64,000 nucleotides of DNA from Prorocentrum cordatum (taxonomy: Eukaryota > Sar > Dinophyceae > Prorocentrales > Prorocentraceae): positions 1 through 64,000 of the forward strand of contig CAUYUJ010015714.1 of assembly GCA_963575745.1 (NCBI GenBank). The letters are read 5' to 3'. The position numbers and the translations under genes were made by a program. The notes below the pieces were generated by a model. That model had not been told where the DNA came from. It was given only the letters and a program-made list of their open reading frames with translations, and made no database searches. This document shows positions 1 through 64,000 of the stretch, piece by piece (the stretch's first letter is position 1; each line of letters starts with the position of its first letter).

Positions 1-118
1 ATTTCATGGCGCGGGCCATGATTTTTCCTCAGATTTCATGGCGCCTCTTCTTATTTCATTACGTCCCAGGCCCCCCCGCTGGGCCGCGCACATGCCGCCG
101 GTCATGATTTGCACCCCC
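1..118. repeat. Dispersed ~115-bp repeat, copy 1
   Basis: This copy starts with GCGCGGGCCATGAT, contains CATGGCGCCTC, and ends with TCATGATTTGC. The same order of words recurs at 913-1,032, about 85% identical by eye. The GGCCATGAT and TCATGATTT words near the two ends suggest a small mobile or fold-back unit. No coding content is seen. Confidence 0.65.
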
Positions 119-522
119 CCCTCTTGGACACCCCCCTCTTGGCCGCTCCCGAACCAGGACTGGCATCGCTCGGACGTGTGCATTTTTTCTCGGCGAGGGC
201 CATCGAGGAGCATCCTGGATCATTCGGCGGAAAAACCACGCACGAGACCAACACAAATAACAGGGAATGGACGTCCGAGCGATGGCCAGAGGAACCTCGA
301 GCCCGAAGCTCGCCCTCGGTTCCCCCCGGGCGCGCCGCGGAGACCTGCGCCACCAGACAGCTCGTGCGCCCGTGCACTCGCAGCGGGGGGTTCAGCAATC
401 AAGAGGTACTGAAAACTCTCCTGCTCCAGCAGTTGCCTAGGCCCACGCCGAAGAATTTGTTTGATGGTGCGAGCCTAAAGCCAGGTGTGTCTGCTGCCTC
501 TATGTTTCTGCTCTGCGTCTCC
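119..522. other. No gene recognised
   Basis: GC-rich sequence with open frames on both strands but no recognisable domain, RNA gene or internal repeat. The open frames are what GC-rich DNA gives by chance. Confidence 0.5.
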
Positions 523-698
523 TCCTCTGCCTTCTCGTCGTCCTCCTCGTCTTCCTCGTCGTCGTCGTCGTCGTCCGTCGTCCTCCTCTTCCTCCTTCTC
601 CTCTTCCTCCTCCTTTTCCTCCTCTTCCTCCTCCTCCTCCTCTGCCTCCTGTGCCTCCTCCTCCTCCTCCTCCTCCTCCTCTTTCTCCTGAGCCTCCT
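523..698. repeat. (CCT)n/(GTC)n triplet tract
   Basis: About 175 bp of nearly pure pyrimidine triplets on the + strand. Translated, it gives poly-Ser, poly-Leu or poly-Arg/Glu depending on frame, which is an artefact and not a protein. Confidence 0.9.
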
Positions 699-912
699 CC
701 TCAGCCGTGCATCCGCAGTCGAGCGGCCGACGGCGTGGTGGAGCGGCGGCCCCCCGCCCCCCTCAGCGCGCGCGCGCCCCGAAGAGGCCCGTGGCCGCGG
801 CAGGGCGCCCAGGGAGCCTGCGGCGCCGGCGCGCTTCACCCCGGAGGCCCAGGCGGGGGCCTCGTGGGGGTGGGAGGCGGCAAAGAGGGGGGTGCCGACT
901 AGGGGTGGTGGT

Positions 913-1032
913 GGACATCATGGCCGGGGCCATGATATCTCACCAGAACTCATGGCGCCTCCTCTTATTTCAATGCGTCCCCTGCCCCCCCCTTGGGCCG
1001 CGCACGTGCCGCCGGCCATGATTTGCGCCCGG
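913..1032. repeat. Dispersed ~115-bp repeat, copy 2
   Basis: Second copy of the unit at 1-118, sharing CATGGCGCCTC, GGGCCGCGCAC and CATGATTTGCGC in the same order. It lies between two (CCT)n tracts. Confidence 0.65.
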
Positions 1033-1133
1033 TTGGGGGGTCGGTGGGTGCTTTTCGTCATCGGCCCTCCTCTGCTGCGCAACGGTGTGTCTCTCCTCCC
1101 TTCTCGATCCTCCCCCATCCAGTTCCATCTGCC

Positions 1134-1980
1134 CTCCTCCCTCCCCCTCCTCCTCCTCCTCCTCCTCCTCCCCCTCCTCCTTCTCCAATTCTTGTCCTTA
1201 TAGATAATTTCTCCCTGTCGCATCCCGAGGCTTGTCGAAAGGGCGGGCCGGGCGTTTCGCTTGAGACTTCCTCACCACTTATGAACCTGATGCTGAAATA
1301 ATGTCAACAATTTTACAAATAGAGGCAGGGTGGTTCCAAAATGTTGCTCTCTCCTTAGCGCCGCGCGCATTCTTTTAAATATTGGCAAGTGATTCGCGGA
1401 TTGAGGGCGGCTGGTTTTCAACATGTGGTTTTCGCTCTAGCGCCGCGCACAGTCCGTTGTAGAAGTTGCAAGACCTTCACGGAGGGTGGGTGGTTTTCAA
1501 AATGTGGCTCTCGCCCCAGCGCCGCGCACATGTATTGAAACAGTGGAAAGAGCTTCACGGATTGAGGGTGGCTTCTTTGAACATGTGGCTCTCGCTTTAG
1601 CGCCGCGCGCATCTCGTGTAAATATTTGCACGAATTTCATTGCTTGTCATGGTCAACGTGCCAGAAATTATGTTTTGGAGCGGTTCAGGGTTGTCAGGGC
1701 GCAACAGTTACGTGGATTCGCGGTGTTGACATCCAAGGAATGGTGTTCTGACACGATTCAGGATCGCCAGTACGTAACAGTCTGGTGAACTCGTGGCGTT
1801 CACGTCCCGAGAAAGGTGTTTTGGCATGTTTCAAATTGTTCTCACGGTTATCCCCCAAAGGGGCACCTCCCTCAGAGGAAATGACCCCTCGTAGGAGCCT
1901 ATGAAGAGGATCGGGGATCTTGGAGGGAGGGTGTATGTCAACATCGTTGATGCGTCGTGGGTTTTTTCACTGGTCCTCCT
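1134..1980. repeat. Composite repeat module, copy 1
   Basis: A module of about 790 bp flanked on both sides by (CCT)n. In order it holds TCTCCCTGTCGCATCCCGAGG, then GCGTTTCGCTTGAGACTTCC, then three to four ~75-bp units (1,320-1,650), then CAACATCGTTGATGCGTC and CACTGGTCCTCCTCC leading into the next (CCT)n. The same blocks recur in the same order at 9,971-10,742, so the whole module, not just its parts, has been copied. No protein domain is seen. Confidence 0.75.
1320..1650. repeat. ~75-bp minisatellite array 1
   Basis: Three to four degenerate units built on GGTTTTCAAAATGTGGCTCT, CGCC and AGCGCCGCGCACAT, with spacers such as GTTGTAGAAGTTGCA. The same unit occurs at 3,465-3,800 and 10,085-10,430, with single degenerate units near 4,590-4,750 and 5,480-5,600. 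Confidence 0.75.
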
Positions 1981-2098
1981 CCTCTTCCTCCTCCTCCTCC
2001 TCCCCTGTCCTCCTCTTCGATCCTCCTTGTCCCTTCTCCTCCGGTATCCTCCTCCTCCTCTTCCTCCTCCTCCTCCTCCTCCTCAACCTCCTCCTCCC
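1975..2098. repeat. (CCT)n tract
   Basis: Pyrimidine triplet tract closing composite module copy 1. Confidence 0.9.
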
Positions 2099-3464
2099 AT
2101 ATCCGCTCGAACGTTATATTTCCTACTGCTCCCTGCTCTCCGGCGGACGCGGGCGCGTGACATGCTGAACTGCCCACATGATTGATGCCGCCCTGTGGCC
2201 CTTTGGCCCGATGCCGTCTGGTTCGAGCCTGGCCCGACATAGCGCCAGTTGCAGACCCGTGTTCGCACCGTGTTAGCCCACGAGCTAAAGCACCGCTTGA
2301 CGTACATCCGTGTCCTAGTTGGTAGCGGAGCTCCGGCTCCTTTTCACTACTTGCACTGTTCTTGCCGCCATGTCCCGCGCGGCTTCTCCGCCAGTCCTTT
2401 GCTCGCCCTCCTCTACACCATCACCTACTTTGTGTTTGGCAAGGTCAATATTCTGGACCCCCATGCCATCCGTGCTCATGATCTTCGCGTGTGGCAAGAC
2501 GTACAGCCCTGACAACCATCAGTAGAAACGCGACGCCGTGATCTATAGGGGGCGCGGCGCCCACCCGCCGTCGCCGTAGCCTGCCTCTTTCCAGGAGCGC
2601 GCTCCAAGTTTGTTGGAGTCGCTTTCGGGGCTCATCCGACCTCACGATGAAAATAAGGACCAGTTCCCATCAACAACGTCGGGCCATGGTCCTGAGCGCC
2701 TCGCAACTGCGTTGCTAGCGCCCTGGGTGCCGCAGACGGATCGGAACAATAATGATAATGATAATTCGATTGAGTGTTGGACAATTGTGTTGTCATGGTT
2801 CTCTCGCTCGCCTCCCGTCGTCACCCTCGTGAAAGGTAGGTTTCGCACCAACTCAAGACCTAGGGTGCATAGAGAAGCTTCGCAATCCATTTGGATACTA
2901 GAAGCGCAGCGTTGAATGTTTTATCGCAGGGTTGTTCAGCTGGGCATGGACTGCATGTTTTCAGCAGTTGTAACCCAATCGTTTGTGGGCCGCCCCACGC
3001 TCCGCAATCGTTTTTGTTTTCCAAGGTTTGCAAAAACGGTCAGCCACCCGGGTTGAATTTCAAGTTGTTTAAAGGGCTTTCCTACCATGTTCGGCATTAA
3101 GATTTGATTATAGGCACCGTGACTTTATCGCTTATGCAATTTGGTTTGACATCCTCACTGGGTAACCAACTCCTCCATCCTCCATTCCCCCTCCCTGCCT
3201 CCCGTGTCCTCCCGCCCCCTCCCTGTCCGCCTTCCTCTTGAGTCTCCGCCTTTCCCAAACCGCTCTTGCGTTCCTTGGGCCGTTGTCGAAACTTGCCAAA
3301 CCAGAGATGATCCTAAAACTTCTCTCGTTTTTGGCCCCTCCTGGTCTTCCTCCATCGCTTCCCCACGGTCGCGCTACCAGACCCTCCGCGTGCCAGGCCA
3401 GGCGTGGTGCTGCGCGCTGTTTGCCCACAGCTTGCTATTCTGACGTGGCAAGTTCTGGTTGCTC
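2099..3464. other. No gene recognised
   Basis: About 1.37 kb of mixed composition with only short frames (at most about 100 codons) and no recognisable domain, RNA gene or tandem structure. A short pyrimidine-rich stretch lies at 3,170-3,235. Confidence 0.5.
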
Positions 3465-3800
3465 CTAGGATGGAGGGTCCGTCGTTTTCAAAGTGCGGCT
3501 TTGTTCTCGGCGCCGCGCGCATTCTTCTTGGAAGTTCCAGCAGCCTCACGGATGAAGGGCCAGTCGTTGTCGAAATGCGGCTCTTGTTCTACCGCCGCGC
3601 ACGTCATTCGTAAACCGTAAACAGTTTCAAAGCAGGGGAGCTGGATGTTTCCGGAAAGCAGCTCTCGCTTTATTGCCGTTCACGGTGGTCTGACAAGTTT
3701 GTAGCAGGACGGACAGAATGCAATTCTTTTTTTCAGCATTGGGTATCGCTCTCGTTCCGCGCCCATGCGTCTGAAAAACTTACGCCCCTTCTTCAAGGAT
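3465..3800. repeat. ~75-bp minisatellite array 2
   Basis: Units carry GTTTTCAAAGTGCGGCT, GGCGCCGCGCGCATTC and TTGTCGAAATGCGGCTC. It is the same family as 1,320-1,650 but more degenerate. Confidence 0.6.
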
Positions 3801-3959
3801 GGAGGACGGCTCCTCTTTTTCCAGCATCGGGTCCTGGCTTGAAGCCAGGTCGCCTACTATATCATGCACGCTCCGCCTATCTCCTCTATCTCACTCGAAA
3901 ATCTGGACCATGAGGCTTGACCGGGTAGGGACGAAAAGTCATATGCAGTTAAACAGAGC

Positions 3960-5470
3960 GGGCAACTCGGGTGAACAGACAAATCTCTGGGAGCAGGGGT
4001 TGGCCTTGGAAGGCCTCTTCGAGCGATCCCTGGGGCCCGCGTGGGGGCGAGGCGAGGAGGAGGAGGAGGAGGAGGAGGAGGAGGAGGATAATGAGGAGGA
4101 GGAGAAGAAGAGGAGGAGGAGGAGGAAGACGACGACCACGACGACAAGAACGAGGAGGGAAAGGAAACGTATGGTGATGAGGGCAAGGACGAGGGCGAGG
4201 ACGAGGAGGACGAGGTGGAGGATAACGAGGATGAGGACGAAACCCTCAGAATCGCCTCTTGGAGCTCTCTTGGGACAGTTTCGGGAGACTTTGGGGTCCT
4301 TGTGCGGCTCCTTTTGGCGGGTCTTGGGGCAATCTTGGAGCCCTCTCGGGGGTCCTTGGGGGTCCTGGAGGGCCTCTTGGGGTCATCTCAGAGGCCATCG
4401 ATCAAAAGGTTGGGGGAGTGGAATTTGCCCTCCCCCCCTCCCCCCCCCCCCCCCCCCCCTCCCCCCTCCCCCCCCAATTACTCAATATGAATACTACTCT
4501 CCCTCTTCCCCCGATGGCGGCCTGAAAGTAGTCGGCCCCCCCCCGCGTACTGTTTTTTACACAGGATTCCCGGGAGTTGGGTTTTCGCCTGCGTTTTTTT
4601 TTCAAAATGCTGCTCTCGCTGAGGCGCCGGCCTCATTTCTGCTCCCGAATCGTTCCGAATCGTGCTCCCGCTGCAGCGTGGGCCTCATTTTCGGATCGGT
4701 GTTTGGCCTCCGTCGTTCAGGATGGCGTTCTCGCCCCAGCGCGGGCCTCTTTCTCGCGCGCCCATCCGCCCGCCACCACCGCGCCGCACCACCACCACCA
4801 CCACCACCCACCACACACCACCACCACCAGCACCACACCACCACACACCACCACCAGCACCACCACCAGCAGCACCACCACCACCACCACCACCACAACC
4901 ACGCACACACGCACGCACGCACGCACGTGCACCACCACCCACTACGCACGCGCGCGCGGAGCCACAGGTCCGCTACGACACGCGTCCGCGGATAGAGAAA
5001 ATCAGCGCCATGGTAAGGGATGGGAGGGAGGGGTAGGACGTCAGATATGACGCGAGCGCACCTAGCTTGCCCTCCCCCCCCTCTCCCTCCCCCCCCTCCA
5101 CTCCCTCCTCCCCCCCCTCCCTCCCTCTCCCCCCCCACCCCCTCCCCCGCCTCTCCCCCGTTTCCCCCCCCCCCCCCCCCGCCCCCCTCGCCCCCTCTCC
5201 CGCCATCTCCCCCCGCTGGGACCAGCAACGTCACCCAAATGGGGACAAGGTTTGGTAAAGTCCGCGGTTCTGGCCTTCTCGCCCAGGCCATCTTGGGCGA
5301 AAAAGGACCGCCTAACACGTCGCGGCCTGCCCCGAACAAACCTCAGGGAGGGGGGAGGCAAACCTCCTGGACGGGAATTGGTTTTTGGAAGAGGAAAGAA
5401 AGATATCGCTAGACCACCTTACCCCGAAGGGTTGGCGGGATTAGACGTGGCAGCTGCACACATGGTGAGC
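3960..5470. repeat. Long composite repeat, copy 1
   Basis: Contains, in order: GATCTCTGGGAGCA-like and GGCCTTGGAAGGCCTCTT words; a (GGA)n/(GAC)n tract (4,056-4,235); a CTCTTGGGGC-type minisatellite (4,250-4,400); CCATCGATCAAAAGG followed by poly-C; diverged 75-bp units; (CAC)n and (AC)n (4,785-4,935); C-rich DNA (5,070-5,215); and GGAAGAGGAAAGAAAGATAT. The first and last blocks recur in the same order at 36,285-37,440, marking a dispersed composite unit of 1.2-1.5 kb. The 398-codon frame across it is a repeat translation artefact. Confidence 0.65.
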
Positions 5471-5834
5471 GGTTCCTTTCCAAGATGGGTCTCTCGCTTG
5501 CTATTCCTGGAAAATTGTTGGCCAGGCGTTGAACCTTTGGCAACCGTCACGCGGAGGGGGGCTGTTCCTTTTCAAAGCGGGGCTCCCGCTGGACACCTCG
5601 CTGAGCTCTCTGATCCTACAGTTGAGCTGTCCGCGCCACTCGCTAGAAGGATGCAAGGCAGTTCCTTATCAAAACGGGCCCTTTGCTGGAATCGCAGGCC
5701 CATTGTGTGCTCTCCTTTCAGGTGGCCGTTTCCTGGAGTGAGAAGAAAGGCTGGCAGGGACTTCTGAGGAGGGGACATGGGACAGGGGGGGTTCGCCGCT
5801 GCGCTGATGTATCCTGGGTTTCTCGTGCTGGTGC
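5471..5834. other. No gene recognised
   Basis: Contains one or two diverged ~75-bp minisatellite units (around 5,480 and 5,560) and otherwise nothing recognisable. Confidence 0.45.
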
Positions 5835-5837
5835 TGC

Positions 5838-6195
5838 CCCTCCTCCTTTCCCGTCTCCTGATCCTCCTCCTCCTCCTTCTTCTCCTCCTCCTCGTCTCCT
5901 TCTCCTCGTCTCCTCCTCCTCCTCCTCCTGCTCCTCCTCCTCCTCTCCTCCTCCTCCCCCTCCTCCTCCTCCTCCTCCTCCTCCTCCTCCTCCTCTCCTC
6001 CTCCTCCTCCTCCTCCTCCTCCTCCTCCTCCTCCTCCTCCTCCTCCTCCTCATCCCCCTCCTCCTCCTCCTCCCTCCCCACCTCCTCCTCCTCCTTCCTC
6101 CTCCTCCTCCTCCTCCTCCTCTCTCCTCCTCCTTCTCCTCCTCCTCCTCCTCCTCCTCCTCCTCCTCCTGCTCCTCCTCCATCTCCTCCTCAGCC
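5838..6195. repeat. (CCT)n tract, ~360 bp
   Basis: One of the longest pyrimidine triplet tracts in the window. Frames here read poly-Ser, poly-Leu and poly-Pro on + and poly-Arg/Glu/Gly on -. Confidence 0.95.
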
Positions 6196-6209
6196 TCTTC
6201 GGCCCCAGC

Positions 6210-7000
6210 ACCTGCGGGGTAGGGGGTTGGCCGGCGCGCGCACCCTCCCCCCCCTCCCCCGGCGACCTTTTTTCCGCTGGGCCCCGTCGGCGCGCCGCAT
6301 GGTGCTCCTCTCCCGCATTGCCTTTCTGCGGGCACGGCTTCCCGATGGCTGCAAGGTGGTTGTCACCTCTGCGACGCATGACCAGACCCTGGTGCAGAAA
6401 GTGAGTGTCTTGATACATCCAGACCTTCGAGTGGCTGCTGCTGCACAGCCGTTCGCGTCCTCTGCCCTGGACTGGCTCGATATTGCTGCGAAGACCATGC
6501 GGGTGGCTGATCGAGGGCATCGGCATTCGGACGGGCACTCTCGGGTGAATTTCCTGATCACGGACTCGGCCCTCCCTGTGGCTGCCCAGGAGCATGATGA
6601 CGATGGCCGGTGGTGATGACGACGGTTGGCCCCCTGGACAAGATCCTGGCTCGCGCTCTGGAGGGCGAGGATTCGATGGCGCTCCTGTGGGCAATGCTAG
6701 TGGCCCATGGGATGATGGCAACGACCCGTGGTCTGAAGGGTACGGTGGCCTTCTGGCGAAGGCGCCTTGGCTTCATGGAGTCCTTTCTGTGGTATCTTTG
6801 TTCCCGCCCTCCCGCGCAACACGGACGCCGTGGCTTTCGCGCCGCAGCCGACCCAGCTAGAGATGGAGGAGGCGGTCCTGGACGTTCTTCGCCTCCTGGT
6901 ACTATTCATTGTGTCGTACAGTAGGCCCCTCACCGTCGGAAGAAGCTGGTGAACAGGCCGAAGAGCAGCGTTCTATTCGCGGCAGTGGAGTTTATTGCGA
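6210..7000 (+). other. Unassigned region with moderate open frames
   Basis: Two + frames stay open, 6,210-6,613 and 6,610-6,921. They give mixed-composition peptides that do not look like repeat translation, including a Leu/Ala-rich stretch around 6,400-6,500 with words such as LLSRIAFLRARLPDG. No family is recognised and no start, splice or SL signal supports expression. It may be an exon of a decayed gene. Confidence 0.25.
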
Positions 7001-7004
7001 GGAG

Positions 7005-7460
7005 CCTGATTTACCAGTTTGTGCGGATCTTCGCCTGGGTGGTGGGGGTCTTCCTAATCCTGTGGTTCTTCCGGGATATACGGATCTTCCTGGTCCTGCT
7101 GGCTATCTTGGACGTACGGATATGATTCCTGGTCCTGCGGATCGTCATGGTCGCGCTGATTTTATCAGAGGCCCTGCGGATCTTCCTGGGCGTGCGGGTC
7201 TCGTTGGTCCGCAGAACTTTTCGGAGGGCCTGCTGATCTTCGTGGTGGTGCCGATCTTCGACCAGGCTGTGGGGATCTTCCTGGTCCTGCGGCTCTTCCT
7301 GGTTGTACGGGGCCCCCTGGTCCCGCGGACCTACCTGGTTGTGCGGACCTCCTTTCTTGTCGTGCGGATCTACTCGGAGGTCCTGCGGATCTTTCTGAAC
7401 GTTCGGTTATTCGGCGATATCGTGGCGATCTGCCTGGTTCGGCGGGTCCTTCTACCGACT
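7005..7460. repeat. Degenerate ~18-bp tandem repeat
   Basis: A run of diverged copies of GCGGATCTTCCTGGTCCT and relatives. Because the period is a multiple of three, one + frame reads a degenerate hexapeptide (GPADLPGRA-like) and the adjacent frame reads hydrophobic RIFLVL-like units. It is probably a minisatellite; a low-complexity exon cannot be excluded. Confidence 0.55.
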
Positions 7461-7974
7461 CGGTTCCACGACCTGCTCTTGATCTTCATCGCGAGCGTCT
7501 CCCTGAGACACCCTTTTTGCCGAGATTGCCATTCGCCAGTTCGCTGAGATCCATCACGCAATCGAGCAGACTATGGCGGAGCTGACAGCTCTCTTTGAGC
7601 GCTCGAGTCCTGGAGTTCGTGATGGCCTGTGCCTTTGGCCTCGTCCGCATGCGCTGCACCCTCCTGACTCACGTTGAGCTGACGACGTCCATGCCTGGCT
7701 GAAGCACACGGATCCCTTGGGAACGTTTTCGTGGGTGTCGTTCGCCGCTTCGTCGGCGGCGCGTGGACTTCGAAGAGTATTCGCCGCGTGGGGCGGACCT
7801 GGATGATTTTGCGGAGTGCCCGCGCTCGCTGTGGCGGAGTGTTGCGGACGCTGGCCTGCATGAGTCGTACTGGAGTGTTGCTGCGCAGTAGGCCCGTGCC
7901 GCAGCCCGCCGCCAGGATGATGTTTCGTCGCTATCTTTCCTGATGGTATCGCCAGCTGGCCTCGGGTTAGGGTA
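7461..7974. other. No gene recognised
   Basis: GC-rich sequence with open frames on both strands and no recognisable domain. Confidence 0.4.
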
Positions 7975-8185
7975 ATAGGGTAACGAACAATGATATAAAC
8001 ATCAAAACTCGGAGGTCCGCGCGGCTTTCTCGGATCGGCGCTGGACCATCCTCCCTGGCGCGCGGAGCGCGCCAAGGGCGGCGCAGAAGGCTCTGCCAGA
8101 GGGGGTCCAGAGCCGATCCGAGACATCCGCGCGGACCTCCGAGTTTTCATGTTTATGTCAGTGCCCGTTCCCCTAATGGTGTTCG
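7968..8185. mobile_element. Family A inverted-repeat element, copy 1
   Basis: Element of about 200 bp. Left end: GGGTAACGAACAATGATATA then AACAT and AAAACTCGGAGGTCCGCGCGG. Right end: the reverse complement, CCGCGCGGACCTCCGAGTTT then TCATGTTTATG. The terminal inverted repeats are about 60 bp and the centre is a GGCGCGCGGAGCGCGCC hairpin. TAAT lies on both outer sides, a possible short target duplication. Relatives lie at 47,205-47,380, 58,075-58,190 and 60,628-60,826; the last forms an intron. No coding capacity, so a MITE-like non-autonomous element. Confidence 0.8.
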
Positions 8186-8317
8186 TCATGGGGGCTATCG
8201 CCCTGTGCGTCGTCACACCAAGGGTTTTCTGCTCCTGCTGTGCGGCGGCTTGTTGGGCAACGGGCGTGCGGCGGGCCTTGCCCTCCCCAGTGGGGCTACC
8301 CGTCGGTCGATGGATCG

Positions 8318-8500
8318 GAGTCCTCCTCCTCTTTTTCCTCCTCTCCCTCCTCCTGTCCCCTCCTTCTCCTCCAAAAAATTAATCCTCCTCCTCCTCCTCC
8401 TCCTCTCTCTATTTCTCTCCTCCTCCTCCTCTTCCTCCTCCTCCTCCCTCTCCCTCTCCCTCTCTCCTCTCTCCTCTCTCCTCCTCCTCCTCCTCCTCCG

Positions 8501-8532
<32 letters not shown>

Positions 8533-8632
8533 CCCCCCTCCTCCTCCAGCTCCTCCTCCTCCTTCTGCTCCTCCTCCTCCTCCTCCTCCTCCTCCTCCTA
8601 CTCCTCCTCCTCCTCTCCTTCTCTCCTCCTCG
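8318..8632. repeat. (CCT)n tract with a 29-bp poly-A
   Basis: Pyrimidine triplets interrupted by an uninterrupted A29 run at 8,501-8,529. Confidence 0.9.
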
Positions 8633-8860
8633 TGCTGATCGTCGTCAACGTCGTTGCCGCCGCCGTTGCCGCCTTGTCCTCGTTACCGTCGCCGCTGCGG
8701 TGGCCGTGGTCACTGGCGGCCTCTGCCGTGGTGGCCGCCCGTGCGCGCGGTCCGCGTGGGGGGCGGCGACTCGGCAGTGCGACCTCTGCGGCGGAGGGCC
8801 CGCTGAGGCCGGAGAGCTCGTCGAGCCGTGCGTGCACACGATGCGTCTTGCGTTTGCACT

Positions 8861-8951
8861 GGTCCTCCTCGTCCTCCACCTCCTCCTCCTCCTCCTCCTC
8901 CTCCTCCTCCTCCTCCTCCTCCTCCTCCTCCTCCTCCTCCCCTCCCCCTCC
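8861..8951. repeat. (CCT)n tract
   Basis: Preceded by GATGCGTCTTGCGTTTGCAC and TGGTCCTCC, the same lead-in used at 1,950 and 10,720. Confidence 0.9.
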
Positions 8952-9045
8952 GCATTGGGACTGGCCACAGGGGCCCCACAGTGCCCGAAGGCCGCAGGCC
9001 ACTATGGCTCTGGGCCGCTCGCGCCTTGCGCAGCTCTCTCCCTCT
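8952..9045. repeat. Post-CCT unique block, copy 1
   Basis: Holds TGGGACTGGCC, AGGGGCCCC, GGCCGCAGGCC and TATGGCTCTGGGCCGC. Repeated at 10,876-10,965, in both cases immediately after a (CCT)n tract. Confidence 0.7.
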
Positions 9046-9125
9046 CTCGCTTGGTAAAGCTCCAGGCTACACGCATGGCAGCGAGTAGGACCCTTCGGAC
9101 AATGAGGGGCCCCGGTGGCCATTCC

Positions 9126-9258
9126 AGGAGGAGGAGGAGGAGGAGGAGGAGGAGGAGGAGGAGGAGGAATAATAAAAAGAAAACGAAGAAGAGGAGGAGG
9201 AGGAGGAGGAGGAGGAGGAGGAGGAGGGGGAGGTGGACGAGGAGGACGAGGAGGACGA
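9126..9258. repeat. (GGA)n tract
   Basis: Two purine triplet runs separated by AATAATAAAAAGAAAACG. The strand is opposite to the upstream (CCT)n tracts. Confidence 0.9.
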
Positions 9259-9750
9259 TGAGGACCCGGCTGGACCAGGACGGTCTCACAACACTTTGGC
9301 GCCGCCTCCGGCGGCGCTCCTGGGGCGCTTCGCACCCCGGGGCCAGGTTGCTGAGATCGCCCTGGCGTGCTCTGTCGAGAGGGTGTCCCGAGATGCGGGC
9401 CTCGGCGGACCCGTGACGCCCAGACCCCCACGACGTCGTGATCTCGTCGCAGTGTGGGCCGCAAGAAGCAGCGGCTCATTCTCCGGGACAGGCTGTCCAC
9501 CCGGTCCTGTCTCTCGCGCCTGGCTGATTGGAAAGTAGTGCCATATGAGCAGCATCGCGATGAAAAGCTTTCCCCATTGTGGGCAACCCTTCTGTACTTC
9601 TGGCGCCTCCGGATCCAAATCCTCCGAGCCGTTCTCTGACGGTCCCGGAGCCTGCCCCCTAGGGGCAGAACGTAGCAGAAACGCCCGTCGTGATTTTTGC
9701 CACGGCGTGGAGTGGACTCGCCGTCGGGGGACCGCCTGCCGGGGGACCAA
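9259..9750. other. No gene recognised
   Basis: No recognisable domain, RNA gene or repeat unit. Confidence 0.4.
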
Positions 9751-9751
9751 G

Positions 9752-10876
9752 ACCTCCTCCTCCTCCTCCTCGTTCTTGTTGCCTTCCTCCTCCTCCTCCT
9801 CCTCCTCCTCCGCCGCCACGTTGCCTTCCTTCCTCATCTTCTTCCTCCTTCTCCTTCTCCACCACGTTGTCTTCTTTCCTCATCTCCTTCTTCCTCCTAC
9901 TCCTCCTCCTCCTCCTCCTACTCCTTCTCCTCCTCCTCCTCCTCCTCCTCCTCCTCCTCCTCCTCCTCTATTTCTTTTCCCTCTAAATAACGCCTCTCTG
10001 TCGCACCCACAGACGCGTCGGTAGGGTGGGCCAGGCGTTTCGCTTGAGACTTCCTCACGGCTTCTGATCCTGAAGCTTGAGCTTGGCAACGGCTTCTCGG
10101 ATGGAGGGCGGGTGGTTTTCAAAGCGTGGCTCTCACCCGAGCGCCGCGCACATTCTTCTTCAGAGATTCATTGCGGATGGTGTTCCGCATGTGTCTCTCG
10201 CCTCAGCGCCGTGCACACTCACACTCGTTGTAAAAGTTTGCAAAAGTTTCACGGATGGAGGGCGGGTGGTTTTCAACATGTGGTTCTCGCCCGAGCGCCG
10301 CGCGCATTCGTCTTTAAAGCTGCTAACAGTTCGAAGGACGAAGGGTGGTTCGCTTTCAAATGTGGCTCTGGCCTTGGCGCCACGCACATTCGTTTTAATC
10401 AGTTTGCGGGCAGCTTCAAGGATTCGCATGGTCGAAGTGCCAGGAATGGCGTTCTGACAATTTTTTATGGTGAGAACGCAGCTGTCACGTTGGCTCGCGG
10501 TTTCGAAGTCCCTGGGATGTCTTCCTGGTGCGATTTAGGATTGTTTAGAAGCAGCAGTCACGTTCATTCGCGACGCTGAAGTCCCAGTAATTGTGTGTTT
10601 GCCACGATTGAGGATTCTCCGACGTTTGACTTCCAATGGGGCATTTCCCGTAATTGCATAAGTCCTGCAAAGAACCTGTGAAGAGGGAACTTGGAGGGAG
10701 GTTTTTTGCAACATCGTTGATGCGTCTTGGGTTTACACTGGTCCTCCTCCTCCTCCTCCTCCTCCTCCTCCTCCTCCTCCTCTGCCACCGTGTGGACATC
10801 AGCGAACTCCAGGGAACTCCTCCTCCTCCTCCTCCTCCTCCTCCTCCTCCTCCTCCTCCTCCTCCTCCTCCTCCTC
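9752..10876. repeat. Composite repeat module, copy 2, with flanking (CCT)n
   Basis: (CCT)n at 9,752-9,970; then CTCTCTGTCGCACCCACAG and GCGTTTCGCTTGAGACTTCC; four ~75-bp units (10,085-10,430); a 250-bp diverged segment; then CAACATCGTTGATGCGTCTT and ACACTGGTCCTCCTCC leading into (CCT)n at 10,741-10,875. Same block order as 1,134-2,098. Confidence 0.75.
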
Positions 10877-10965
10877 CCCTCTGGGACTGGCCCCAAGGGG
10901 CCCCCCATTGTCCCAGGGCCGCAGGCCGCTATGGCTCTGGGCCGCCCGCGCCCCGCGCGCGGCGG
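10876..10965. repeat. Post-CCT unique block, copy 2
   Basis: TGGGACTGGCCCCAAGGGGC, GGCCGCAGGCCGC and TATGGCTCTGGGCCGC; partner of 8,952-9,045. Confidence 0.7.
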
Positions 10966-11385
10966 CCCTCCCAGGCGCGCCCCTCGGCGCGCGCGGGCGC
11001 CCGCGCGCGCGCAGCCTGCGCTCGTCGCGCGCTCGCCGCGCGCTCGCGCGGCCGCCTGGTGTGGTCCGCCTCCATGTCGGGCGCCGGCGCCCCGAGCGGG
11101 GAGGCCGAGCTTCTCGGGGGGCGGGCAGGAGTCGAGCAGTGGCGGAGCGTCCTGGCTCGCCTAGAGGCCCACCAAAGGATGGTCTGAGAACCTTCTCTTG
11201 TCTGCACGAGGTGTTCTTAGAACGTATCTGGCTGACGCCGTCTTGTTTTAGCACCTCGGGTTCGTGTTCTGAGAACCTTGCTTTGGTTCTTAGAATATTT
11301 TTTGGGTTCTGAGAACATGCCGTGGTAGGCCTATAGGAATGCGAGGACGGTCGGTCCCTGCTCAATCGGGGGCAGCCATAGTTGT
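10966..11385. other. GC-rich spacer with TTCTGAGAAC palindromes
   Basis: GC-rich to 11,170, then an AT-richer stretch in which the palindrome TTCTGAGAAC or a variant occurs three to four times between 11,185 and 11,320. No gene is recognised. Confidence 0.4.
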
Positions 11386-11665
11386 GTGATGACCACACAG
11401 TGTGCTGAGTCAGTTTGGGTTTCAAGGTTTGCGGGCGTCGTCGTCGGCTCCAATGTGTTTTCCTGCCTCGGGATGCGTTCCAGCAGCTGCGCCTCGCCGA
11501 GAGCGTTTCGGGGGTGCCCGGATCGTCCCGAACGGCCGCCTGAGACCCGAGTTATGAGCCATAAGTTTAAGATTCGGGGTCACCGCACGGTTTGGGGATT
11601 TGGGTCGCTCTCCAAGGACGTCTCCGTGGGCTGGGGCCTGCAGGGTTCCCAAGTCGTGCGGTGAC
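11386..11665. repeat. GTGGTGAGTC/TCACCGCACGG dispersed repeat, copy 1
   Basis: Contains ATGACCACACAGTGTGCTGA, GGGGTCACCGCACGGTTTGG and GGGTCGCTCTCCAAGGACGT. Relatives lie at 12,395-12,510 and 38,918-39,105, the latter sharing CGCTCTCCGAGGACGTCTC. Two of the three copies lie next to (GAC)n arrays. Confidence 0.65.
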
Positions 11666-11689
11666 CGACCGTTTCTCTAGGCCTCCCAG

Positions 11690-11862
11690 ATGGGTCCGAG
11701 TAGATAGGATCGGAAAATCTCGCATCGTCGATGCGTCTCGATGTGGAGCTCGACTGTCTCCACGCCGACGGTGCTGATACATTGCCCATACATTGGCGAT
11801 GCATCGGCGAGGTCGGCACGATCCACCGACCCCATCTACTCGGACCCTATTTGGGAGGTCTC
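11690..11862. mobile_element. Family E hairpin element, copy 1
   Basis: Left arm ATGGGTCCGAGTAGATAGGA then TCGG; right arm, read as reverse complement, AGGGTCCGAGTAGATGGGGT then CGG. Inside are several GCATCGTCGATGC or CATTGGCGATGCATC palindromes. The arms match at about 20 of 24 positions. A relative with the same internal palindromes lies at 46,560-46,745. No coding capacity. Confidence 0.65.
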
Positions 11863-12261
11863 CAGATTCGGCCATCGAACACGGAGCTGGGACGGAAGAC
11901 TGTCCCTGGGGAAGGGGTCGGGACCTTTGGGGCCGTGCACTGGAAGAATCACGTCATGGAATGTCTGGGGCGGGCCTCGAGCTTTGTGAGAGTCAGAACA
12001 TATCGGCGAGGTTGATTCGTAGGTCGACACTGCCAAATCAAGGGTACCCTTGGGTCTCGAGTTTCGCGACTCGTGCCTTCTGCGTTCCCATGGTAATGTG
12101 GCCCTCGGAAGGGTCTTGTGTCCTCTCGCGTGTCCTCTCCAACGGTAGCGAAACCACCTCTTCGATCCCTGGTCCTCAAGCCCCGAGCCTCGAGGCCGCC
12201 GCACTGCGGAGCCCGTCTCGGAGCGCAGCCCCCCCCCCCGACCGCTGTCTAATCCTGAGTC
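11863..12261. other. No gene recognised
   Basis: Unique-looking sequence of moderate GC with no supported gene. Confidence 0.4.
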
Positions 12262-12303
12262 AACGACGACGAAGACGACGAAGACGACGACGACGACAAC
12301 GAC

Positions 12304-12355
<52 letters not shown>

Positions 12356-12372
12356 GCGGCGACGAGTGACGA
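12262..12372. repeat. (GAC)n/(GGC)n array
   Basis: GACGAC repeats passing into GGCGGC. Related arrays lie at 38,766-38,897 and 39,700-39,840. Confidence 0.9.
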
Positions 12373-12394
12373 CGAGTGACTCGGCGGACCCCCA

Positions 12395-12510
12395 ACCGTG
12401 TGGTGACCACGCCGCGTGGTGAGTCTGTGGTAACGGACCGCGTGGTGAGGTCGTTGGGGATTTGGAGGTCACCGCATTATCCGTCACCGCACGGTTTCGG
12501 GACCTCCGAG
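12395..12510. repeat. GTGGTGAGTC/TCACCGCACGG dispersed repeat, copy 2
   Basis: GTGGTGACCACGCCGCGTGG, TGGTGAGGTCGTTGGGGATT and CGTCACCGCACGGTTTCGGG. The core GTGACCACGCCGCGTGGTGA is nearly palindromic. Confidence 0.65.
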
Positions 12511-12949
12511 GTTCTCGGATGGCCCTGGGGCCAGGGAAGGCCCCCAGACAGGCCAAGAGTGGCCAGACATTTCTTGCCGTGTCTGTTCCACGACGCGAAG
12601 GGGGGCGGGACCTGCTGTTTCTCGCGGGCACATCCTTGGGCCTCGGGCGACCAGTCGGGACGAGTCGGGCAACCCCTGAACGATCTCGGCGAGGCGCACC
12701 TGCTGGAAGGCATCTGGAGGCGACGGCCATAGAGAAGCGTCCGACAAACTGGAGACCGTGCCTTCTTTCTCGCCGCGCGAAGGTGTCTGGGAACAACCTG
12801 GGCATCCTCCGATACGAGCGGCCCCAGGACGTCCTCCGATACGAGCGGCCCCGAAACCCATGGACCGGCAAACTCATGCCGTCGGCGATCTGGGTTTCGG
12901 GCCCTGGGGCCGTCAAGGGTCGATCCGGGACAGCAAATAAGGCACTCGT

Positions 12950-13142
12950 CTTCCTTCTTCCTCCTCTTCCTCTTTTTCCGCCTCCCTCCTCTCTCCTCGT
13001 CCTCTCTTCCTCCTGTCCTCCTCCTCCTCCTCCTTCCCCTCCTCCTCCTCCTCCTTTTCCACCTCTTCCTCCTTCTCCTGCTCCTCCTCCTCCAATTCCT
13101 CCTCCTCCTCCTCCTCCTCCTCCTCCTCCTCCTCCCACTTCT
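12950..13142. repeat. (CCT)n tract
   Basis: Pyrimidine triplets about 190 bp long, followed 150 bp later by nearly 1 kb of purine triplets. The two could pair as a large imperfect hairpin. Confidence 0.9.
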
Positions 13143-13289
13143 CCATGCTGCCACCTTGCTAGCCATTGAGGGGAGACCACTTTCTCCGTGGGCCCAGCAG
13201 CAGCTCGGCTCGAACTGCGCTGTGGCGGGACGCCCACAGCCCCCGCGCACTCTTCTCGTGAGCAGGTGGCGAGTGAGGGGGGAAGGAGG

Positions 13290-14262
13290 TGGAGGCAGAA
13301 GAGGAGGAGGAGGAGGAGGAGGAGGAGGAGGAGGAGCAGGAGGAGGATTAGGAGGAGGAGGAGGAGGTGGAGGAGGAGGAGGAGGACCCCCTCCCACCCC
13401 TGCTTGTGATGGCGGCGGTGGAAAACAAGCCCACCAACGAGAGAGAGGAATGACAGCCTTGAAGCACTTGTGGCAAGCGCCGCTTCAAACAAGACGAGGA
13501 AGGGGTGGAGGAAGAAGAGGAGGACGAGGAGGGAAATGAGGAGGAGGAGGAGGAGGGGGAGGAGGAGGAGGAGGAGGAGGAGGAGGAGGAGGAGGAGGAG
13601 GAGGACCCCCCTCCCCCTCTTACTTGTGGCGGTGGCGGTGGAAAAGGAGCCCACCAACGAGGGCGAGGAAGGCCAGCCTTGAAGCCCTTGTGGCAGCCGC
13701 AGATTCAAAACAACAGTTTTCTCCGGGCGCCCACGCGCCCGTGCCGGTGGCGGGCCCATACAGCCGGAAGGAGGAGGAGGGGGAGGAGAAAGAGGAGGAG
13801 GGGGAGGAGGAGGAGGAGAGGCGGAGGAGGAGGAACAGGAGGAGGATGAGGACGAGGAGGAGGAGGGGAACAGGATGAGGAGGAGGAGGAGGAGGCGGAG
13901 GAGGAGGAGGGAGGATGCAGAAGAAGGAGGAGGAGGAGCAGGAGGAGGAGGAGAGGAGGAGAGAAGGAGGGAAGAGGAGGAGGTGAGGGAGGAGGAAAGG
14001 AGGAGGAGGAGGAGGAGAAGGAGAAGGAGAAGGAGGAGGAGCAGGAGGGAGGAGGAGGAGGAGGAGGTGCAAAAGAAGGAGGAGGATGAGCAGGAGGAGG
14101 GAGGAGGAGGAGGGGGAGGAGGAGGAGGAGGAGGAGGAGGAAGAGGAGGAGGAGCAGAAGGAGGAGGAGGAGGAGGAGGAGGCGGAGGAGGAGGAAGAGG
14201 AGGAGGAGGAGGAGGGGGAGGAGGACGAGGAGGAGGAGGAGGCGGAGGAGGAGGTGTGTGAA
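13290..14262. repeat. (GGA)n megatract with a higher-order repeat
   Basis: Nearly 1 kb of GGA/GAG triplets. Within it a unit recurs at 13,386 and 13,604 (period about 218 bp): a purine run, GACCCCCCTCCC, TTGTGGCGGTGGCGGTGGAA, GCCCACCAACGAG, CAGCCTTGAAGC. The 685-codon minus frame over this region is a triplet-repeat artefact. Confidence 0.9.
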
Positions 14263-14289
14263 TTGTTCCGGCCAACGCAGCGCGCGCAG

Positions 14290-14436
14290 CATGCAGCTCT
14301 ACAGGAGGAATGTTCACAGATAGTAAAACAATAGCCTGGGGACGATTTGTTTAGCATGTTTTGGTGGCTATGTTGTAGTATAGCTGTATTCAAAATCCCC
14401 CTGCAGGGGGACATGCCCGACCTAATCCTTCTTGAT
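14290..14436. mobile_element. Family B element, 5'-incomplete copy
   Basis: Contains the internal family B words CTACAGGAGGAATGTTCAC, CTGGGGACGATTTG and CCCCCTGCAGGGGGACATGC and ends in CCCGACCTAA. The left AAGTCGGGC end is not recognisable. Confidence 0.6.
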
Positions 14437-14439
14437 TTG

Positions 14440-14690
14440 TACGTGGTACGGGGCTTGTCTATCCAGGAGGGCCTCATCGCCCGTAAACTGGCACCTGTGG
14501 CAGAGCCTGCGCCCCAGCTCCTCCCTGCGCTCCTCCAGAACATGCTGGGCATGCCCCCACTTACGGACGGGCAAGGGCTGGCGGAGTCTCGGAGGAGGGG
14601 GCACCTTGAAATCACCCTAGAGTTAGGGCGGATCTTCCGTCGGGGGGGTCTGATAGCGCCCGCGGGGCTGCTGAAAGCGAAAATTCTTCA
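14440..14690. other. No gene recognised
   Basis: Sequence between the family B copy and the retroelement terminal region; no domain or repeat recognised. Confidence 0.4.
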
Positions 14691-14692
14691 CG

Positions 14693-15094
14693 CTTCGCGT
14701 ATCCCCCACCACTGCTCCGTGAGTGAGGGTTCCCTCTGCCTGGTCTCGCTCCTTTCGCTCTGCCGTTAGGTCGTTTTTCTGCTGCCTACTGCTGAATTGG
14801 CCGTCGCGGCTGCATGGGTACAGGCCCCGTGCGTGCTGTGGCTGGCAAGTTGTGGCTGCTTGCGGGCGCCGTTTGGGCGGTTCCTCGTTTGCTCGCGCTT
14901 CCGTCCGCCGCTCCCGCCGCCTTCAACTGGTCTGGCCTTCTTCCCGAGTTGGCGCCGACAGGGCGGCTCCTCGCTGCATGTGCACTTCGCGCGTTCTCGC
15001 GCTAATTATCTTGCGCTGTGCCCCAGCCTCGGTCTTTACGCCCTCTGGACTTTTCCTTGCGGGCCGCTAATCAAAAAAGCATCCCCCACCAGTG
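14693..15094. repeat. Retroelement left terminal/UTR repeat
   Basis: Non-coding GC-rich segment ending in AATCAAAAAAGCATCCCCCA followed by CCAG, immediately before the first coding region of the large retroelement. The same ending (ACCAAAAAAGTATCCCCCAC) closes segments at 36,028-36,048 and, in variant form, at 36,209-36,228. GTATCCCCCACCA also stands at about 14,699. Upstream similarity (GCTAATTATCTTGCG here, GCAATTAGCTTTTG at 35,958) suggests a terminal direct repeat of at least 110 bp, or a tandem tail motif. Confidence 0.55.
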
Positions 15095-16553
15095 GTGCGA
15101 GACAAGGACAGCGGCCCAATAATCCCGAGCGGGGCAGCGGCGACAACCCACCACCCAGGGACCACCCAGAGGACGCGACTGCAGGCAGCAACCCCCCGAC
15201 GCGAGCAGATGGCGACACCAACCAGGACTGGGGAGCAGGGCCGGAAGAAAAAAGTGGGAGCGCCTCGCAGCCCCCACCGCTACAGTCTCCGGCGGGCGGT
15301 CGAATAGGCGACCGGCCCGGACGGCCCGCGCCGAGCGGCCCACGAGCCGCCCCGGTCCAGGAGACTTCCTCCCCCCAGCCCGGAGTCCAAGGTACCGGGG
15401 TTCCCCAACCGCCGACATCCCACGCGGATTGCAACGGACAGGGGGATGAAAGAGCCGGCCGTGCGCGAACACCGAATTCGGAATCAGGGAACGCCCCGCA
15501 GGCAGCGCAGGCCCACCCCGGCGGTGAGCCCAGGAGAAGGCCTCCACCAGACAGTGTCCCGAAACCCATCCAGCGACCCACTAGGAAGGGGAGACGCCCC
15601 CAGAGCAGGACCACACCTCCCGCCCTGCATGGAGCACGGGTGGAGCTCTCTTCTCAACCGCGCCGCAGAAATACTGGACCCCCTTGGCCCCACCCGCGCA
15701 GTGGGAGGGACTAGGATGCCCTGACAGAGAGATGTGGAGGACCGTACTCAGCGCCATGGCCTGGGGCACGTCCATGCTCCAGCTGGAAAGACAGGTCAGG
15801 CAGGTGCTGGCGAGAGCTCACCTAACCGACAGGCTGCTAATAGCCTTTGATACGTACTGGGCCCAGAACCCGCCAACGGGCTCCAGGAACCCCACAGGTA
15901 GAAGGACCTGGTTTCAAAATGCCGCTCTCACAGCTGACGCGGCATGCGAGATCATGCAGTCCACGACAAGAGGAGTCCCAATATGCGAAGGCCCATCACA
16001 CCACTTCCAGCCTCTAACCGACGAAGCCCTCGACGCCATCCTCGCCACGACCATGGGGAGCTCACTAGGGGCGAACGCCAGCCGACTCAGGGCAGTCGAC
16101 TCAACCTGGCTCAACCTCAGAGGCGGGCGAGCCCAACCAGACAGCCCCCCCCCCAGCAGCCCGAGCCCGGAGAGGACGAGGGTCAGTCCTCAACAACTCC
16201 GCACAGAGCCCCACAGCGGGAGGACACTGAGGTGCGACTCCGGCCCACAGGAGCGCCCGCGGAGGAGCCGCAGCGACGCCCCGAGCGGCAGAGCCAGCAG
16301 AGCAGAGAAGCAGAGCACCCAGGCGCCACGAGGCAGCAGACCAGGAGCCGAAACAGACGGACACGGCAAGCCTGCCCCATGGGAGCGAGAGCCCGACCCA
16401 GAGCGAGGCCCGGTGCGAACAGACCCGAGGAGGACAATTCGCGTTCCCTTGCGTCAGTGCGGGATGCCCAACCAACAACAGGTGGGCAGAGCGGAGCAGG
16501 AAGGGGCGCCACGTGAAGCGCAACAGGGGCGCATGGACCAGGAGAAGGGCTAA
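15072..16553 (+). pseudogene. Retroelement ORF1-like basic protein, frameshifted
   Basis: Two overlapping + frames, 15,072-15,714 and 15,684-16,553, give a Pro/Arg/Gln-rich polypeptide of about 480 residues joined by a frameshift near 15,690. Only the middle part (about 15,730-16,110) looks globular, with a helical stretch around LERQVRQVLARAHLTDRLLI. The C-terminal part is low-complexity and basic. Position and composition fit the nucleic-acid-binding ORF1 of a LINE, upstream of methyltransferase and endonuclease/RT coding DNA on the same strand. No RRM or CCHC knuckle is seen, so the assignment rests on context. Confidence 0.45.
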
Positions 16554-16597
16554 GCAGGGCAAGACCCAGAATTCACATTCCGACCCCCACGGAGCCG

Positions 16598-18130
16598 ATG
16601 GCAGCGCCTCAGCCCGTGGATGTCCTGCAGCAGGTGCGGGCCCAGCACAGAGACCGCAACGCTGGCCTTTCACCAGTCGCCCCCCCTGATCAGGTCCTCG
16701 TGGCCTACCAGGTGGCCGGCCTGGGCAACAACCTGATCTTGGAGACTCTCAGGGCACTACATGAGCAGGGCGCCGTCAGGCTGGGCCCCGAGCGCGCGGC
16801 CGACGACATCGCTGGAAGAGTTCGAATGGAAGGGGCAGCCGAGATAGACTTCGCAGCAGGCAGGCGTGGCGCCGCAAGGGGGGGCGGTACGAGGCAGCAG
16901 AGGGACCGAATAGTGCACACCTCTCCACCTCGTGTCCCTCGTCGACGGGCGGGGGCTAGCCAGACTAGCCGTGGGCGACCTCGTCCACAAGCTAGGATCC
17001 AGCCACAAATTTCGGTCGTCGGCTTTCGCAGAGCACTGCAGAGGGGCAGCTGAAGCAGTAGCGCGCAGATGGAGCGCCGCCCCCGACCCACAAGACGGCG
17101 GCCCCCCACGCAAGCAGCTGGCTGAGGACGTATGGGACCTCTTCCGCCGAAGGGATCCCCTCGACGATAGAACGCCGTGGGAAGAGCACCTCGATTCCTT
17201 GGAACCGGGCAGCGCGCTACTCATCGCGGCAGGCCCACCCTGCAGCGACCTATCTGCGGCCGGCCAGCACGCGGGTAATGACGGGCTGGCCGGGGCCCAG
17301 TCCTGTTGCTTCTTCGCTGTCCCGATAGCGTGGTACCTGGTAATCAAGCGGAGACCTGACCTAACCATCCTGGCGCCGGTGGGAAACGCGGCCTCCACGC
17401 CCGCCGCGCACCGCAAGGCCATGTGCGCAGCCATGGGGGGCTTGAGCTCGAGTGGGCCATTAAAATGAACGCAGGGGACGCAGTTGCCAGCCCAAGAGAG
17501 CGACTCTGGTTTGGGAACTCCCCACCCCCAGTCGACACCATAACCTACCCCCGCCCCCCCAGTCCTTGGGAACCGAGGTGGGCATACAGGCCAGACGGAA
17601 GAATCCCAACGTGGACGCAGTCCAGAGCCCCCCCAGGGGGCCCAGACACGATCCTTCCGAGTAGCTACCAGACCCACCTCCTGCGCCTACTATACGACGA
17701 AGACAGCAGCCCCAGGTGGTTCCTCAGAAACCCAACCGAGCTGAAGCACGGAGCAATACAAATACTTGCAGAGTGCGGAGCAGAACAGCGCTTCGCAGGA
17801 TGTACGGATGGCCTGAACCTTGTCATGGCAGGAAGAGAAAGGGAGAGCCCCGCTGCAGAAGAAAAAGCCAGGGCCTGGGGAAGATGGCTAGTAAAGGAGG
17901 GCAGAGCACACGGACTCAGACCCCCCACGGCTGAAGAAAGGGCGAGGGCCGTGGGTCTAGCCGGCTACTGCCCGGGGCTCGGAGTACGTGACAGGGCGCT
18001 CTACGACGCGGTCGGCATACATTTAGACCCCCGTTGCCTGCGACGCAGGATAGTATCCGAACTACGGGCATGGAGCACGGGTCGCCAAGGGGCGCGACCT
18101 GCGCGCCCGCCCCCACAAGCGGGCAGATAG
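16598..18130 (+). pseudogene. DNMT3-like cytosine-5 DNA methyltransferase domain in a retroelement
   Basis: Encodes most of a C5-methyltransferase in two frames, with a frameshift at the G6 run near 17,437. Visible motifs in order: motif I SLVDGRGLARLAVGDLV (SAM binding, about 16,935); an acidic segment FAEHCRGAAEAVARRW; motif IV AAGPPCSDLSAAG with the catalytic Cys (about 17,231); GLAGAQSCCFF; a motif VI equivalent VGNAASTP; motif VIII-like AGDAVASPRERLWFGN (about 17,470-17,515); and C-terminal motif IX/X elements EERARAVGLAGY and DAVGIHLDPR. The PCSDLS and RERLWFGN words resemble the DNMT3 group (PCNDLS, RARYFWGN in animals). Oddities: the ENV glutamate aligns with Gly (codon 17,382-17,384) and the GNSF-like motif X reads GIHL, so it is probably inactive. 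It lies directly between ORF1 and endonuclease coding DNA. C5-methyltransferases captured by dinoflagellate retrotransposons are known. The leading 16,598-16,925 part is unassigned. Confidence 0.8.
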
Positions 18131-18544
18131 CGCAGGGATGGGGAGCAGCGAGAACGCACGCATGGGCGGTGCCCCTGGGCGCAGCTCAGGGAGCGCCCCC
18201 TCCCGGACGACCTTGCGGAGCAGCTTCTGCGAGAGGAAGGGCTCTTTCCCCGGTTAACGCTCCCCTGGGCCCCGCAGAGGGCCCCAGGACGCTACACCAG
18301 GCGCTGGGGCCACCGCCCAGGCACCTCCCGGCGCCCGGGCCACGCGCCCGGGCATGGCAAGAAGCTCGCCGCTTTCTCAATTTTGATTTAGAAACTCGCT
18401 GCCTGTGCAGAATACGCGGGCCGAGGGGCCTGCGGTGTCTCCTCCACTCCGACCCTTGGAACCATCCCACTTGGGGCTCCCTCTGCGGGGATCTTACCCT
18501 TAGCGACTTGCTTCGCGCGCTTGAAACCACCCCAGCCGGCAACC

Positions 18545-19250
18545 TCCCCAGGCTCGCCAGTTGGAACGTCAAACACCTTCGAGCTGCACAGCGGCCAGAA
18601 ACCAGCTCAAGCACGCCCTCCTCGCCCAAGCCACCATGAATAACCGCGTCGCCCTGGCGCAAGAAACGCACTGGTCCGAGCGCGAGACTGAGGTCTGGAG
18701 AACCATGTTCCCAGCACGAACCCCGGTAGCACCCCCGGGTTACCTGGGGCCGTCCGGAGGACTGGCCGGAGGAGTGGGCATCCTTCCCCCTCACGGCGTC
18801 GCTCTCCTCGAGCAACAGGTAGTTGTCTCAGGGTGCGCCGTCGCCGCCGTTGTCCGACAGGGCGAGCGCAGGTTCAGGGTGGTCTCAGTGTACCTCCCAC
18901 CCGCCCGTAGGGAGGACACCCTCTCCGAGATCGCCCTGGCTTCGGAGCAATGGGGGCACCTTGACACCTACTGGGGAGGCGACGTCAACCTGCAGCTCGA
19001 TGACCCACGAGACGGCGAAGCCGAGGCCTCCGCCCTCCTGATGGACCTTCTGACAAGCGCTGGCTCTACGACGGTTCACGCGTCCGGGCCCGCCAGAATC
19101 GACAAAGACAGCGAATCACATTTCGACGTGCTCGCGCGCCCAGCGCGGCAGACATACGCCTACGAAGTCCGTAAGCTCTGGAGGCTAGCACTGTCGGATC
19201 ACGCACTCATCACCCTGGAACCCCAAGGGGCCAGAAGGGCCAGGCGGGAC
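18545..19250 (+). pseudogene. AP-type endonuclease domain of the large non-LTR retroelement
   Basis: An exonuclease-endonuclease-phosphatase fold of about 230 residues. Signature words run in order: LASWNVKHL (metal-binding Asn), LAQETHW (Gln-Glu), GGVGIL, VVSVYLPP, GGDVNLQLDD (Gly-Asp-x-Asn), HFDVLA and LSDHALI (catalytic Ser-Asp-His). A frameshift near 18,590 separates the first motif from the rest, and another in a C-run near 19,275 separates the domain from the RT linker. The domain nicks target DNA for target-primed reverse transcription. All catalytic residues are present, so the copy is broken by indels rather than by loss of active-site residues. Confidence 0.85.
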
Positions 19251-19259
19251 AACGCCATG

Positions 19260-22200
19260 AAGGCTGGGGACCTCGGGAACCCCCCCCACCGCCGCACACG
19301 CGGACCTGGCAACTCTTCTTCCACCTGGAGCTCACCTTTAAACCCCCCCCCGTCAACCTCACAGGCCTCGCCCAGCCGGTGGGCTGGGTTAGACCGGCTA
19401 GCCCAGGAGGCTTCCCCGACAGGCACATCGATAATGACGACGGCGAAGTTATCATTCACAACGCCCCCTTGCGCTCAACCGCGCTCAGGCTGCCGTGCGA
19501 GAAGCCGACCACATTCCACCCGTCCTACCTACTCTCATGCGGTTCGGGAGACAGGCGCCCTCCGCCGCGTTGCAAGACTGGGGGAAATGGGGGAAGCACA
19601 AGTCGCGAGCCTCGCCTGGCCTCCTGACAGCCGCCAGCCAGAGGAGCGGGGCGACACGCCTGGTTGGTGCCCTAGCAACGTGGCTGCGCGAGTACGGATG
19701 GGGCGGGCAAGACCTCGCCCCAGGATCAGCGGCCGAATGGCTGAGAAGGTGGGGCGCCGAGACAACCCGGAGAAGGGCTGCCAGATTGACCCCGGCGCAG
19801 AGAGGTCCCGGCGCGGAGCGCGCCCCCCTGGCCGCCCACTACAGGACCGGAAGGGAAATCTACAAGAAGACCACGCCATCCTATAAGTTCGCGACGCCAC
19901 AGGCACCTGGCAGGACAGGCTCGAGCAAGTCGACTGCGCCCTTTGGGACAGCCGCAGTGCAATATGGCACTCCGCCCCCCCGCTGCCCGACTCCGCCACG
20001 CGGCTCCTAGAACTATACTTCCACCAGCACCCCGGCATCGACGTCTCTAGCAGGCCCCGGCCAAGCTGGGGCAGGCTGGCCTCCATCGTCCTCACCCCCA
20101 GCGGAAGTGCCCCCAGGGTGGGCGGTGAGCCGTGCGAGGCGCACCGCCCTGGGGCTAGGTTCGTCGCCTGCCTCATCGCGCAGGCGTGTCGCGCGGCTGA
20201 TCTCAATCCAGCCCTCCTGGACGAAGTACTCGGGCCATCCGTGGACCTCCTGGCGTGGATCGGCAAAACGGCCGGAGCCGAAAACCCCAGCGACATGAGG
20301 CCACTCCAGCTACCCACCTGCCTTCGGCGTCTGTGCGGGGCCCCCCTGGCCGACCTGTTGGGCCCTTCGGTTGAACCGTTCCCCAGCCGGAACCAGGCGG
20401 CCACAAGAGGAGGACAGTGTGGCCCCAACATCACAAGGGTTACCCAACGCCTGGGGTCTCCCCCCAAGCCACCAGCTGAACCCGGCCCGGCCTGGCCGGC
20501 CCTACTGGGCAGGCACAGGGAGGCCGTAGACGGCTTCATCGAAAGAGCCGCAGCAGTGGCAGGGAACGCCCCATGCACGGCGGTGATCTTCTGCGATCAG
20601 AACAAGGTTTTTGAGCGGATCTCGTTTCAATGGATGGGCCGCCTCCTCCGAAAATGGAAGCTACCCCCTTGCCTGCTACATGCGCTGAATTCCCTAGTTG
20701 GGGACCGTAGGGTGCAGACGTGCAAAGGTAAGTACAGGGGGCCCGAGCGGCGCCTCGATCCTACGGTCTGTAGGGATGGGCGGTGCCGCCACCCCGCTCC
20801 TGTGGTGCATGGGGTACGACCCCCTCATTTCAGCCCTTGCAGACATCACCGCCGACGACGACCCCACATACGTAGACGACCTTGCAGCGCTGCGCAGCAC
20901 CACAAAGCAGACGTTGCGCGCCGCCATCGCCCTCCCCTAGGCCGCGCACGCGGCCGGGCTCCTGGCGGATGCACACCGATGCAGAGGGATCAGGATGGCT
21001 GATTCCGAGGCCCTCAGGGCGGCGCTGGAAGGTGCTCCGGTGCACTACGAACAAGACGGTGGCGACGTACAGATCACTGGGCCCCAGGCGAGCTCACACG
21101 GACCCTCGCCAAGGGAAACATGGAGCAAGGCTCGCCCAACTGGTGCGCCCCCTACCAACGCCCCTGCAGCTGCGCCTTCAAGACGGCACTCGTCCCTGCG
21201 GGCCACCACGAGTGGTGGCGTTCCCTCATGGAGTATACCCCCTTCGGGAGCTCCTCGGTGCGGGACCAGTGGCCGTACCTCGGTGCGGTAGTGGTCTCCC
21301 GTGCCGCCGAGGGCGAGCAGCCCGCCCCCAGAGGATGGACTCACCAAAGGGCAGGGCGACACCCTGACGAGTAGCACCTGGGAGCGCCCCCCCCCTAGGA
21401 TGAGGGACAGAGCCATGGCCCTGCACCTTGCCAAGATGTCACCCTCCCGTACCGCGGCCGCCTGGAACTCCTACCGGGTCTCCCTCGTTCCCTACGCGGC
21501 CCACTACTCCCCCCAAACATTGTGCAAGAGCGCGCGCTTCGCGTGCAACTCAGGACTGCGTTCGGGCTTGCCGGGGCGTCGTGGGCCCCCGACTTCGCCC
21601 TCGCGGGGCTGAGTATTCGCTTCCAGGTGCAGGGTGCCCCAAGGTGCCCAGTTGCAACAGCCCGGGCCGTGGCCGCCAGAACACGTGCCCCTAACGATTT
21701 CTGGGGGCCCGCACCAATCAGGAAACGCGCCAGGACGCGGTGGAACAAGCTGCTCAAATGGGCGACCGAAGCAGCTCGACAGCCCGAGGCGTCCCGACCC
21801 AAACCCAAGATGATCGCCGAGCGAAAAGCTGCGCTCGCGCTCAACCGCGCTCGCGAGCGACCAGAGCTTCTGGAAGGCAGGCGCCCCGGCAAGGTCATCT
21901 ATGTAGCCGCCTGGGCGCGAATGCATTGCACCTCCCTTGCCAGATGGCTCGAAGAAACCAGTCAAAAGAGGAGATGGCATCCCTCGTGCGGAGAGGAAGG
22001 GGGGCCCCTGTATCACTGTGCGTCCTTCACAGAAGCCCACCACGTCATTCGCATACTCTGCAACGGCATTCCCGGATCAGCAAGACGGAGAAGTGAAAAC
22101 GAGAGGAGGCCGCGCATGTGCCCCTGCGGCGCACGCGCCAAGAGCGTGTGGATCACAGCCAGGCCGGACGACGATGGCGCTGCCTGGTGCGCGAGTTGCA

Positions 22201-22450
22201 TTGGCCCAGGGCCGCACGCCTCCGCGCTTTTGCAGTTGCTAGGCCCCGGCGCCCTGCCCCCTGCACTGAGCGACCCCGCGGAGGCCTACGCCCGCGCCCA
22301 GGGTAGCCTTCGCGCCCCTACCAGGACGGGCCCATACGGCCATTGCCGCCCCTGCGGGCTAGGTGAGGCAACCACAGAGCACGTGTGGCACTGGTGCCCA
22401 GCGACCGCGCTTGCCTGGCGCACGGCTCGGGGCCCAGACGACCCAGAAAC
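19260..22450 (+). pseudogene. Reverse transcriptase and C-terminal zinc region of the large retroelement
   Basis: RT motifs are spread over several frames. DMRPLQLPTCLRR (fingers, about 20,293); motif A IFCDQNKVFERIS (about 20,590), where the aspartate follows FC; motif B GMGGAATPLLW (about 20,776-20,808); motif C PTYVDDLAALRS (about 20,860-20,895) with the catalytic Asp pair. The thumb and connection regions follow, and a cysteine/histidine segment CGLGEATTEHVWHWCP at about 22,355-22,400 resembles the zinc-knuckle found after RT in many LINEs. Shifts fall near 19,490, 20,720 and 20,940. This RT belongs to the AP-endonuclease LINE clade by domain order. It is followed by RNase H in the same orientation. 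Confidence 0.8.
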
Positions 22451-22473
22451 CTTAGCCCAAGCCATCGCCAGCA

Positions 22474-23613
22474 GTGGCGATCACCAACCCCTCCTCGCAA
22501 AGGTACTGCACCAAATCTCCTTCAGATGCTGCGTCAACCTTACCGCTACCCCCCTCGAGGCTGACGAAGCGGCCAGACTCATCCTCCAAGGAAGCGTCGC
22601 CGCTTACACCGACCAGCAAGGGGACAGCGACGACGACGTCATCGACGGAAACGAGCCCCCCAGGCACGACAACCCGGACGAGACAGCTGCGTGGACTGTC
22701 ATGCGAGGCACTTGCCGCACGTGCCAGCCCCCAAGCTATCCCCGAAAGGACCATCTGCGGGGCTGCCAGGCCACACATGACCCGGCAAGCTCACAGGGCG
22801 GGAGGAGAGGTACGCAGACTCCCGGTGGTCACCAGACACCACAACGCAGGGGACAAGCTGGCGGTCATGCAGGCCTCACAGTTGCGCGCAGGATGGACGC
22901 CACCAGGACAGGGCTGGTTCCCCTGCCCCAGAACAGACAACAACCCCATTGCAAACTGGACGTCGGCGTACTGCCGAGAACGCCGTGCGCACACCACAAC
23001 GCTGACAGCCGACACAGACCTAGAACCCGGGGGTGAAGTCACCGTCCGCAGCTCCCCCTTCCCAGACACCAGCAGCACCCAATGGCCATATGAAGTCACC
23101 TTCGACGGCGGCGCCCGGAGCATCGAAGGCCGCACCAAAGTCTCAGGGGCAGGCGCTCCCCTGTGGCATCATGACCCCGCCACCGGGACCCCCAAAGTTA
23201 TCGCGGTTGCCATCGTCGCCCCCCCTGACTGCAGCAGCGCGCAAATGGCGGAGGTGGCTGGCTGCCGCGCGGGTCTTGCCCTGCTACCCCACCTACGAGG
23301 CCCCCTCCGGGCCGCCAGGGTCGTAGGTGACAACCTAGCCGCCATGCGGCACGGGGCAGGCACTGCCAGATACCGGAGACTTCACCTGGCCCAGCAAATG
23401 GAGGACGCCCTTGGGCAAGCGGAGAACGCCGGCTGGGTGCTCGCATGGCAGGCAGTCAGACGGCGACTGAACAAGGCAGCCGACAGCCTGGCCACCATCG
23501 GGGTCTATACTGGGCCGACGCCCTACTCAGGGAGGGCGAAACCACCGTCCGTGCGCGCATCTGGTGGGTGGGCACCGCCCCGGACCCCCCAGTCACTTCC
23601 CTGCCAGGATTAG
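22474..23613 (+). pseudogene. RNase H domain of the large retroelement
   Basis: An open frame of 379 codons. Its C-terminal third is a type-I RNase H: YEVTFDGGARS (first Asp, about 23,092), AQMAEVAGCRAGL (Glu), ARVVGDNLAAM (second Asp) and RRRLNKAADSLA (the Asn-x-x-Ala-Asp end motif, about 23,460-23,495). All four catalytic positions are present. Upstream, in the adjacent frame at about 22,700-22,770, lies a small Cys/His cluster CRTCQ...HLRGC. The domain would remove RNA from the RNA-DNA hybrid during integration. Confidence 0.8.
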
Positions 23614-23639
23614 TCAAGACATCATTCCGCGCGCGAGAG

Positions 23640-24062
23640 TGCCCCTGGCTTCGCTAGGCTCACTTCAACGGCGAATGGTGCTGGTGGTGCGAGCTCTGCC
23701 AGAGGTACTGCGACGGCAAAGGGCATCTCCTCGCGTGAGAGCACTGGAACGAAGGCGACAAGCAGTGGGGCAACGGGTGGCCCGACCCACAGGAGTTCAC
23801 CTCACCTGGCAATTTCTGGACCATGACAAACGGGACGGAACACGACCGCGTGCGCAATTGCAAGATCAGCAGGCTCCGCTGGGACGGTTGGAAGAAGCCA
23901 GCGCCAGAGAAGGTTCATGGTCAGCCCCACCTCCCAGAGTGGACTTTCCCAGGCGACTGGGACTACGTGCCAGTCAACTTTCCTTACAGGGACGACGCCC
24001 ACGACTTCTTCACCCCCACCGGCACCATCCACTCCAGTGCCCCTCCCCGCCCGCGCAGCTGA
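23640..24062 (+). pseudogene. Zinc-finger-like segment after RNase H
   Basis: In the + frame ending at 24,062, the words EWCWWCELCQRYCDGKGH and EHWNEG form a Cys-Cys-His-His-like cluster at about 23,670-23,755. A Trp/Pro-rich stretch follows (PEWTFPGDWDYVPVNFPY). A TGA follows HLLA inside the cluster. A related CELC word (WLCELCWIKS) recurs at about 28,530 in the same retroelement. Function unknown; perhaps nucleic-acid binding. Confidence 0.4.
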
Positions 24063-24239
24063 GGTTGGCCTGGGGGAGAGCGTCAAGGGGGGGGCCCAGC
24101 GTCTGGGGCACCCCTGGCCTACTCTCCGCGCCGCGCCCAGAGTTCTCAGCCAGGCGCGACGCAGGGGGCAGCAGGCCCAACGCCTCCAGCAGGGCCTCCT
24201 CTCAGGAGTCCGCGGACAGGCCCCGATTCGAGGCAGATG

Positions 24240-27200
24240 AGAGCGCGGGGCAGCGCAGCCAGCACGGCGCACCCCCAGCGGAGATAAGGAAGGTATCGCT
24301 TGAGTCGTCTGCTGTGGCCGCCGCCGACGCCATCAAACAGCGATGCACCGTTCCTGCCAGCAGCGCAACCGCCCAGCTCCGTCTGCACACCCCCCTGGGG
24401 GCAATCGCAGAGGGCGTGAACCTCCCAAAGCACTGGGAGCAGGACCTGCGGCAAAGGCGGCGCAGCCTCGAAAGGCTGGCCTGGGCCGAATGCATGGCAG
24501 CCACAGAGACTGTTCGGGACAGCTCTACCAAGGCCAGAACAGACCTGGAGAGAAGGCAATGCTGCGCTCCAGGCGTGTCAGTCACCCCCATCGACAAGGA
24601 TTCAGACTGCGACATCCTCGATCACTTTAATCTGAGGAACGCATTCCCCACCCAGGTCGGGCAACTGCTGTTTCACTTGCAATGGCCTCGGATGTTTAGG
24701 GTCCTCCTCAGAGGTCAGGACGCGGGGCAGGACGCCCTCATGCTGCTCCTCAGCATCACCAACCCAGCAGCGGACCAAGTGGCCACAGTCAAGCTCCTCT
24801 GGCCGCCAGACCTCGGAGGCACGGTACCCTCAAATGACTGCCAGGCACTGGGGCTCAGACAGGGATCGAGGTCCCCCAGCAACGAATGCATTGTGGCATA
24901 CGACGCCGAAAAATTTGGGGAGTTACACGCAGATGACAGGATCCCGAGACCCACCCACGTGGGACAACCGTGGCACAAAATGGACAGGGCCCCCTCCTTG
25001 CTCCAGTTTCGACGGATCTCCACCGCAATCACCGAGATCTACAAGCTACAGCAGGCTCCGCGCGACCTGGTCGGGACCCCCCTGGACGTCATCACCTACC
25101 TCCTCACTTTTTGCACGGATGACAAGAAGGACAAGATGCGGGCCGACGGCGTACGCAACGCATCACAGTGTGGGCAAACCCTACTTGCTCGCGCCACGGC
25201 CACCCTTGAGGCGCGCTTCCCCAGCACCAGCCAGCCAGCAGCGAACGCCAGCACAGCGCTACCCGACCCCCCCACGGAGCCCCCGGCTGCCGCCCCCTTC
25301 TCAGACCCAGAGGTGGACGAAGCCATCGGACAAGTCTTCCAGCGCGCCAGGGACCTACCACAGCATGCGGCCCTCGATGAAGGGGCCAGACGCCACAGCC
25401 TCAACCGTGACGCTACAAGGGCCCCCACCGCCTCCACCTTGCACCACGTAGCAATCGCACACGGGCCCCCCAGCACAGACAAGACAATCTTCTCCGCTGC
25501 CACTATGGACACATGGGGAAACGCCCTCCCGGATGGACTGGCAGTCGCCCTGGCCGCAGGCTCCAACACGGCCGCCGACCAGCCGGCGCTCGGGCTAATC
25601 AGCGCGCGACACGCAAACAAGTTGGGCCCCCTCACAGGGTTCCCGACCAGGCGCGTGCGCTTGGCCAAAGAATTCAAAGTTGCCAAGGCGCTTGCAGCGT
25701 TCACCCCCGGAAGGCACTACCATAGAGCCACCAGCAGGTACCCATGCGAAGGTGGATTCCCCAAAGACTTCCCCGCATTTCGGACCGAGCTACTCATGGA
25801 CGCCAAGACAATCATCGCCACGCATGAATCTGCGGAGGCACTACAGAAGGCCGCCCACGTCGCCCTACTCATCATAGACGAGGCTGGGCAAGCGCACGAG
25901 CTAATGGCCGCCATGTCCCTGGACAGCGTCATCCGCTCCGGTGGGCACCTAGTGTTGGTTGGCGACCCCAGGCAGCTCCCCCCCGCAGTCATCTCCAGGA
26001 ACGCGGCGGACCAAGGGTTATGCCTCTCCATCTTTGACCGCCTCCACCATGCCCTGGGGGGGCGACCAGTCCGCCGTGGTGCAACTCAGCCTCTGCTACC
26101 GCATGCGCCCCCTGCTATTGGCCTGGCCGAGCTGTGTCTTTTACAACAACACAATGCACGCTGGCCTAACATACCCCCTGTCGCAGAGACCCCTGATCGA
26201 AGGACTCCCATGGCGGGCCCCCCATCCCCTGGGACGACACCAGAATCGTTGACCTAACAGAAGCGGCGGGCACCACCGAGGACGACATGGAGCACATGTT
26301 GCGCGGCCTGGATCCAGGGAATCAGCGCAAAGTGGAGCGGCACCGCTTCCTACTGGTGGACAACCCCTCCTTGGAGGTCACTTCGAGGCTGCGCGCAGGA
26401 TACGCCAACCTACTGGAGGCAGCGCAGACTGTAGACATAGTGCGTGCCCTCCTGCCCGCCATGCGGAACGGCTCCACAGCGCGGGTGGTCGTCGGCAACC
26501 AGCTGCAGTGCGCCATCCTTGAAAACGGATGGCCGCAAAGCGTGCGCGGCATCAGTGGCGCCTTCAGGCGAGCCAAGACCAAGGGCAAATGGAAAGGGAA
26601 TGACGGGGCAGCCTCAGGCAATGAGCCCCCCCCCCCCAGACCGCCCCACCAACGCTGGCGACCACGCCAGCGTCTTCGTGCAGCGCCGCTCAGAGCTCAC
26701 AGGCATCTCCTTGAGCTTTCCTGGGCTGCGGAGCCTCGCTGAGGAGCACCTGGCAAGCGGCGAGCTCACCATTTCAACCATTGACTCCAGCCAAGGCGGC
26801 GAAGCCGACCTGGTCATCTTCCTGACAACCAGGTCTAACAGTTGGCACGATTGGGGCTTCATGGACATTGCCAACAGGGTGAACGTGGCAATCGCCCGCG
26901 CCACCTGCAATGTGGTCACTATCGGTGACGGGATGATGCTCGGCACCGCGACAGGTTCGCGCCTACGGGAGCTCTCTGAGTACGGAAGGTTCGCCAAGCT
27001 CTGGGCTCGCTTCTCGCACTCGGGGGACATGGGCGACAGGTGGACACTGGCAGTCGACAGGGGATTCGATCCCATCCCAGGTCTAACCACATGGATCCCG
27101 GCTTCCCCCTCCCACACATGAGACGAGGTCATCAAGGGACTCGACAATGCCATCGGGGAAGCCCGTGCCTCCATGGAAAAGAACTTTGCAGATCGGGTAG

Positions 27201-27496
27201 CAGCGCCGCTCGACCCGGAGTTCTCATGGGACAACCTAGGCGACGCCATCAGGAGCAGTCTGCAGAGACTCGTCGAGGACCCAGCCATGGGTGTCGTCCT
27301 ATACACCGTCTCTGGGCTTCACCCCCAGCAATGGTCCATAGCTGACGCACCGAGGCAGCCCGGCCGGCTCGACCTCAAAGCATGGAGCCACCTAGGATTC
27401 TGCACCGACGCCGAGCTCGGCATAGACGCAAGCAACCTGGTCTACAATCTCACGTGGGCGGCACTGGTCTGGTTCCTCGGGTTGGGCACCCCCTAG
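24240..27496 (+). pseudogene. UPF1/DNA2-like superfamily 1 helicase in the retroelement
   Basis: A long + frame (to about 26,050) carries an unassigned N-terminal region of about 350 residues and then SF1 helicase motifs. Motif I reads AIAHGPPSTDKT (25,448-25,486); motif II IDEAGQA (about 25,876-25,893); motif III VGDPRQLPPAV. In adjacent frames come motif IV QLSLCYRMRP (about 26,085-26,110), motif V TIDSSQGGEADLVI (about 26,780-26,820) and motif VI NVAIARA (about 26,882-26,905). This set is that of the UPF1/SENP/DNA2 family of RNA/DNA helicases. Oddities: the Walker A loop GPPGTGKT has become GPPSTDKT, which should weaken ATP binding. Frameshifts fall in a G7 run at 26,057 and a C11 run near 26,627. 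A TGA at 27,120 interrupts a frame that then continues to 27,496. Same strand and spacing as the flanking retroelement domains. Confidence 0.75.
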
Positions 27497-27547
27497 GCCA
27501 CCTCGCGCCTGGCCGTCCCCGAGGCGTCGCTCCCCCCACTACCCTTC

Positions 27548-28735
27548 GTGAAGGGCGCCAGCCACCGCCCCAAGAGCACCAGCCGATGCACTCCCAAGGA
27601 CGTGTTACAGCAACTCCCAGCGGCTTGGAGCCAAGAGACGGGGAAATGCAAGCGGCACCGTGCGCGCCCAGGGATGCAGCACCTGAAGTCTCTGCTCCGC
27701 CCAGGCCAAGCTGATTCGGAGCTACGGCAGTCTCCTCAGCAGCGACGGGCTCCCCATGGACACCCCCGCGCTCAGGGTCCTCCTGGTGGTTATGATGCTC
27801 CAACTGCGAGAGCCCCGCGCGACGCCATGGCCATTCCCACGCCCCGAGGCCATGGGGGGCATCATCGAGGCAGCCGTGAGCCTCTGCTTCCCCTGGCAGA
27901 ATGTCCACACAGAGCACAGGGAACAGTTCGCAGGGCCTGGGGCTTCGACTTGTGCGGCCTCGCATCCCTCCACGGGAAGATGGGGGACGCCATCAAGCAT
28001 ATCAGCACGCTCGCCACCTACGCCCACCACCACCACCAGGTTGCGACCAACAGCGGGTGCCCAACCACGTGGACAGGGATGCTGGACTATAAGTTCACGC
28101 TGGAGGCCCCCATGCGGGCCCTGGAAGCAATCGTCAAGCCGGCCGACATCAAGTCCCTGAGCGAGGGAAGTTGCTCCATCTGCACACTACACAAGGAGCT
28201 CAGCGAGCTCAGCGGGGCCGAGGACAGGCTCGGCCGCCCTAACACAATGGCAGACCTGGAATACATCGGCGGGGGAATCGCCATGTCCAACAAGCGCCTC
28301 GACGAAGACTCCCCGGCATCCCCGGCCCCCGGCACGGCACTCAACCCACCCAGGGTAAGCGACGACAGGTTCCACACCAGGCAGCAGGCCGGCAGCTTCG
28401 ACTGCGACGGGCGCCCGAACGCCGGGCTGCAGGGCTCGGCAGGCACCTGGGAGGACGACGACACAAGGGAGCTACTGGCGCAGAACCGCTCCCAAGCGTA
28501 CCTGCAAGGCCGAAACTGTAGGTGGCTGTGCGAGCTGTGCTGGATCAAGTCGCTGGAAAGCAGAGGCATCGAGGTCCCCCTGACCGAAAACAAGGACCTC
28601 AGCAACGAGAAGTCGCTCCAGCAGCGCCTACTGACGTACAAGCGCACATTGGACGAGGCTCGCAACCGAAAGAGAGCCCGCGCCCCCCCTCCTGGATCGG
28701 CTCCCAATCGGGCACGGGCAACCGGACAATGCGCA
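27548..28735 (+). pseudogene. Unknown retroelement-associated coding region 1
   Basis: Continuation of the + strand coding region. After a TAG at 27,494-27,496 the protein-like sequence runs through two frames: a helical stretch TPALRVLLVVMMLQLREP in the frame at about 27,756, then FDLCGLASLHGKMGDAIKHI and onward to about 28,700 in the first frame. The later part is rich in charged residues and contains WLCELCWIKSLESRG, then a predicted helical end. No family is recognised. It may be a second accessory protein of the large retroelement. Confidence 0.4.
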
Positions 28736-28739
28736 ATTC

Positions 28740-29961
28740 CCCTCCTGCCTGCGCGACCTTGTCATGAACGCCCCGCCCGTCTACAGGCCGCGGGCAGTCG
28801 GCGCCGCCCTCCCAGCCCACGGGCTGTCCGACGGCAGATTCACACCATGTGAACCCCTCCTCCGCCATGTGCGACACCTGCCCCGCGGGGTCGCCACTGC
28901 TCGCGTGGTCGACAAACAGCCCCGCACTCGGCTGCTTCATGTGGAGCCCGGAGCCAGGTGCGCCGCGCAACGACGAGACAGGGCTACCGCCTTGAGATAC
29001 CATGCCCGCGCTCTGGACCCAGCAGCAGTGGAACGCAGGTTGGGCCTGCAGGCGATGCCTCATCCACATCTGGAACGTAGCGCCCGGCACGCTCGACCGC
29101 ACCCTGGACCAGCACTCCTCAAGGGCATATCCCATCACCCCCACCAGGCGCGCAGCAACAGCAGAAGTGCAGGAGGATAGCTGCGACATCAGCGTCCACC
29201 TCTCCCCAGCTGGCGTCAACGCAGCGGCAAAGGACACATGCTCAAGGCCACCGGCCCCGAGGGGCGAGCTCACCCCCAACGACAGGGGGCACAACAGCGC
29301 GGCAGGAGAAAGCAGCGAACCTGTCAGGGTCGGACGCGACAGCAATTCCGTCTTCCCCAACGTGGGCCCTCCAGAGTGCCCCGTCCTACCAACCCAATCC
29401 ACCCTCAGGCTCTCCGGGGTGGAATCTGACGGCCCCGTTAACCCCTTGGTGAAGTACCTTCTGGAATGGAATCGTTCCGTGTACAAATGTTGGGCCGACC
29501 TCGCACAGCGGTGCGGCGACGGTATCCCAGGGGACAGAGCCGATGAGGGGTCGTGGCCCACAGCAAGCTTGCTCCCTTTCCTGGTAATGATCTACGGAGA
29601 GTCGATCCCAAACAACGGCCACCCCCCCGACATCCCATGGGACGGGCAACGGGCTGCAGTGGCCAGAGTGGTATACCACTTAATGAGATCCAACGGGAAG
29701 TACCAAGGCACATGGGATAGTTACGCTGCCAACCTGACAGAGCAGAGAGGCCAGTGCCCCTTCCGACAGCGGATCGGCACACTGCTTACATTCCCTGTGG
29801 AAATTGACCAGGCCGCCCTGGCCTGCGGCACCACCACCGCCCCGACCAAACGAGACCCGCGCGAGGCGGCCGCAGGCTCCTCAGCGAGGGGTGATTCACC
29901 AGCAGCAACCTGGCAGCTGGCTGAACAGAGCAGTCGAAACCGAGGACCCCCCCCCCGTGGA
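28740..29961 (+). pseudogene. Unknown retroelement-associated coding region 2
   Basis: Frame open from 29,002 to beyond 29,961, preceded by protein-like sequence in another frame from 28,740. Visible features are a CxxC pair in WNAGWACRRCLIHIWN (about 29,030) and a globular-looking segment at 29,440-29,800 (words YLLEWNRSVYKCWADLAQRC and LLPFLVMIYGESI). The frame runs into the left inverted repeat of the 29,962-33,265 element, so the protein is cut by that insertion. No family is recognised. Confidence 0.4.
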
Positions 29962-30040
29962 GTTGATAAAACCGTGTGTGCGTACCGCCTCGTTTTGCTG
30001 CGTTGCATCGCCATCACCAGCATCATCATCATCCTTGTAA

Positions 30041-30240
30041 TCAACTTGTAATCCGCCACAAAAGAAATCCATTTCAAATCCGCCACAAAAGGAATCAATT
30101 TGAAACCCGCCACAAACACAATTGATTTGTAATTCGCCAGAAAAGGGATCCATTTGTAATCCGACACAAAAGGAATCACTGTATATTTTGCCACAAAAGG
30201 AATCAATTCGTAATCCGCCACAAAAGAAAACCTTCTGTAG
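30041..30240. repeat. 27-bp tandem array, left side
   Basis: Seven units based on AATCCGCCACAAAAGGAATC followed by a T-rich spacer. The same unit, inverted and direct, makes up the palindrome at 32,290-33,140. Confidence 0.85.
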
Positions 30241-30249
30241 GGAGGGGGT

Positions 30250-31585
30250 GTAAATGGTGGGTCAATCGCTATTAGGATTCTATGAGAGGTGGATCCATCT
30301 GTCATCGGATTCTATTAGGATGGAAACATCTGGAATGGGATGATCTTAGAGGTGGATCCATCGCTAATAGGACCCCACTAGAGGTGGATCCATCTCATAT
30401 CGGATTTCATTACAGGTGAATCCATGTCTAATCGGATCCCAGTATAGGTGGACCCACCTCTAATAATATTAAATTAGAGGTGGATCCATCTGTAATAGGA
30501 TTCTGTTAGAGGTGAATCCATGTGTAGCAGGATTATATTAAAAGGTGGGCCCATCTCTGTTAGGATTCCATTTGGAGCGGATCGATCTGTAGTAGACTTT
30601 CAGTTGAGATGGGCCCATCTCTCATAGGATTCCGTCAAGTGTGGATCCAGCTGTAGTCGGATTCCAGTAGAGATGGATCCATCTGTACCAGGATTCTAGT
30701 AGATGTGGATCCATCTGTAATAGGATTCCATCAGAGGTGGACCCATCTGTATCAGGATTCTGGTAGGATTGAATTGGGGGTGGACCCGTTTGTATTACGA
30801 TCCTATTAGAGGTAGATCCATATGTAATAGTATTTCTATTAGAAGTGGATTCATGTCATGTAGAACCCCATCAGAGGTAGGTGAACCCATCCCTAATAGG
30901 ATTCTCTCAGAGGTGGACCCATATGTAATAGGATTATATTAGAGGTGGGTCCATCTGCCATAGGGTTCTGTTAGAGATGGTTCCATCCGCATTAGGATTC
31001 CATTAGATCCATCTCTAATCAGATACTACTAGAGGTGGGTCCATCCTTAATAGGATCCCATTCGAGATGGATCCATTTGTCACAGGATTCTGTTAGAGGT
31101 GGACCAATCTCTAATAGCATGCCATTGGGGATGGAACCATCTTATTAGGATTCTATTAGAGGTGGATCCATATGTAATTGGAGTCCATTAGAGGTGTATC
31201 CATGTCTAATTTGGTGTTATCAGAGGTGGATCTATCGCTAATAGAATTATATTCGAGGTGGGCGCATCTGTAATGGGGTTCTATCAGACGTGGGTTCATT
31301 TGTAAAAGGATTCTATTAGCGGTGGGTCCATCCGTACCAGGATTCCATTCGAGGTGGATCCATCTCTGATGTGATGCCATTAGTTGTGGACCCATCTTTA
31401 ATGGGATTCTATTAGAGGCGGATCCATATCCCATACGATTATATTCAAGGTGGTTCCATCTGTAGTGGGATCTTTTCAGGGGTGGATCCATTCCTAATCG
31501 GATTCTATGGAAGGTGGATCCATATGTAATAGGATTCTCTCGGAAGTGGATCCATCTGTAGTACGATTCTACGAGAGGTGGGTGT
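30250..31585. repeat. 32-bp satellite array, about forty units
   Basis: Degenerate tandem copies of AGAGGTGGATCCATCTGTAA then TAGGATTCTATT. The spacing between successive GGTGGATCCAT words is 32 bp where measured. The unit contains a BamHI-type GGATCC palindrome. No gene is present. Confidence 0.9.
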
Positions 31586-31591
31586 CTTTTG

Positions 31592-32041
31592 TGATGACGA
31601 TGATGATGATGACGAGCATGCGTTTCAAGATGCTGCTGACGATGATGATGATGACGAGCATGTGTTTCAAGATGTTGCTGCTGATGATGGTGATGACGAG
31701 CATGTGTTTCATTGCGCTGCTGATGACGATGGTGATGACGAGCATGTGTTTCAAGATGCTGCCGATGACGATGGTGTTGACGAGCATGTGTTTCAATATG
31801 CTGCTGATGACGATGGCGCTGACCAGCATGCGTTTCAAGATGCTGCTGATGACGACGATGATGATGATGACGAGTATGTGTCTCAATATGCTGCCCATGA
31901 CGATGGTAACGACGAGCATGTGTTTCAAGATGCTGCTGATGACGATCATGATGATGAGTATGTGTTTCAAGATTCTGCTTATGACGATGGTGATGGCGAG
32001 CATGCGTTTCAAGATGTTGCTGATGATGATGGTGATGACGA
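31592..32041. repeat. 42-bp satellite array, about eleven units
   Basis: Units read GATGACGATGGTGATGACGA then GCATGTGTTTCAAGATGCTGCT, 42 bp or, with an extra codon, 45 bp. The period is a multiple of three. The + frame reads a 14-residue unit (DDDGDDEHVFQDAA) over 185 codons and one minus frame reads another (ISSILKHMLVITIV) over 199 codons. Neither has a start context or domain, so translation is doubtful. Confidence 0.85.
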
Positions 32042-32289
32042 GATGCGTTGGGGGCAATGCGTTGTCATAATGAGTTCCACAGAGCATAATCGAGTGGGAA
32101 GCACAGCCCACCAGACTAAAGTTATCCTCTCTTAACCCTTCTTCCTCCTCCTCCTCCTCCGCCTCCACCGCCGTCTCTTCCTCCTCACCCCTGTTACTTC
32201 CAGTGGGTGAGCGCCGAAGCGCGTTCCAGAGAGATTAATAAGCCTTTATATCTCGATTCTCCGGCCTCCGGAGGCCCGAAACAAACAAT

Positions 32290-33140
32290 ATTAGCGGATT
32301 GCAAATTGATTTCTTTTGTTGTTGAACTACAAAAGGGAATCCGTTGGTGGTGAACTACACATTTTTTTTGTGGCAGATTGCAAAAGGATTCCTTTTGTGG
32401 AGAATTACAAAAGGACTTCTTTTGTCGAGGATCACATGATGATTCTTTTTTGTGGCGGATTACAAAAGGATTCCTTTTGTGGAGGATTGCAAAAGGATTC
32501 CTTTTGTGGAGGATTACAAAGGGATTCCCCTTGATGGAGGAATACAATGGGATTCCTTTTGTGGAGGATTACAAATTGATTTCCTTTGAGGGTTCTCCTG
32601 GAAGTGAACCAGGGGACAAAAGAAAAAAATAGAAAATCATTAAAATTTAAAAAAATACAGGTTTTCAGTGAATTTCCAATGTTTTGAAGCAGAAACATAT
32701 AAAAAACACAGCATTTCCAAGGTCTTGAGGCCCAAACCATATGAAAACACATCATTGTTGTATTCGGATTGTGAACATGCTGTGTTTTTTATATGTTTTT
32801 GCTTCCAAACATTGGAAACTCATTGGAAACCTGCCATTTTCTAAATGTTCAATGTTTTTTTTTTTTTTTTCTTTTGTCCCCTGGTTCACTTCCAGGAGAG
32901 CCCTCAAAGGACATCAATTTGTAATCCTCCACCAAAGGAATCCCATTGTATTCCTCCACCAAGGGGAATCCCTTCGTAATCCTCCACAAGGAATCCTTTT
33001 GCAATCCTCCACAAAAGGAATCCTTTTGTAATCCGCCACAAAAGGAAACAATTTGCAATTCGCCATGAACAGAATTCCCTTTTAATTCCCTACAAAAGAA
33101 CTCAATTTAAAATTTGCCACAACAGGAATCGTTCTGCATT
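32290..33140. repeat. Large imperfect palindrome, arms of about 370-430 bp
   Basis: The left arm (32,290-32,722) and right arm (32,772-33,140) are reverse complements with indels. Both contain TCTCCTGGAAGTGAACCAGG, GGGACAAAAGAAAAAAA, TTTCCAATGTTT and ATATAAAAAACACAGCAT. The outer parts are 27-bp units GGATTACAAAAGGATTCCTT then TTGTGGA. The loop is about 50 bp around 32,745. Confidence 0.85.
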
Positions 33141-33277
33141 CCACTACTTTGAGCAATCCCTTTAAAGATGGCGAAAAGCATAATCAACAGGAAAGCAAGC
33201 AAATGAGAAGTAATAGACCAAAAACCGAGGTGGTACACACACACACACACACACGGTTTATCAACCTTACCCCCCCC

Positions 33278-34508
33278 CACCCCCCCCAGCAGTCAGCATT
33301 GGGCCTGCGCAAGAGGACACTTCTGCCCGTGCCCCCAGAGCGACCCTCCCCCCGCCTCACGCGCAGACGGGGGGCGCGACCCTCAGGCAGAGGGGAGGGC
33401 TCCAACCGGCCAGGCAAGCAAGATCGAAGGCGAACCAGACGGGATCGACTGGGGAGGGGAAGGGGACAGGAAAAGCGAACCCGACAGCGCCAAGGACCCG
33501 AGCCCGGAGCTCAGCCCAACCCTTGTGGCAGACGAGGAAGAAGTGAACCCCCTCAAGCTCTTCCTGGAACCACCCGACAGGCCCGACGCCTGGTCCCCAT
33601 GCGACCGGATCGCTGTCAGGAACGCCGTCCGCGTAATCAAGAGCGCGAGAGACAGCCCACAAAGAGCAGACAGCGCAGCCTGGGGCATCAACGACGTCAG
33701 GGACGACCGTGCCCTCAGCCGCGGGGGCGGTGACAAGGGCCGCCAGCGACCCGTGTGGGAAGACGCCAAGGAAGGGGATGGCCGTGCCACCAAATCCCCA
33801 AGAGGCGACCCAGCGCGGGTACACATTTCCGAGGCGCCCTGGAAGGATGCAAGGGCCACGCAGCCACCCCGAGGCAACCCAAGCGACCCCATGGGGGGCA
33901 TCCCCATGTACATGTGCCCTGTTGCCGATGCGGACGCCGCGAAGGATGAACCCGCGCAGGAGAAGAACATGCGCCTTCAAAAGACGCTGGGAGGAGCGTT
34001 CAATGGAGTTTGGGCCGCATGGGTGAAGACGGCTGCGATGAGACAGGGGGCCAGCGGAAGCGAAAAACACGACCCTAAACGGAACGCGGTCCAGTCGCGC
34101 AGCGATTTCATCCAGGCGTGGGACAGCGCAGGGTACGACGCCTATAAGATGGACAGCGACCTAGAGCTCAACGTCCACTGGCCGTCGGTCAAGGACAAGC
34201 ACGTGAAGCTCCTCGAACGCGAACCCAAGACCCACGCTCAGCGCGGACCTGCCAGCAGCAGTGGACCCGCCCCGTGGACAGCAGAAGGCAGAGCAGCCGC
34301 GGCGGCGCCCGCGCATGATCGATGGGCAGGTGCCATCGGCTCCGCCACCCCCACCCGCTGGCAGGAATGGCGCGAGTGGAATTCCTGGAGCCACCAGAAA
34401 GCACCGTGGACGGAAACGGAATGGAAAGGGAAAGGTAAGCGCTACTCCCCCAGGGGAGACGATCGATGCACAGACAAGCGTGCACGATGGTGGGACAGGG
34501 AGGACTAG
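33278..34508 (+). CDS. Retroelement-type basic ORF, largely intact
   Basis: The open frame 33,525-34,508 (327 codons from the ATG at 33,525) is uninterrupted; protein-like sequence in the same or an adjacent frame begins near 33,278, just outside the right end of the 3.3-kb insertion. The N-terminal part is charged (MADEEEVNPLKLFLEPPDR). A central helical region spans 33,960-34,210 with KTLGGAFNGVWAAWVKTAAM and RSDFIQAWDSAGYDAYKMDS. The C-terminus is basic and Trp-rich (WQEWREWNSWSHQKAPW then EWKGKGKRY), a composition seen in nucleic-acid-binding proteins. No known domain is recognised. It may be the last protein of the interrupted retroelement or the ORF1 of another copy. Confidence 0.5.
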
Positions 34509-35930
34509 TGCGCCCAGGGGTAGCAGGCTCGGGCTGGCCTGACAGCGCGCCCCCCTGCACTCCCGGCCCGTCGCCCGCGACCCCCCCCCTCGTCGCCTGC
34601 ACCTCTCCCCGCTGGGGATGGTCTCACCTCGCAGCGCCCGGCCTCGGCCGCAATGCCCCGGGGCAACTCCCGCCGGGGCGGGGGCCTCCCCGCATCTCAC
34701 CCCTGGCGCAGCATAGCTAGACAGCCCACACTGGATAAGTGGATCTCGCCTGGGCGTCTCCCCCCCCCCTCAGCAGATGGGGGCCAGCCCGCAGGCCTCA
34801 CCGGCCCCGGGGCCGCCTGCTTTGCTGCCCCACGGCGACAGCCACTCTTTCTCGGTGACAAGGGGACGGCCGCAGATGCATCCCCCCAGCGCACCTCCCT
34901 TTGCTGTCCAGCTTGACAGCCGCCCGCTTTCGGTGGCAGGGGTCAGTCGTCTGAAATAGTCGCCCCCCTGCACGCCGCTCAGCCGGTACTTTGGCAGTCT
35001 GCAGCTCCAGCCATGTTGCGTAAGGCCGCGGCGCATGAACCCCCCATGAGGCGCGCCCGACGCTGGCGCGCTCCAGCTCGGACCGCATCGGCGTGGATTT
35101 GCCGCCCCCCTCGATGCAAGTGTCTTGCGGCGGCTAGCTGCCCCCCCCCCACATGCGTGGATGTTCTCGGCGTGCAGCTGCTATCAAGTCACCTGTATCT
35201 TGCGGCGGTTAGCTGCGCCCCCCGTCTCCACTGCAAGGTGCACTCTGAGGGTTGCGCCCACTACCGGACAACCAGGTGACAAGGGGCGCCCCGGCGCTGC
35301 TGCAGACTGGCCGCGGTGAGGGACGGCGCCTCCCGCGTGGCCCGGTGGGCGCCCCCTACTGTGCCTCAGGGGTTCGCCCGCGGCGGCTGCAGTGGCCAGA
35401 GCGGTTGACCCGACGGACAGGCTGCTCGGAGGTCTCCCCCCCCACGGGCCGACCCCCTGCGTCGTCTGCGGCTGGCGCCGGTGGGCCGCTTCGCAGCAGG
35501 ACGACACTGTGGTGCTCGGGCAGTCGCTGGTGTCCACCGACAATGAGGGTTGTGTGCCTGAATGCCTCGCCCTGAGTGTTGCAGCCTGGTACAGCCCGCG
35601 TTTTACGCATGGTCGCACCATTCTCGGGCCTCCCCCGCAGGCGCCGGATTCGATGCGATGAGTGCCGCCGGCCCCCCCAATTCTGCGGTGGAGTTCGAGG
35701 GCTGCGCGCTGTGTGGTTCAGCCTTCCGCGCCTTCGGCCCCTTGTTTTCCACCGCCAGCAGCTTGTTACCTGGGCTCGCGCATCGTTGCTAGCCGGGTCG
35801 GCTGCTCGGAGCTTGGCGCCGCAAGGGCGACTCACTCCGCTGCACTCGCACCCGTGGCCGCTTGTACACTTTGGTTTACTGGGCGGCGCCTAGGTGCGTC
35901 TGCTGGTGAATGCTGAGCATTTTGTTCAGT
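34509..35930. other. Non-coding GC-rich region, probable retroelement UTR
   Basis: No domain is recognised. There is one short direct repeat: CTTGCGGCGGCTAGCTGC near 35,127 and CTTGCGGCGGTTAGCTGC near 35,200. Position between the last ORF and the terminal motif suggests a 3' untranslated region. Confidence 0.4.
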
Positions 35931-36232
35931 GCATAGGCAACTGCACGCTCTGTGTGCAATTAGCTTTTGTTTCGGCCGCCCCGGACATTGCCTCTCGCCG
36001 CCAGACCGTCGCCGCGCGGCCGCCGACCAAAAAAGTATCCCCCACCAGCATTTCGATCTCCACGCCACCGGGTCGGGAGTTTCGTTTCTGGCTCTTCTTC
36101 TGAGTGGCTGCCCGCGCGCTCGCTTCGCTTGCCTCTCTTTTCTTGCTGCCTAGTCGCGGCCCGACTAGTGTTCGGACGGTTTTCGACCTGCTTCGCGAGC
36201 CCGCAGACCAAAAAACGTATCCCCACCAGCCC
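35930..36232. repeat. Retroelement right terminal motif, two copies
   Basis: Two segments end in almost the same tail: GACCAAAAAAGTATCCCCCA (36,027-36,046) and GACCAAAAAACGTATCCCCA (36,208-36,227), each followed by CCAGC. They match the tail at 15,069-15,094. The arrangement fits terminal direct repeats, or tails of successive head-to-tail insertions. Confidence 0.55.
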
Positions 36233-36284
36233 ATTCAGAAACCCTGCCCATGAGAGCTGACGGGAAAATGGACGAAGAGACACA

Positions 36285-36546
36285 TCTAGGGAAACAAAGC
36301 GAGCAACCAGGGTGAACCGAGAGATCTCTGGGAGCAAGGGGGTGGCCTTGGAATGCCTCTTTGGGCCATCCCTGGGGGCCCCGCGGGGGCGAGGGGAAGA
36401 GGAGGAGCAGGTGCAGGAGGAGGATGAGGACGAGGAGGAATATGAGGACGAGGACGAGGATGAGGACGAGGACAAGGACGAGGACGAGGACGGGGATGAG
36501 GACGACGCGGACGAGGACTCATGGAGCCATCTAGAGGTATTCTTGC

Positions 36547-36589
<43 letters not shown>

Positions 36590-37440
36590 CTCTGGGAGGT
36601 TTGGGGGCCCTCTTGGCATCTTCTTGGTAACCTTGGAAGGCTTCTTGGGATCATCTTGGAGGGCATCGATTACAGGATGGGGGGGGCCCAACTCAGTCCC
36701 CCCTTCAGGAGCCCGCAAACCGCTTCTTGGGGCTCTCTTGGAGCGCTCTTGGGCGCTCTTGGAGCGGTCTTGGGGCCGTTTAGAGCATCTTGGGAGCCAT
36801 TTTGAGCCAGCTTGGGCTATCTGAGCCATCTTGAAGGTCATCTTGGACTCGCTGAGGCCGCTCGGGGGCCTCTTGGGGCCGTCTTGTGGCTCTCTTGGGA
36901 TCCTCTTGGGGCCCAAGAGGGGCTGTTTTGGGGCTCTCTTGGGAACCTTGGAGCGTCTCCTGGGGCCATCTTCGAGTCCATCGATCAAAGGAGGGGGGGT
37001 CCCGATCGAGGCCCCCGCCCCTGGGGCCCTGAAAACCGCCTCTTGGGGCGCTCTTGGAGCCCTCTTCGGGCGCTCTTGGGCATTTTTGGGGCCGTCTTAG
37101 GGGCATCTTGGGCACCTCTTGGGGCCTTTTTGGGCCATCTTGGGGCCATCTTGAAGCCCTCGAAGCGCATCGGAAGCGAAACGGCGAGAAGGCACAAATT
37201 TCCCGATCGAGGTCCCCCCCTCGGGGGCCACGATCCTAATGAGGGGTGTCAAAAGTTGGCCCTCCCAGGGGCCGACAGAGGACCTTCTGGCCACACGCGA
37301 CCGCCGCCGAAAAAGGCCTGGGGAGGGGCAAATCCTCCCCAAAGGGAAGGAGGGGTTTTGTGGAAGAGGAAAGACAGAATATCGTTAGACCACCTACGCC
37401 CAGAGGGCCAGTGGGATTTCCCCATGCACGGCCTGCGGGC
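36285..37440. repeat. Long composite repeat, copy 2
   Basis: GATCTCTGGGAGCAAGGGGG and TGGCCTTGGAATGCCTCTTT; a (GAGGAC)n tract (36,400-36,520); (GCT)14 near 36,548-36,590; a CTCTTGGGGC decamer-type minisatellite (36,595-37,150) with two CATCGAT-AGG-poly-G landmarks 316 bp apart (36,663 and 36,979); then GGAAGAGGAAAGACAGAATA and TCGTTAGACCACC. Blocks and order match 3,960-5,470. Confidence 0.7.
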
Positions 37441-37650
37441 CCGCTCGCGCGGGGCCCGTCCGCCGCGCAGGCCTTGCATAAGGAACTGTTCGACTTTCCT
37501 GGGCCTCTGCGGCTTCCGACTTTTGGTCGGCCCTGACCTGGTTGTTTTGCCGGTGCGGGGCTCCTGGGGGGGTCACCGGCAGGCCGCGGAGGCAGCCCCG
37601 GGGCTCGGCCCCGCTGGTGGTGCTGGCTGCCCTCCCCGCTCCTTTTGCCA
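37441..37650. other. No gene recognised
   Basis: GC-rich spacer; open frames continue through it but no domain is seen. Confidence 0.4.
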
Positions 37651-37652
37651 GG

Positions 37653-37812
37653 GGAGGAAGGTTCCGATCCCTCCTCCCTGTCCTCGTTTTGCCCGGTTTG
37701 GGGGCTCCTCGGGGGCCCTCGTCGTCACCGCTGCATTCGCCTCGGAATCCGGTCAGAACGCACTCCAGTACGGGAGCAGCGGCACCGGTACCTTCCGATT
37801 GCGTGTTGCCAG
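37653..37812. mobile_element. Family D inverted-repeat element, copy 1
   Basis: Left GGAAGGTTCCGATCCC; right CGGTACCTTCCGATT, its approximate reverse complement. The interior words CTCGTTTTGCCCG, GGGGCCCTCGTCG, CACCGCTGCATTCGCCTCGG and TCAGAACGCAC recur at 58,845-58,998, where the same sequence lies between exons of the channel gene. Confidence 0.65.
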
Positions 37813-38204
37813 GAGAACTGGGATACCCCCAGGCGGTGTTCTTGGCTCAGTGGCTCGAGGAGACGGCGGCGGCCTTCTGGCGAAAGGCTCCCCGACTCCC
37901 TGGCCTCCCTCCTGGCCCTCCCTCCCGCCCCCGTTCCTCCAGCAGCCGCGCTGGATTGTCCTGGGCCGGGCCAGGTTTGCGGCGCGGGCTCAGCCAGGGG
38001 ATGCCTCCTCCCCCGGGGTGGCTCCCTCCCCCCTCCGTTGCCGGAGTGTGGCACTTGCGTCTCCTCGCCGTGCGCTGACAGGTGCAGCGGTCGGGGAGGC
38101 TGGCTGAGCCCCAAGCGCGGGCAACTGTCCGCTGTCGGCGGCCCCGCTTGGTCCGCCCCACTCCATGCGGTCAGGCCGAGTCGCCCGTCTGGCTGCCGAC
38201 CATT

Positions 38205-38385
38205 CGAAAGTCGGGGGTGGACAGACCTCCTACCCTGACGCGTAGATTAAGGAATTGGCCGTTTTCGGTTCGCGAGGGGGCGTCGCGGCCGTCATTTTTG
38301 CGGGTCCAGGTCCGTCGGTTTCGCTCCCAGGCCGCTTTCACTAAGGGGAGGTTTACTAAAGGGAGGTTTGTCCACCGCCGAGAAA
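38205..38385. mobile_element. Family C inverted-repeat element, copy 1
   Basis: Left end TCGGGGGTGGACAGACCTCC; right end GGAGGTTTGTCCACCGCCGA, whose reverse complement matches the left at about 18 of 20 positions. The interior GGCCGTTTTCGGTTCGCGAG and TTTTTGCGGGTCCAGGTCCG is shared with 57,536-57,712 and 58,425-58,590. Each copy is followed within 15 bp by an AG, here GGGTCCAG. Confidence 0.75.
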
Positions 38386-38764
38386 GGGTCCAGCAGAGGG
38401 CCTCCGCCTGGCCGCTGCACGGTCGCTTGCGTCGCCCTGCTCTGGGCCCGCTGCCCCCTGCAGAAAGGAGACCGCGCCCGAGGTCTCCGCATGCCGCCCC
38501 AGCGGGAGGGACGCCAGTCGACCAGCCTCCTCCGGCCCCTCCTCCCTGCTCCTCCCGCTCCTCCTCGACTTCGGCCCCGAAGGCCGAACTCGAGGCAACA
38601 CGCAGGCATTGGCAAACCACACAGTGCCAAAGATTTCGGAAGCCTTCCACCCTCGAGGCCGTCACGCTCGAGTCCCTCCAGGCGGAGCTCCGGCGGTTCG
38701 CGGCGGAGGACTTGGGCGCGCTGGGCGACCGCCTGGAGCGCCTGCTGCAGGCTCGCGCCCGGCC

Positions 38765-38897
<133 letters not shown>

Positions 38898-38917
38898 CTC
38901 GGGGGCTTCCAAGCGGC

Positions 38918-39105
38918 GCGGTGACCACACCGTGTGGTGAGTCAATGGGGATTCGGGGTGGGCGCACGGTCTTTCGACTTGTGTCGCTCTCCGAGGACGT
39001 CTCGGGCGACTTGGGCCTGCAAGGTGCGGTGACGGATTGTGTGGTGAGTTCGTTTGGGATTTCGAGGTCACCGCACGGTCTGTCAAAGCACCGTTTCGGG
39101 ACCCC
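38918..39105. repeat. GTGGTGAGTC/TCACCGCACGG dispersed repeat, copy 3
   Basis: GTGACCACACCGTGTGGTGA near-palindrome at its start and GAGGTCACCGCACGGTCTGT near its end; shares TCGCTCTCCGAGGACGTCTC with copy 1. Confidence 0.65.
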
Positions 39106-39117
39106 AACATGATGCTG

Positions 39118-39753
39118 TCGACGACGACGACGACGACGTCATCGTCGTTGTTGTCGTCGTCGTCGTCGTCGTCGTCGCTGTCGCTTCGGCGGTTTTCTGG
39201 GTGATTCTGCAGGCTCTCGTCGCCGCGGCTTGACGCAGCTCGAACACTACGCCAGTGTGGACTCTGGGAGGGGATTGGGGACAGATTCGGGCTGAAGCGG
39301 ATGTTGGTCGCACCGGGACGCGGCCGGTGATGCCGTGGACGAGGACGACGAGGACGAGCACGACGACGAGTGACAGCGACGACGACCCTGTGACGATCCG
39401 ATGTTTCCTTCTCCAGGTTGTTCCTGAGCGGAGGCAGGGAGCGGAAGCAGGAGGAGATCGGAGGAGGAGGGAGGAGGAGGAGGAGGAGGAGGAGGAGGAG
39501 GAGGAGGGAGGAGGAGAAGGAGGAGGAGGAGGAGGAGGGAGGAGGAGGAGGAGGAGGAGGACGACCCTTCTGACGACGTGGAGTTGGGCCGCCAGGAGGG
39601 CCCGGCGTCGGGCCTCCCCATGGGAAGGCGGCGTCGGGATCTCCCCGGGCCCGTGCGTTTGACAAAGTCACGTCGTCGGATGTCTGGCACGACATGGCAC
39701 GACGACGACGACGACGAGGACGGCGGCGGCGACGACGACGACGACGACGAGGG

Positions 39754-39785
<32 letters not shown>

Positions 39786-39845
39786 GCGGCGGCGAGGGCG
39801 ACGAGGGCGACCATGGCGACGAGGGCATCGAGGACGACGACCATG
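39118..39845. repeat. Triplet-repeat cluster
   Basis: (GAC)n and (GTC)n around 39,118-39,180, (GGA)n at 39,455-39,565, and (GAC)n/(GGC)n at 39,695-39,840, separated by short unique DNA. No gene is recognised; frames here are poly-Asp, poly-Arg and poly-Gly artefacts. Confidence 0.85.
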
Positions 39846-39878
39846 GCCCGACGGCGATGACGCTCGTCGCCGCTCTCT

Positions 39879-40450
39879 CAAGCCTTCAACCTCCACGAAC
39901 CTATGCACATAACATGCTTTCCGCACATCCCCGATCTAATGCCTTCCCGTTGGAATGTTCAACTCTCATGACCCTTCACAACAGCAGGGTACCATGCGGT
40001 GCACACATGTTGATCTTAGCATGGCCTTTTGAAAGCCTTCGCCCTCACGATCCGATTCAAATAATATGCCTGTGTGTATCTATATATGCAATTCACGTTC
40101 CAGCACAGCTCCGATTAATACCTCCCACGGCGGAAGTCTAAACTCCTCATGACCCTTGTGCAAGAAAAGCACCATGCAGTGCACATCTGCTGATCTTAAC
40201 ATCGTCCCAGGCCTTCAACGCTCACGGTCCTATGCAAAGTCTATGGTTAGTGGCACACACGATCTAAGCACACCTCGATGGACATCTAACCCCCTTACGC
40301 CCCTCTGTTTACAAAGCGATGCTGTGCACATCGGTTACTCTTACCATTGCCTTCTCTAGCCTTCAACCCTCACGATCCGAATCAAGTGCTACGTTTTTTT
40401 GTACCCCCGATGTAAACTCATCACGATGGAAATCTAAGCCCCGCATGATC
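39879..40450. repeat. ~150-180-bp degenerate satellite, four units
   Basis: Units begin at about 39,879, 40,033, 40,212 and 40,361 with AGCCTTCAACCCTCACGATC or variants and carry ACCATGCGGTGCACA or variants. AT-richer than its surroundings. Confidence 0.65.
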
Positions 40451-40454
40451 CTGG

Positions 40455-41400
40455 GATGTCCTGGGCGGGTTCTTGGGCTGCCTCCCGAGCAGCCCGTTCT
40501 ATCTGCGAGAGTGGCCAGTTTTCACTCCTGGGGGGGCTGCCCGCGGGCCCCGCCGCCCCGGGCGGGCTCCCGGGCTGCCTCCCAAACGAAGCCGGCTCGA
40601 TGTGCAAGAGTGGCCAGCTCTCGGTCCTGGGGGGGCTGCCCGCGGGCCCCACCGCGGGGGGGGGGGCAACATGTTTGTCTAGAATGGTTCATGGTAGCGC
40701 TCACTCCAGACACGATACCCATAGTCATTAAACCAGCTGATGGTGATGGTTCGGTTGTTGTTGAAAGACCAGATGTGCTCGCAATCCTCATCGTTGACAT
40801 AAATCGATTTGCGCAGGTAGTTTGACCAGTACCCTTCCCGCGGGTACCAACCGCCCTGGGCAGTTCCTTGGGGCTGCGTCCCACGAGTGGCCGATGTGCA
40901 GAAGTGGCCAGTTCTGGCTCCTGGGGGCCTCCTGCGGGCCTTGGTGGCGGAGTCCGTGGCTGCCTCCCAACATCAGCAGATTCTACTTTTAAGTCGGGCC
41001 TGTCCCTCTACATGGGGAATATTCAAAAATAGTGACCATTTTGGAGTGCTTCTTGAGTATTTTTTCATTTTTCGTCGAAAATCCCCCTGTAGGGGGGCAC
41101 GCCCGACTTAATTCTACTTGCACGAGTGGTCAGTTCTTGCTCCCGAGGGGAGCGGCGCCGCCGCGTGAGAGTGACCTCTTCTCTTTCCTCCCCCTCCCGC
41201 GGCCGCCCTCTGCGGCCCCTCCCCCCTCTTGCACGTGGGACAGTGCGCAACTCCGCAGCCCGGATTCGCTCGACGCGCAAGCGGATCGCCTCTGCTGCGC
41301 CGCGACGGAAAAGCTTCTGAGGGGGGTTCCGCGGGCCTGGCCGCCCTGGGCGGATTCCCCGGCTGCTTCCATACGTAGCCATCTCAACAGTGCGTGGGAG
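40455..41400. repeat. ~100-bp tandem repeat, interrupted by a family B element
   Basis: Repeated words are GGGCTGCCTCCC, AAGAGTGGCCAGTTCT, CTCCTGGGGGGGCTGCCCGC and GGGCC, near 40,475, 40,585, 40,870 and, diverged, 41,118. The family B element at 40,989-41,110 splits one unit. Confidence 0.6.
40989..41110. mobile_element. Family B element with 9-bp target duplication
   Basis: AAGTCGGGCCTGTCCCTCTA at the left and GCACGCCCGACTTA at the right. ATTCTACTT stands on both outer sides (40,980-40,988 and 41,111-41,119), a clean 9-bp target-site duplication that defines this as a transposable unit of 122 bp. Confidence 0.85.
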
Positions 41401-41403
41401 CTG

Positions 41404-41499
<96 letters not shown>

Positions 41500-41810
41500 A
41501 ATCATAATCATAATCATAATCATAATCATAACCATAATCATCATCATCGTCATCATCATCATCATAATCATCATCATGAGCATCATCATCATCATCGTCA
41601 TCATCAGTTTCAGCATCATCGTCATCATCATCATCATCATCATCATCGTCATCATCATCATCACTATCATCATTATCATCATTATCATCATCATCATCAG
41701 CAACAGCATCAGCATCAGTATCATCATCTTCATCTTCACCACCGTCATCATCATCGGCATCATCGTCATCGTCATCATCACTGCCATCATCATCATAATC
41801 ATCATCGTCG
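41404..41810. repeat. (CAT)n array upstream of purH
   Basis: About 400 bp of CAT with CGT, AAT and CAG variants. Reads poly-His, poly-Ile or poly-Ser. It ends exactly where the spliced-leader relic begins. Confidence 0.95.
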
Positions 41811-41832
41811 TCCGTAGCCATTCTGGCTCAAG
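41811..41832 (+). other. Dinoflagellate spliced-leader relic
   Basis: The 22-nt segment ends in CGTAGCCATTCTGGCTCAAG. It equals the conserved dinoflagellate trans-spliced leader at 21 of 22 positions, differing only by C for T at position 13. It lies 70 bp upstream of the purH start codon in the same orientation. A genomic SL copy ahead of a gene is the known signature of a trans-spliced mRNA having been reverse-transcribed back into the genome. Confidence 0.85.
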
Positions 41833-41902
41833 CCGTTCGGGCCCAGAAACGTTGAAGATCTTGCCTGGTCGAGGTAAACAGCGCCGTTGCATTTTGTGCG
41901 CG

Positions 41903-43744
41903 ATGGGTGGACCGACGCTCTCCGCCGTGAGCGTGGAGGTGAAGGACCTCGTGGACGTCAAGACTGCTTTAATCTCGGTGTTCGACAAGACTGGTCTTGA
42001 GGAGCTGGGCAAGTTCCTCGCCTCGAGGGGCGTCCACGTGCTCTCCACCGGCGGCACGGCTGCTAAGCTCCGGGAATTCGGCTGCACTGTGCAGGACGTG
42101 GCGGACTACACCGGCTCCCCAGAGATCCTCGACGGCCGCGTCAAGACGCTGCACCCTAAGGTGCACGGCGGCCTGCTGGCTGCGCGTGGCAACGAGGAGC
42201 ACGAGAAGCAGATGAAGGAGCACGACATCCGCGGTATCGACCTGGTCGTGGTCAACCTGTACCCGTTCAACGAGGCCGTCGCCAAGAACCCGGACGACTT
42301 TGCTACCTGCATCGAGAACGTCGACATTGGCGGGCCCGCGATGATTCGGGCGTCTGCGAAGAACAATGCTTCGGTGACGATCGTGACGAGCCCGTCGCAG
42401 TACCGAGGGGTCATCGAGGAGGTGACAGCGAAGGGCGGCTGCACCAGTTACGGCTTCCGCAAGAACCAGGCCGCTGCAGCCTACGCCCTCACATCGGCCT
42501 ACGACTCCGCGGTGTCGCAGTGGTTCGCCGGGCAGGTCACCTCCCCCCCGGCGACGCAGACCGTGGCTTTCCAGGTGGAGCGGCCGCTGAAGTACGGCTG
42601 CAACCCCCACCAGCTGCCCGCTGGACTCTGCTCGGTCATGGGCGGCAAGCTGCCCTTCGAGGTGGTGGCCGGGACGCCCGGGTACATCAATTTGCTGGAC
42701 GCGGTGAACGCCTGGCAGTTGGTGCACGAGCTGGCTCAGGCCACCAATCTGCCCGCCGCGGCGTCGTTCAAGCACGTCAGCCCGGCCGGCGCGGCCATCG
42801 GCGTGCCTCTCAGCGACGACGAGAAGATCGTCTACGAGGTCAAGGATAAGGAGCTCACACCCACGGCGACCGCGTACGTGCGCGCGCGGAATGCCGACCC
42901 GCTGTGCTCCTTTGGGGATTTCGTTGCCATCTCTCACAAGGTCGACGTTGCCACGGCCATGATCCTGAAGATCGAGGTGAGCGACGGCATCATCGCGCCC
43001 GACTTCGAGGACGCAGCTCTGGAGATCCTGAAGGCCAAGAAGGGTGGCAAGTTCATCGTGCTGAAGGCGGACGCAGGCTACACTCCGCCGGCGCAGGAGT
43101 ACCGCATGTGCGGCGGCGTTGGCTTTGTCCAGAAGAGGAACGACGCCCTCTTCGATGCATCGCGCCTGGAGAAGGTAGTGACCAAGAAGAAGGAACTGCC
43201 GGAGCAGGGGAAGCTGGACCTCATCCTTGCCTCGATCGCCATCAAGTACACGCAGTCCAACTCCGTCGGGTACTCCAAGGACGGCATGATGATCGGCGTC
43301 GGGGCCGGCCAGCAGAGCCGGGTGGACTGCGTGAAGTTGGCGGGCAGGAAAGTGGCGACCTGGAGGCTGCGGTTCCACAAGAAGGTGATGGGCCTGTCAT
43401 TCAAGGAGGGCGTGAAACGCCAGGACAGGGTGAACGCCCGCGTGAGGTACATCGAGGGCGACATGCAGGAGGCGGAGCTGGCGGAGTGGCAGAAGAACTT
43501 CAGCACCCCTCCCGAGCCGCTGTCGGCGGCCGAGAAGGATGAGTTTCTCGCCAGCCTCGACGGCGTTGCGATCTCGTCCGACGCCTTCTTCCCCTTCCGC
43601 GACTCCATCGATCATGCCAGCAAGCTCGGAGTCAGGTTTGTGGCGCAGCCGGGGGGCTCGGTGCAGGATGACGAGGTGACGTCCACCTGCGACACGTATG
43701 GAATGGTCATGGCTTTCACGGACCTCAGGCTTTTCCACCATTGA
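41903..43744 (+). CDS. purH/ATIC: Bifunctional AICAR transformylase/IMP cyclohydrolase
   Basis: Catalyses the last two steps of de novo purine synthesis: formylation of AICAR with 10-formyl-THF, then ring closure to IMP. 613 residues, close to the human (592) and yeast enzymes. The N-terminal cyclohydrolase domain (about 15-210) has ALISVFDKTGLEELGKFL, STGGTAAKLRE, VADYTGSPEILDGRVKTLHP and VVVNLYPF. The C-terminal transformylase domain (about 215-613) has KYGCNPHQ, ASFKHVSPAGAA with the catalytic Lys-His pair, SDGIIAPDFED and QSNSVGYSKDGMMIGVGAGQ. The start chosen is the first ATG after the SL relic; the frame is open further upstream only through the (CAT)n array. No intron, frameshift or stop interrupts it, and the SL relic suggests a retroposed origin. 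Probably functional and cytosolic; no targeting peptide is obvious. Confidence 0.95.
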   Translation: MGGPTLSAVSVEVKDLVDVKTALISVFDKTGLEELGKFLASRGVHVLSTGGTAAKLREFGCTVQDVADYTGSPEILDGRVKTLHPKVHGGLLAARGNEEHEKQMKEHDIRGIDLVVVNLYPFNEAVAKNPDDFATCIENVDIGGPAMIRASAKNNASVTIVTSPSQYRGVIEEVTAKGGCTSYGFRKNQAAAAYALTSAYDSAVSQWFAGQVTSPPATQTVAFQVERPLKYGCNPHQLPAGLCSVMGGKLPFEVVAGTPGYINLLDAVNAWQLVHELAQATNLPAAASFKHVSPAGAAIGVPLSDDEKIVYEVKDKELTPTATAYVRARNADPLCSFGDFVAISHKVDVATAMILKIEVSDGIIAPDFEDAALEILKAKKGGKFIVLKADAGYTPPAQEYRMCGGVGFVQKRNDALFDASRLEKVVTKKKELPEQGKLDLILASIAIKYTQSNSVGYSKDGMMIGVGAGQQSRVDCVKLAGRKVATWRLRFHKKVMGLSFKEGVKRQDRVNARVRYIEGDMQEAELAEWQKNFSTPPEPLSAAEKDEFLASLDGVAISSDAFFPFRDSIDHASKLGVRFVAQPGGSVQDDEVTSTCDTYGMVMAFTDLRLFHH

Positions 43745-44565
43745 GCGTGCACGAGGTTGTCTCGACTATCCGGGCAGCCTAGTCGCCTCGGAGCAGCCGC
43801 CAGACACTCCAAGACTCTTGAAGGCAAGCTCGTGCACGCCGTAGCCAAGCGGACTACATAGGCTAGTGAGTGTGGCAATCAGTCGGCCCCTCACATCTTC
43901 ACTTCTCGCCTCGCTGCTATAGGGGTAGCTGCCTGTATGTTTTGCTGACACTGTTCGACAGTGTACGTTTTTGTTGGAAGTTCTGATCATGTCGCGTACA
44001 TCGGCGTGGCTCCAGGCCGCTGCATGCGTAAGACCAGATCTCGACCGTCTTGACCTGCTTCCGTTTTTTGGTTCGGCTACAGTGAATTCGTTGCGCGAAG
44101 TGTTACGATTCATCATGGTGCCGGAATTGGATGCAGTTGAGCCTCCACGCCGCGCTGGGCAAACTTTGGGTCGGCAACGGAGTTGGAGACTTCGGATGCA
44201 GTCCATTCTTCGTTCTTTAGCCTGCGCCTACGTGTGCGTAGTTTGGGGCGAACTAGTTTGAGGCGAAGTAGGTGTCTCAGCGATGAAGCGTTTACGGCGA
44301 CGATTCAAAGTAGGTTGGCGTACTTCAGTTTGGGTTGGGCTGGCCATGCATCGAAGGGCCTCTCACACGCGCCGCCTGGGTCGGCGGATTTCTCAGGTGT
44401 CGTGCCCCTCCAACCCCCTCAGACCGCCAGATCGCGGCTGGATCGCACGCTGTGCCGACCGCCCACCCGCCCTACAGTTTGGTTCTTGGTATCGCTCTGG
44501 GCTCTGGGTAGGTGTCTCGGGCTCGTGACTGGAGCGCCCCGCTCCCCGCACGCCTGTCGCTGGAG
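43745..44565. other. purH 3' flank, probable 3' UTR and spacer
   Basis: About 820 bp without a convincing gene. It may be the 3' UTR of the retroposed purH copy, since a second (CAT)n array begins exactly at its end. No poly-A tract or AATAAA is seen. Confidence 0.4.
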
Positions 44566-44566
44566 G

Positions 44567-44615
<49 letters not shown>

Positions 44616-44635
44616 TACATCTACATCTACATCTA

Positions 44636-44675
<40 letters not shown>

Positions 44676-44852
44676 GTCGTCATCATCATCATCATCATCA
44701 GCATTATCATCATCATCACCTTTGTCGGCGTCATCATTATCATCATCATTATCATCATCATCGCTATCACGGTCAGCATTCTTAGCATCCTCTTCATGAT
44801 CATCATCATCAGTATCAGAATCAGCATCATCATCATCATCATCAGCATCAGT

Positions 44853-44918
<66 letters not shown>

Positions 44919-45070
44919 TTTGTCGTCGTCGTCATCATCATCGCTATCACCATCATCATTCTTAGTATCCTCTTCATGATCATCATCATCTTCAGGATCA
45001 TAAGCATCATCATCAACATCATCATCATCATCGTCATCATTCTCATTATCACACTCATCATCAAGAATCA
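44566..45070. repeat. (CAT)n array downstream of purH
   Basis: About 500 bp of CAT/ATC triplets with ACATCT, CGT and TTC variants, in the same orientation as the array upstream of purH. Confidence 0.95.
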
Positions 45071-46555
45071 TCAACCGCGTCGTCAGTATTACCATTGATC
45101 GTCTTCATGTGTTGTGGAACGTGTCCGAAGTTGCAGAAGATTTAAGACTCCGCTGAACTAGCGAGAGGGTCGAGCAGTCTTACGAGATATGTGTAGGGCG
45201 GGGGGGGGTTAATCCGCGTAAGGTCTTGTTGACCCTAAACCCGAAGCCCCCGTTTTTTTTTGCCAGGGGCATCCATCCTCGTTCTTCTGTTCCTTGTGAC
45301 ACCTGATGCGTATGGGTTGGGTACGTTACCGGGGTATTTTTTCGCGCGGCCCCCGTGAGGTCCCGACCTCTGCCCTAGGGATCGTCGTTCGTCGTGGACC
45401 CATGTTCGATAGCCCGGGGGCCCGAGAACGGGCCCGAGGCGGCCGAGGTCGAGGAAAACCGCCGGGACTGAAAACACAGTATCGTCGGAGATCGAGGGCC
45501 CCGCGGCCGCCGCCGTGGTGGTCGTCGCCGCCGCCGCCTCCATTCGAGATCCGGCGTTGCCAGAGACTTGCGACATCACGAGACATGGTGACCAGACTCG
45601 TATGCCCCATCTTGCTGCGGCATCTCTCGGGCCGGCTCGGTCTGTGGTGGTCCCGGGGCCCGACACAAGGCAGCATTGCCCGTTGCAAGAATTGCCCCAG
45701 CAAAACACCCTAATAGTATTGGAGAGCCCAGCTATGTGCACCGTAGTGTGTGCTTGCGTGTCTTCACAGGTGGTCGTGAGCTGGTGTTGCGGCGACGGCT
45801 CGATACTGGAACATGTTGTGAGGAAGTCTCAGGCGAACCGGCTGCCAGACTGAACGGTCTCGGAGGGCGGTCCTAGGTTCTTCCCCCCCTCTCTGGAGTT
45901 TTTTTCTGGGTGGTTCTTATGAGTCTTTTGAATAAGAAGCTTCCATTCGAACCGAATAGCGAGACGCGATTTCTATTCGGGAGAAGCGCGAGTAGGAGAT
46001 CGACTACAGAATAGATCTACCCCAATACTGGCTTGTTCGTCGAATCTATAACGTTTGTGAATCTACAAGCATTGTACGTCGTAGATTCGACGTTGACCTC
46101 CATTTTGAGGCACATCAGATCTGTGGGCGGTTTCCTACCGCAAAGCTGCGACGCCGGGACCTCAGCGCCCCCGAGGACCCCGAGCTGAGGAGGGCAGCGG
46201 CCCGGCAGTCCGTGGCGCAGTCCCTGCCCTCGCGGGCAACGAGCCCCACGGCGTGGGCGCGGGCGACCCCGCCGCCGAGCCCGCGAGGCGAGGCGGCGGG
46301 TGAGGAGGCGCTGTCGCCCGCGCGGCGCACCAGGGCCAGGGTCTCGACGTGGGGCCGGCAGGTCAGCCCGGCGGGGGAGCAGGTGCCGTGGAGCAGAACC
46401 TCTGGGCCTCTCATCGCCGAGCGCGTTCCGCGCAAAGTGCCTACTCGCAAACGTACATGCCTGCTTTGATGTGATTTATCGCAGATCCCCCGCGGGGGAT
46501 CCAGGCCATTCGCGAGTAGTCACGTTGCGAGTAGTGGAACGCGCTCGTCGATCTC
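45071..46555. other. No gene recognised
   Basis: About 1.5 kb of mixed sequence. The 45,300-45,850 part is GC-rich with open frames on both strands; 45,900-46,110 is AT-richer; 46,130-46,470 is GC-rich again. No domain or repeat unit is recognised. Confidence 0.45.
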
Positions 46556-46559
46556 AGGC

Positions 46560-46745
46560 GTGGTCGGGGCAGATGGGGTTGGAGGATCGCGCCGCATCGC
46601 CGATGTATCGGCGATGTGGCTCGATGTGGGGCCAGATTTTATCTGCGCCGACGTCGCCGATGCATCGCCGACGTCGCCGCATTGCCGATGCATTCGCGAT
46701 GCTGCGCGATCCTCCGATCCCATTTACCTGGGCCCATTTTGGAAT
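46560..46745. mobile_element. Family E hairpin element, copy 2
   Basis: Left GATGGGGTTGGAGGATCGCG then CCGCATCGCCGATG; right, in reverse complement, AATGGGATCGGAGGATCGCG then CAGCATCGCGAATG. The interior has several GCCGATGCATCGCCGA palindromes, as in 11,690-11,862. Confidence 0.7.
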
Positions 46746-47204
46746 GCCTCTGGCGAAACATTCAGATCCCCGACGACAGGACTTTTTCAGTCTGGCCTCC
46801 CGGGGCCCGCGTTCGGGCCTGGGACGATCGACAACACGTCCGGGACGAAACTTTCGACCCCCGGGGAAGCGCCGCCATGAAGCAGAGCGAGCGGGTCCTG
46901 CAGGCGCACGGGTCCCAAGGTTCTCGGCCGCTCGTGGGCTCCCCGGGCCCTCCACGAGCCCCGCGGCCGTCGGACAACGGCTCTGATGAGCTTGTTTTCC
47001 ACCACCACCACCACCACCACCACCACCACCATAAGTTGGAGGGGGGAAGGAGGAGGGCGAGGAGGAGGAGGAGGAGGAGGAGGAGGACCCCCCCGTCCAA
47101 CTTACAGACTCGGGACGAAGAGCTGCTCCCTGGCAGGAAGGCCCCGGGGCTCTAGGGCCCGCTCCTCGCCGGTGCCAGCGGCACCAGCAGGGATTGTCGG
47201 AGCA
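46746..47204. other. No gene; (CAC)n and (GGA)n tracts
   Basis: Contains CTTGTTTTCCACCACCACCA at 46,990 passing into (CAC)n, then (GGA)n at 47,060-47,085. The CTTGTTTTCCACC word is the reverse complement of a word in the 218-bp higher-order unit at 13,410, so this may be a diverged inverted copy. Confidence 0.5.
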
Positions 47205-47380
47205 CCTATTGCGGATCTCTCGGATCGGCGGGGGGCCTCCCCGGCTTCGCCTCCGGCGCCGCCCCTGGCGCGCTGCGCGCGCCCAGGAGGGGTGGGGGGC
47301 CCTCCAGCGGCGGTCCACGACATCCGCGCGGAGCTGCGACAGTTTGTGTTCATGCAGCTTTCTGTTCCCCTCCAGGTGGA
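47205..47380. mobile_element. Family A inverted-repeat element, diverged copy 2
   Basis: GCGGATCTCTCGGATCGGCG near the left, a GGCGCGCTGCGCGCGCC-type centre, and ATCCGCGCGGAGCTGCG then GTTTGTGTTCATGC at the right. Same block order as 7,968-8,185; ends diverged. Confidence 0.55.
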
Positions 47381-47961
47381 GGGCACCCCGAGGGAGCTCG
47401 GCGTGGCGCGCACAAGTCGGGTGTTGCCAGAGGTGGCACTGGCCCGAGGCGTCCTCAGCTCCTCGCGCCCTGTCGGAGCCTCAATGGGGGCTTCCTGGGC
47501 CTCGCGAGGGATGCTCTGCATGCCACCTAGGCCTCCCTGGAAATCCTTGGGCTTGGGACACCTCTGGCAACACCCGTGGGGCTCCTCGTCTTCTTACTCC
47601 TCCTCCTCCTCCTCCTCCTCCTCCTCGTCCTCCTCCTCCTCCTCCTCCTCCTCCTCCTCCTCCTCAGGCAGGCAGATGTAGTTGCCAGGACAGAGATCTG
47701 ATATCGCTGTGTCCAAAATCTGAGTCACGGCAGACAGCCACACAGTGCGCGTTCGAGTATGAATGATTTACGGGCAGCGCGCGTACAATTCGTGAGCAGA
47801 AGGGCAAGGGACTGGAAAGGCAGAGCAACTCTCCTTCACCCCCCCCACCATCACTAGGTTTCTTTCCCCGCAGCCCCCCTGTCACACATCCTTCCCCCAG
47901 TGAAAACAAGTGTGCGAATGTGACAGTGTCCTCCTCGTCCTCCTCCTCCTCCTCCTCCTCC

Positions 47962-47992
<31 letters not shown>

Positions 47993-48275
47993 TTTCCTGG
48001 TCGTCTGGCCTTCGGGGCCCCCTCGTCGCCACCGCTTGGCGCGGCTCCAAGAAATGGGTGAGGAGTTCTTGGAGCTGTTGTTGAGCGGGTCCTGGCCGGC
48101 ATCAGAAGGGGCAGCCTTCCAAGCAGGCGGGACCCACACTTCTGGAGAGTTGATTTTCTCAGTCCCAGCGGTTATGTCCTGGGTTTCGGCTTCCAGGGGC
48201 CGCTTTCAGGTCCTGGTGCAGACGCTGCAGACGAGGTCGAGACCTCGAGCAGAGGAAATGCATCCGATGTCTGGA
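47381..48275. other. No gene; two (CCT)n tracts
   Basis: (CCT)n at 47,597-47,664 and 47,928-47,987; otherwise nothing recognised. Confidence 0.5.
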
Positions 48276-48731
48276 GGGGGAGTTGGGGGCGGCCTTCTAA
48301 ACAGGGGGGGAGCTTCTCAGAAGGCAGGCGAGAGCGCAGAGGATGGATAAAAAGGCTTCTCAGGCGCCGCTCAGGAGTTCCATCGTCTTGAGAAGGATTC
48401 CCCCTTCCCCCCCGCGTTCTCTCCCCCCCCCCCTCTGCGCGCCGCCCAGGAGAGCGTGGTCGTCGGTACCCCAGACGAGCAGCGGCCCGAGGCTGCTTCC
48501 CGAGGGGGAGTTGGGGGCGGCCTTCTAAACAGGGGGGGAGCTTCTCAGAAGGCAGGCGAGAGCGCAGAGGATGGATAAAAAGGCTTCTCAGGCGCCGCTC
48601 AGGAGTTCCATCGTCTTGAGAAGGATTCCCCCTTCCCCCCCGCGTTCTCTCCCCCCCCCCCTCTGCGCGCCGCCCAGGAGAGCGTGGTCGTCGGTACCCC
48701 AGACGAGCAGCGGCCCGAGGCTGCTTCCCGA
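48276..48731. repeat. Apparently perfect 228-bp tandem duplication
   Basis: The segment from GGGGGAGTTGGGGGCGGCC to GAGGCTGCTTCCCGA occurs twice, 228 bp apart, with no difference seen. Both copies carry the same 53-codon open frame beginning MDKKASQAPLRSS. Either a very recent duplication or an assembly artefact. Confidence 0.85.
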
Positions 48732-48785
48732 TCCTCTCCCGCCTCTCTTTTTGCTGGTGCGGCCCGTGCGTTTGCGGGGGGCCTC

Positions 48786-48786
<1 letters not shown>

Positions 48787-48815
<29 letters not shown>
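48787..48815. repeat. G29 homopolymer
   Basis: Uninterrupted run of 29 G within GCCTCTG...CGGCTCG. Confidence 0.9.
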
Positions 48816-48816
<1 letters not shown>

Positions 48817-48853
48817 GGCTCGTGGCAGCGCCAGCGCGCAACTCGAGACGCTG

Positions 48854-48869
48854 AGCCCAGGTGATGTCT
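48854..48869. repeat. LINE target-site duplication, 5' copy
   Basis: AGCCCAGGTGATGTCT, identical to 55,115-55,130 and flanking the LINE on both sides. Confidence 0.9.
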
Positions 48870-48886
48870 AGCCGTTCTGGCTCAGG
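48869..48886 (+). other. Spliced-leader-like 5' end of the LINE
   Basis: TAGCCGTTCTGGCTCAGG against the leader's 3' part TAGCCATTTTGGCTCAAG, 15 of 18 matches. It shares the C at leader position 13 with the relic at 41,811. Its location exactly at the insertion boundary fits retroposition of a trans-spliced LINE transcript. Confidence 0.6.
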
Positions 48887-49005
48887 TGTGGATTCCTGAA
48901 CTTGCAGCACCAGTTTTCAGAGCGGCAGTCGCTGCTGCGAGCCCCGTTCCAACCTTCAGTTCGTGGGATCTCAACCCACACATTCATCCAAGCCTACGGG
49001 CCCTC

Positions 49006-50084
49006 ATGACCGATGGAGATGGCGCTGAGGTCCTCCCTGGGCCAAGGACGCCTATCTGGGCGTGCTCATGTGGCCGCAACTCCAACTGGGCGTCCAGGAT
49101 CATTTGCAGATGCGGGAAGAAGGCACCGCCCGAGGTGCGCCGTGCAGCCGGGCTTCATGCGCGCGGCCAGCAGCATCATCAGCGGGCTGGTCTACCTCGT
49201 GGCGGTGGGGGTGGTCGTGACGACAAACTTCAGAAGAGGCTGGACGAGCTCCAGCGCTGATTTGACAAGTTGGCAGGAGGAGGTAACCTGTCCCCTGTCC
49301 CTGTGGCCAGCCACCCTGCTAAGGAACCGCCCAAAGACTCCAAGGAGCAGGAGCTGCGCGACAACATCAAGCAGCTCGAGGTGGCCATATCGCACTGTGA
49401 GAAGCTGGGTGAGTCGGGCAAAGGTGCCAAGGCTGAGCTCGAGATTAAGCTGGAGGCCGTACGTCGCGAATTGCATCAGACCAAGCCCCAGCTCACTCAG
49501 CATACTAATGTGGGTCATCGCTTGGCAAGTGCTAAAGGCAAAAAGCAGAGACTTGAGCACCAGATCGAGGAGCAGCTAGCTGCATCGCGAGTGCTCAAGA
49601 AAAGATCGATGGCATGCGGGCACAAGTTGCTGCTACGGACCGCGAGATCGAGCTCCTCAATCGGGACCTCATTCGTGCGTTGCCTGGCATGCCCGTCGTG
49701 GATTTGGAGGTCGATCCTGAGGTGCTGGCTGCGTCGAGTGAGCAAGCGCAGATCAAAGAAATGCTCCAGTCCGACACGTTCAAGAAGTTCGCGGAGCTGC
49801 TGGCGGCCTCCCAGGCGAAGGCATCACCTACGGCATCGGCATCATCGCCTTTCAAGTCCGAAGATGCTGGTGTGCCTGGTCATGGGGCTCCTAGTGATGC
49901 ACCGGCCGCCAGCAGAGATGGTGCGGCTGAGGCACAACAACAGCCGAGACCAGGTTTTGAGCATGATGAGGACCTTGACGAAGACATGGTCGAGGAGATT
50001 TTCAATGCAGCCATACGGATTGACAAGCGTGAGTTCATTGAGAAGTTCGGTAGCAGGCTCTGCAAGAAGCCGCGCGTGGGGTAG
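49006..50084 (+). pseudogene. LINE ORF1: zinc finger and coiled-coil protein, broken
   Basis: Starts at the ATG at 49,006. A RanBP2-like or zinc-ribbon motif, WACSCGRNSNWASRIICRCG, with two CxC/CxxC pairs, lies at about residues 19-38. After an in-frame TGA (49,258-49,260) the same frame continues with a long heptad-rich helix (words KEQELRDNIKQLEVAISHCE and KKQRLEHQIEEQLAA). A frameshift near 49,580-49,600 leads to a final segment in another frame (DREIELLNRDLIRALPG to KKPRVG) ending at 50,084. ORF1 proteins of LINEs bind the element's RNA and multimerise through such coils. ORF2 begins 31 bp downstream. Confidence 0.75.
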
Positions 50085-50115
50085 CCCTTTGCTCCCACGG
50101 TGTTGCGGCTTGCCT

Positions 50116-53100
50116 ATGTCTAAATTCGGAGTTCCTGCTCCACCTCCGCCTCCCCCCGACTCGCTCGACTCGTCCTCGCTCGCTGGCTTGGGCGAAAGCT
50201 TCGAGACCTACAATGGCAATTGCTGGCCGACTTTGCGCGAGAGGCTTTGCTCGACATCGGCGCTCGTCCTGCTGGCGCAGGAGATCGGGACTCTCGAGGG
50301 CCGTGAGGGTGAAAGAGCGGCCTCAGCGACCAGCTTGGAATGGAAAATGCTGTGCACCCCCTCCCCTGCTGGTGAATCTGAGAGACCTCGAGCGGGAGTC
50401 GGAGTTTTCGTCCGCACGCACATTGGCCTGCGATGGCCGTCGGATGCTCCTGGGATTGTTGCCAAGGGGCGTATCATCCATGTGATTGTCGACTTGCGTG
50501 GATGGCCGCCCCTGCACGTGTTTTCGCGCTACTTTAAGTCGGGGACTGGGTTGTGTGCGTTCAATCTCTCCCTTCTGAGGCAATTGGGGGAGAGGCCCAC
50601 GGGGAAGCATATGTACGTTGTGGGGGGAGACCGGAACCTCGACCCCCATCTGGTTGACTCCACGGGACTTCCCCGTCGAGTTGAAGGGGCCGTGTTTGTG
50701 CCAACGCAGAAGACCTGCTTGCCCCCAGGAAGCCTCACCACTATCGACTACTTTTTAGCGAGCACGTGCTTCGCACGCGCCTGTGATAAGGTTGAGGCTG
50801 ACATGTCCTGGACTCATCGCCCTCGCAGGCCCGCGCGCCTCGCGTTGCGTTCCGATGCCGTTCGGCGCCATCAGCTGATGTATCGGTCGCATCAAAGACT
50901 CCCGACGGAGCTGCCTTTCGGGCCGACCCCCAGACCCCAGGACTGGACCTTCAGCCGTATCATTGCTGAGGGCGCTGCTGCTGCGGCTCTCACTCGCCCC
51001 ACCGGCGAGGCGCGGGAACTTCTCACTGCTGCCTGGAAGTATTTTTTCCAACACGCTCGAGCTTGAGCTCGAGGCTTTCACGGGAGTGGAGGTTAAAAGC
51101 AAAGCACGCAAAGGGGGCCTCTTGAGAGCTCGGTGGGTCCCGATTTTTGCTAAACCCAAGGCCTGCAGCCTCCGTGAGCAGCACGTCGGATGGATCTGGC
51201 TGGCCCAACATTTGTTTGAAACCATTGGGGTGTCAGCTCGATTTCGAAGGGCGGCCCAGGAAACCGATCCCACGGACCAAGCCCAGGTCCAGCGTTTGTC
51301 TGAGGATGCGAGCCACCAGATCCAACAGCTTCTTATGTTACCATGCCCCGGTGAGGGGCAGAATGTTAGACTCGACGCGACCCTCGCTCAGGCGCGCACT
51401 TTGGCTCGTTCTTTTACGCTCGATGATGGCCTCGACAGCTGGATTGCGCAGTGTCAGGAGTTTCTGTCGTCTTGGGACGACGACCTGGACGAGGCGCGCA
51501 AGGCCGTCGCGAAGGTTCAGCGGGATAGCTTGGATCAACGGCAGGAGAAAGCTCTTTCTGGGGGAGCGAGGGCCATGCACAGGCTCACGAAACTCAAGCA
51601 GAGGTGGACCCCGACCGTCGTGCAAAATCATCCTGGTTGTTTTTCTAACTCCCCTCAAGAGCTGCTTGAGGCTGAAGGCAAATCCCTGTCCGAGTTTTGG
51701 CGCGCGTCGCACATGCCACCCGAGGCATGTGTCCCTGATCGGGCGCACCTCCCTAGGCCGACGGCGGCCGAGATTAGAAGCGCGTCCAGCAGTTTTTCGC
51801 ACCTGACTTCGCAGTCCCTCGATGGACTGCACCCGAGACAGCTCGCGTTGGTTTCGGACGATGCCCTTGACACGTTTGGGGCGTTAATCCAAGCGATTGA
51901 GTCCCTGGGCCTCTTTCCCAAACAACTGTTCTGGCTGCTTTTCCCTCTTTTGGAAAATCCCAAGGGAGGCCTTCGACCCATCTTGCTGTGCGCCGGCCCC
52001 GTCCGTGTCTGGGAACGTTTACGGAGACCTCTGATTGTGGATTTCAACACGAACTACCCTCGCAGCTACTGGGCGTTTGGCCCTGGCCGCAGTGCTGAGA
52101 GCGCCGCGCGGCACCAGGCCGTCCAGGCCGAGATGGCCCACTTCGAGTCTCAGGAAACGGGGGGTATAATATGGGATGGGACGAAGTACTACGAGTCATT
52201 TGATTTAGCCCTTCTCAAGGATAGAGCGTTACGTTACGGTATTAACGAGGTCATTGTCAAAACGACGTTTAACTATTGGAGGGGCCCCCGTTTGCTTCGT
52301 TTGGGGGCCCACTACGGGGCCCAGCCTTATTTCGCCAGGTCTGGTCTTCCCGCGGGAGATATCTTCAATGACATCGTGGTTCGAGTTTACAGCATCGAAG
52401 CCTTTGGCAAGTTTGTTGAAGACAATCCCAGCGTCGATTCGTCGTCGTACGTCGATGATGATAGCGTCACAGCGTCGGGCTCTGAGCAAGAGGTCCTGGC
52501 CACTATCACTCAGGCGGCTGCTTGCCTGTACGTCCTGTTTAGGGATGAGCTGCGCGCCGGCATTCAGCCCGACAAGGTCAGCACCTTTGCCAGCAGCCGC
52601 AGCCTCGCCCATAAGATTGCTAGGCACCTCGGGCAACTGGCGGGTAAGGTCACGAACAGCGCGGTCTCCCTCGGCACGGATTTCGCACCAGGTCAGACCC
52701 GAGGTGCTAAACATGGTCTGCGGAAAAGAAAACAGAGGTTTTCCCACATGAAGAAGAGGCATGAGGTTTTGATGCGATATCGCTCGGCCCTTCCCCGCAA
52801 AAAATCTCGCATGGGAATGATCTATGCGTGCGGAGTGTTGCCCGCGGCCAGTTTCGGCTCGTCGTTTGTGGGGATGGGTCGGGGCGAGCTCCAGGTGGCT
52901 CAACGTGTGCTGTTGTCGTCGCACCCCCCTAGGCACCGAGGGTGCTCCCTCCAGGCGCGTCTGGTGATCCTTGGAGACCCGATGTGGAGGCCGTCTGTGG
53001 CGCCAGCCCTGCAGTGGGCGTCGATCGTGTGGCTGGCTCTCGCCACCCCGTCGGTCTCTAGGTATAATATCAAGGAGATCGCTCATGTGTGGCGTTCTGT

Positions 53101-54817
53101 CCCCTTTGATGACAAGGCCACGTGGCGCTCGCCACGAGGACCTCTGCAGCGCATGCACCTGTCGCTGGCTAGGACCGGGTGGGAGTCGGTGACCCCCCTT
53201 ACTTTTGAGGACGACTACGGTCGAGAGGTGCACTTGGGATACACCTCGCCCGCTATGTTAGCGCACACGTTGCAGTTGGCGGTCCAAAGAAAACATGAAC
53301 GGGTTCTATCTCTGGACACCCCTGGAGCCGACGGTTTTCGGTTTTGCGTCGATCCCCTGAAAACCTTGCTGGGCCCCAAGGGAAGGAAACTCAACCCTCA
53401 GCAGAAGCATTTGGCGCTGAGTGTGTTTTGCAAAGGGATTCGGACCAGAGCGAGGGCTCAGGCCGCTGGATACTCGCGCGACGGACTTTGCCCGAAGTGC
53501 GGGATGCCCGACAGCGTGCGGCACCGCGTTTGGCAGTGCCTTCACCCTGACACCGTCGCCGCCCGTAAAAGTGTTACTGATGACTCTCCTGTTGAATGGC
53601 TGGACGAAGCTCTTGAAAGTCAGGGCCGTTTGTTCTTTGATGAGTTAAAGCGGGAGCACCCTGAAGCCTCCTACCCTCCTCCGTCCTCGGCCACTCAACC
53701 CATCCTGTACTCTCCTGTAGGGGATATGATTGATTGGGGCTCTGTGGACCACTCGGGTTGCGATGTCGTCATGGACGGCTCGGCCTATCGGCATGCCGTT
53801 GGGGAGTTGTCCAGAGCGGCTTACTCTTGGGTTTTCTTGGGAGAGGGCGACACTATTATTGCGTACGCCAAAGGTACTGTTCTTTCGGTCCTCCCCCAGA
53901 CCTCCCAAGCTGCGGAGCACCTTTGCATGGCCCTCCTCCCGATGTTTCAGAGCAACGGCGGAGGCCGCGACGCCGATTGCAGGAATGTGGTGCGCATCTG
54001 TGTGGCGACGAGGGAGTGCCAGGTTTTTCATAAACATCGTTATGCTGATCTTCGGAGAGGTGCCCTGCTCCATGAGAAGTTCCTCATCCCGTCGGTGCAC
54101 CACGCACCTGCGCACCGTGCGCGCGCTGTTCTGGATGCTCTGCCAGCGCACGAGAAACGGATTGGCATAGGCAACTTGAAAGCCGACGCCCTTGCCAAGC
54201 AAGCTCCCCCCCTCCATCCCCAACCCAGTGTGCACGAACGTACGGAGGTGGACAGGAAGTGTGATTTGTTGGCTTTCGCTGCTAGGGTGGCGGGCACCGT
54301 GCTTGCCATCTTTCCCCCCGAAAAGTTTGAGCGTCGGCCCTTGGGACCGAGGGCTAAGTTTTTTAAATCGGGAGGTTGGCATTCCTGGCAGGAAATAGGT
54401 CAGGGCTGCGCCAGAAGCTTGCATTGCCTTTGTTTGTCCACTGATCGGGATGCGCGCCCCATGTTGGGATGCAAAGGACCCGGCAGGCTGTGGCGTGGTG
54501 TCCTGGATCGGTCCTTGGGGCACTCGTTGGCGCATTGCATTGTAAGCAAAGGTGAGCGGAGGCTCACCCTCTTCTTTTGCTCCACGTGCGGGGCGTACTC
54601 CTCTGCGCGCTGTCATATGCTCGGCAAGGAGCGCCTTCAGCGCCGACTTGCGGGTGGCACTACCGTGCTGAGGAGGATCTTTGCTGGCCTCTATCCTCAC
54701 TATCGTGACAATAGCACGGTGAGCGAATCCTCGAGGCGAGGCGTGGCTTTCTTTTGCTACGAGTCTCAGAGGCCACCGCCGCAGATGTCAGCCTGCCGCT
54801 CTCGCCGTCAGGGCTGA
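50116..54817 (+). pseudogene. LINE ORF2: AP endonuclease, reverse transcriptase, RNase H; one frameshift
   Basis: About 1,566 residues from the ATG at 50,116, with a single frameshift near 51,010-51,060. Endonuclease (50,150-50,870): YNGNCWPTL, LLAQEIG, GVGVFVR, GGDRNLDP, TTIDYFLAS and DMSWTHRPRRPARL, where the usual SPHRP reads WTHRP. Reverse transcriptase (about 51,700-52,900): RPILLCAGPVRVWERL, motif A GIIWDGTKYYESFDLA, motif B SGLPAGDIFND and motif C SSYVDDDSV, so the catalytic aspartates are present. A Cys/His knuckle CPKCGMPDSVRHRVWQC lies at about 53,490-53,540. RNase H (53,745-54,215): CDVVMDGSAY, SQAAEHLC and GNLKADALAK. A C-terminal cysteine cluster (CSTCGAYSSARC, about 54,580) follows. 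It nicks target DNA and copies element RNA in place. Confidence 0.88.
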
Positions 54818-55114
54818 TAGAGACGGCAGGTATGGCGGCGCTCCTGGCACGCATTCAGGCCCGTGAAGCGTCGGCGGTGGCACGGCCCGTTGCCGCGCCT
54901 TTAGGCGACGCACCGTGACCAGATTTTGACAAGATTTTGTGGATGGCGGGTGGCTAAATCTGGGGCCTCATCTGTCCCCTGTCCCGCCCGCTGTCCCTCA
55001 TCTGCTGGGCTGTACGTCAGACGTGCTCAGCGGGTGAGCTGGTGTTCGGCCATCGTGGCCGACGTGCTGTTTCAAAATCGTTCAGGCCCCCAGGGGATCG
55101 CTGCCAAAAGAAAA
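54818..55114 (+). other. LINE 3' UTR
   Basis: Non-coding sequence between the ORF2 stop and the A-rich tail next to the 3' target duplication. Confidence 0.7.
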
Positions 55115-55130
55115 AGCCCAGGTGATGTCT
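55115..55130. repeat. LINE target-site duplication, 3' copy
   Basis: AGCCCAGGTGATGTCT, preceded by CCAAAAGAAAA. Confidence 0.9.
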
Positions 55131-55748
55131 GGGAGGTGCGGGGGGGCCCGACGTGGCCTGTCGCTTCAGGAGGGTCCCTGCCTTCGAGGACCGTAGGCAT
55201 CTCTTCTTCGGCGGAAGGCGGCGGAAGGGCGGCGGAACGGCGGCGGAAGCGGGCGAAAGCAGAACGAGGGCGGCTCCGCCGGCGGAAGTGAAGGATGCGC
55301 CCCCCAAGGGATGACATCGTGCTGAGGCTCAGGGTTCCTGGAGGTTTCTGGAGCCCGGCCCGCCCCGGAGCGAGGGTGGGCGGGACGGCCTGGGCCTGGG
55401 CCTCGGGACGCTGCGAGGGGGGCAGGGGGAGAAACGGTGGCCGCGGTCCTGTTCGCAGTCTGGGCCTCCGTGGGGGCCGCTCGGCGGGCCCCCCCCGGGG
55501 GGGGGGGCCACCGACGCGAAGCGGCACCCGCGACGAGGAGCCGGCCCTGGAAGTGGTGCCTGCGAGCTCCGAGGCCGGCCGTCCTGAGACGGCGCGCGGC
55601 GTCGGAGGCCTGGGCCGTGTGCCTCGCCTTCTCCACCCTCCTCGGATGTTCTCGGAGGGCGTCGGCTCACTATTCGGGGTGCTGAAGCGACGTCGCTCGG
55701 CGGCGTCCCCCCTCCGGAAGAAGATTTCTTGAATCTTGCAAGCTAGGG
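55131..55748. other. No gene recognised
   Basis: Continuation of the locus into which the LINE inserted. Very GC-rich, with open frames on both strands, including 145 codons on +. No domain. Confidence 0.4.
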
Positions 55749-55903
55749 TTACGTCGGGCCTGTCCTTTTTAGAGGATATTCAAAAATAGTCAAAAATAAT
55801 CAGGGGACGATTGTTCGACTATTCTTGGGTACTTTTTGAGTGCTTTTGGCATCTGTTATACTTTTGTCCGAAAGTCCGCCTGTAGGGGGACAGGCCCGAC
55901 TTC
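55749..55903. mobile_element. Family B element
   Basis: TACGTCGGGCCTGTCC at the left and GGGGGACAGGCCCGACTT at the right, with the interior CAGGGGACGATTGTTCG. Flanks CAAGCTAGGG and CATGCCAGGG may be a diverged target duplication. Confidence 0.75.
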
Positions 55904-57535
55904 ATGCCAGGGACACAACGGGGAGGGGGTCCGATGGTTGCTTCCGCCGCTTAGCGAGTTGCCCTCGTGCCGATTCTTGAGGCAGTGTCGCGGCTGCATT
56001 TCTGCGGGCCTGCGCCCGCCGGATCCTGCTCCTGGTCAGTCTCGCCAAGAGGGGGTTCTGTCAAGGGGGGGGGCCCACCGCCGAGGTTCGTCTTGGGGCC
56101 CTTCCTGATGGAGCTGTTCGGCTTTCTAGTTCGACCCTGGCTCGACTCAAGTTCGGCTCGAGTGCGGCTCAGGTTGACGGACGCTCCACGCAGCATTGAC
56201 GCACACGAGTCCAGCGAGTGGCGCAACGAAGGTCCCTTGGACGAGCAGCTATCCCTCATCTCCTCCAGTTGAGGGGTGCAAAAACCATCCGGACCCGATA
56301 ATTTGCGTCTAACGGCCCTGGGCGTTTACTGCATTGCCCTGCCCTGTTCGATTCCTTCTTTGGGACATTTACTAAACGGCCTCGCTTGTCGGTCTAGTTG
56401 TTACTTATGGGGGTGAATTTTTTGCTCTCTATCCAGGTTGCACGAGCATCCCGAGTGTCTCTCTCCGCCGCGGTGCCGGGGGTCAGACTCGCGGGCGCCC
56501 CCAACGGCAGAAAGAGCCTGGCGCTGAGCCGGGCGGACAGCATGGTCGTTGCGGAGAGGCGGGCGAGCAAGAACAGCGAGGACTCGGACGACGGCGGAGA
56601 GGCACTCAAGTGGGTCCGCGTGCGCAAGGGCTACCATGGGACCTCCACCAGGGCCACCGTGCGGCAGGCGAAGCCCGGCGCCACGGCTGCCCAGAGGGCC
56701 ACCGTGCGCCCAGGCTCGCTCTCCACCGCCGTGCTGAGGGCCACGCAGGCCTCCGCGGAGAACAGCACGGGGCCCTGAGGGAAACGGGCCTCGGGGCCCC
56801 TCGCGCCGTCCCCCGGGGATCACCACCCCCCACCCAGGCGGCTCCGTGGGGCCCAGGGGGCCGTCAGAGGGATGGGATGCTGGCCCCGGGGAGACGCCCG
56901 GGGCCCACGCAGACTCCGTTTCCTCCCCCCCCTGAGATCCTGGCTGCGCAGTGTTCTCGCACCCGGCATTTTCGCCTGGCTTCGGGCCCGGGGCCCTCAC
57001 AGATCGATGGGGCCCGAAAAACGCCGCAGAAACATGAGGTCTTGCAGGGCTCTGGTCGCGATTCTTCGCGATAGTGTCTGTTTTTCGCGACTTCGGACCT
57101 CAGAGTCCCTCTGCCCTCGCGCCGGGTGCGCCCCATGACAACGCCGGCGTCGAGAACATATGCCCGCGCGCATATCAGTGCAGTCGGGGCCCTGAAGAAG
57201 GAACCCTTTTCGTTGGGGAGGGGCTCCTTGTTCCTTCATTGTTTCGCAGCTTGCCTTGGATTTTCCTTAGGCTTTCGATACGAAATCGGAGTTCAATGTA
57301 TGGAAACTAGGGGCCTAATTCCTTCTTTAGGGTTCCTTAGGTCAACGTCCCGACTGTATCCACGCCCTCGCGGTCAGGCTTCTCCGGGGGCCGGGGGGCG
57401 CGACGCCGTGGATGCGCGGCCGCACGGGTGCGCCCTCCGCGTGGGGCCTCCGTGACACGCGCGCCCCGTGCCCATGGGGTCGCGGCCCAGGGGCCTGGCC
57501 CGTGAGTGACACGGGGATCTGGTATGCGCTGGTCT
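55904..57535 (+). other. Mostly unassigned; possible exon at 56,429-56,778
   Basis: CTCTATCCAG precedes a + frame of about 115 codons (56,429-56,778) rich in Ala, Arg and Ser, with the word EDSDDGGEALKWVRVRKGYH. It could be an N-terminal cytosolic exon of the channel gene downstream, or chance. The rest of the interval shows no domain. Confidence 0.25.
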
Positions 57536-57720
57536 CGGAGGTTGATGGACCTCCTACCTTGACACGTCGATTAGCGACTTGGCCGTTTCCGGTTCGCGAG
57601 AGGGCGTCGCGGCCGTCATTTGTGCGGGTCCAGGTCCGTCGGTTTCGGTCCGGTAGGCTGTTTTCACTAAAGGGAGGTTTGCTAAATGGAGGTTTGTCCA
57701 CCGCCGATTGTCACACGCAG
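57536..57720. mobile_element. Family C inverted-repeat element, copy 2
   Basis: TCGGAGGTTGATGGACCTCC at the left and GGAGGTTTGTCCACCGCCGA at the right, then TTGTCACACGCAG. The interior GGCCGTTTCCGGTTCGCGAG matches copies at 38,205 and 58,425. Confidence 0.75.
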
Positions 57721-57894
57721 GAGGAGTGGCCCCTCGGCCGGAGTGGCCCTTGGTGCGCGCGCCCACGGGCGCCCCCCGATCGCTGAACGAGGTGCGATGG
57801 CAGCGGCGGGCGCGCTCGGTTTGGGCCCCCCTCGCGCTCCCCCCTCCCTGGAGGCCGCGCACCAAAGACCGTTCCTGCCTGTCGGGGAGACAGA

Positions 57895-58020
57895 TCTCGG
57901 GTTGGGAGGATGGGGTTGGGAGAAATGCGGGTATCCGAACCCGTAGGCGGTCGAAGGTGTCGTGCATTACATCCGGATGCTATCGCTCATACCCTTCATC
58001 CTCCCAACCCCTTCCTCCCA
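57895..58020. repeat. Small hairpin
   Basis: GGGTTGGGAGGATGGGGTTG (about 57,899-57,918) pairs with CCTTCATCCTCCCAACCCC (about 57,994-58,012). Possibly another miniature inverted-repeat element. Confidence 0.5.
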
Positions 58021-58074
58021 GCACGATAGCTGGTCTCCTCAGCCTGGGGTCATTCTCGCGTGTGCAGCCGAACG

Positions 58075-58190
58075 CTTCCCGCCTGTTTGGGCTGGCAACC
58101 CCCGCGCTCCGCGCGCCAGGGAGGGGGATCCCAGCGCAGATCCAAGAAGTCCGCACGGAGCGCCAAGAGTTTGTGTTTATGCCGTTTTTC
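58075..58190. mobile_element. Family A element, right half
   Basis: The centre CTCCGCGCGCCAGGGAGG and right end TCCGCACGGAGCGCCAAGAG then TTTGTGTTTATGCC match 60,644-60,815. The left arm is not recognised. Confidence 0.55.
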
Positions 58191-58424
58191 CTTCTTCAAA
58201 CTTCCAGACCCGCACCGATCTGTGATGGCCCGGGGCCCGAAAGAGCGGGCGACGAGAGCGCCCGGCGCGGAAGGGCTGCAGCGCCCCAGTCTCGGGCTGT
58301 TCTCCTCGCGCCTGCCAGGCCCGCCTCCGCGCGGAGGGCCGCCCAGAGGAGGCGGAGAGGGTGGGCCTGCCCGCGGAGGCCGCCAGCGCCCGGAGCCAGG
58401 CCAGCGACTTCGAGCGGCGCACCT

Positions 58425-58608
58425 CGGGAGTTCGGAGTTGAATGAACGTCGAGCAGTGAATTGGCCGTCTTCGGTGCGCGAGAGGGCGTCACGGCCGCTC
58501 TTTTTGCGGGTCCAGGGCCGTCGGTTTCGGTCCGGGGCCGTCTTCACTCAAAGGGTGGCTTACTCGAGGGAGCCTTGCCCACCGCCGAGGAGTGTCCAGC
58601 CACCTGCT
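58425..58608. mobile_element. Family C inverted-repeat element, copy 3
   Basis: The interior GGCCGTCTTCGGTGCGCGAG and TTTTTGCGGGTCCAGGGCCG is shared with copies 1 and 2; it ends CCCACCGCCGAGGAGTGTCC then AG. The following sequence may be a channel-gene exon, so this copy may end an intron. Confidence 0.65.
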
Positions 58609-58848
58609 GGTGCCCACCGAGTTCGAGGACCTGAAGCTCGGCACCCCGCGGCACTTCGGGAACGGGGAGCAGACGGAGGAGGGCAACGGCCGCTGCAGCG
58701 CGCAGGGCCCGAGGGGCGGCTGGGAGCCGGAGGACGTCGCGGGGCGGCCGCTGCTCCACTCCCCGAGGGGGCACTCTTCTCCGAGGGGGGACCCCGACGA
58801 CCGTGCGGAGTGCCCGCCGGGCAGGGACGAGGATCGGAGGAGGAAAAG
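58609..58848 (+). other. Possible upstream exon of the channel gene
   Basis: A frame across 58,592-58,843 reads a mixed, charged peptide (words LLVPTEFEDLKLGTPRHFGN and EEGNGRC) that looks more like protein than its alternatives. It lies between a family C element ending in AG and the family D intron. The reading phase into the next exon could not be reconciled in this frame, so the exon is tentative. Confidence 0.3.
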
Positions 58849-59002
58849 GTGCCCATACCTCTACCCTTCGCCCGTTTTCCCCTTTTTGGGCCTCCTGGGA
58901 GGCCCTCGTCGCCACCGCTGGATTCGCCTCGAAATCCTGGTCAGAACGCACCCCGGGAGAGGCCCAGGGAGTAGCGGTATCGGTACCTTTTGGTTTCCCC
59001 AG
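58843..59002 (+). mobile_element. Intron formed by a family D inverted-repeat element
   Basis: AAAAGGTGCCCATACC at the left and GGTATCGGTACCTTTT at the right are inverted repeats that fill the gap before the S1 exon; TTTCCCCAG provides the 3' splice site and AAAAG|GTGCCC a possible GT donor. GAGGAG stands on both sides (58,837-58,842 and 59,002-59,007). The same interior sequence lies at 37,653-37,812, outside any gene. Confidence 0.65.
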
Positions 59003-59155
59003 AGGAGTGGCTCTGGTGGAGGGGCTCGCCAAGGTTGGCGGCGATCGTGCTCAGCCCCACGTTCGAGTGGGCCGCCTCGGTCTTCGTCATCGTCAACGCG
59101 GTGACCATCGGCATTCACACCGAGCAGCTGGCCAGGCGGCAGCCCGACTGGGCAT
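59003..59155 (+). CDS. Channel gene exon: segment S1
   Basis: Encodes EEWLWWRGSPRLAAIVLSPT followed by FEWAASVFVIVNAVTIGIHT, the conserved start and first transmembrane segment of an ion_trans domain. It then reads into the S1-S2 loop (EQLARRQPDW). The 3' end is approximate; an unrelated stop follows at 59,185. This exon and the next ones belong to one gene read in order on the + strand. Confidence 0.7.
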
Positions 59156-59479
59156 GCAATCTAAGAGGCTTCGCCCTCGGCCGCTGACACCCCGCACTGA
59201 TGGAAGCGTCCGTGAATATGAATATTCTTGGGGCTGTCTCTAAGTCGGGCCTGTCCCTCCACAGGAGGAGTATTCGAGAACAGTCAGAAAATAGTCTGGG
59301 GACGATTCTTTGGTTATTGCTCGACCATGTTGGAGCATTCTCGGACTACTTTTATTTTTCGTCCAGAATCCCCCTGTAAGTGGACAGGCCCGACTTAAGA
59401 ATATTCTTGGGGCTGTCTTGAGACTTCGTGGTGCCATCTCGACACGAGAGCGTGGCTTCCGCGGGCCAGCGGCCCCGCA
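59156..59479 (+). other. Intron containing a family B element
   Basis: Non-coding DNA between the S1 and S2 exons, with approximate borders. It contains a family B element (59,240-59,398) with 20-bp direct repeats on both sides. GCCCCGCAG near 59,471-59,480 is a likely acceptor. Confidence 0.55.
59220..59418. mobile_element. Family B element with 20-bp flanking direct repeats
   Basis: The element CTAAGTCGGGCCTGTCC...GGACAGGCCCGACTTA (59,240-59,398) is flanked by two identical copies of GAATATTCTTGGGGCTGTCT at 59,220-59,239 and 59,399-59,418. That is longer than the 8-9 bp duplications of other copies. Confidence 0.85.
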
Positions 59480-60112
59480 GCGGGCCAGCGGATCTGGCTG
59501 AGAGCGGCTTCATCTGCCTATTCGCCGTGGAGCTCTGCCTGCGCATCGCCGCGGAGGGCGTCGACTTCTTCCTGCGGGAGGGCGAGCAGGGCTGGGCGAA
59601 CATCCTCGACGGCCTCGTGGTGGTGCTCCAGGTCTTCAAGGAGGCCTCCGAGCTCCACTCCGGCGCGGTCGCCTTCTGGGGCGCGAACAGCCTCGGCATC
59701 CTGCGGGTCTTCCGGGTCACCAGGCTCATACGCGTGAACAGCGATGCCAGGCTGTTCGTCATCTTGGCGGACCTCAGGACGATGGTCGTGTCCGTGTCCG
59801 ACTCGTTCGTGTCACTGGCGTGGACCGTCGCGCTGCTGACTCTGTTCACGTTCGTTTTCGCCGTCTTCCTCACGCAGCTCGTTGCAGATTTTCTCAGGCT
59901 GGGCCGCGGGCCCGCGGTGGAGGAGGTGGCGCTCATGCTGCACTTCGGCTCGCTGCAGTCCACGATGCTCTCCCTGTACGAGGCGTCCACGGGGGGCATC
60001 AACTGGCACGAGATCGTGGACCCGCTGATGTACAATTTCTCCCCCGCCATCGTCGTCGTCTTCCTGTGCTACATGTTTTTTGTGATTTTCGCGCTGACGA
60101 ACGTTGTTACGG
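59480..60112 (+). CDS. Channel gene exon: segments S2-S6 with pore
   Basis: Codes for most of a voltage-gated cation channel domain of about 210 residues. S2 FICLFAVELCLRIAAEG; S3 WANILDGLVVVLQVF; S4 voltage sensor LRVFRVTRLIRV with four Arg at every third position; S5 LAWTVALLTLFTFVFAVFL; pore loop LQSTMLSLYEASTGGINW; S6 IVVVFLCYMFFVIFALTNVV. The single domain followed by EF hands resembles the EukCat/BacNav-like and two-pore-like single-domain channels of protists rather than four-domain animal channels. It would sit in a membrane and pass Na+ or Ca2+; selectivity cannot be set from sequence. The exon ends ACGG|GCGGGC at 60,112. Confidence 0.88.
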
Positions 60113-60328
60113 GCGGGCGCTGGGCGGAATGATCGGCCGATCTCCGGCATCCTGGGAACGCCGTGGTCGGCCTTTCGCGTTTTGTTTCTTTCGGGGGAGG
60201 GGGGGTAGCGCACAGAACCCCGCCAGATCTGGGGCCCTGCAGGGGCCCCACCACACCCCTCGTGCTCTCCGCCCTGGCCGCTCCGAGCGCCGCTCACGTC
60301 GAGCATCTGCCCCCCCCCCCCGGCGCAG
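60113..60328 (+). other. GC-AG intron of the channel gene
   Basis: 216 bp from GCGGGCGCTGGG to CCGGCGCAG. Joining 60,112 to 60,329 restores the frame as TNVVT-GVFVES. No inverted-repeat element is recognised in it; a C14 run lies near its 3' end. Confidence 0.7.
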
Positions 60329-60621
60329 GCGTGTTCGTCGAGTCCGCCCTGCGGACGGCGGAGGAAGACAAGCGGCGGCAGCTGACGCACCAGATGACCT
60401 CGCTGTTCACCCAGGCGGACGACGACGGCAGCGGCACGATTACCTGGGACGAGTTCCAGGAACACCTGGCCGCCCCGCAGCTGCAGTCCTTCCTGAAGGC
60501 CCTGGACCTCCACGTCGACGAGGCCCGCGCGCTGTTCCAGCTCCTGGACGTGGACGACTCGGGCGAGATCGACGCCGACGAGCTGGTGCAGGGCTGTCTG
60601 CGCCTGCACGGGCAGGCCAAG
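60329..60621 (+). CDS. Channel gene exon: two EF hands
   Basis: Encodes the cytosolic tail after S6. A helix VESALRTAEEDKRRQL is followed by EF-hand loop 1 DDDGSGTITWDE and loop 2 DVDDSGEIDADE. Both loops have the acidic residues at positions 1, 3 and 12 and Gly at 6, so both should bind Ca2+. The exon ends LRLHGQAK at 60,621. A Ca2+-sensing tail on the channel implies feedback of calcium on gating. Confidence 0.88.
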
Positions 60622-60832
60622 GCCAAGGGAAACAAACCATGACATAAACATTAAACTCTTGGCGCTCCGCGCGGATTTTTTGGATTGGCGCTTGGCCTCC
60701 CCTGCCTGGCGCGCGGAGCGCGCCAGGGGCGGCGGCGCCGGAGGCGCCGCCAGGGGGCCCCAGCGCGGATCCGAGAAATCCGTGCGGACCTCCGAGTTCT
60801 TATGTTTATGCCATTGTTCGTCCCCCTACAAG
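60622..60832 (+). mobile_element. Intron formed by a family A inverted-repeat element
   Basis: A 211-bp GC-AG intron. Of it, about 60,628-60,826 is a family A element: left GGGAAACAAACCATGACATA then AACAT; right ATGTTTATGCCATTGTTCGT then CCCCC; central GGCGCGCGGAGCGCGCC hairpin. CAAGGCC occurs at 60,618-60,624 and 60,829-60,835, and both splice junctions (CAAG|GCC) fall inside it. The same element at 7,968-8,185 is intergenic. Confidence 0.85.
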
Positions 60833-60870
60833 GCCATCGAGCTCGCGGCCTTCATGCACGAGTACCGCAG
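60833..60870 (+). CDS. Channel gene micro-exon
   Basis: Encodes AIELAAFMHEYR plus two bases, continuing QAK from the previous exon in phase 0. The joined word GQAKAIELAAFMHEYRR fits the helix that follows the second EF hand in such channels. Confidence 0.65.
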
Positions 60871-61034
60871 GACGGTGTGCGAGTCCATGGGTTTGCGTCG
60901 GGCCTGGCAGGCTGTGTGGGGGTGCGTGCGACAGGCAGTCGGACTGGAGAGATGTGCTGCTTTGCGAGTTCCCTGGCCTTCCCGTTCCCCCCCTCTCCAA
61001 AATAATGCGTTGAACAAAAAAACGAGTACCGCAG
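60871..61034 (+). other. GA-AG intron flanked by a 19-bp direct repeat
   Basis: ACGAGTACCGCAGGACGGT occurs at 60,858-60,876 and again at 61,022-61,040. Splicing CGCAG|GACGGT at either copy joins the flanking coding sequence without changing it. The exact cut within the repeat is ambiguous. Confidence 0.6.
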
Positions 61035-61131
61035 GACGGTCCGCAGGGCCCGTGTCCACGAAGAGCTCGTGGAGAAGTCCCTGGCCTGGCTGTGCGACTC
61101 CCTGCAGGGCCGGGCGCCGCACGCGAGGTAA
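61035..61131 (+). CDS. Channel gene last exon
   Basis: Continues the protein as TVRRARVHEELVEKSLAWLC then DSLQGRAPHAR and stops at TAA (61,129-61,131). Short C-terminal helical tail. A family B element begins 24 bp after the stop. Confidence 0.6.
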
Positions 61132-61155
61132 TTCGTTAGCGAGGACGTTCGCGTC

Positions 61156-61506
61156 AGGTCGGGCGTGCCATCCGACAGGCGGGCGTTGGACGGAAAACAA
61201 AACATACCCAAAAGGTTTTAAGAGAGAGTTCTGATATTCCGACCTACTTTAGCACCAAGAAAATCGAGCACCAAGACCAAGAAAATACGTGAATTGGAGG
61301 ACTTCCACGTGTCGGGCCTTGGGAGGCGATACTCCTTCGACGCTGTTTCGATACTTCTCTGGGTGCTCGAAGTTATTTCTGGGATGCGGTCCTGAAGTGC
61401 GATGGGAGCAACATGAAACAAATGAGTCAAAACTATGCGAAAAAATCACCGGGTTATTTCAGGACTGTTTATGAATGTTCTTCCTGTGGCGGGACGCGCC
61501 CGACTT
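61156..61506. mobile_element. Family B element, long copy, reverse orientation
   Basis: AGGTCGGGCGTGCC at one end and GGCGGGACGCGCCCGACTTC at the other. ACGTTCGC stands on both outer sides (61,145-61,152 and 61,507-61,514), an 8-bp target duplication. At about 350 bp it is twice the length of other copies, so it may be nearer the parental element. No transposase. Confidence 0.8.
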
Positions 61507-61514
61507 CACGTTCG

Positions 61515-63160
61515 CTCCTCTCGGTGCCCGCGCCCGCCTCCGGCGGAGGCACCGCCCGCTCGCCGTGGAGCCCAGGCCTCCGGCGCCGTGGTCGGTGGTG
61601 GATCCACGGCGTGGCCCCCCGGGGGCTCCCTGACACCGTCGGCCGGAGAAGCCCGCTCGCCTCGGGCCGCGGTCGCTGAAGGCGGCGCGATCGCAGCGAT
61701 TTGCGCGCCTGGGTTTGGGCCCCCCCGCGCTCCCCGTGAGGCGCGCACCAGCGGTTGCTCTTGCCCATACCGCTTCTTGGTGGCCCCGGGGCTCGATGAC
61801 GGGCCCTGGAGGCTGAGACCCAGGCAAGGCGCGGGGGGGAACAAGTCATGTCGTCAGCGACCTGGGCCCCCGCCGTGGCCTCCTCGCGACGCCCTGGGGG
61901 GTCTGGGGCTCCGCGCTGGAAGAGAGGGCGAGGACTCCCTTTGCGGCGATTGCGGCGATGGCGCGCCGGCGACGCCAGCGAAGGCGCACAAGGCTGAACT
62001 CCGCATGATCGAACGACGCGGAAGCACCGAGGGACCAGGTAGCCCCACAGGACCCGACGGGATTCAATTTTGAACGAACGGGCCCGCGATGGGTTCAAGG
62101 TTGAACGATCGACGTGGTGTCAAAAACCTCTGCTGCGCGCGCCGACGCCGCGCGAACCTACCGTAGGTCCCCGGCCCTCCCTACCTCAGCCTGGGTTTCC
62201 AGGTTTGGGGAGGGCGACGGCGCCATTTTCCCTGCTGGGCGCCGTCGCACACCCCCTCCGCCGACGGGGGGCCTCGGCGGCGCGTTCAGGAGGGGGGGGG
62301 GCCGTGCGAGTGGCGGCACGCTCTGTGAGGGCAGGGGGCTCCTCGGAGGCCCTTGGAGTGAACGACCTGGCTTCGCAGGCAAACCCCACAGAACGGTTGC
62401 GCTGCTTCACTAAGGCTGCCCTTGCATCTCTTCTTCTTCTTCTTCTTCGGCCTCCCCCGAGCCAATGCTGACGTCCAACGAGCCCGACATGGTACACGGG
62501 ACTTCCTCCCGTCCTGCATCCTCACCTTGCACCCTCCTTCTGGACTTTGACTGTCGTGCAATGGTGGCCACCGCCGTCTGCCTGCGCAGTCTGACGGCCT
62601 CGAGGGGTCTGGCAGGGTTGGACCTAAACGCTGTTTTGCTGGACTTCGGCTGTGGTTTGTTTTTCGTTTTCGGCAGGGAGGTGCAGGAAGACGGGTAGGG
62701 CAAGACGAAAACAACACGCAAGCAAACCAGATATCAACTTGCAGGTCCAGCCCCAGGGTCGGGGCTCGAGGGCCTGGGATCGAGCAGGCTCTTCGCCGTG
62801 TTCTGCCTCCGGAGGCCCGGCCTGGTCATCCGACGATGCGCCTGCTTGCGCACGCGGCTCTCTAGCGCTCCCGACCCTCGGGCCGAACGAAAGGGGGGGA
62901 TAGGGAAATGGGGGGGGGTACGAAATCTGCTGGACGCAGCTGGTTTCGGCCCCGCCGCCAGGCCCATTCCTCGATGCATGGGCGCCTCCCGGCGCCGGGA
63001 GGCGCTGGGAAAATCAGCTACGTGAGATGATTCTCTACCCTGCCCTTGGCTGTCCCCCCCTGTCGTTCCCCCCGAGACCCCTCCCCCATCACGGCTGCCT
63101 GCCTGCGCAGGGGCGGCAGCTGCCCCACTCAGGCCGCCATGCCGTACAACCAACCCGCAG
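61515..63160. other. No gene recognised
   Basis: GC-rich DNA with open frames on both strands and no domain. Small features: GCGCACCA-type repeat words shared by 61,674-61,755 and 57,780-57,870; (TTC)n at 62,429-62,449. Confidence 0.45.
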
Positions 63161-63167
63161 AGTGAGG

Positions 63168-63330
63168 TTAAGTCGGGCCTGTCCCTCCACAGGGGGAATA
63201 TCCAAACATAGTCAAACAAAATAGTCAGGGGACGATGTTTCGATTCTTTCTTTTACCATGTTTGAATATACTTGGGGTCTTTTCAGTTTTCGCCCAAAAC
63301 TCGCCTGTAGGAGGACGTGCCCGACCTAAC
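63168..63330. mobile_element. Family B element
   Basis: TTAAGTCGGGCCTGTCCCTC at the left and GGACGTGCCCGACCTAA at the right, with the interior CAGGGGACGATG. The flanks AGTGAGG (63,161) and AGTAAGG (63,331) look like an aged target duplication. Confidence 0.8.
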
Positions 63331-63337
63331 AGTAAGG

Positions 63338-64000
63338 ATGGGCAGCCTTCCAAAGGGTGCCATTGCATCCTTGCCTCCTCGGTCCATCCTTGGCCACTTC
63401 CGTTGCCCGCGCCTCGCTCGAGAAGCTTCGGATCGGCCCTCCAAGGCCCCCGCGTCCTGATCGCGCATCCTTGTGATGCGGGCCGACTGTACTCTGCATG
63501 GTGGTTGGCCAGTTCAGCACACACGGTCCACGCGGGCCCCCTGTCCCGCCAACCACCGCTTGGGCTTGCGAGGTCGTGGCTAAAAGTAAGACGTTCGGGA
63601 TAGTGCTTGATGCCCCGAACTGCCTCTACACACCAGCCCAACCACCAGCGCCCCAGCCACAAGTCCTGAGGGTTGCCGGCCCTCTCAGGAGGCGGGGGGG
63701 GGCGCTGCCTCCCCCCCCCCGGCCTCCCGAGAGGGCCGATGATCCCCAGGACGCGTGTTAGCCCTGCGTGTTTTGTGTCTGCCCGTGTGTGTGTGTGTGT
63801 GTGTTCCTACGCCTCGCCCGGCCGTCTTCTCCTCGACGCCACGGCCTTCCCGCTGCTCAACCGCATGGCGCATCGCATCCTCGGTGCCTGAGGCCGCCTG
63901 CGCGCACCGCCCCCTTCCCAGAGATCCGATGCCGTGATCTTTGTTCAACACGGGGTCCACGGAAGTCTCGACCCGACCCATTCTCAGGGACGAGCGGGGG
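63338..64000. other. No gene recognised; (GT)n microsatellite
   Basis: (GT)n at 63,783-63,803. Otherwise no supported gene before the window ends. Confidence 0.45.

Follow-up and report, generated by a model that had tools for sequence, protein, structure and literature searches.

Positions 15,093 to 36,034 of the window, by which we mean the whole 64,000-nucleotide stretch of Prorocentrum cordatum DNA that was analysed, are a single non-LTR retrotransposon (LINE) and not two or three adjoining elements. The unit runs through blocks assigned, in order, as methyltransferase, endonuclease, reverse transcriptase, RNase H, zinc-like segment, UPF1-like helicase, C-terminal region, and 3' UTR with a short A-tail. 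We conclude with high confidence that it is a decayed copy, truncated at its 5' end, of a giant LINE family in which all of these blocks form one unit. The longest copy seen, on contig C21680, measures 18.9 kb in all (approximately 19,000 bases). A sequence-only reading had proposed a single giant LINE carrying both a methyltransferase and a helicase, and the recurrence of its junctions and spacing in other copies bears this out. The features of the window are as follows; A, B, C and D denote other copies of the family.

15061..15078, +, A-rich 3' end of an earlier LINE at the same target, GGGCCGCTAATCAAAAAA, immediately 5' of the duplication and laid out as in other tails
15079..15092, +, 5' target-site duplication GCATCCCCCACCAG, 13 of 14 bases shared with 36035-36048
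15093..16900, +, N-terminal part of ORF1, lacking 5' sequence present in copies C and D; aligns collinearly with copy C starting at its position 2214 (88%)
16914..18127, +, putative C5-cytosine methyltransferase domain, in two frames in the window copy (motifs, genome matches, dN/dS)
18550..19230, +, putative AP-type endonuclease, start of ORF2 (SWNV, QET, GDVN and SDH by eye)
19887..21200, +, reverse transcriptase in broken frames, YVDD near 20.85 kb
23071..23476, +, putative RNase H near the end of ORF2 (motifs by eye)
23600..24059, +, Cys-rich zinc-like segment (CWWCELC), apparently opening ORF3
24500..27118, +, UPF1-like superfamily 1 (SF1) helicase (AAA_11, AAA_12), Walker A degenerate in the window copy
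27497..29953, +, C-terminal Cys-containing region, aligned in copies A, B, C and D; no Pfam family
29955..33279, no strand, later insertion with minisatellites and inverted repeats (29962-29983 and 33245-33265), absent from copies A and C
33280..34508, +, last coding region, one unit with 27.5-29.95 kb; contiguous with 29,954 in copies A and C
34509..36034, +, 3' UTR ending in CCGACCAAAAAA, aligned in copies A and C
36035..36048, +, 3' target-site duplication GTATCCCCCACCAG
36049..36216, +, LINE fragment of 168 bp that has an A-tail of its own, a further insertion at the same site (tail pattern)
36217..36229, +, third copy of the target site, continuing into the target repeat (empty sites elsewhere)

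Domain content of the element

Coding-like DNA in the window lies on the + strand in this order, with broken frames. The order proposed earlier, from ORF1 to the last ORF on one strand, thus held, with uneven support among the domains. Its assignment to the non-LTR class follows from a reverse transcriptase without LTRs and an AP endonuclease, the former scoring below the curated RVT_1 cut-off and the latter recognized by motif only; no LTR-like pair was found among 14 repeat families. A search for tRNAs found none, and a search of window positions 34.0-38.5 kb against Rfam returned no family. As a side observation, the CpG observed/expected ratio is 0.75-0.85 in element copies versus 0.83-0.95 in the window flanks, which is weak evidence.

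Motifs and weak profile scores suggest the identities of the methyltransferase, endonuclease, and RNase H. Methyltransferase motifs I, IV, VI, and VIII are present in order. A profile of the family compared with solved structures gave 18 matches, 16 of them DNA methyltransferases (DNMT3A, DRM2, or so named; mostly DNMT3A and DRM-type; best E value, 0.038). Pfam DNA_methylase was detected in 6 of 11 family members, at E values of up to 1 (best, 0.018). The domain has at least 150 genome matches (150 of 1153 candidates scored), with a median dN/dS of 0.18 (52 of 105 pairs), many pairs being near synonymous saturation.

The putative endonuclease matched Exo_endo_phos_2 in the window (E, 0.054) and gave no such match in copy D, and the putative RNase H matched RVT_3 in the window (E, 0.074) and in neither of two other copies. 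Pfam detected no RVT_1 in the window pieces. Copy D, which also has YVDD, gave RVT_1 at 9.2e-6 (25.9 bits versus a cut-off of 29.6), and its reverse transcriptase piece matched no solved structure at an E value of 0.01. Eight strong RVT_1 loci were taken from the same genome, and their longest frames showed no tblastn match to the window.

The helicase assignment draws on Walker A, DEAG, GDPxQLPP, and the C-terminal motifs of the AAA_11/AAA_12 pair, which identify a UPF1-like SF1 helicase. Pfam scored AAA_11 at 8.5e-18 and AAA_12 at 4e-14 in the window, and AAA_12 at 3.5e-24 and AAA_11 at 1.1e-21 in copy D, for which UPF1 was the best solved structure (6.8e-20). Protein-database searches with the helicase gave zero, two, and three matches, all to distant UPF1/SMUBP2-type helicases, with about 8000 candidates scored in each. 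The C-terminal region of copy D matched no Pfam family.

Recurrence of the unit across the genome

In the same 4.13-Gb genome, the methyltransferase and the helicase lie 7.6 to 8.2 kb apart on the same strand at 19 other places, or 18 if two near-identical contigs are counted as one. This count compared 75 helicase places (80 minus five secondary pieces) with 66 of 150 methyltransferase places, namely, the first 55 and 11 on contigs shared with a helicase; such a partial list could only lower it. Other spacings were found in 12 of 32 pairs on the same contig. Copy C, on C21680, is collinear with window positions 15,086 to 36,041 at 84-89% identity, without the 3.3-kb insert, so that the ORF1-methyltransferase junction, like the spacing, recurs outside the window. 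Copies C and D have in common a further ~1.4 kb of upstream sequence, beyond the start of the window copy. The start at 15.09 kb in the window is a 5' truncation that lacks this ~1.4 kb.

The junction between RNase H and helicase recurs as well: of 29 other helicase loci, 19 have RNase H on the 5' side of the helicase, and 24 have the C-part of the zinc-like segment. These loci also display the variable 5' truncation that, with target-site duplications, characterizes LINEs: 20 extend to the limit of the retrieved sequence, and the other 9 start inside it at scattered points. Blocks ending independently at a fixed boundary, which would speak for separate elements, were not seen among the 29. 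At the other end, the terminal part of the 3' UTR (window 35900-36033) has at least 42 genome matches, with 40 of 826 candidates scored.

It could be argued that a methyltransferase LINE ending after RNase H is followed by a separate helicase-bearing element. Head-to-tail insertion does occur at this target, and RNase H and helicase apparently belong to different ORFs. The RNase H frame closes before the zinc-like segment in 18 of 19 parsed other loci, in decayed copies where single stops could be mutations, and the zinc-like segment shares the helicase frame in 9 of the 19. The helicase half is thus apparently in a frame separate from the endonuclease/reverse transcriptase/RNase H ORF, with ORF limits drawn from decayed copies. 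However, the junction and spacing recur in other copies, including the divergent copy C8025, where the helicase was found at the offset predicted from the spacing (45% identity; E, 1e-118). Moreover, neither the window nor copies A to D showed the tail pattern in the interval separating RNase H from helicase, and truncated copies start at scattered points. We regard two separate elements as scarcely credible and retain the single LINE; the head-to-tail arrangement raised earlier applies to the window, which holds at least three elements at one site, and not to the unit, which is not itself composite.

It had also been proposed that removing the 3.3-kb stretch from 29.96 to 33.28 kb leaves one collinear unit, as is indeed found in copies A and C. 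This stretch was considered as part of the element and rejected, being absent from those two copies. It carries 21-22-nt inverted repeats within C-runs, and one open frame crosses the insertion join in the second copy on C21680.

Probable selection on the helicase

The helicase has at least 80 genome matches (75 of 7112 candidates scored), many with stops, and its Walker A motif is degenerate in the window, altered in copy D, and regular in copies C and C8025. The stops and the damaged motifs would suit a functionless passenger captured once in an ancestor. Against this, the median dN/dS is 0.27 over 405 pairs and ~0.2 at a dS near 1, and Walker A and DEAG are intact in C8025, which is only 45% identical. 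In the helicase and methyltransferase comparisons, dN/dS climbs to 0.4-0.8 in close pairs, as expected for dead copies. A passenger helicase is on these grounds improbable.

Target site and serial insertion

Near-identical tails had been noted on both sides of the unit. Their presence was confirmed, CAAAAAAGYATCCCCCACCA matching exactly at 15072 and 36028 (chance expectation, 0.02 matches at ≤3 mismatches), with a variant third tail at 36209. Their meaning is different: each combines a short A-tail, mostly a run of 5-10 bases, with a target-site duplication of 13-14 bp (GTATCCCCACCAG). Readings of the tails as LTRs or as two element ends were rejected.

Copies of the family sit at GTATCCCCACCAG in a dispersed repeat, near the edge of that repeat, with 13-14 bp repeated on both sides. 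The site flanks the window copy on both sides (13 of 14 bases), and a close match follows the tail in 31 of 34 parsed copies, versus 7.9% in a shuffled null; 4 of 38 flanks fell outside the tail pattern and were dropped. Among nine truncated copies, it lies within a few bases of the start in five and is lacking in four. The constancy of GTATCCCCACCAG after the A-tail could mean that it is the 3' end of the element itself. This is highly improbable, since GTATCCCCACCAG also immediately precedes copies at their 5' end, where no A-tail accompanies it, and occurs at sites that no LINE precedes. Such empty sites make up 7 of 20 target sites, a set that includes short or interrupted A-tails and two pairs of sites with identical upstream DNA. 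In addition, copy A carries a variant of the site on both sides, a score equalled by ~1% of random pairs.

With GTATCCCCACCAG taken as target DNA, the family inserts at this site, often serially and head-to-tail. A second tail and site were found within 500 bp in six of eight loci, selected for a flank that departs from the target beyond the 13-bp site, versus 2% of random 500-bp stretches of the window at ≤3 edits.

Proposed model of transposition

The copies at GTATCCCCACCAG and their duplications suggest that the element favours one site for target-primed reverse transcription. As the site would still be present downstream of each new insertion, later elements would pile up head-to-tail. 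The helicase may help to copy or free a very long RNA by unwinding structure or an RNA-DNA hybrid; alternatively, it could shield the element RNA from RNA surveillance. The methyltransferase might mark new copies or target DNA. We tentatively offer a broader proposal, possible rather than probable: that this is the largest endonuclease-type LINE known, in which the helicase ORF enables reverse transcription of a 19-kb RNA, the methyltransferase marks landing sites, and the surviving target yields self-extending head-to-tail arrays at one repeated site.

Comparison with known LINEs

The available text on SymbioLINE-Dnmt (de Mendoza et al. 2018, PMC5890265) describes a dinoflagellate LINE in which a methyltransferase ORF precedes endonuclease, reverse transcriptase, and RNase H; the methyltransferase belongs to an orphan dinoflagellate lineage and is under purifying selection, and the insertions have target-site duplications. 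On that description, the present family likewise has a methyltransferase ORF 5' of endonuclease, reverse transcriptase, and RNase H, identified by weak profile scores, and may differ in its short A-run, SymbioLINE-Dnmt having no poly-A tail. It further adds a helicase region in another frame, a length of ~18.9 kb, and one preferred target; the terms "helicase" and "target site" are absent from the main text of PMC5890265.

Insect TRAS/R1 LINEs are described, in the available parts of PMC4686597 and PMC5563155, as carrying a tobamovirus-like SF1 helicase at the C-terminus of ORF2; those parts mention no cytosine methyltransferase for them. Going by these accounts, the two groups share an extra SF1 helicase that lies 3' of the reverse transcriptase and is preceded by a zinc-finger segment. 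Unlike in TRAS/R1, the helicase of the present family is UPF1-like and apparently lies in a separate frame, not fused to the C-terminus of ORF2. An opinion paper (PMC6338049) considers helicases and DNA methylases among the accessory domains of retrotransposons, and its available portion describes no element with both.

Methyltransferase LINEs are already known in dinoflagellates; in a partial literature search, no paper reported the helicase ORF, an element of this size, or this target. The size, the third coding block, and the joint presence of methyltransferase and helicase stretch the known limits of LINE architecture. The family offers a natural, testable case for a helicase contribution to target-primed reverse transcription, and successive insertions at a single repeated site, in a genome of several gigabases, are a concrete route to repeat arrays and dinoflagellate genome growth. 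R1, R2, TRAS, and SART are sequence-specific LINEs that insert at one repeated target, and Zepp of Chlorella is a LINE found in head-to-tail clusters. Compared with these elements, the present family has as its target an unnamed dispersed repeat.

Organization of the window copy

The element lies on the + strand at 15,093 to 36,034. Coding-like DNA on this strand follows the order given by the sequence-only reading: ORF1, methyltransferase, endonuclease, reverse transcriptase, RNase H, zinc-like segment and helicase, with more coding-like DNA behind it. Its frames are broken. The near-identical tails said to flank the unit were also borne out, with an exact match at 15072 and 36028 that is beyond chance. 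Upstream, at 12.9-14.3 kb, there is a long GGA/TCC microsatellite; the long open frames that it gives on either strand are spurious.

Among 18 window pieces scanned against Pfam, the helicase gave a clear match, accompanied only by a weak RNase H-type match. UPF1 was the top of 19 solved-structure matches for the helicase of copy D (C14011), at 6.8e-20, and the reverse transcriptase of this copy matched RVT_1 at 9.2e-6, under the curated cut-off. At E values of 1 or below, a methyltransferase profile of 11 sequences matched 18 solved chains (best E 0.038), namely 16 DNA methyltransferases and two rRNA N-glycosidases, and motifs I, IV, VI and VIII occur in order in the DNMT3A alignment. The endonuclease and RNase H are putative assignments made from motifs.

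Two motifs are degenerate in the window copy, Walker A of the helicase and motif VI of the methyltransferase. Walker A is also altered in copy D and is regular in the 9-sequence family consensus, in copy C (C21680) and in the divergent copy C8025; copies differ in whether motif VI is regular. In 18 of the 19 other loci parsed, the RNase H frame ends ahead of the zinc segment, and in 9 of these 19 the zinc segment is in frame with the helicase, which therefore probably belongs to an ORF3 of its own.

Recurrence of the unit in the genome

The 4.13-Gb genome (21,875 contigs), to judge from its methyltransferase LINE that of a dinoflagellate, gave 80 matches to the helicase; of 7112 candidates, 75 were scored. 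Apart from those of the window, the main pieces are 53-81% identical. Outside the window, RNase H was found within 1.5 kb upstream of the helicase in 19 of 29 loci, so that copies spanning this junction do exist; the C-part of the zinc segment lies in the same 1.5 kb in 24 and C-terminal helicase motifs downstream in 28. At one locus (L037), tblastn found none of the three.

A search with the methyltransferase found 150 matches, with 150 of its 1153 candidates scored. When 75 helicase places were compared with 66 methyltransferase places out of the 150, there were 32 same-contig pairs, 20 of which, window included, are on the same strand at a spacing of 7.6-8.2 kb; the near-identical C21239 and C21680 are both within the 19 non-window places. 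One further pair is spaced at 4.5 kb and 11 at other distances. For C8025, the helicase position was predicted downstream of a methyltransferase match of only 52% identity; in the one locus fetched, a helicase was present at the predicted place, 45% identical to that of copy D.

Between 15,086 and 36,041, copy C follows the order of the window at 84-89% identity; it does not have the insertion, 29,954 directly adjoining 33,280. Copy A (C21688) shows the same order and join from 21,606 onward, and copy D is collinear up to 29.9 kb at 73-75%, then patchy. The joins in copies A and C uphold the proposal of one collinear unit after removal of the insertion; the recurring junctions and spacing favour it over the alternative of two or three head-to-tail elements.

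The insertion (29962-33265) contains repeat arrays with 32-, 42- and 27-bp spacing. Each end carries a short inverted repeat bordered by C-runs, and the whole resembles a non-autonomous DNA transposon.

The median dN/dS of the helicase is 0.27 (405 pairs; range 0.15-0.78, the high values from close pairs). For the methyltransferase it is 0.18 (52 usable of 105 pairs), at a median pair dS of 1.98, near saturation.

Length and truncation

The element measures 18,912 bp in copy C and 17,615 bp in the window copy without the insert; we know of no longer endonuclease-type LINE. Copies C and D have in common ~1.4 kb of additional coding-like DNA upstream of the window copy's start, beginning at C 820 and D 306, before which they differ. 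This conserved stretch, with which the longer copies begin (820-2214 in copy C, L053; 306-1710 in copy D, L056) gave 0 Pfam matches in copy D's frame. In window coordinates, copy A starts at 21,606 and a second copy on C21680 at ~27,550, and the alignment of another copy, B, begins at 22,537.

Target site and serial insertion

The 3' flanks of 38 copies were fetched and 34 parsed. The site TATCCCCACCAG follows the A-tail within 3 edits in 31 of the 34, versus 7.9% of shuffles, and further target sequence continues past it in 8. The window holds three such sites.

Sites and fragment in the window sequence
15079-15092: site, after an earlier LINE tail
36035-36048: site after the element
between 36035-36048 and 36217-36229: 168-bp fragment
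36217-36229: site after the 168-bp fragment

The dispersed repeat at 36217-36340 is a landing site for several LINE tails; it has 3488 first-look candidates in the genome, 40 of them scored. An A-rich tail precedes the site in 13 of 20 inspected cases and CTTCGC, without a LINE tail, in 7 (two with identical upstream DNA). Because the DNA upstream of empty sites varies between sites, the repeat itself seems to begin only about ten bases upstream of the point of insertion. A degenerate CTTGGG-type repeat occupies 36.6-37.2 kb and is found again near copy A (L039).

Of the 29 helicase loci, 9 start inside the DNA fetched and the other 20 extend to its edge. In five of the 9 (L015, L018, L019, L023 and L038), CGCTTCGC and then the site, exact or slightly changed, stand within a few bases of the start; the other four lack this combination near the start. 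A second tail and site were found within 500 bp in 6 of 8 chosen loci, and 5 of these 6 continue into the target.

Target-primed reverse transcription is established for LINEs and, acting at a preferred site, would give rise to the tail, duplication and truncation in this family. It follows from the duplication that the target survives insertion. The helicase and methyltransferase may each serve the element. DNMTs carried by retrotransposons are reported to be capable of de novo CG methylation (PMC5890265).

Comparison with known elements

Other LINE-like loci of this genome (L001-L008) have strong RVT_1 matches and mostly open frames of ~1330-1350 aa, and tblastn found no match between them and the window. 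Titles and abstract openings in a partial literature collection showed no element combining methyltransferase and helicase. LINEs carrying a methyltransferase are described in Symbiodinium, in a report whose main text lacks the terms "helicase" and "target site" (PMC5890265), and LINEs with viral-type SF1 helicases are described in insects (PMC4686597, PMC5563155).
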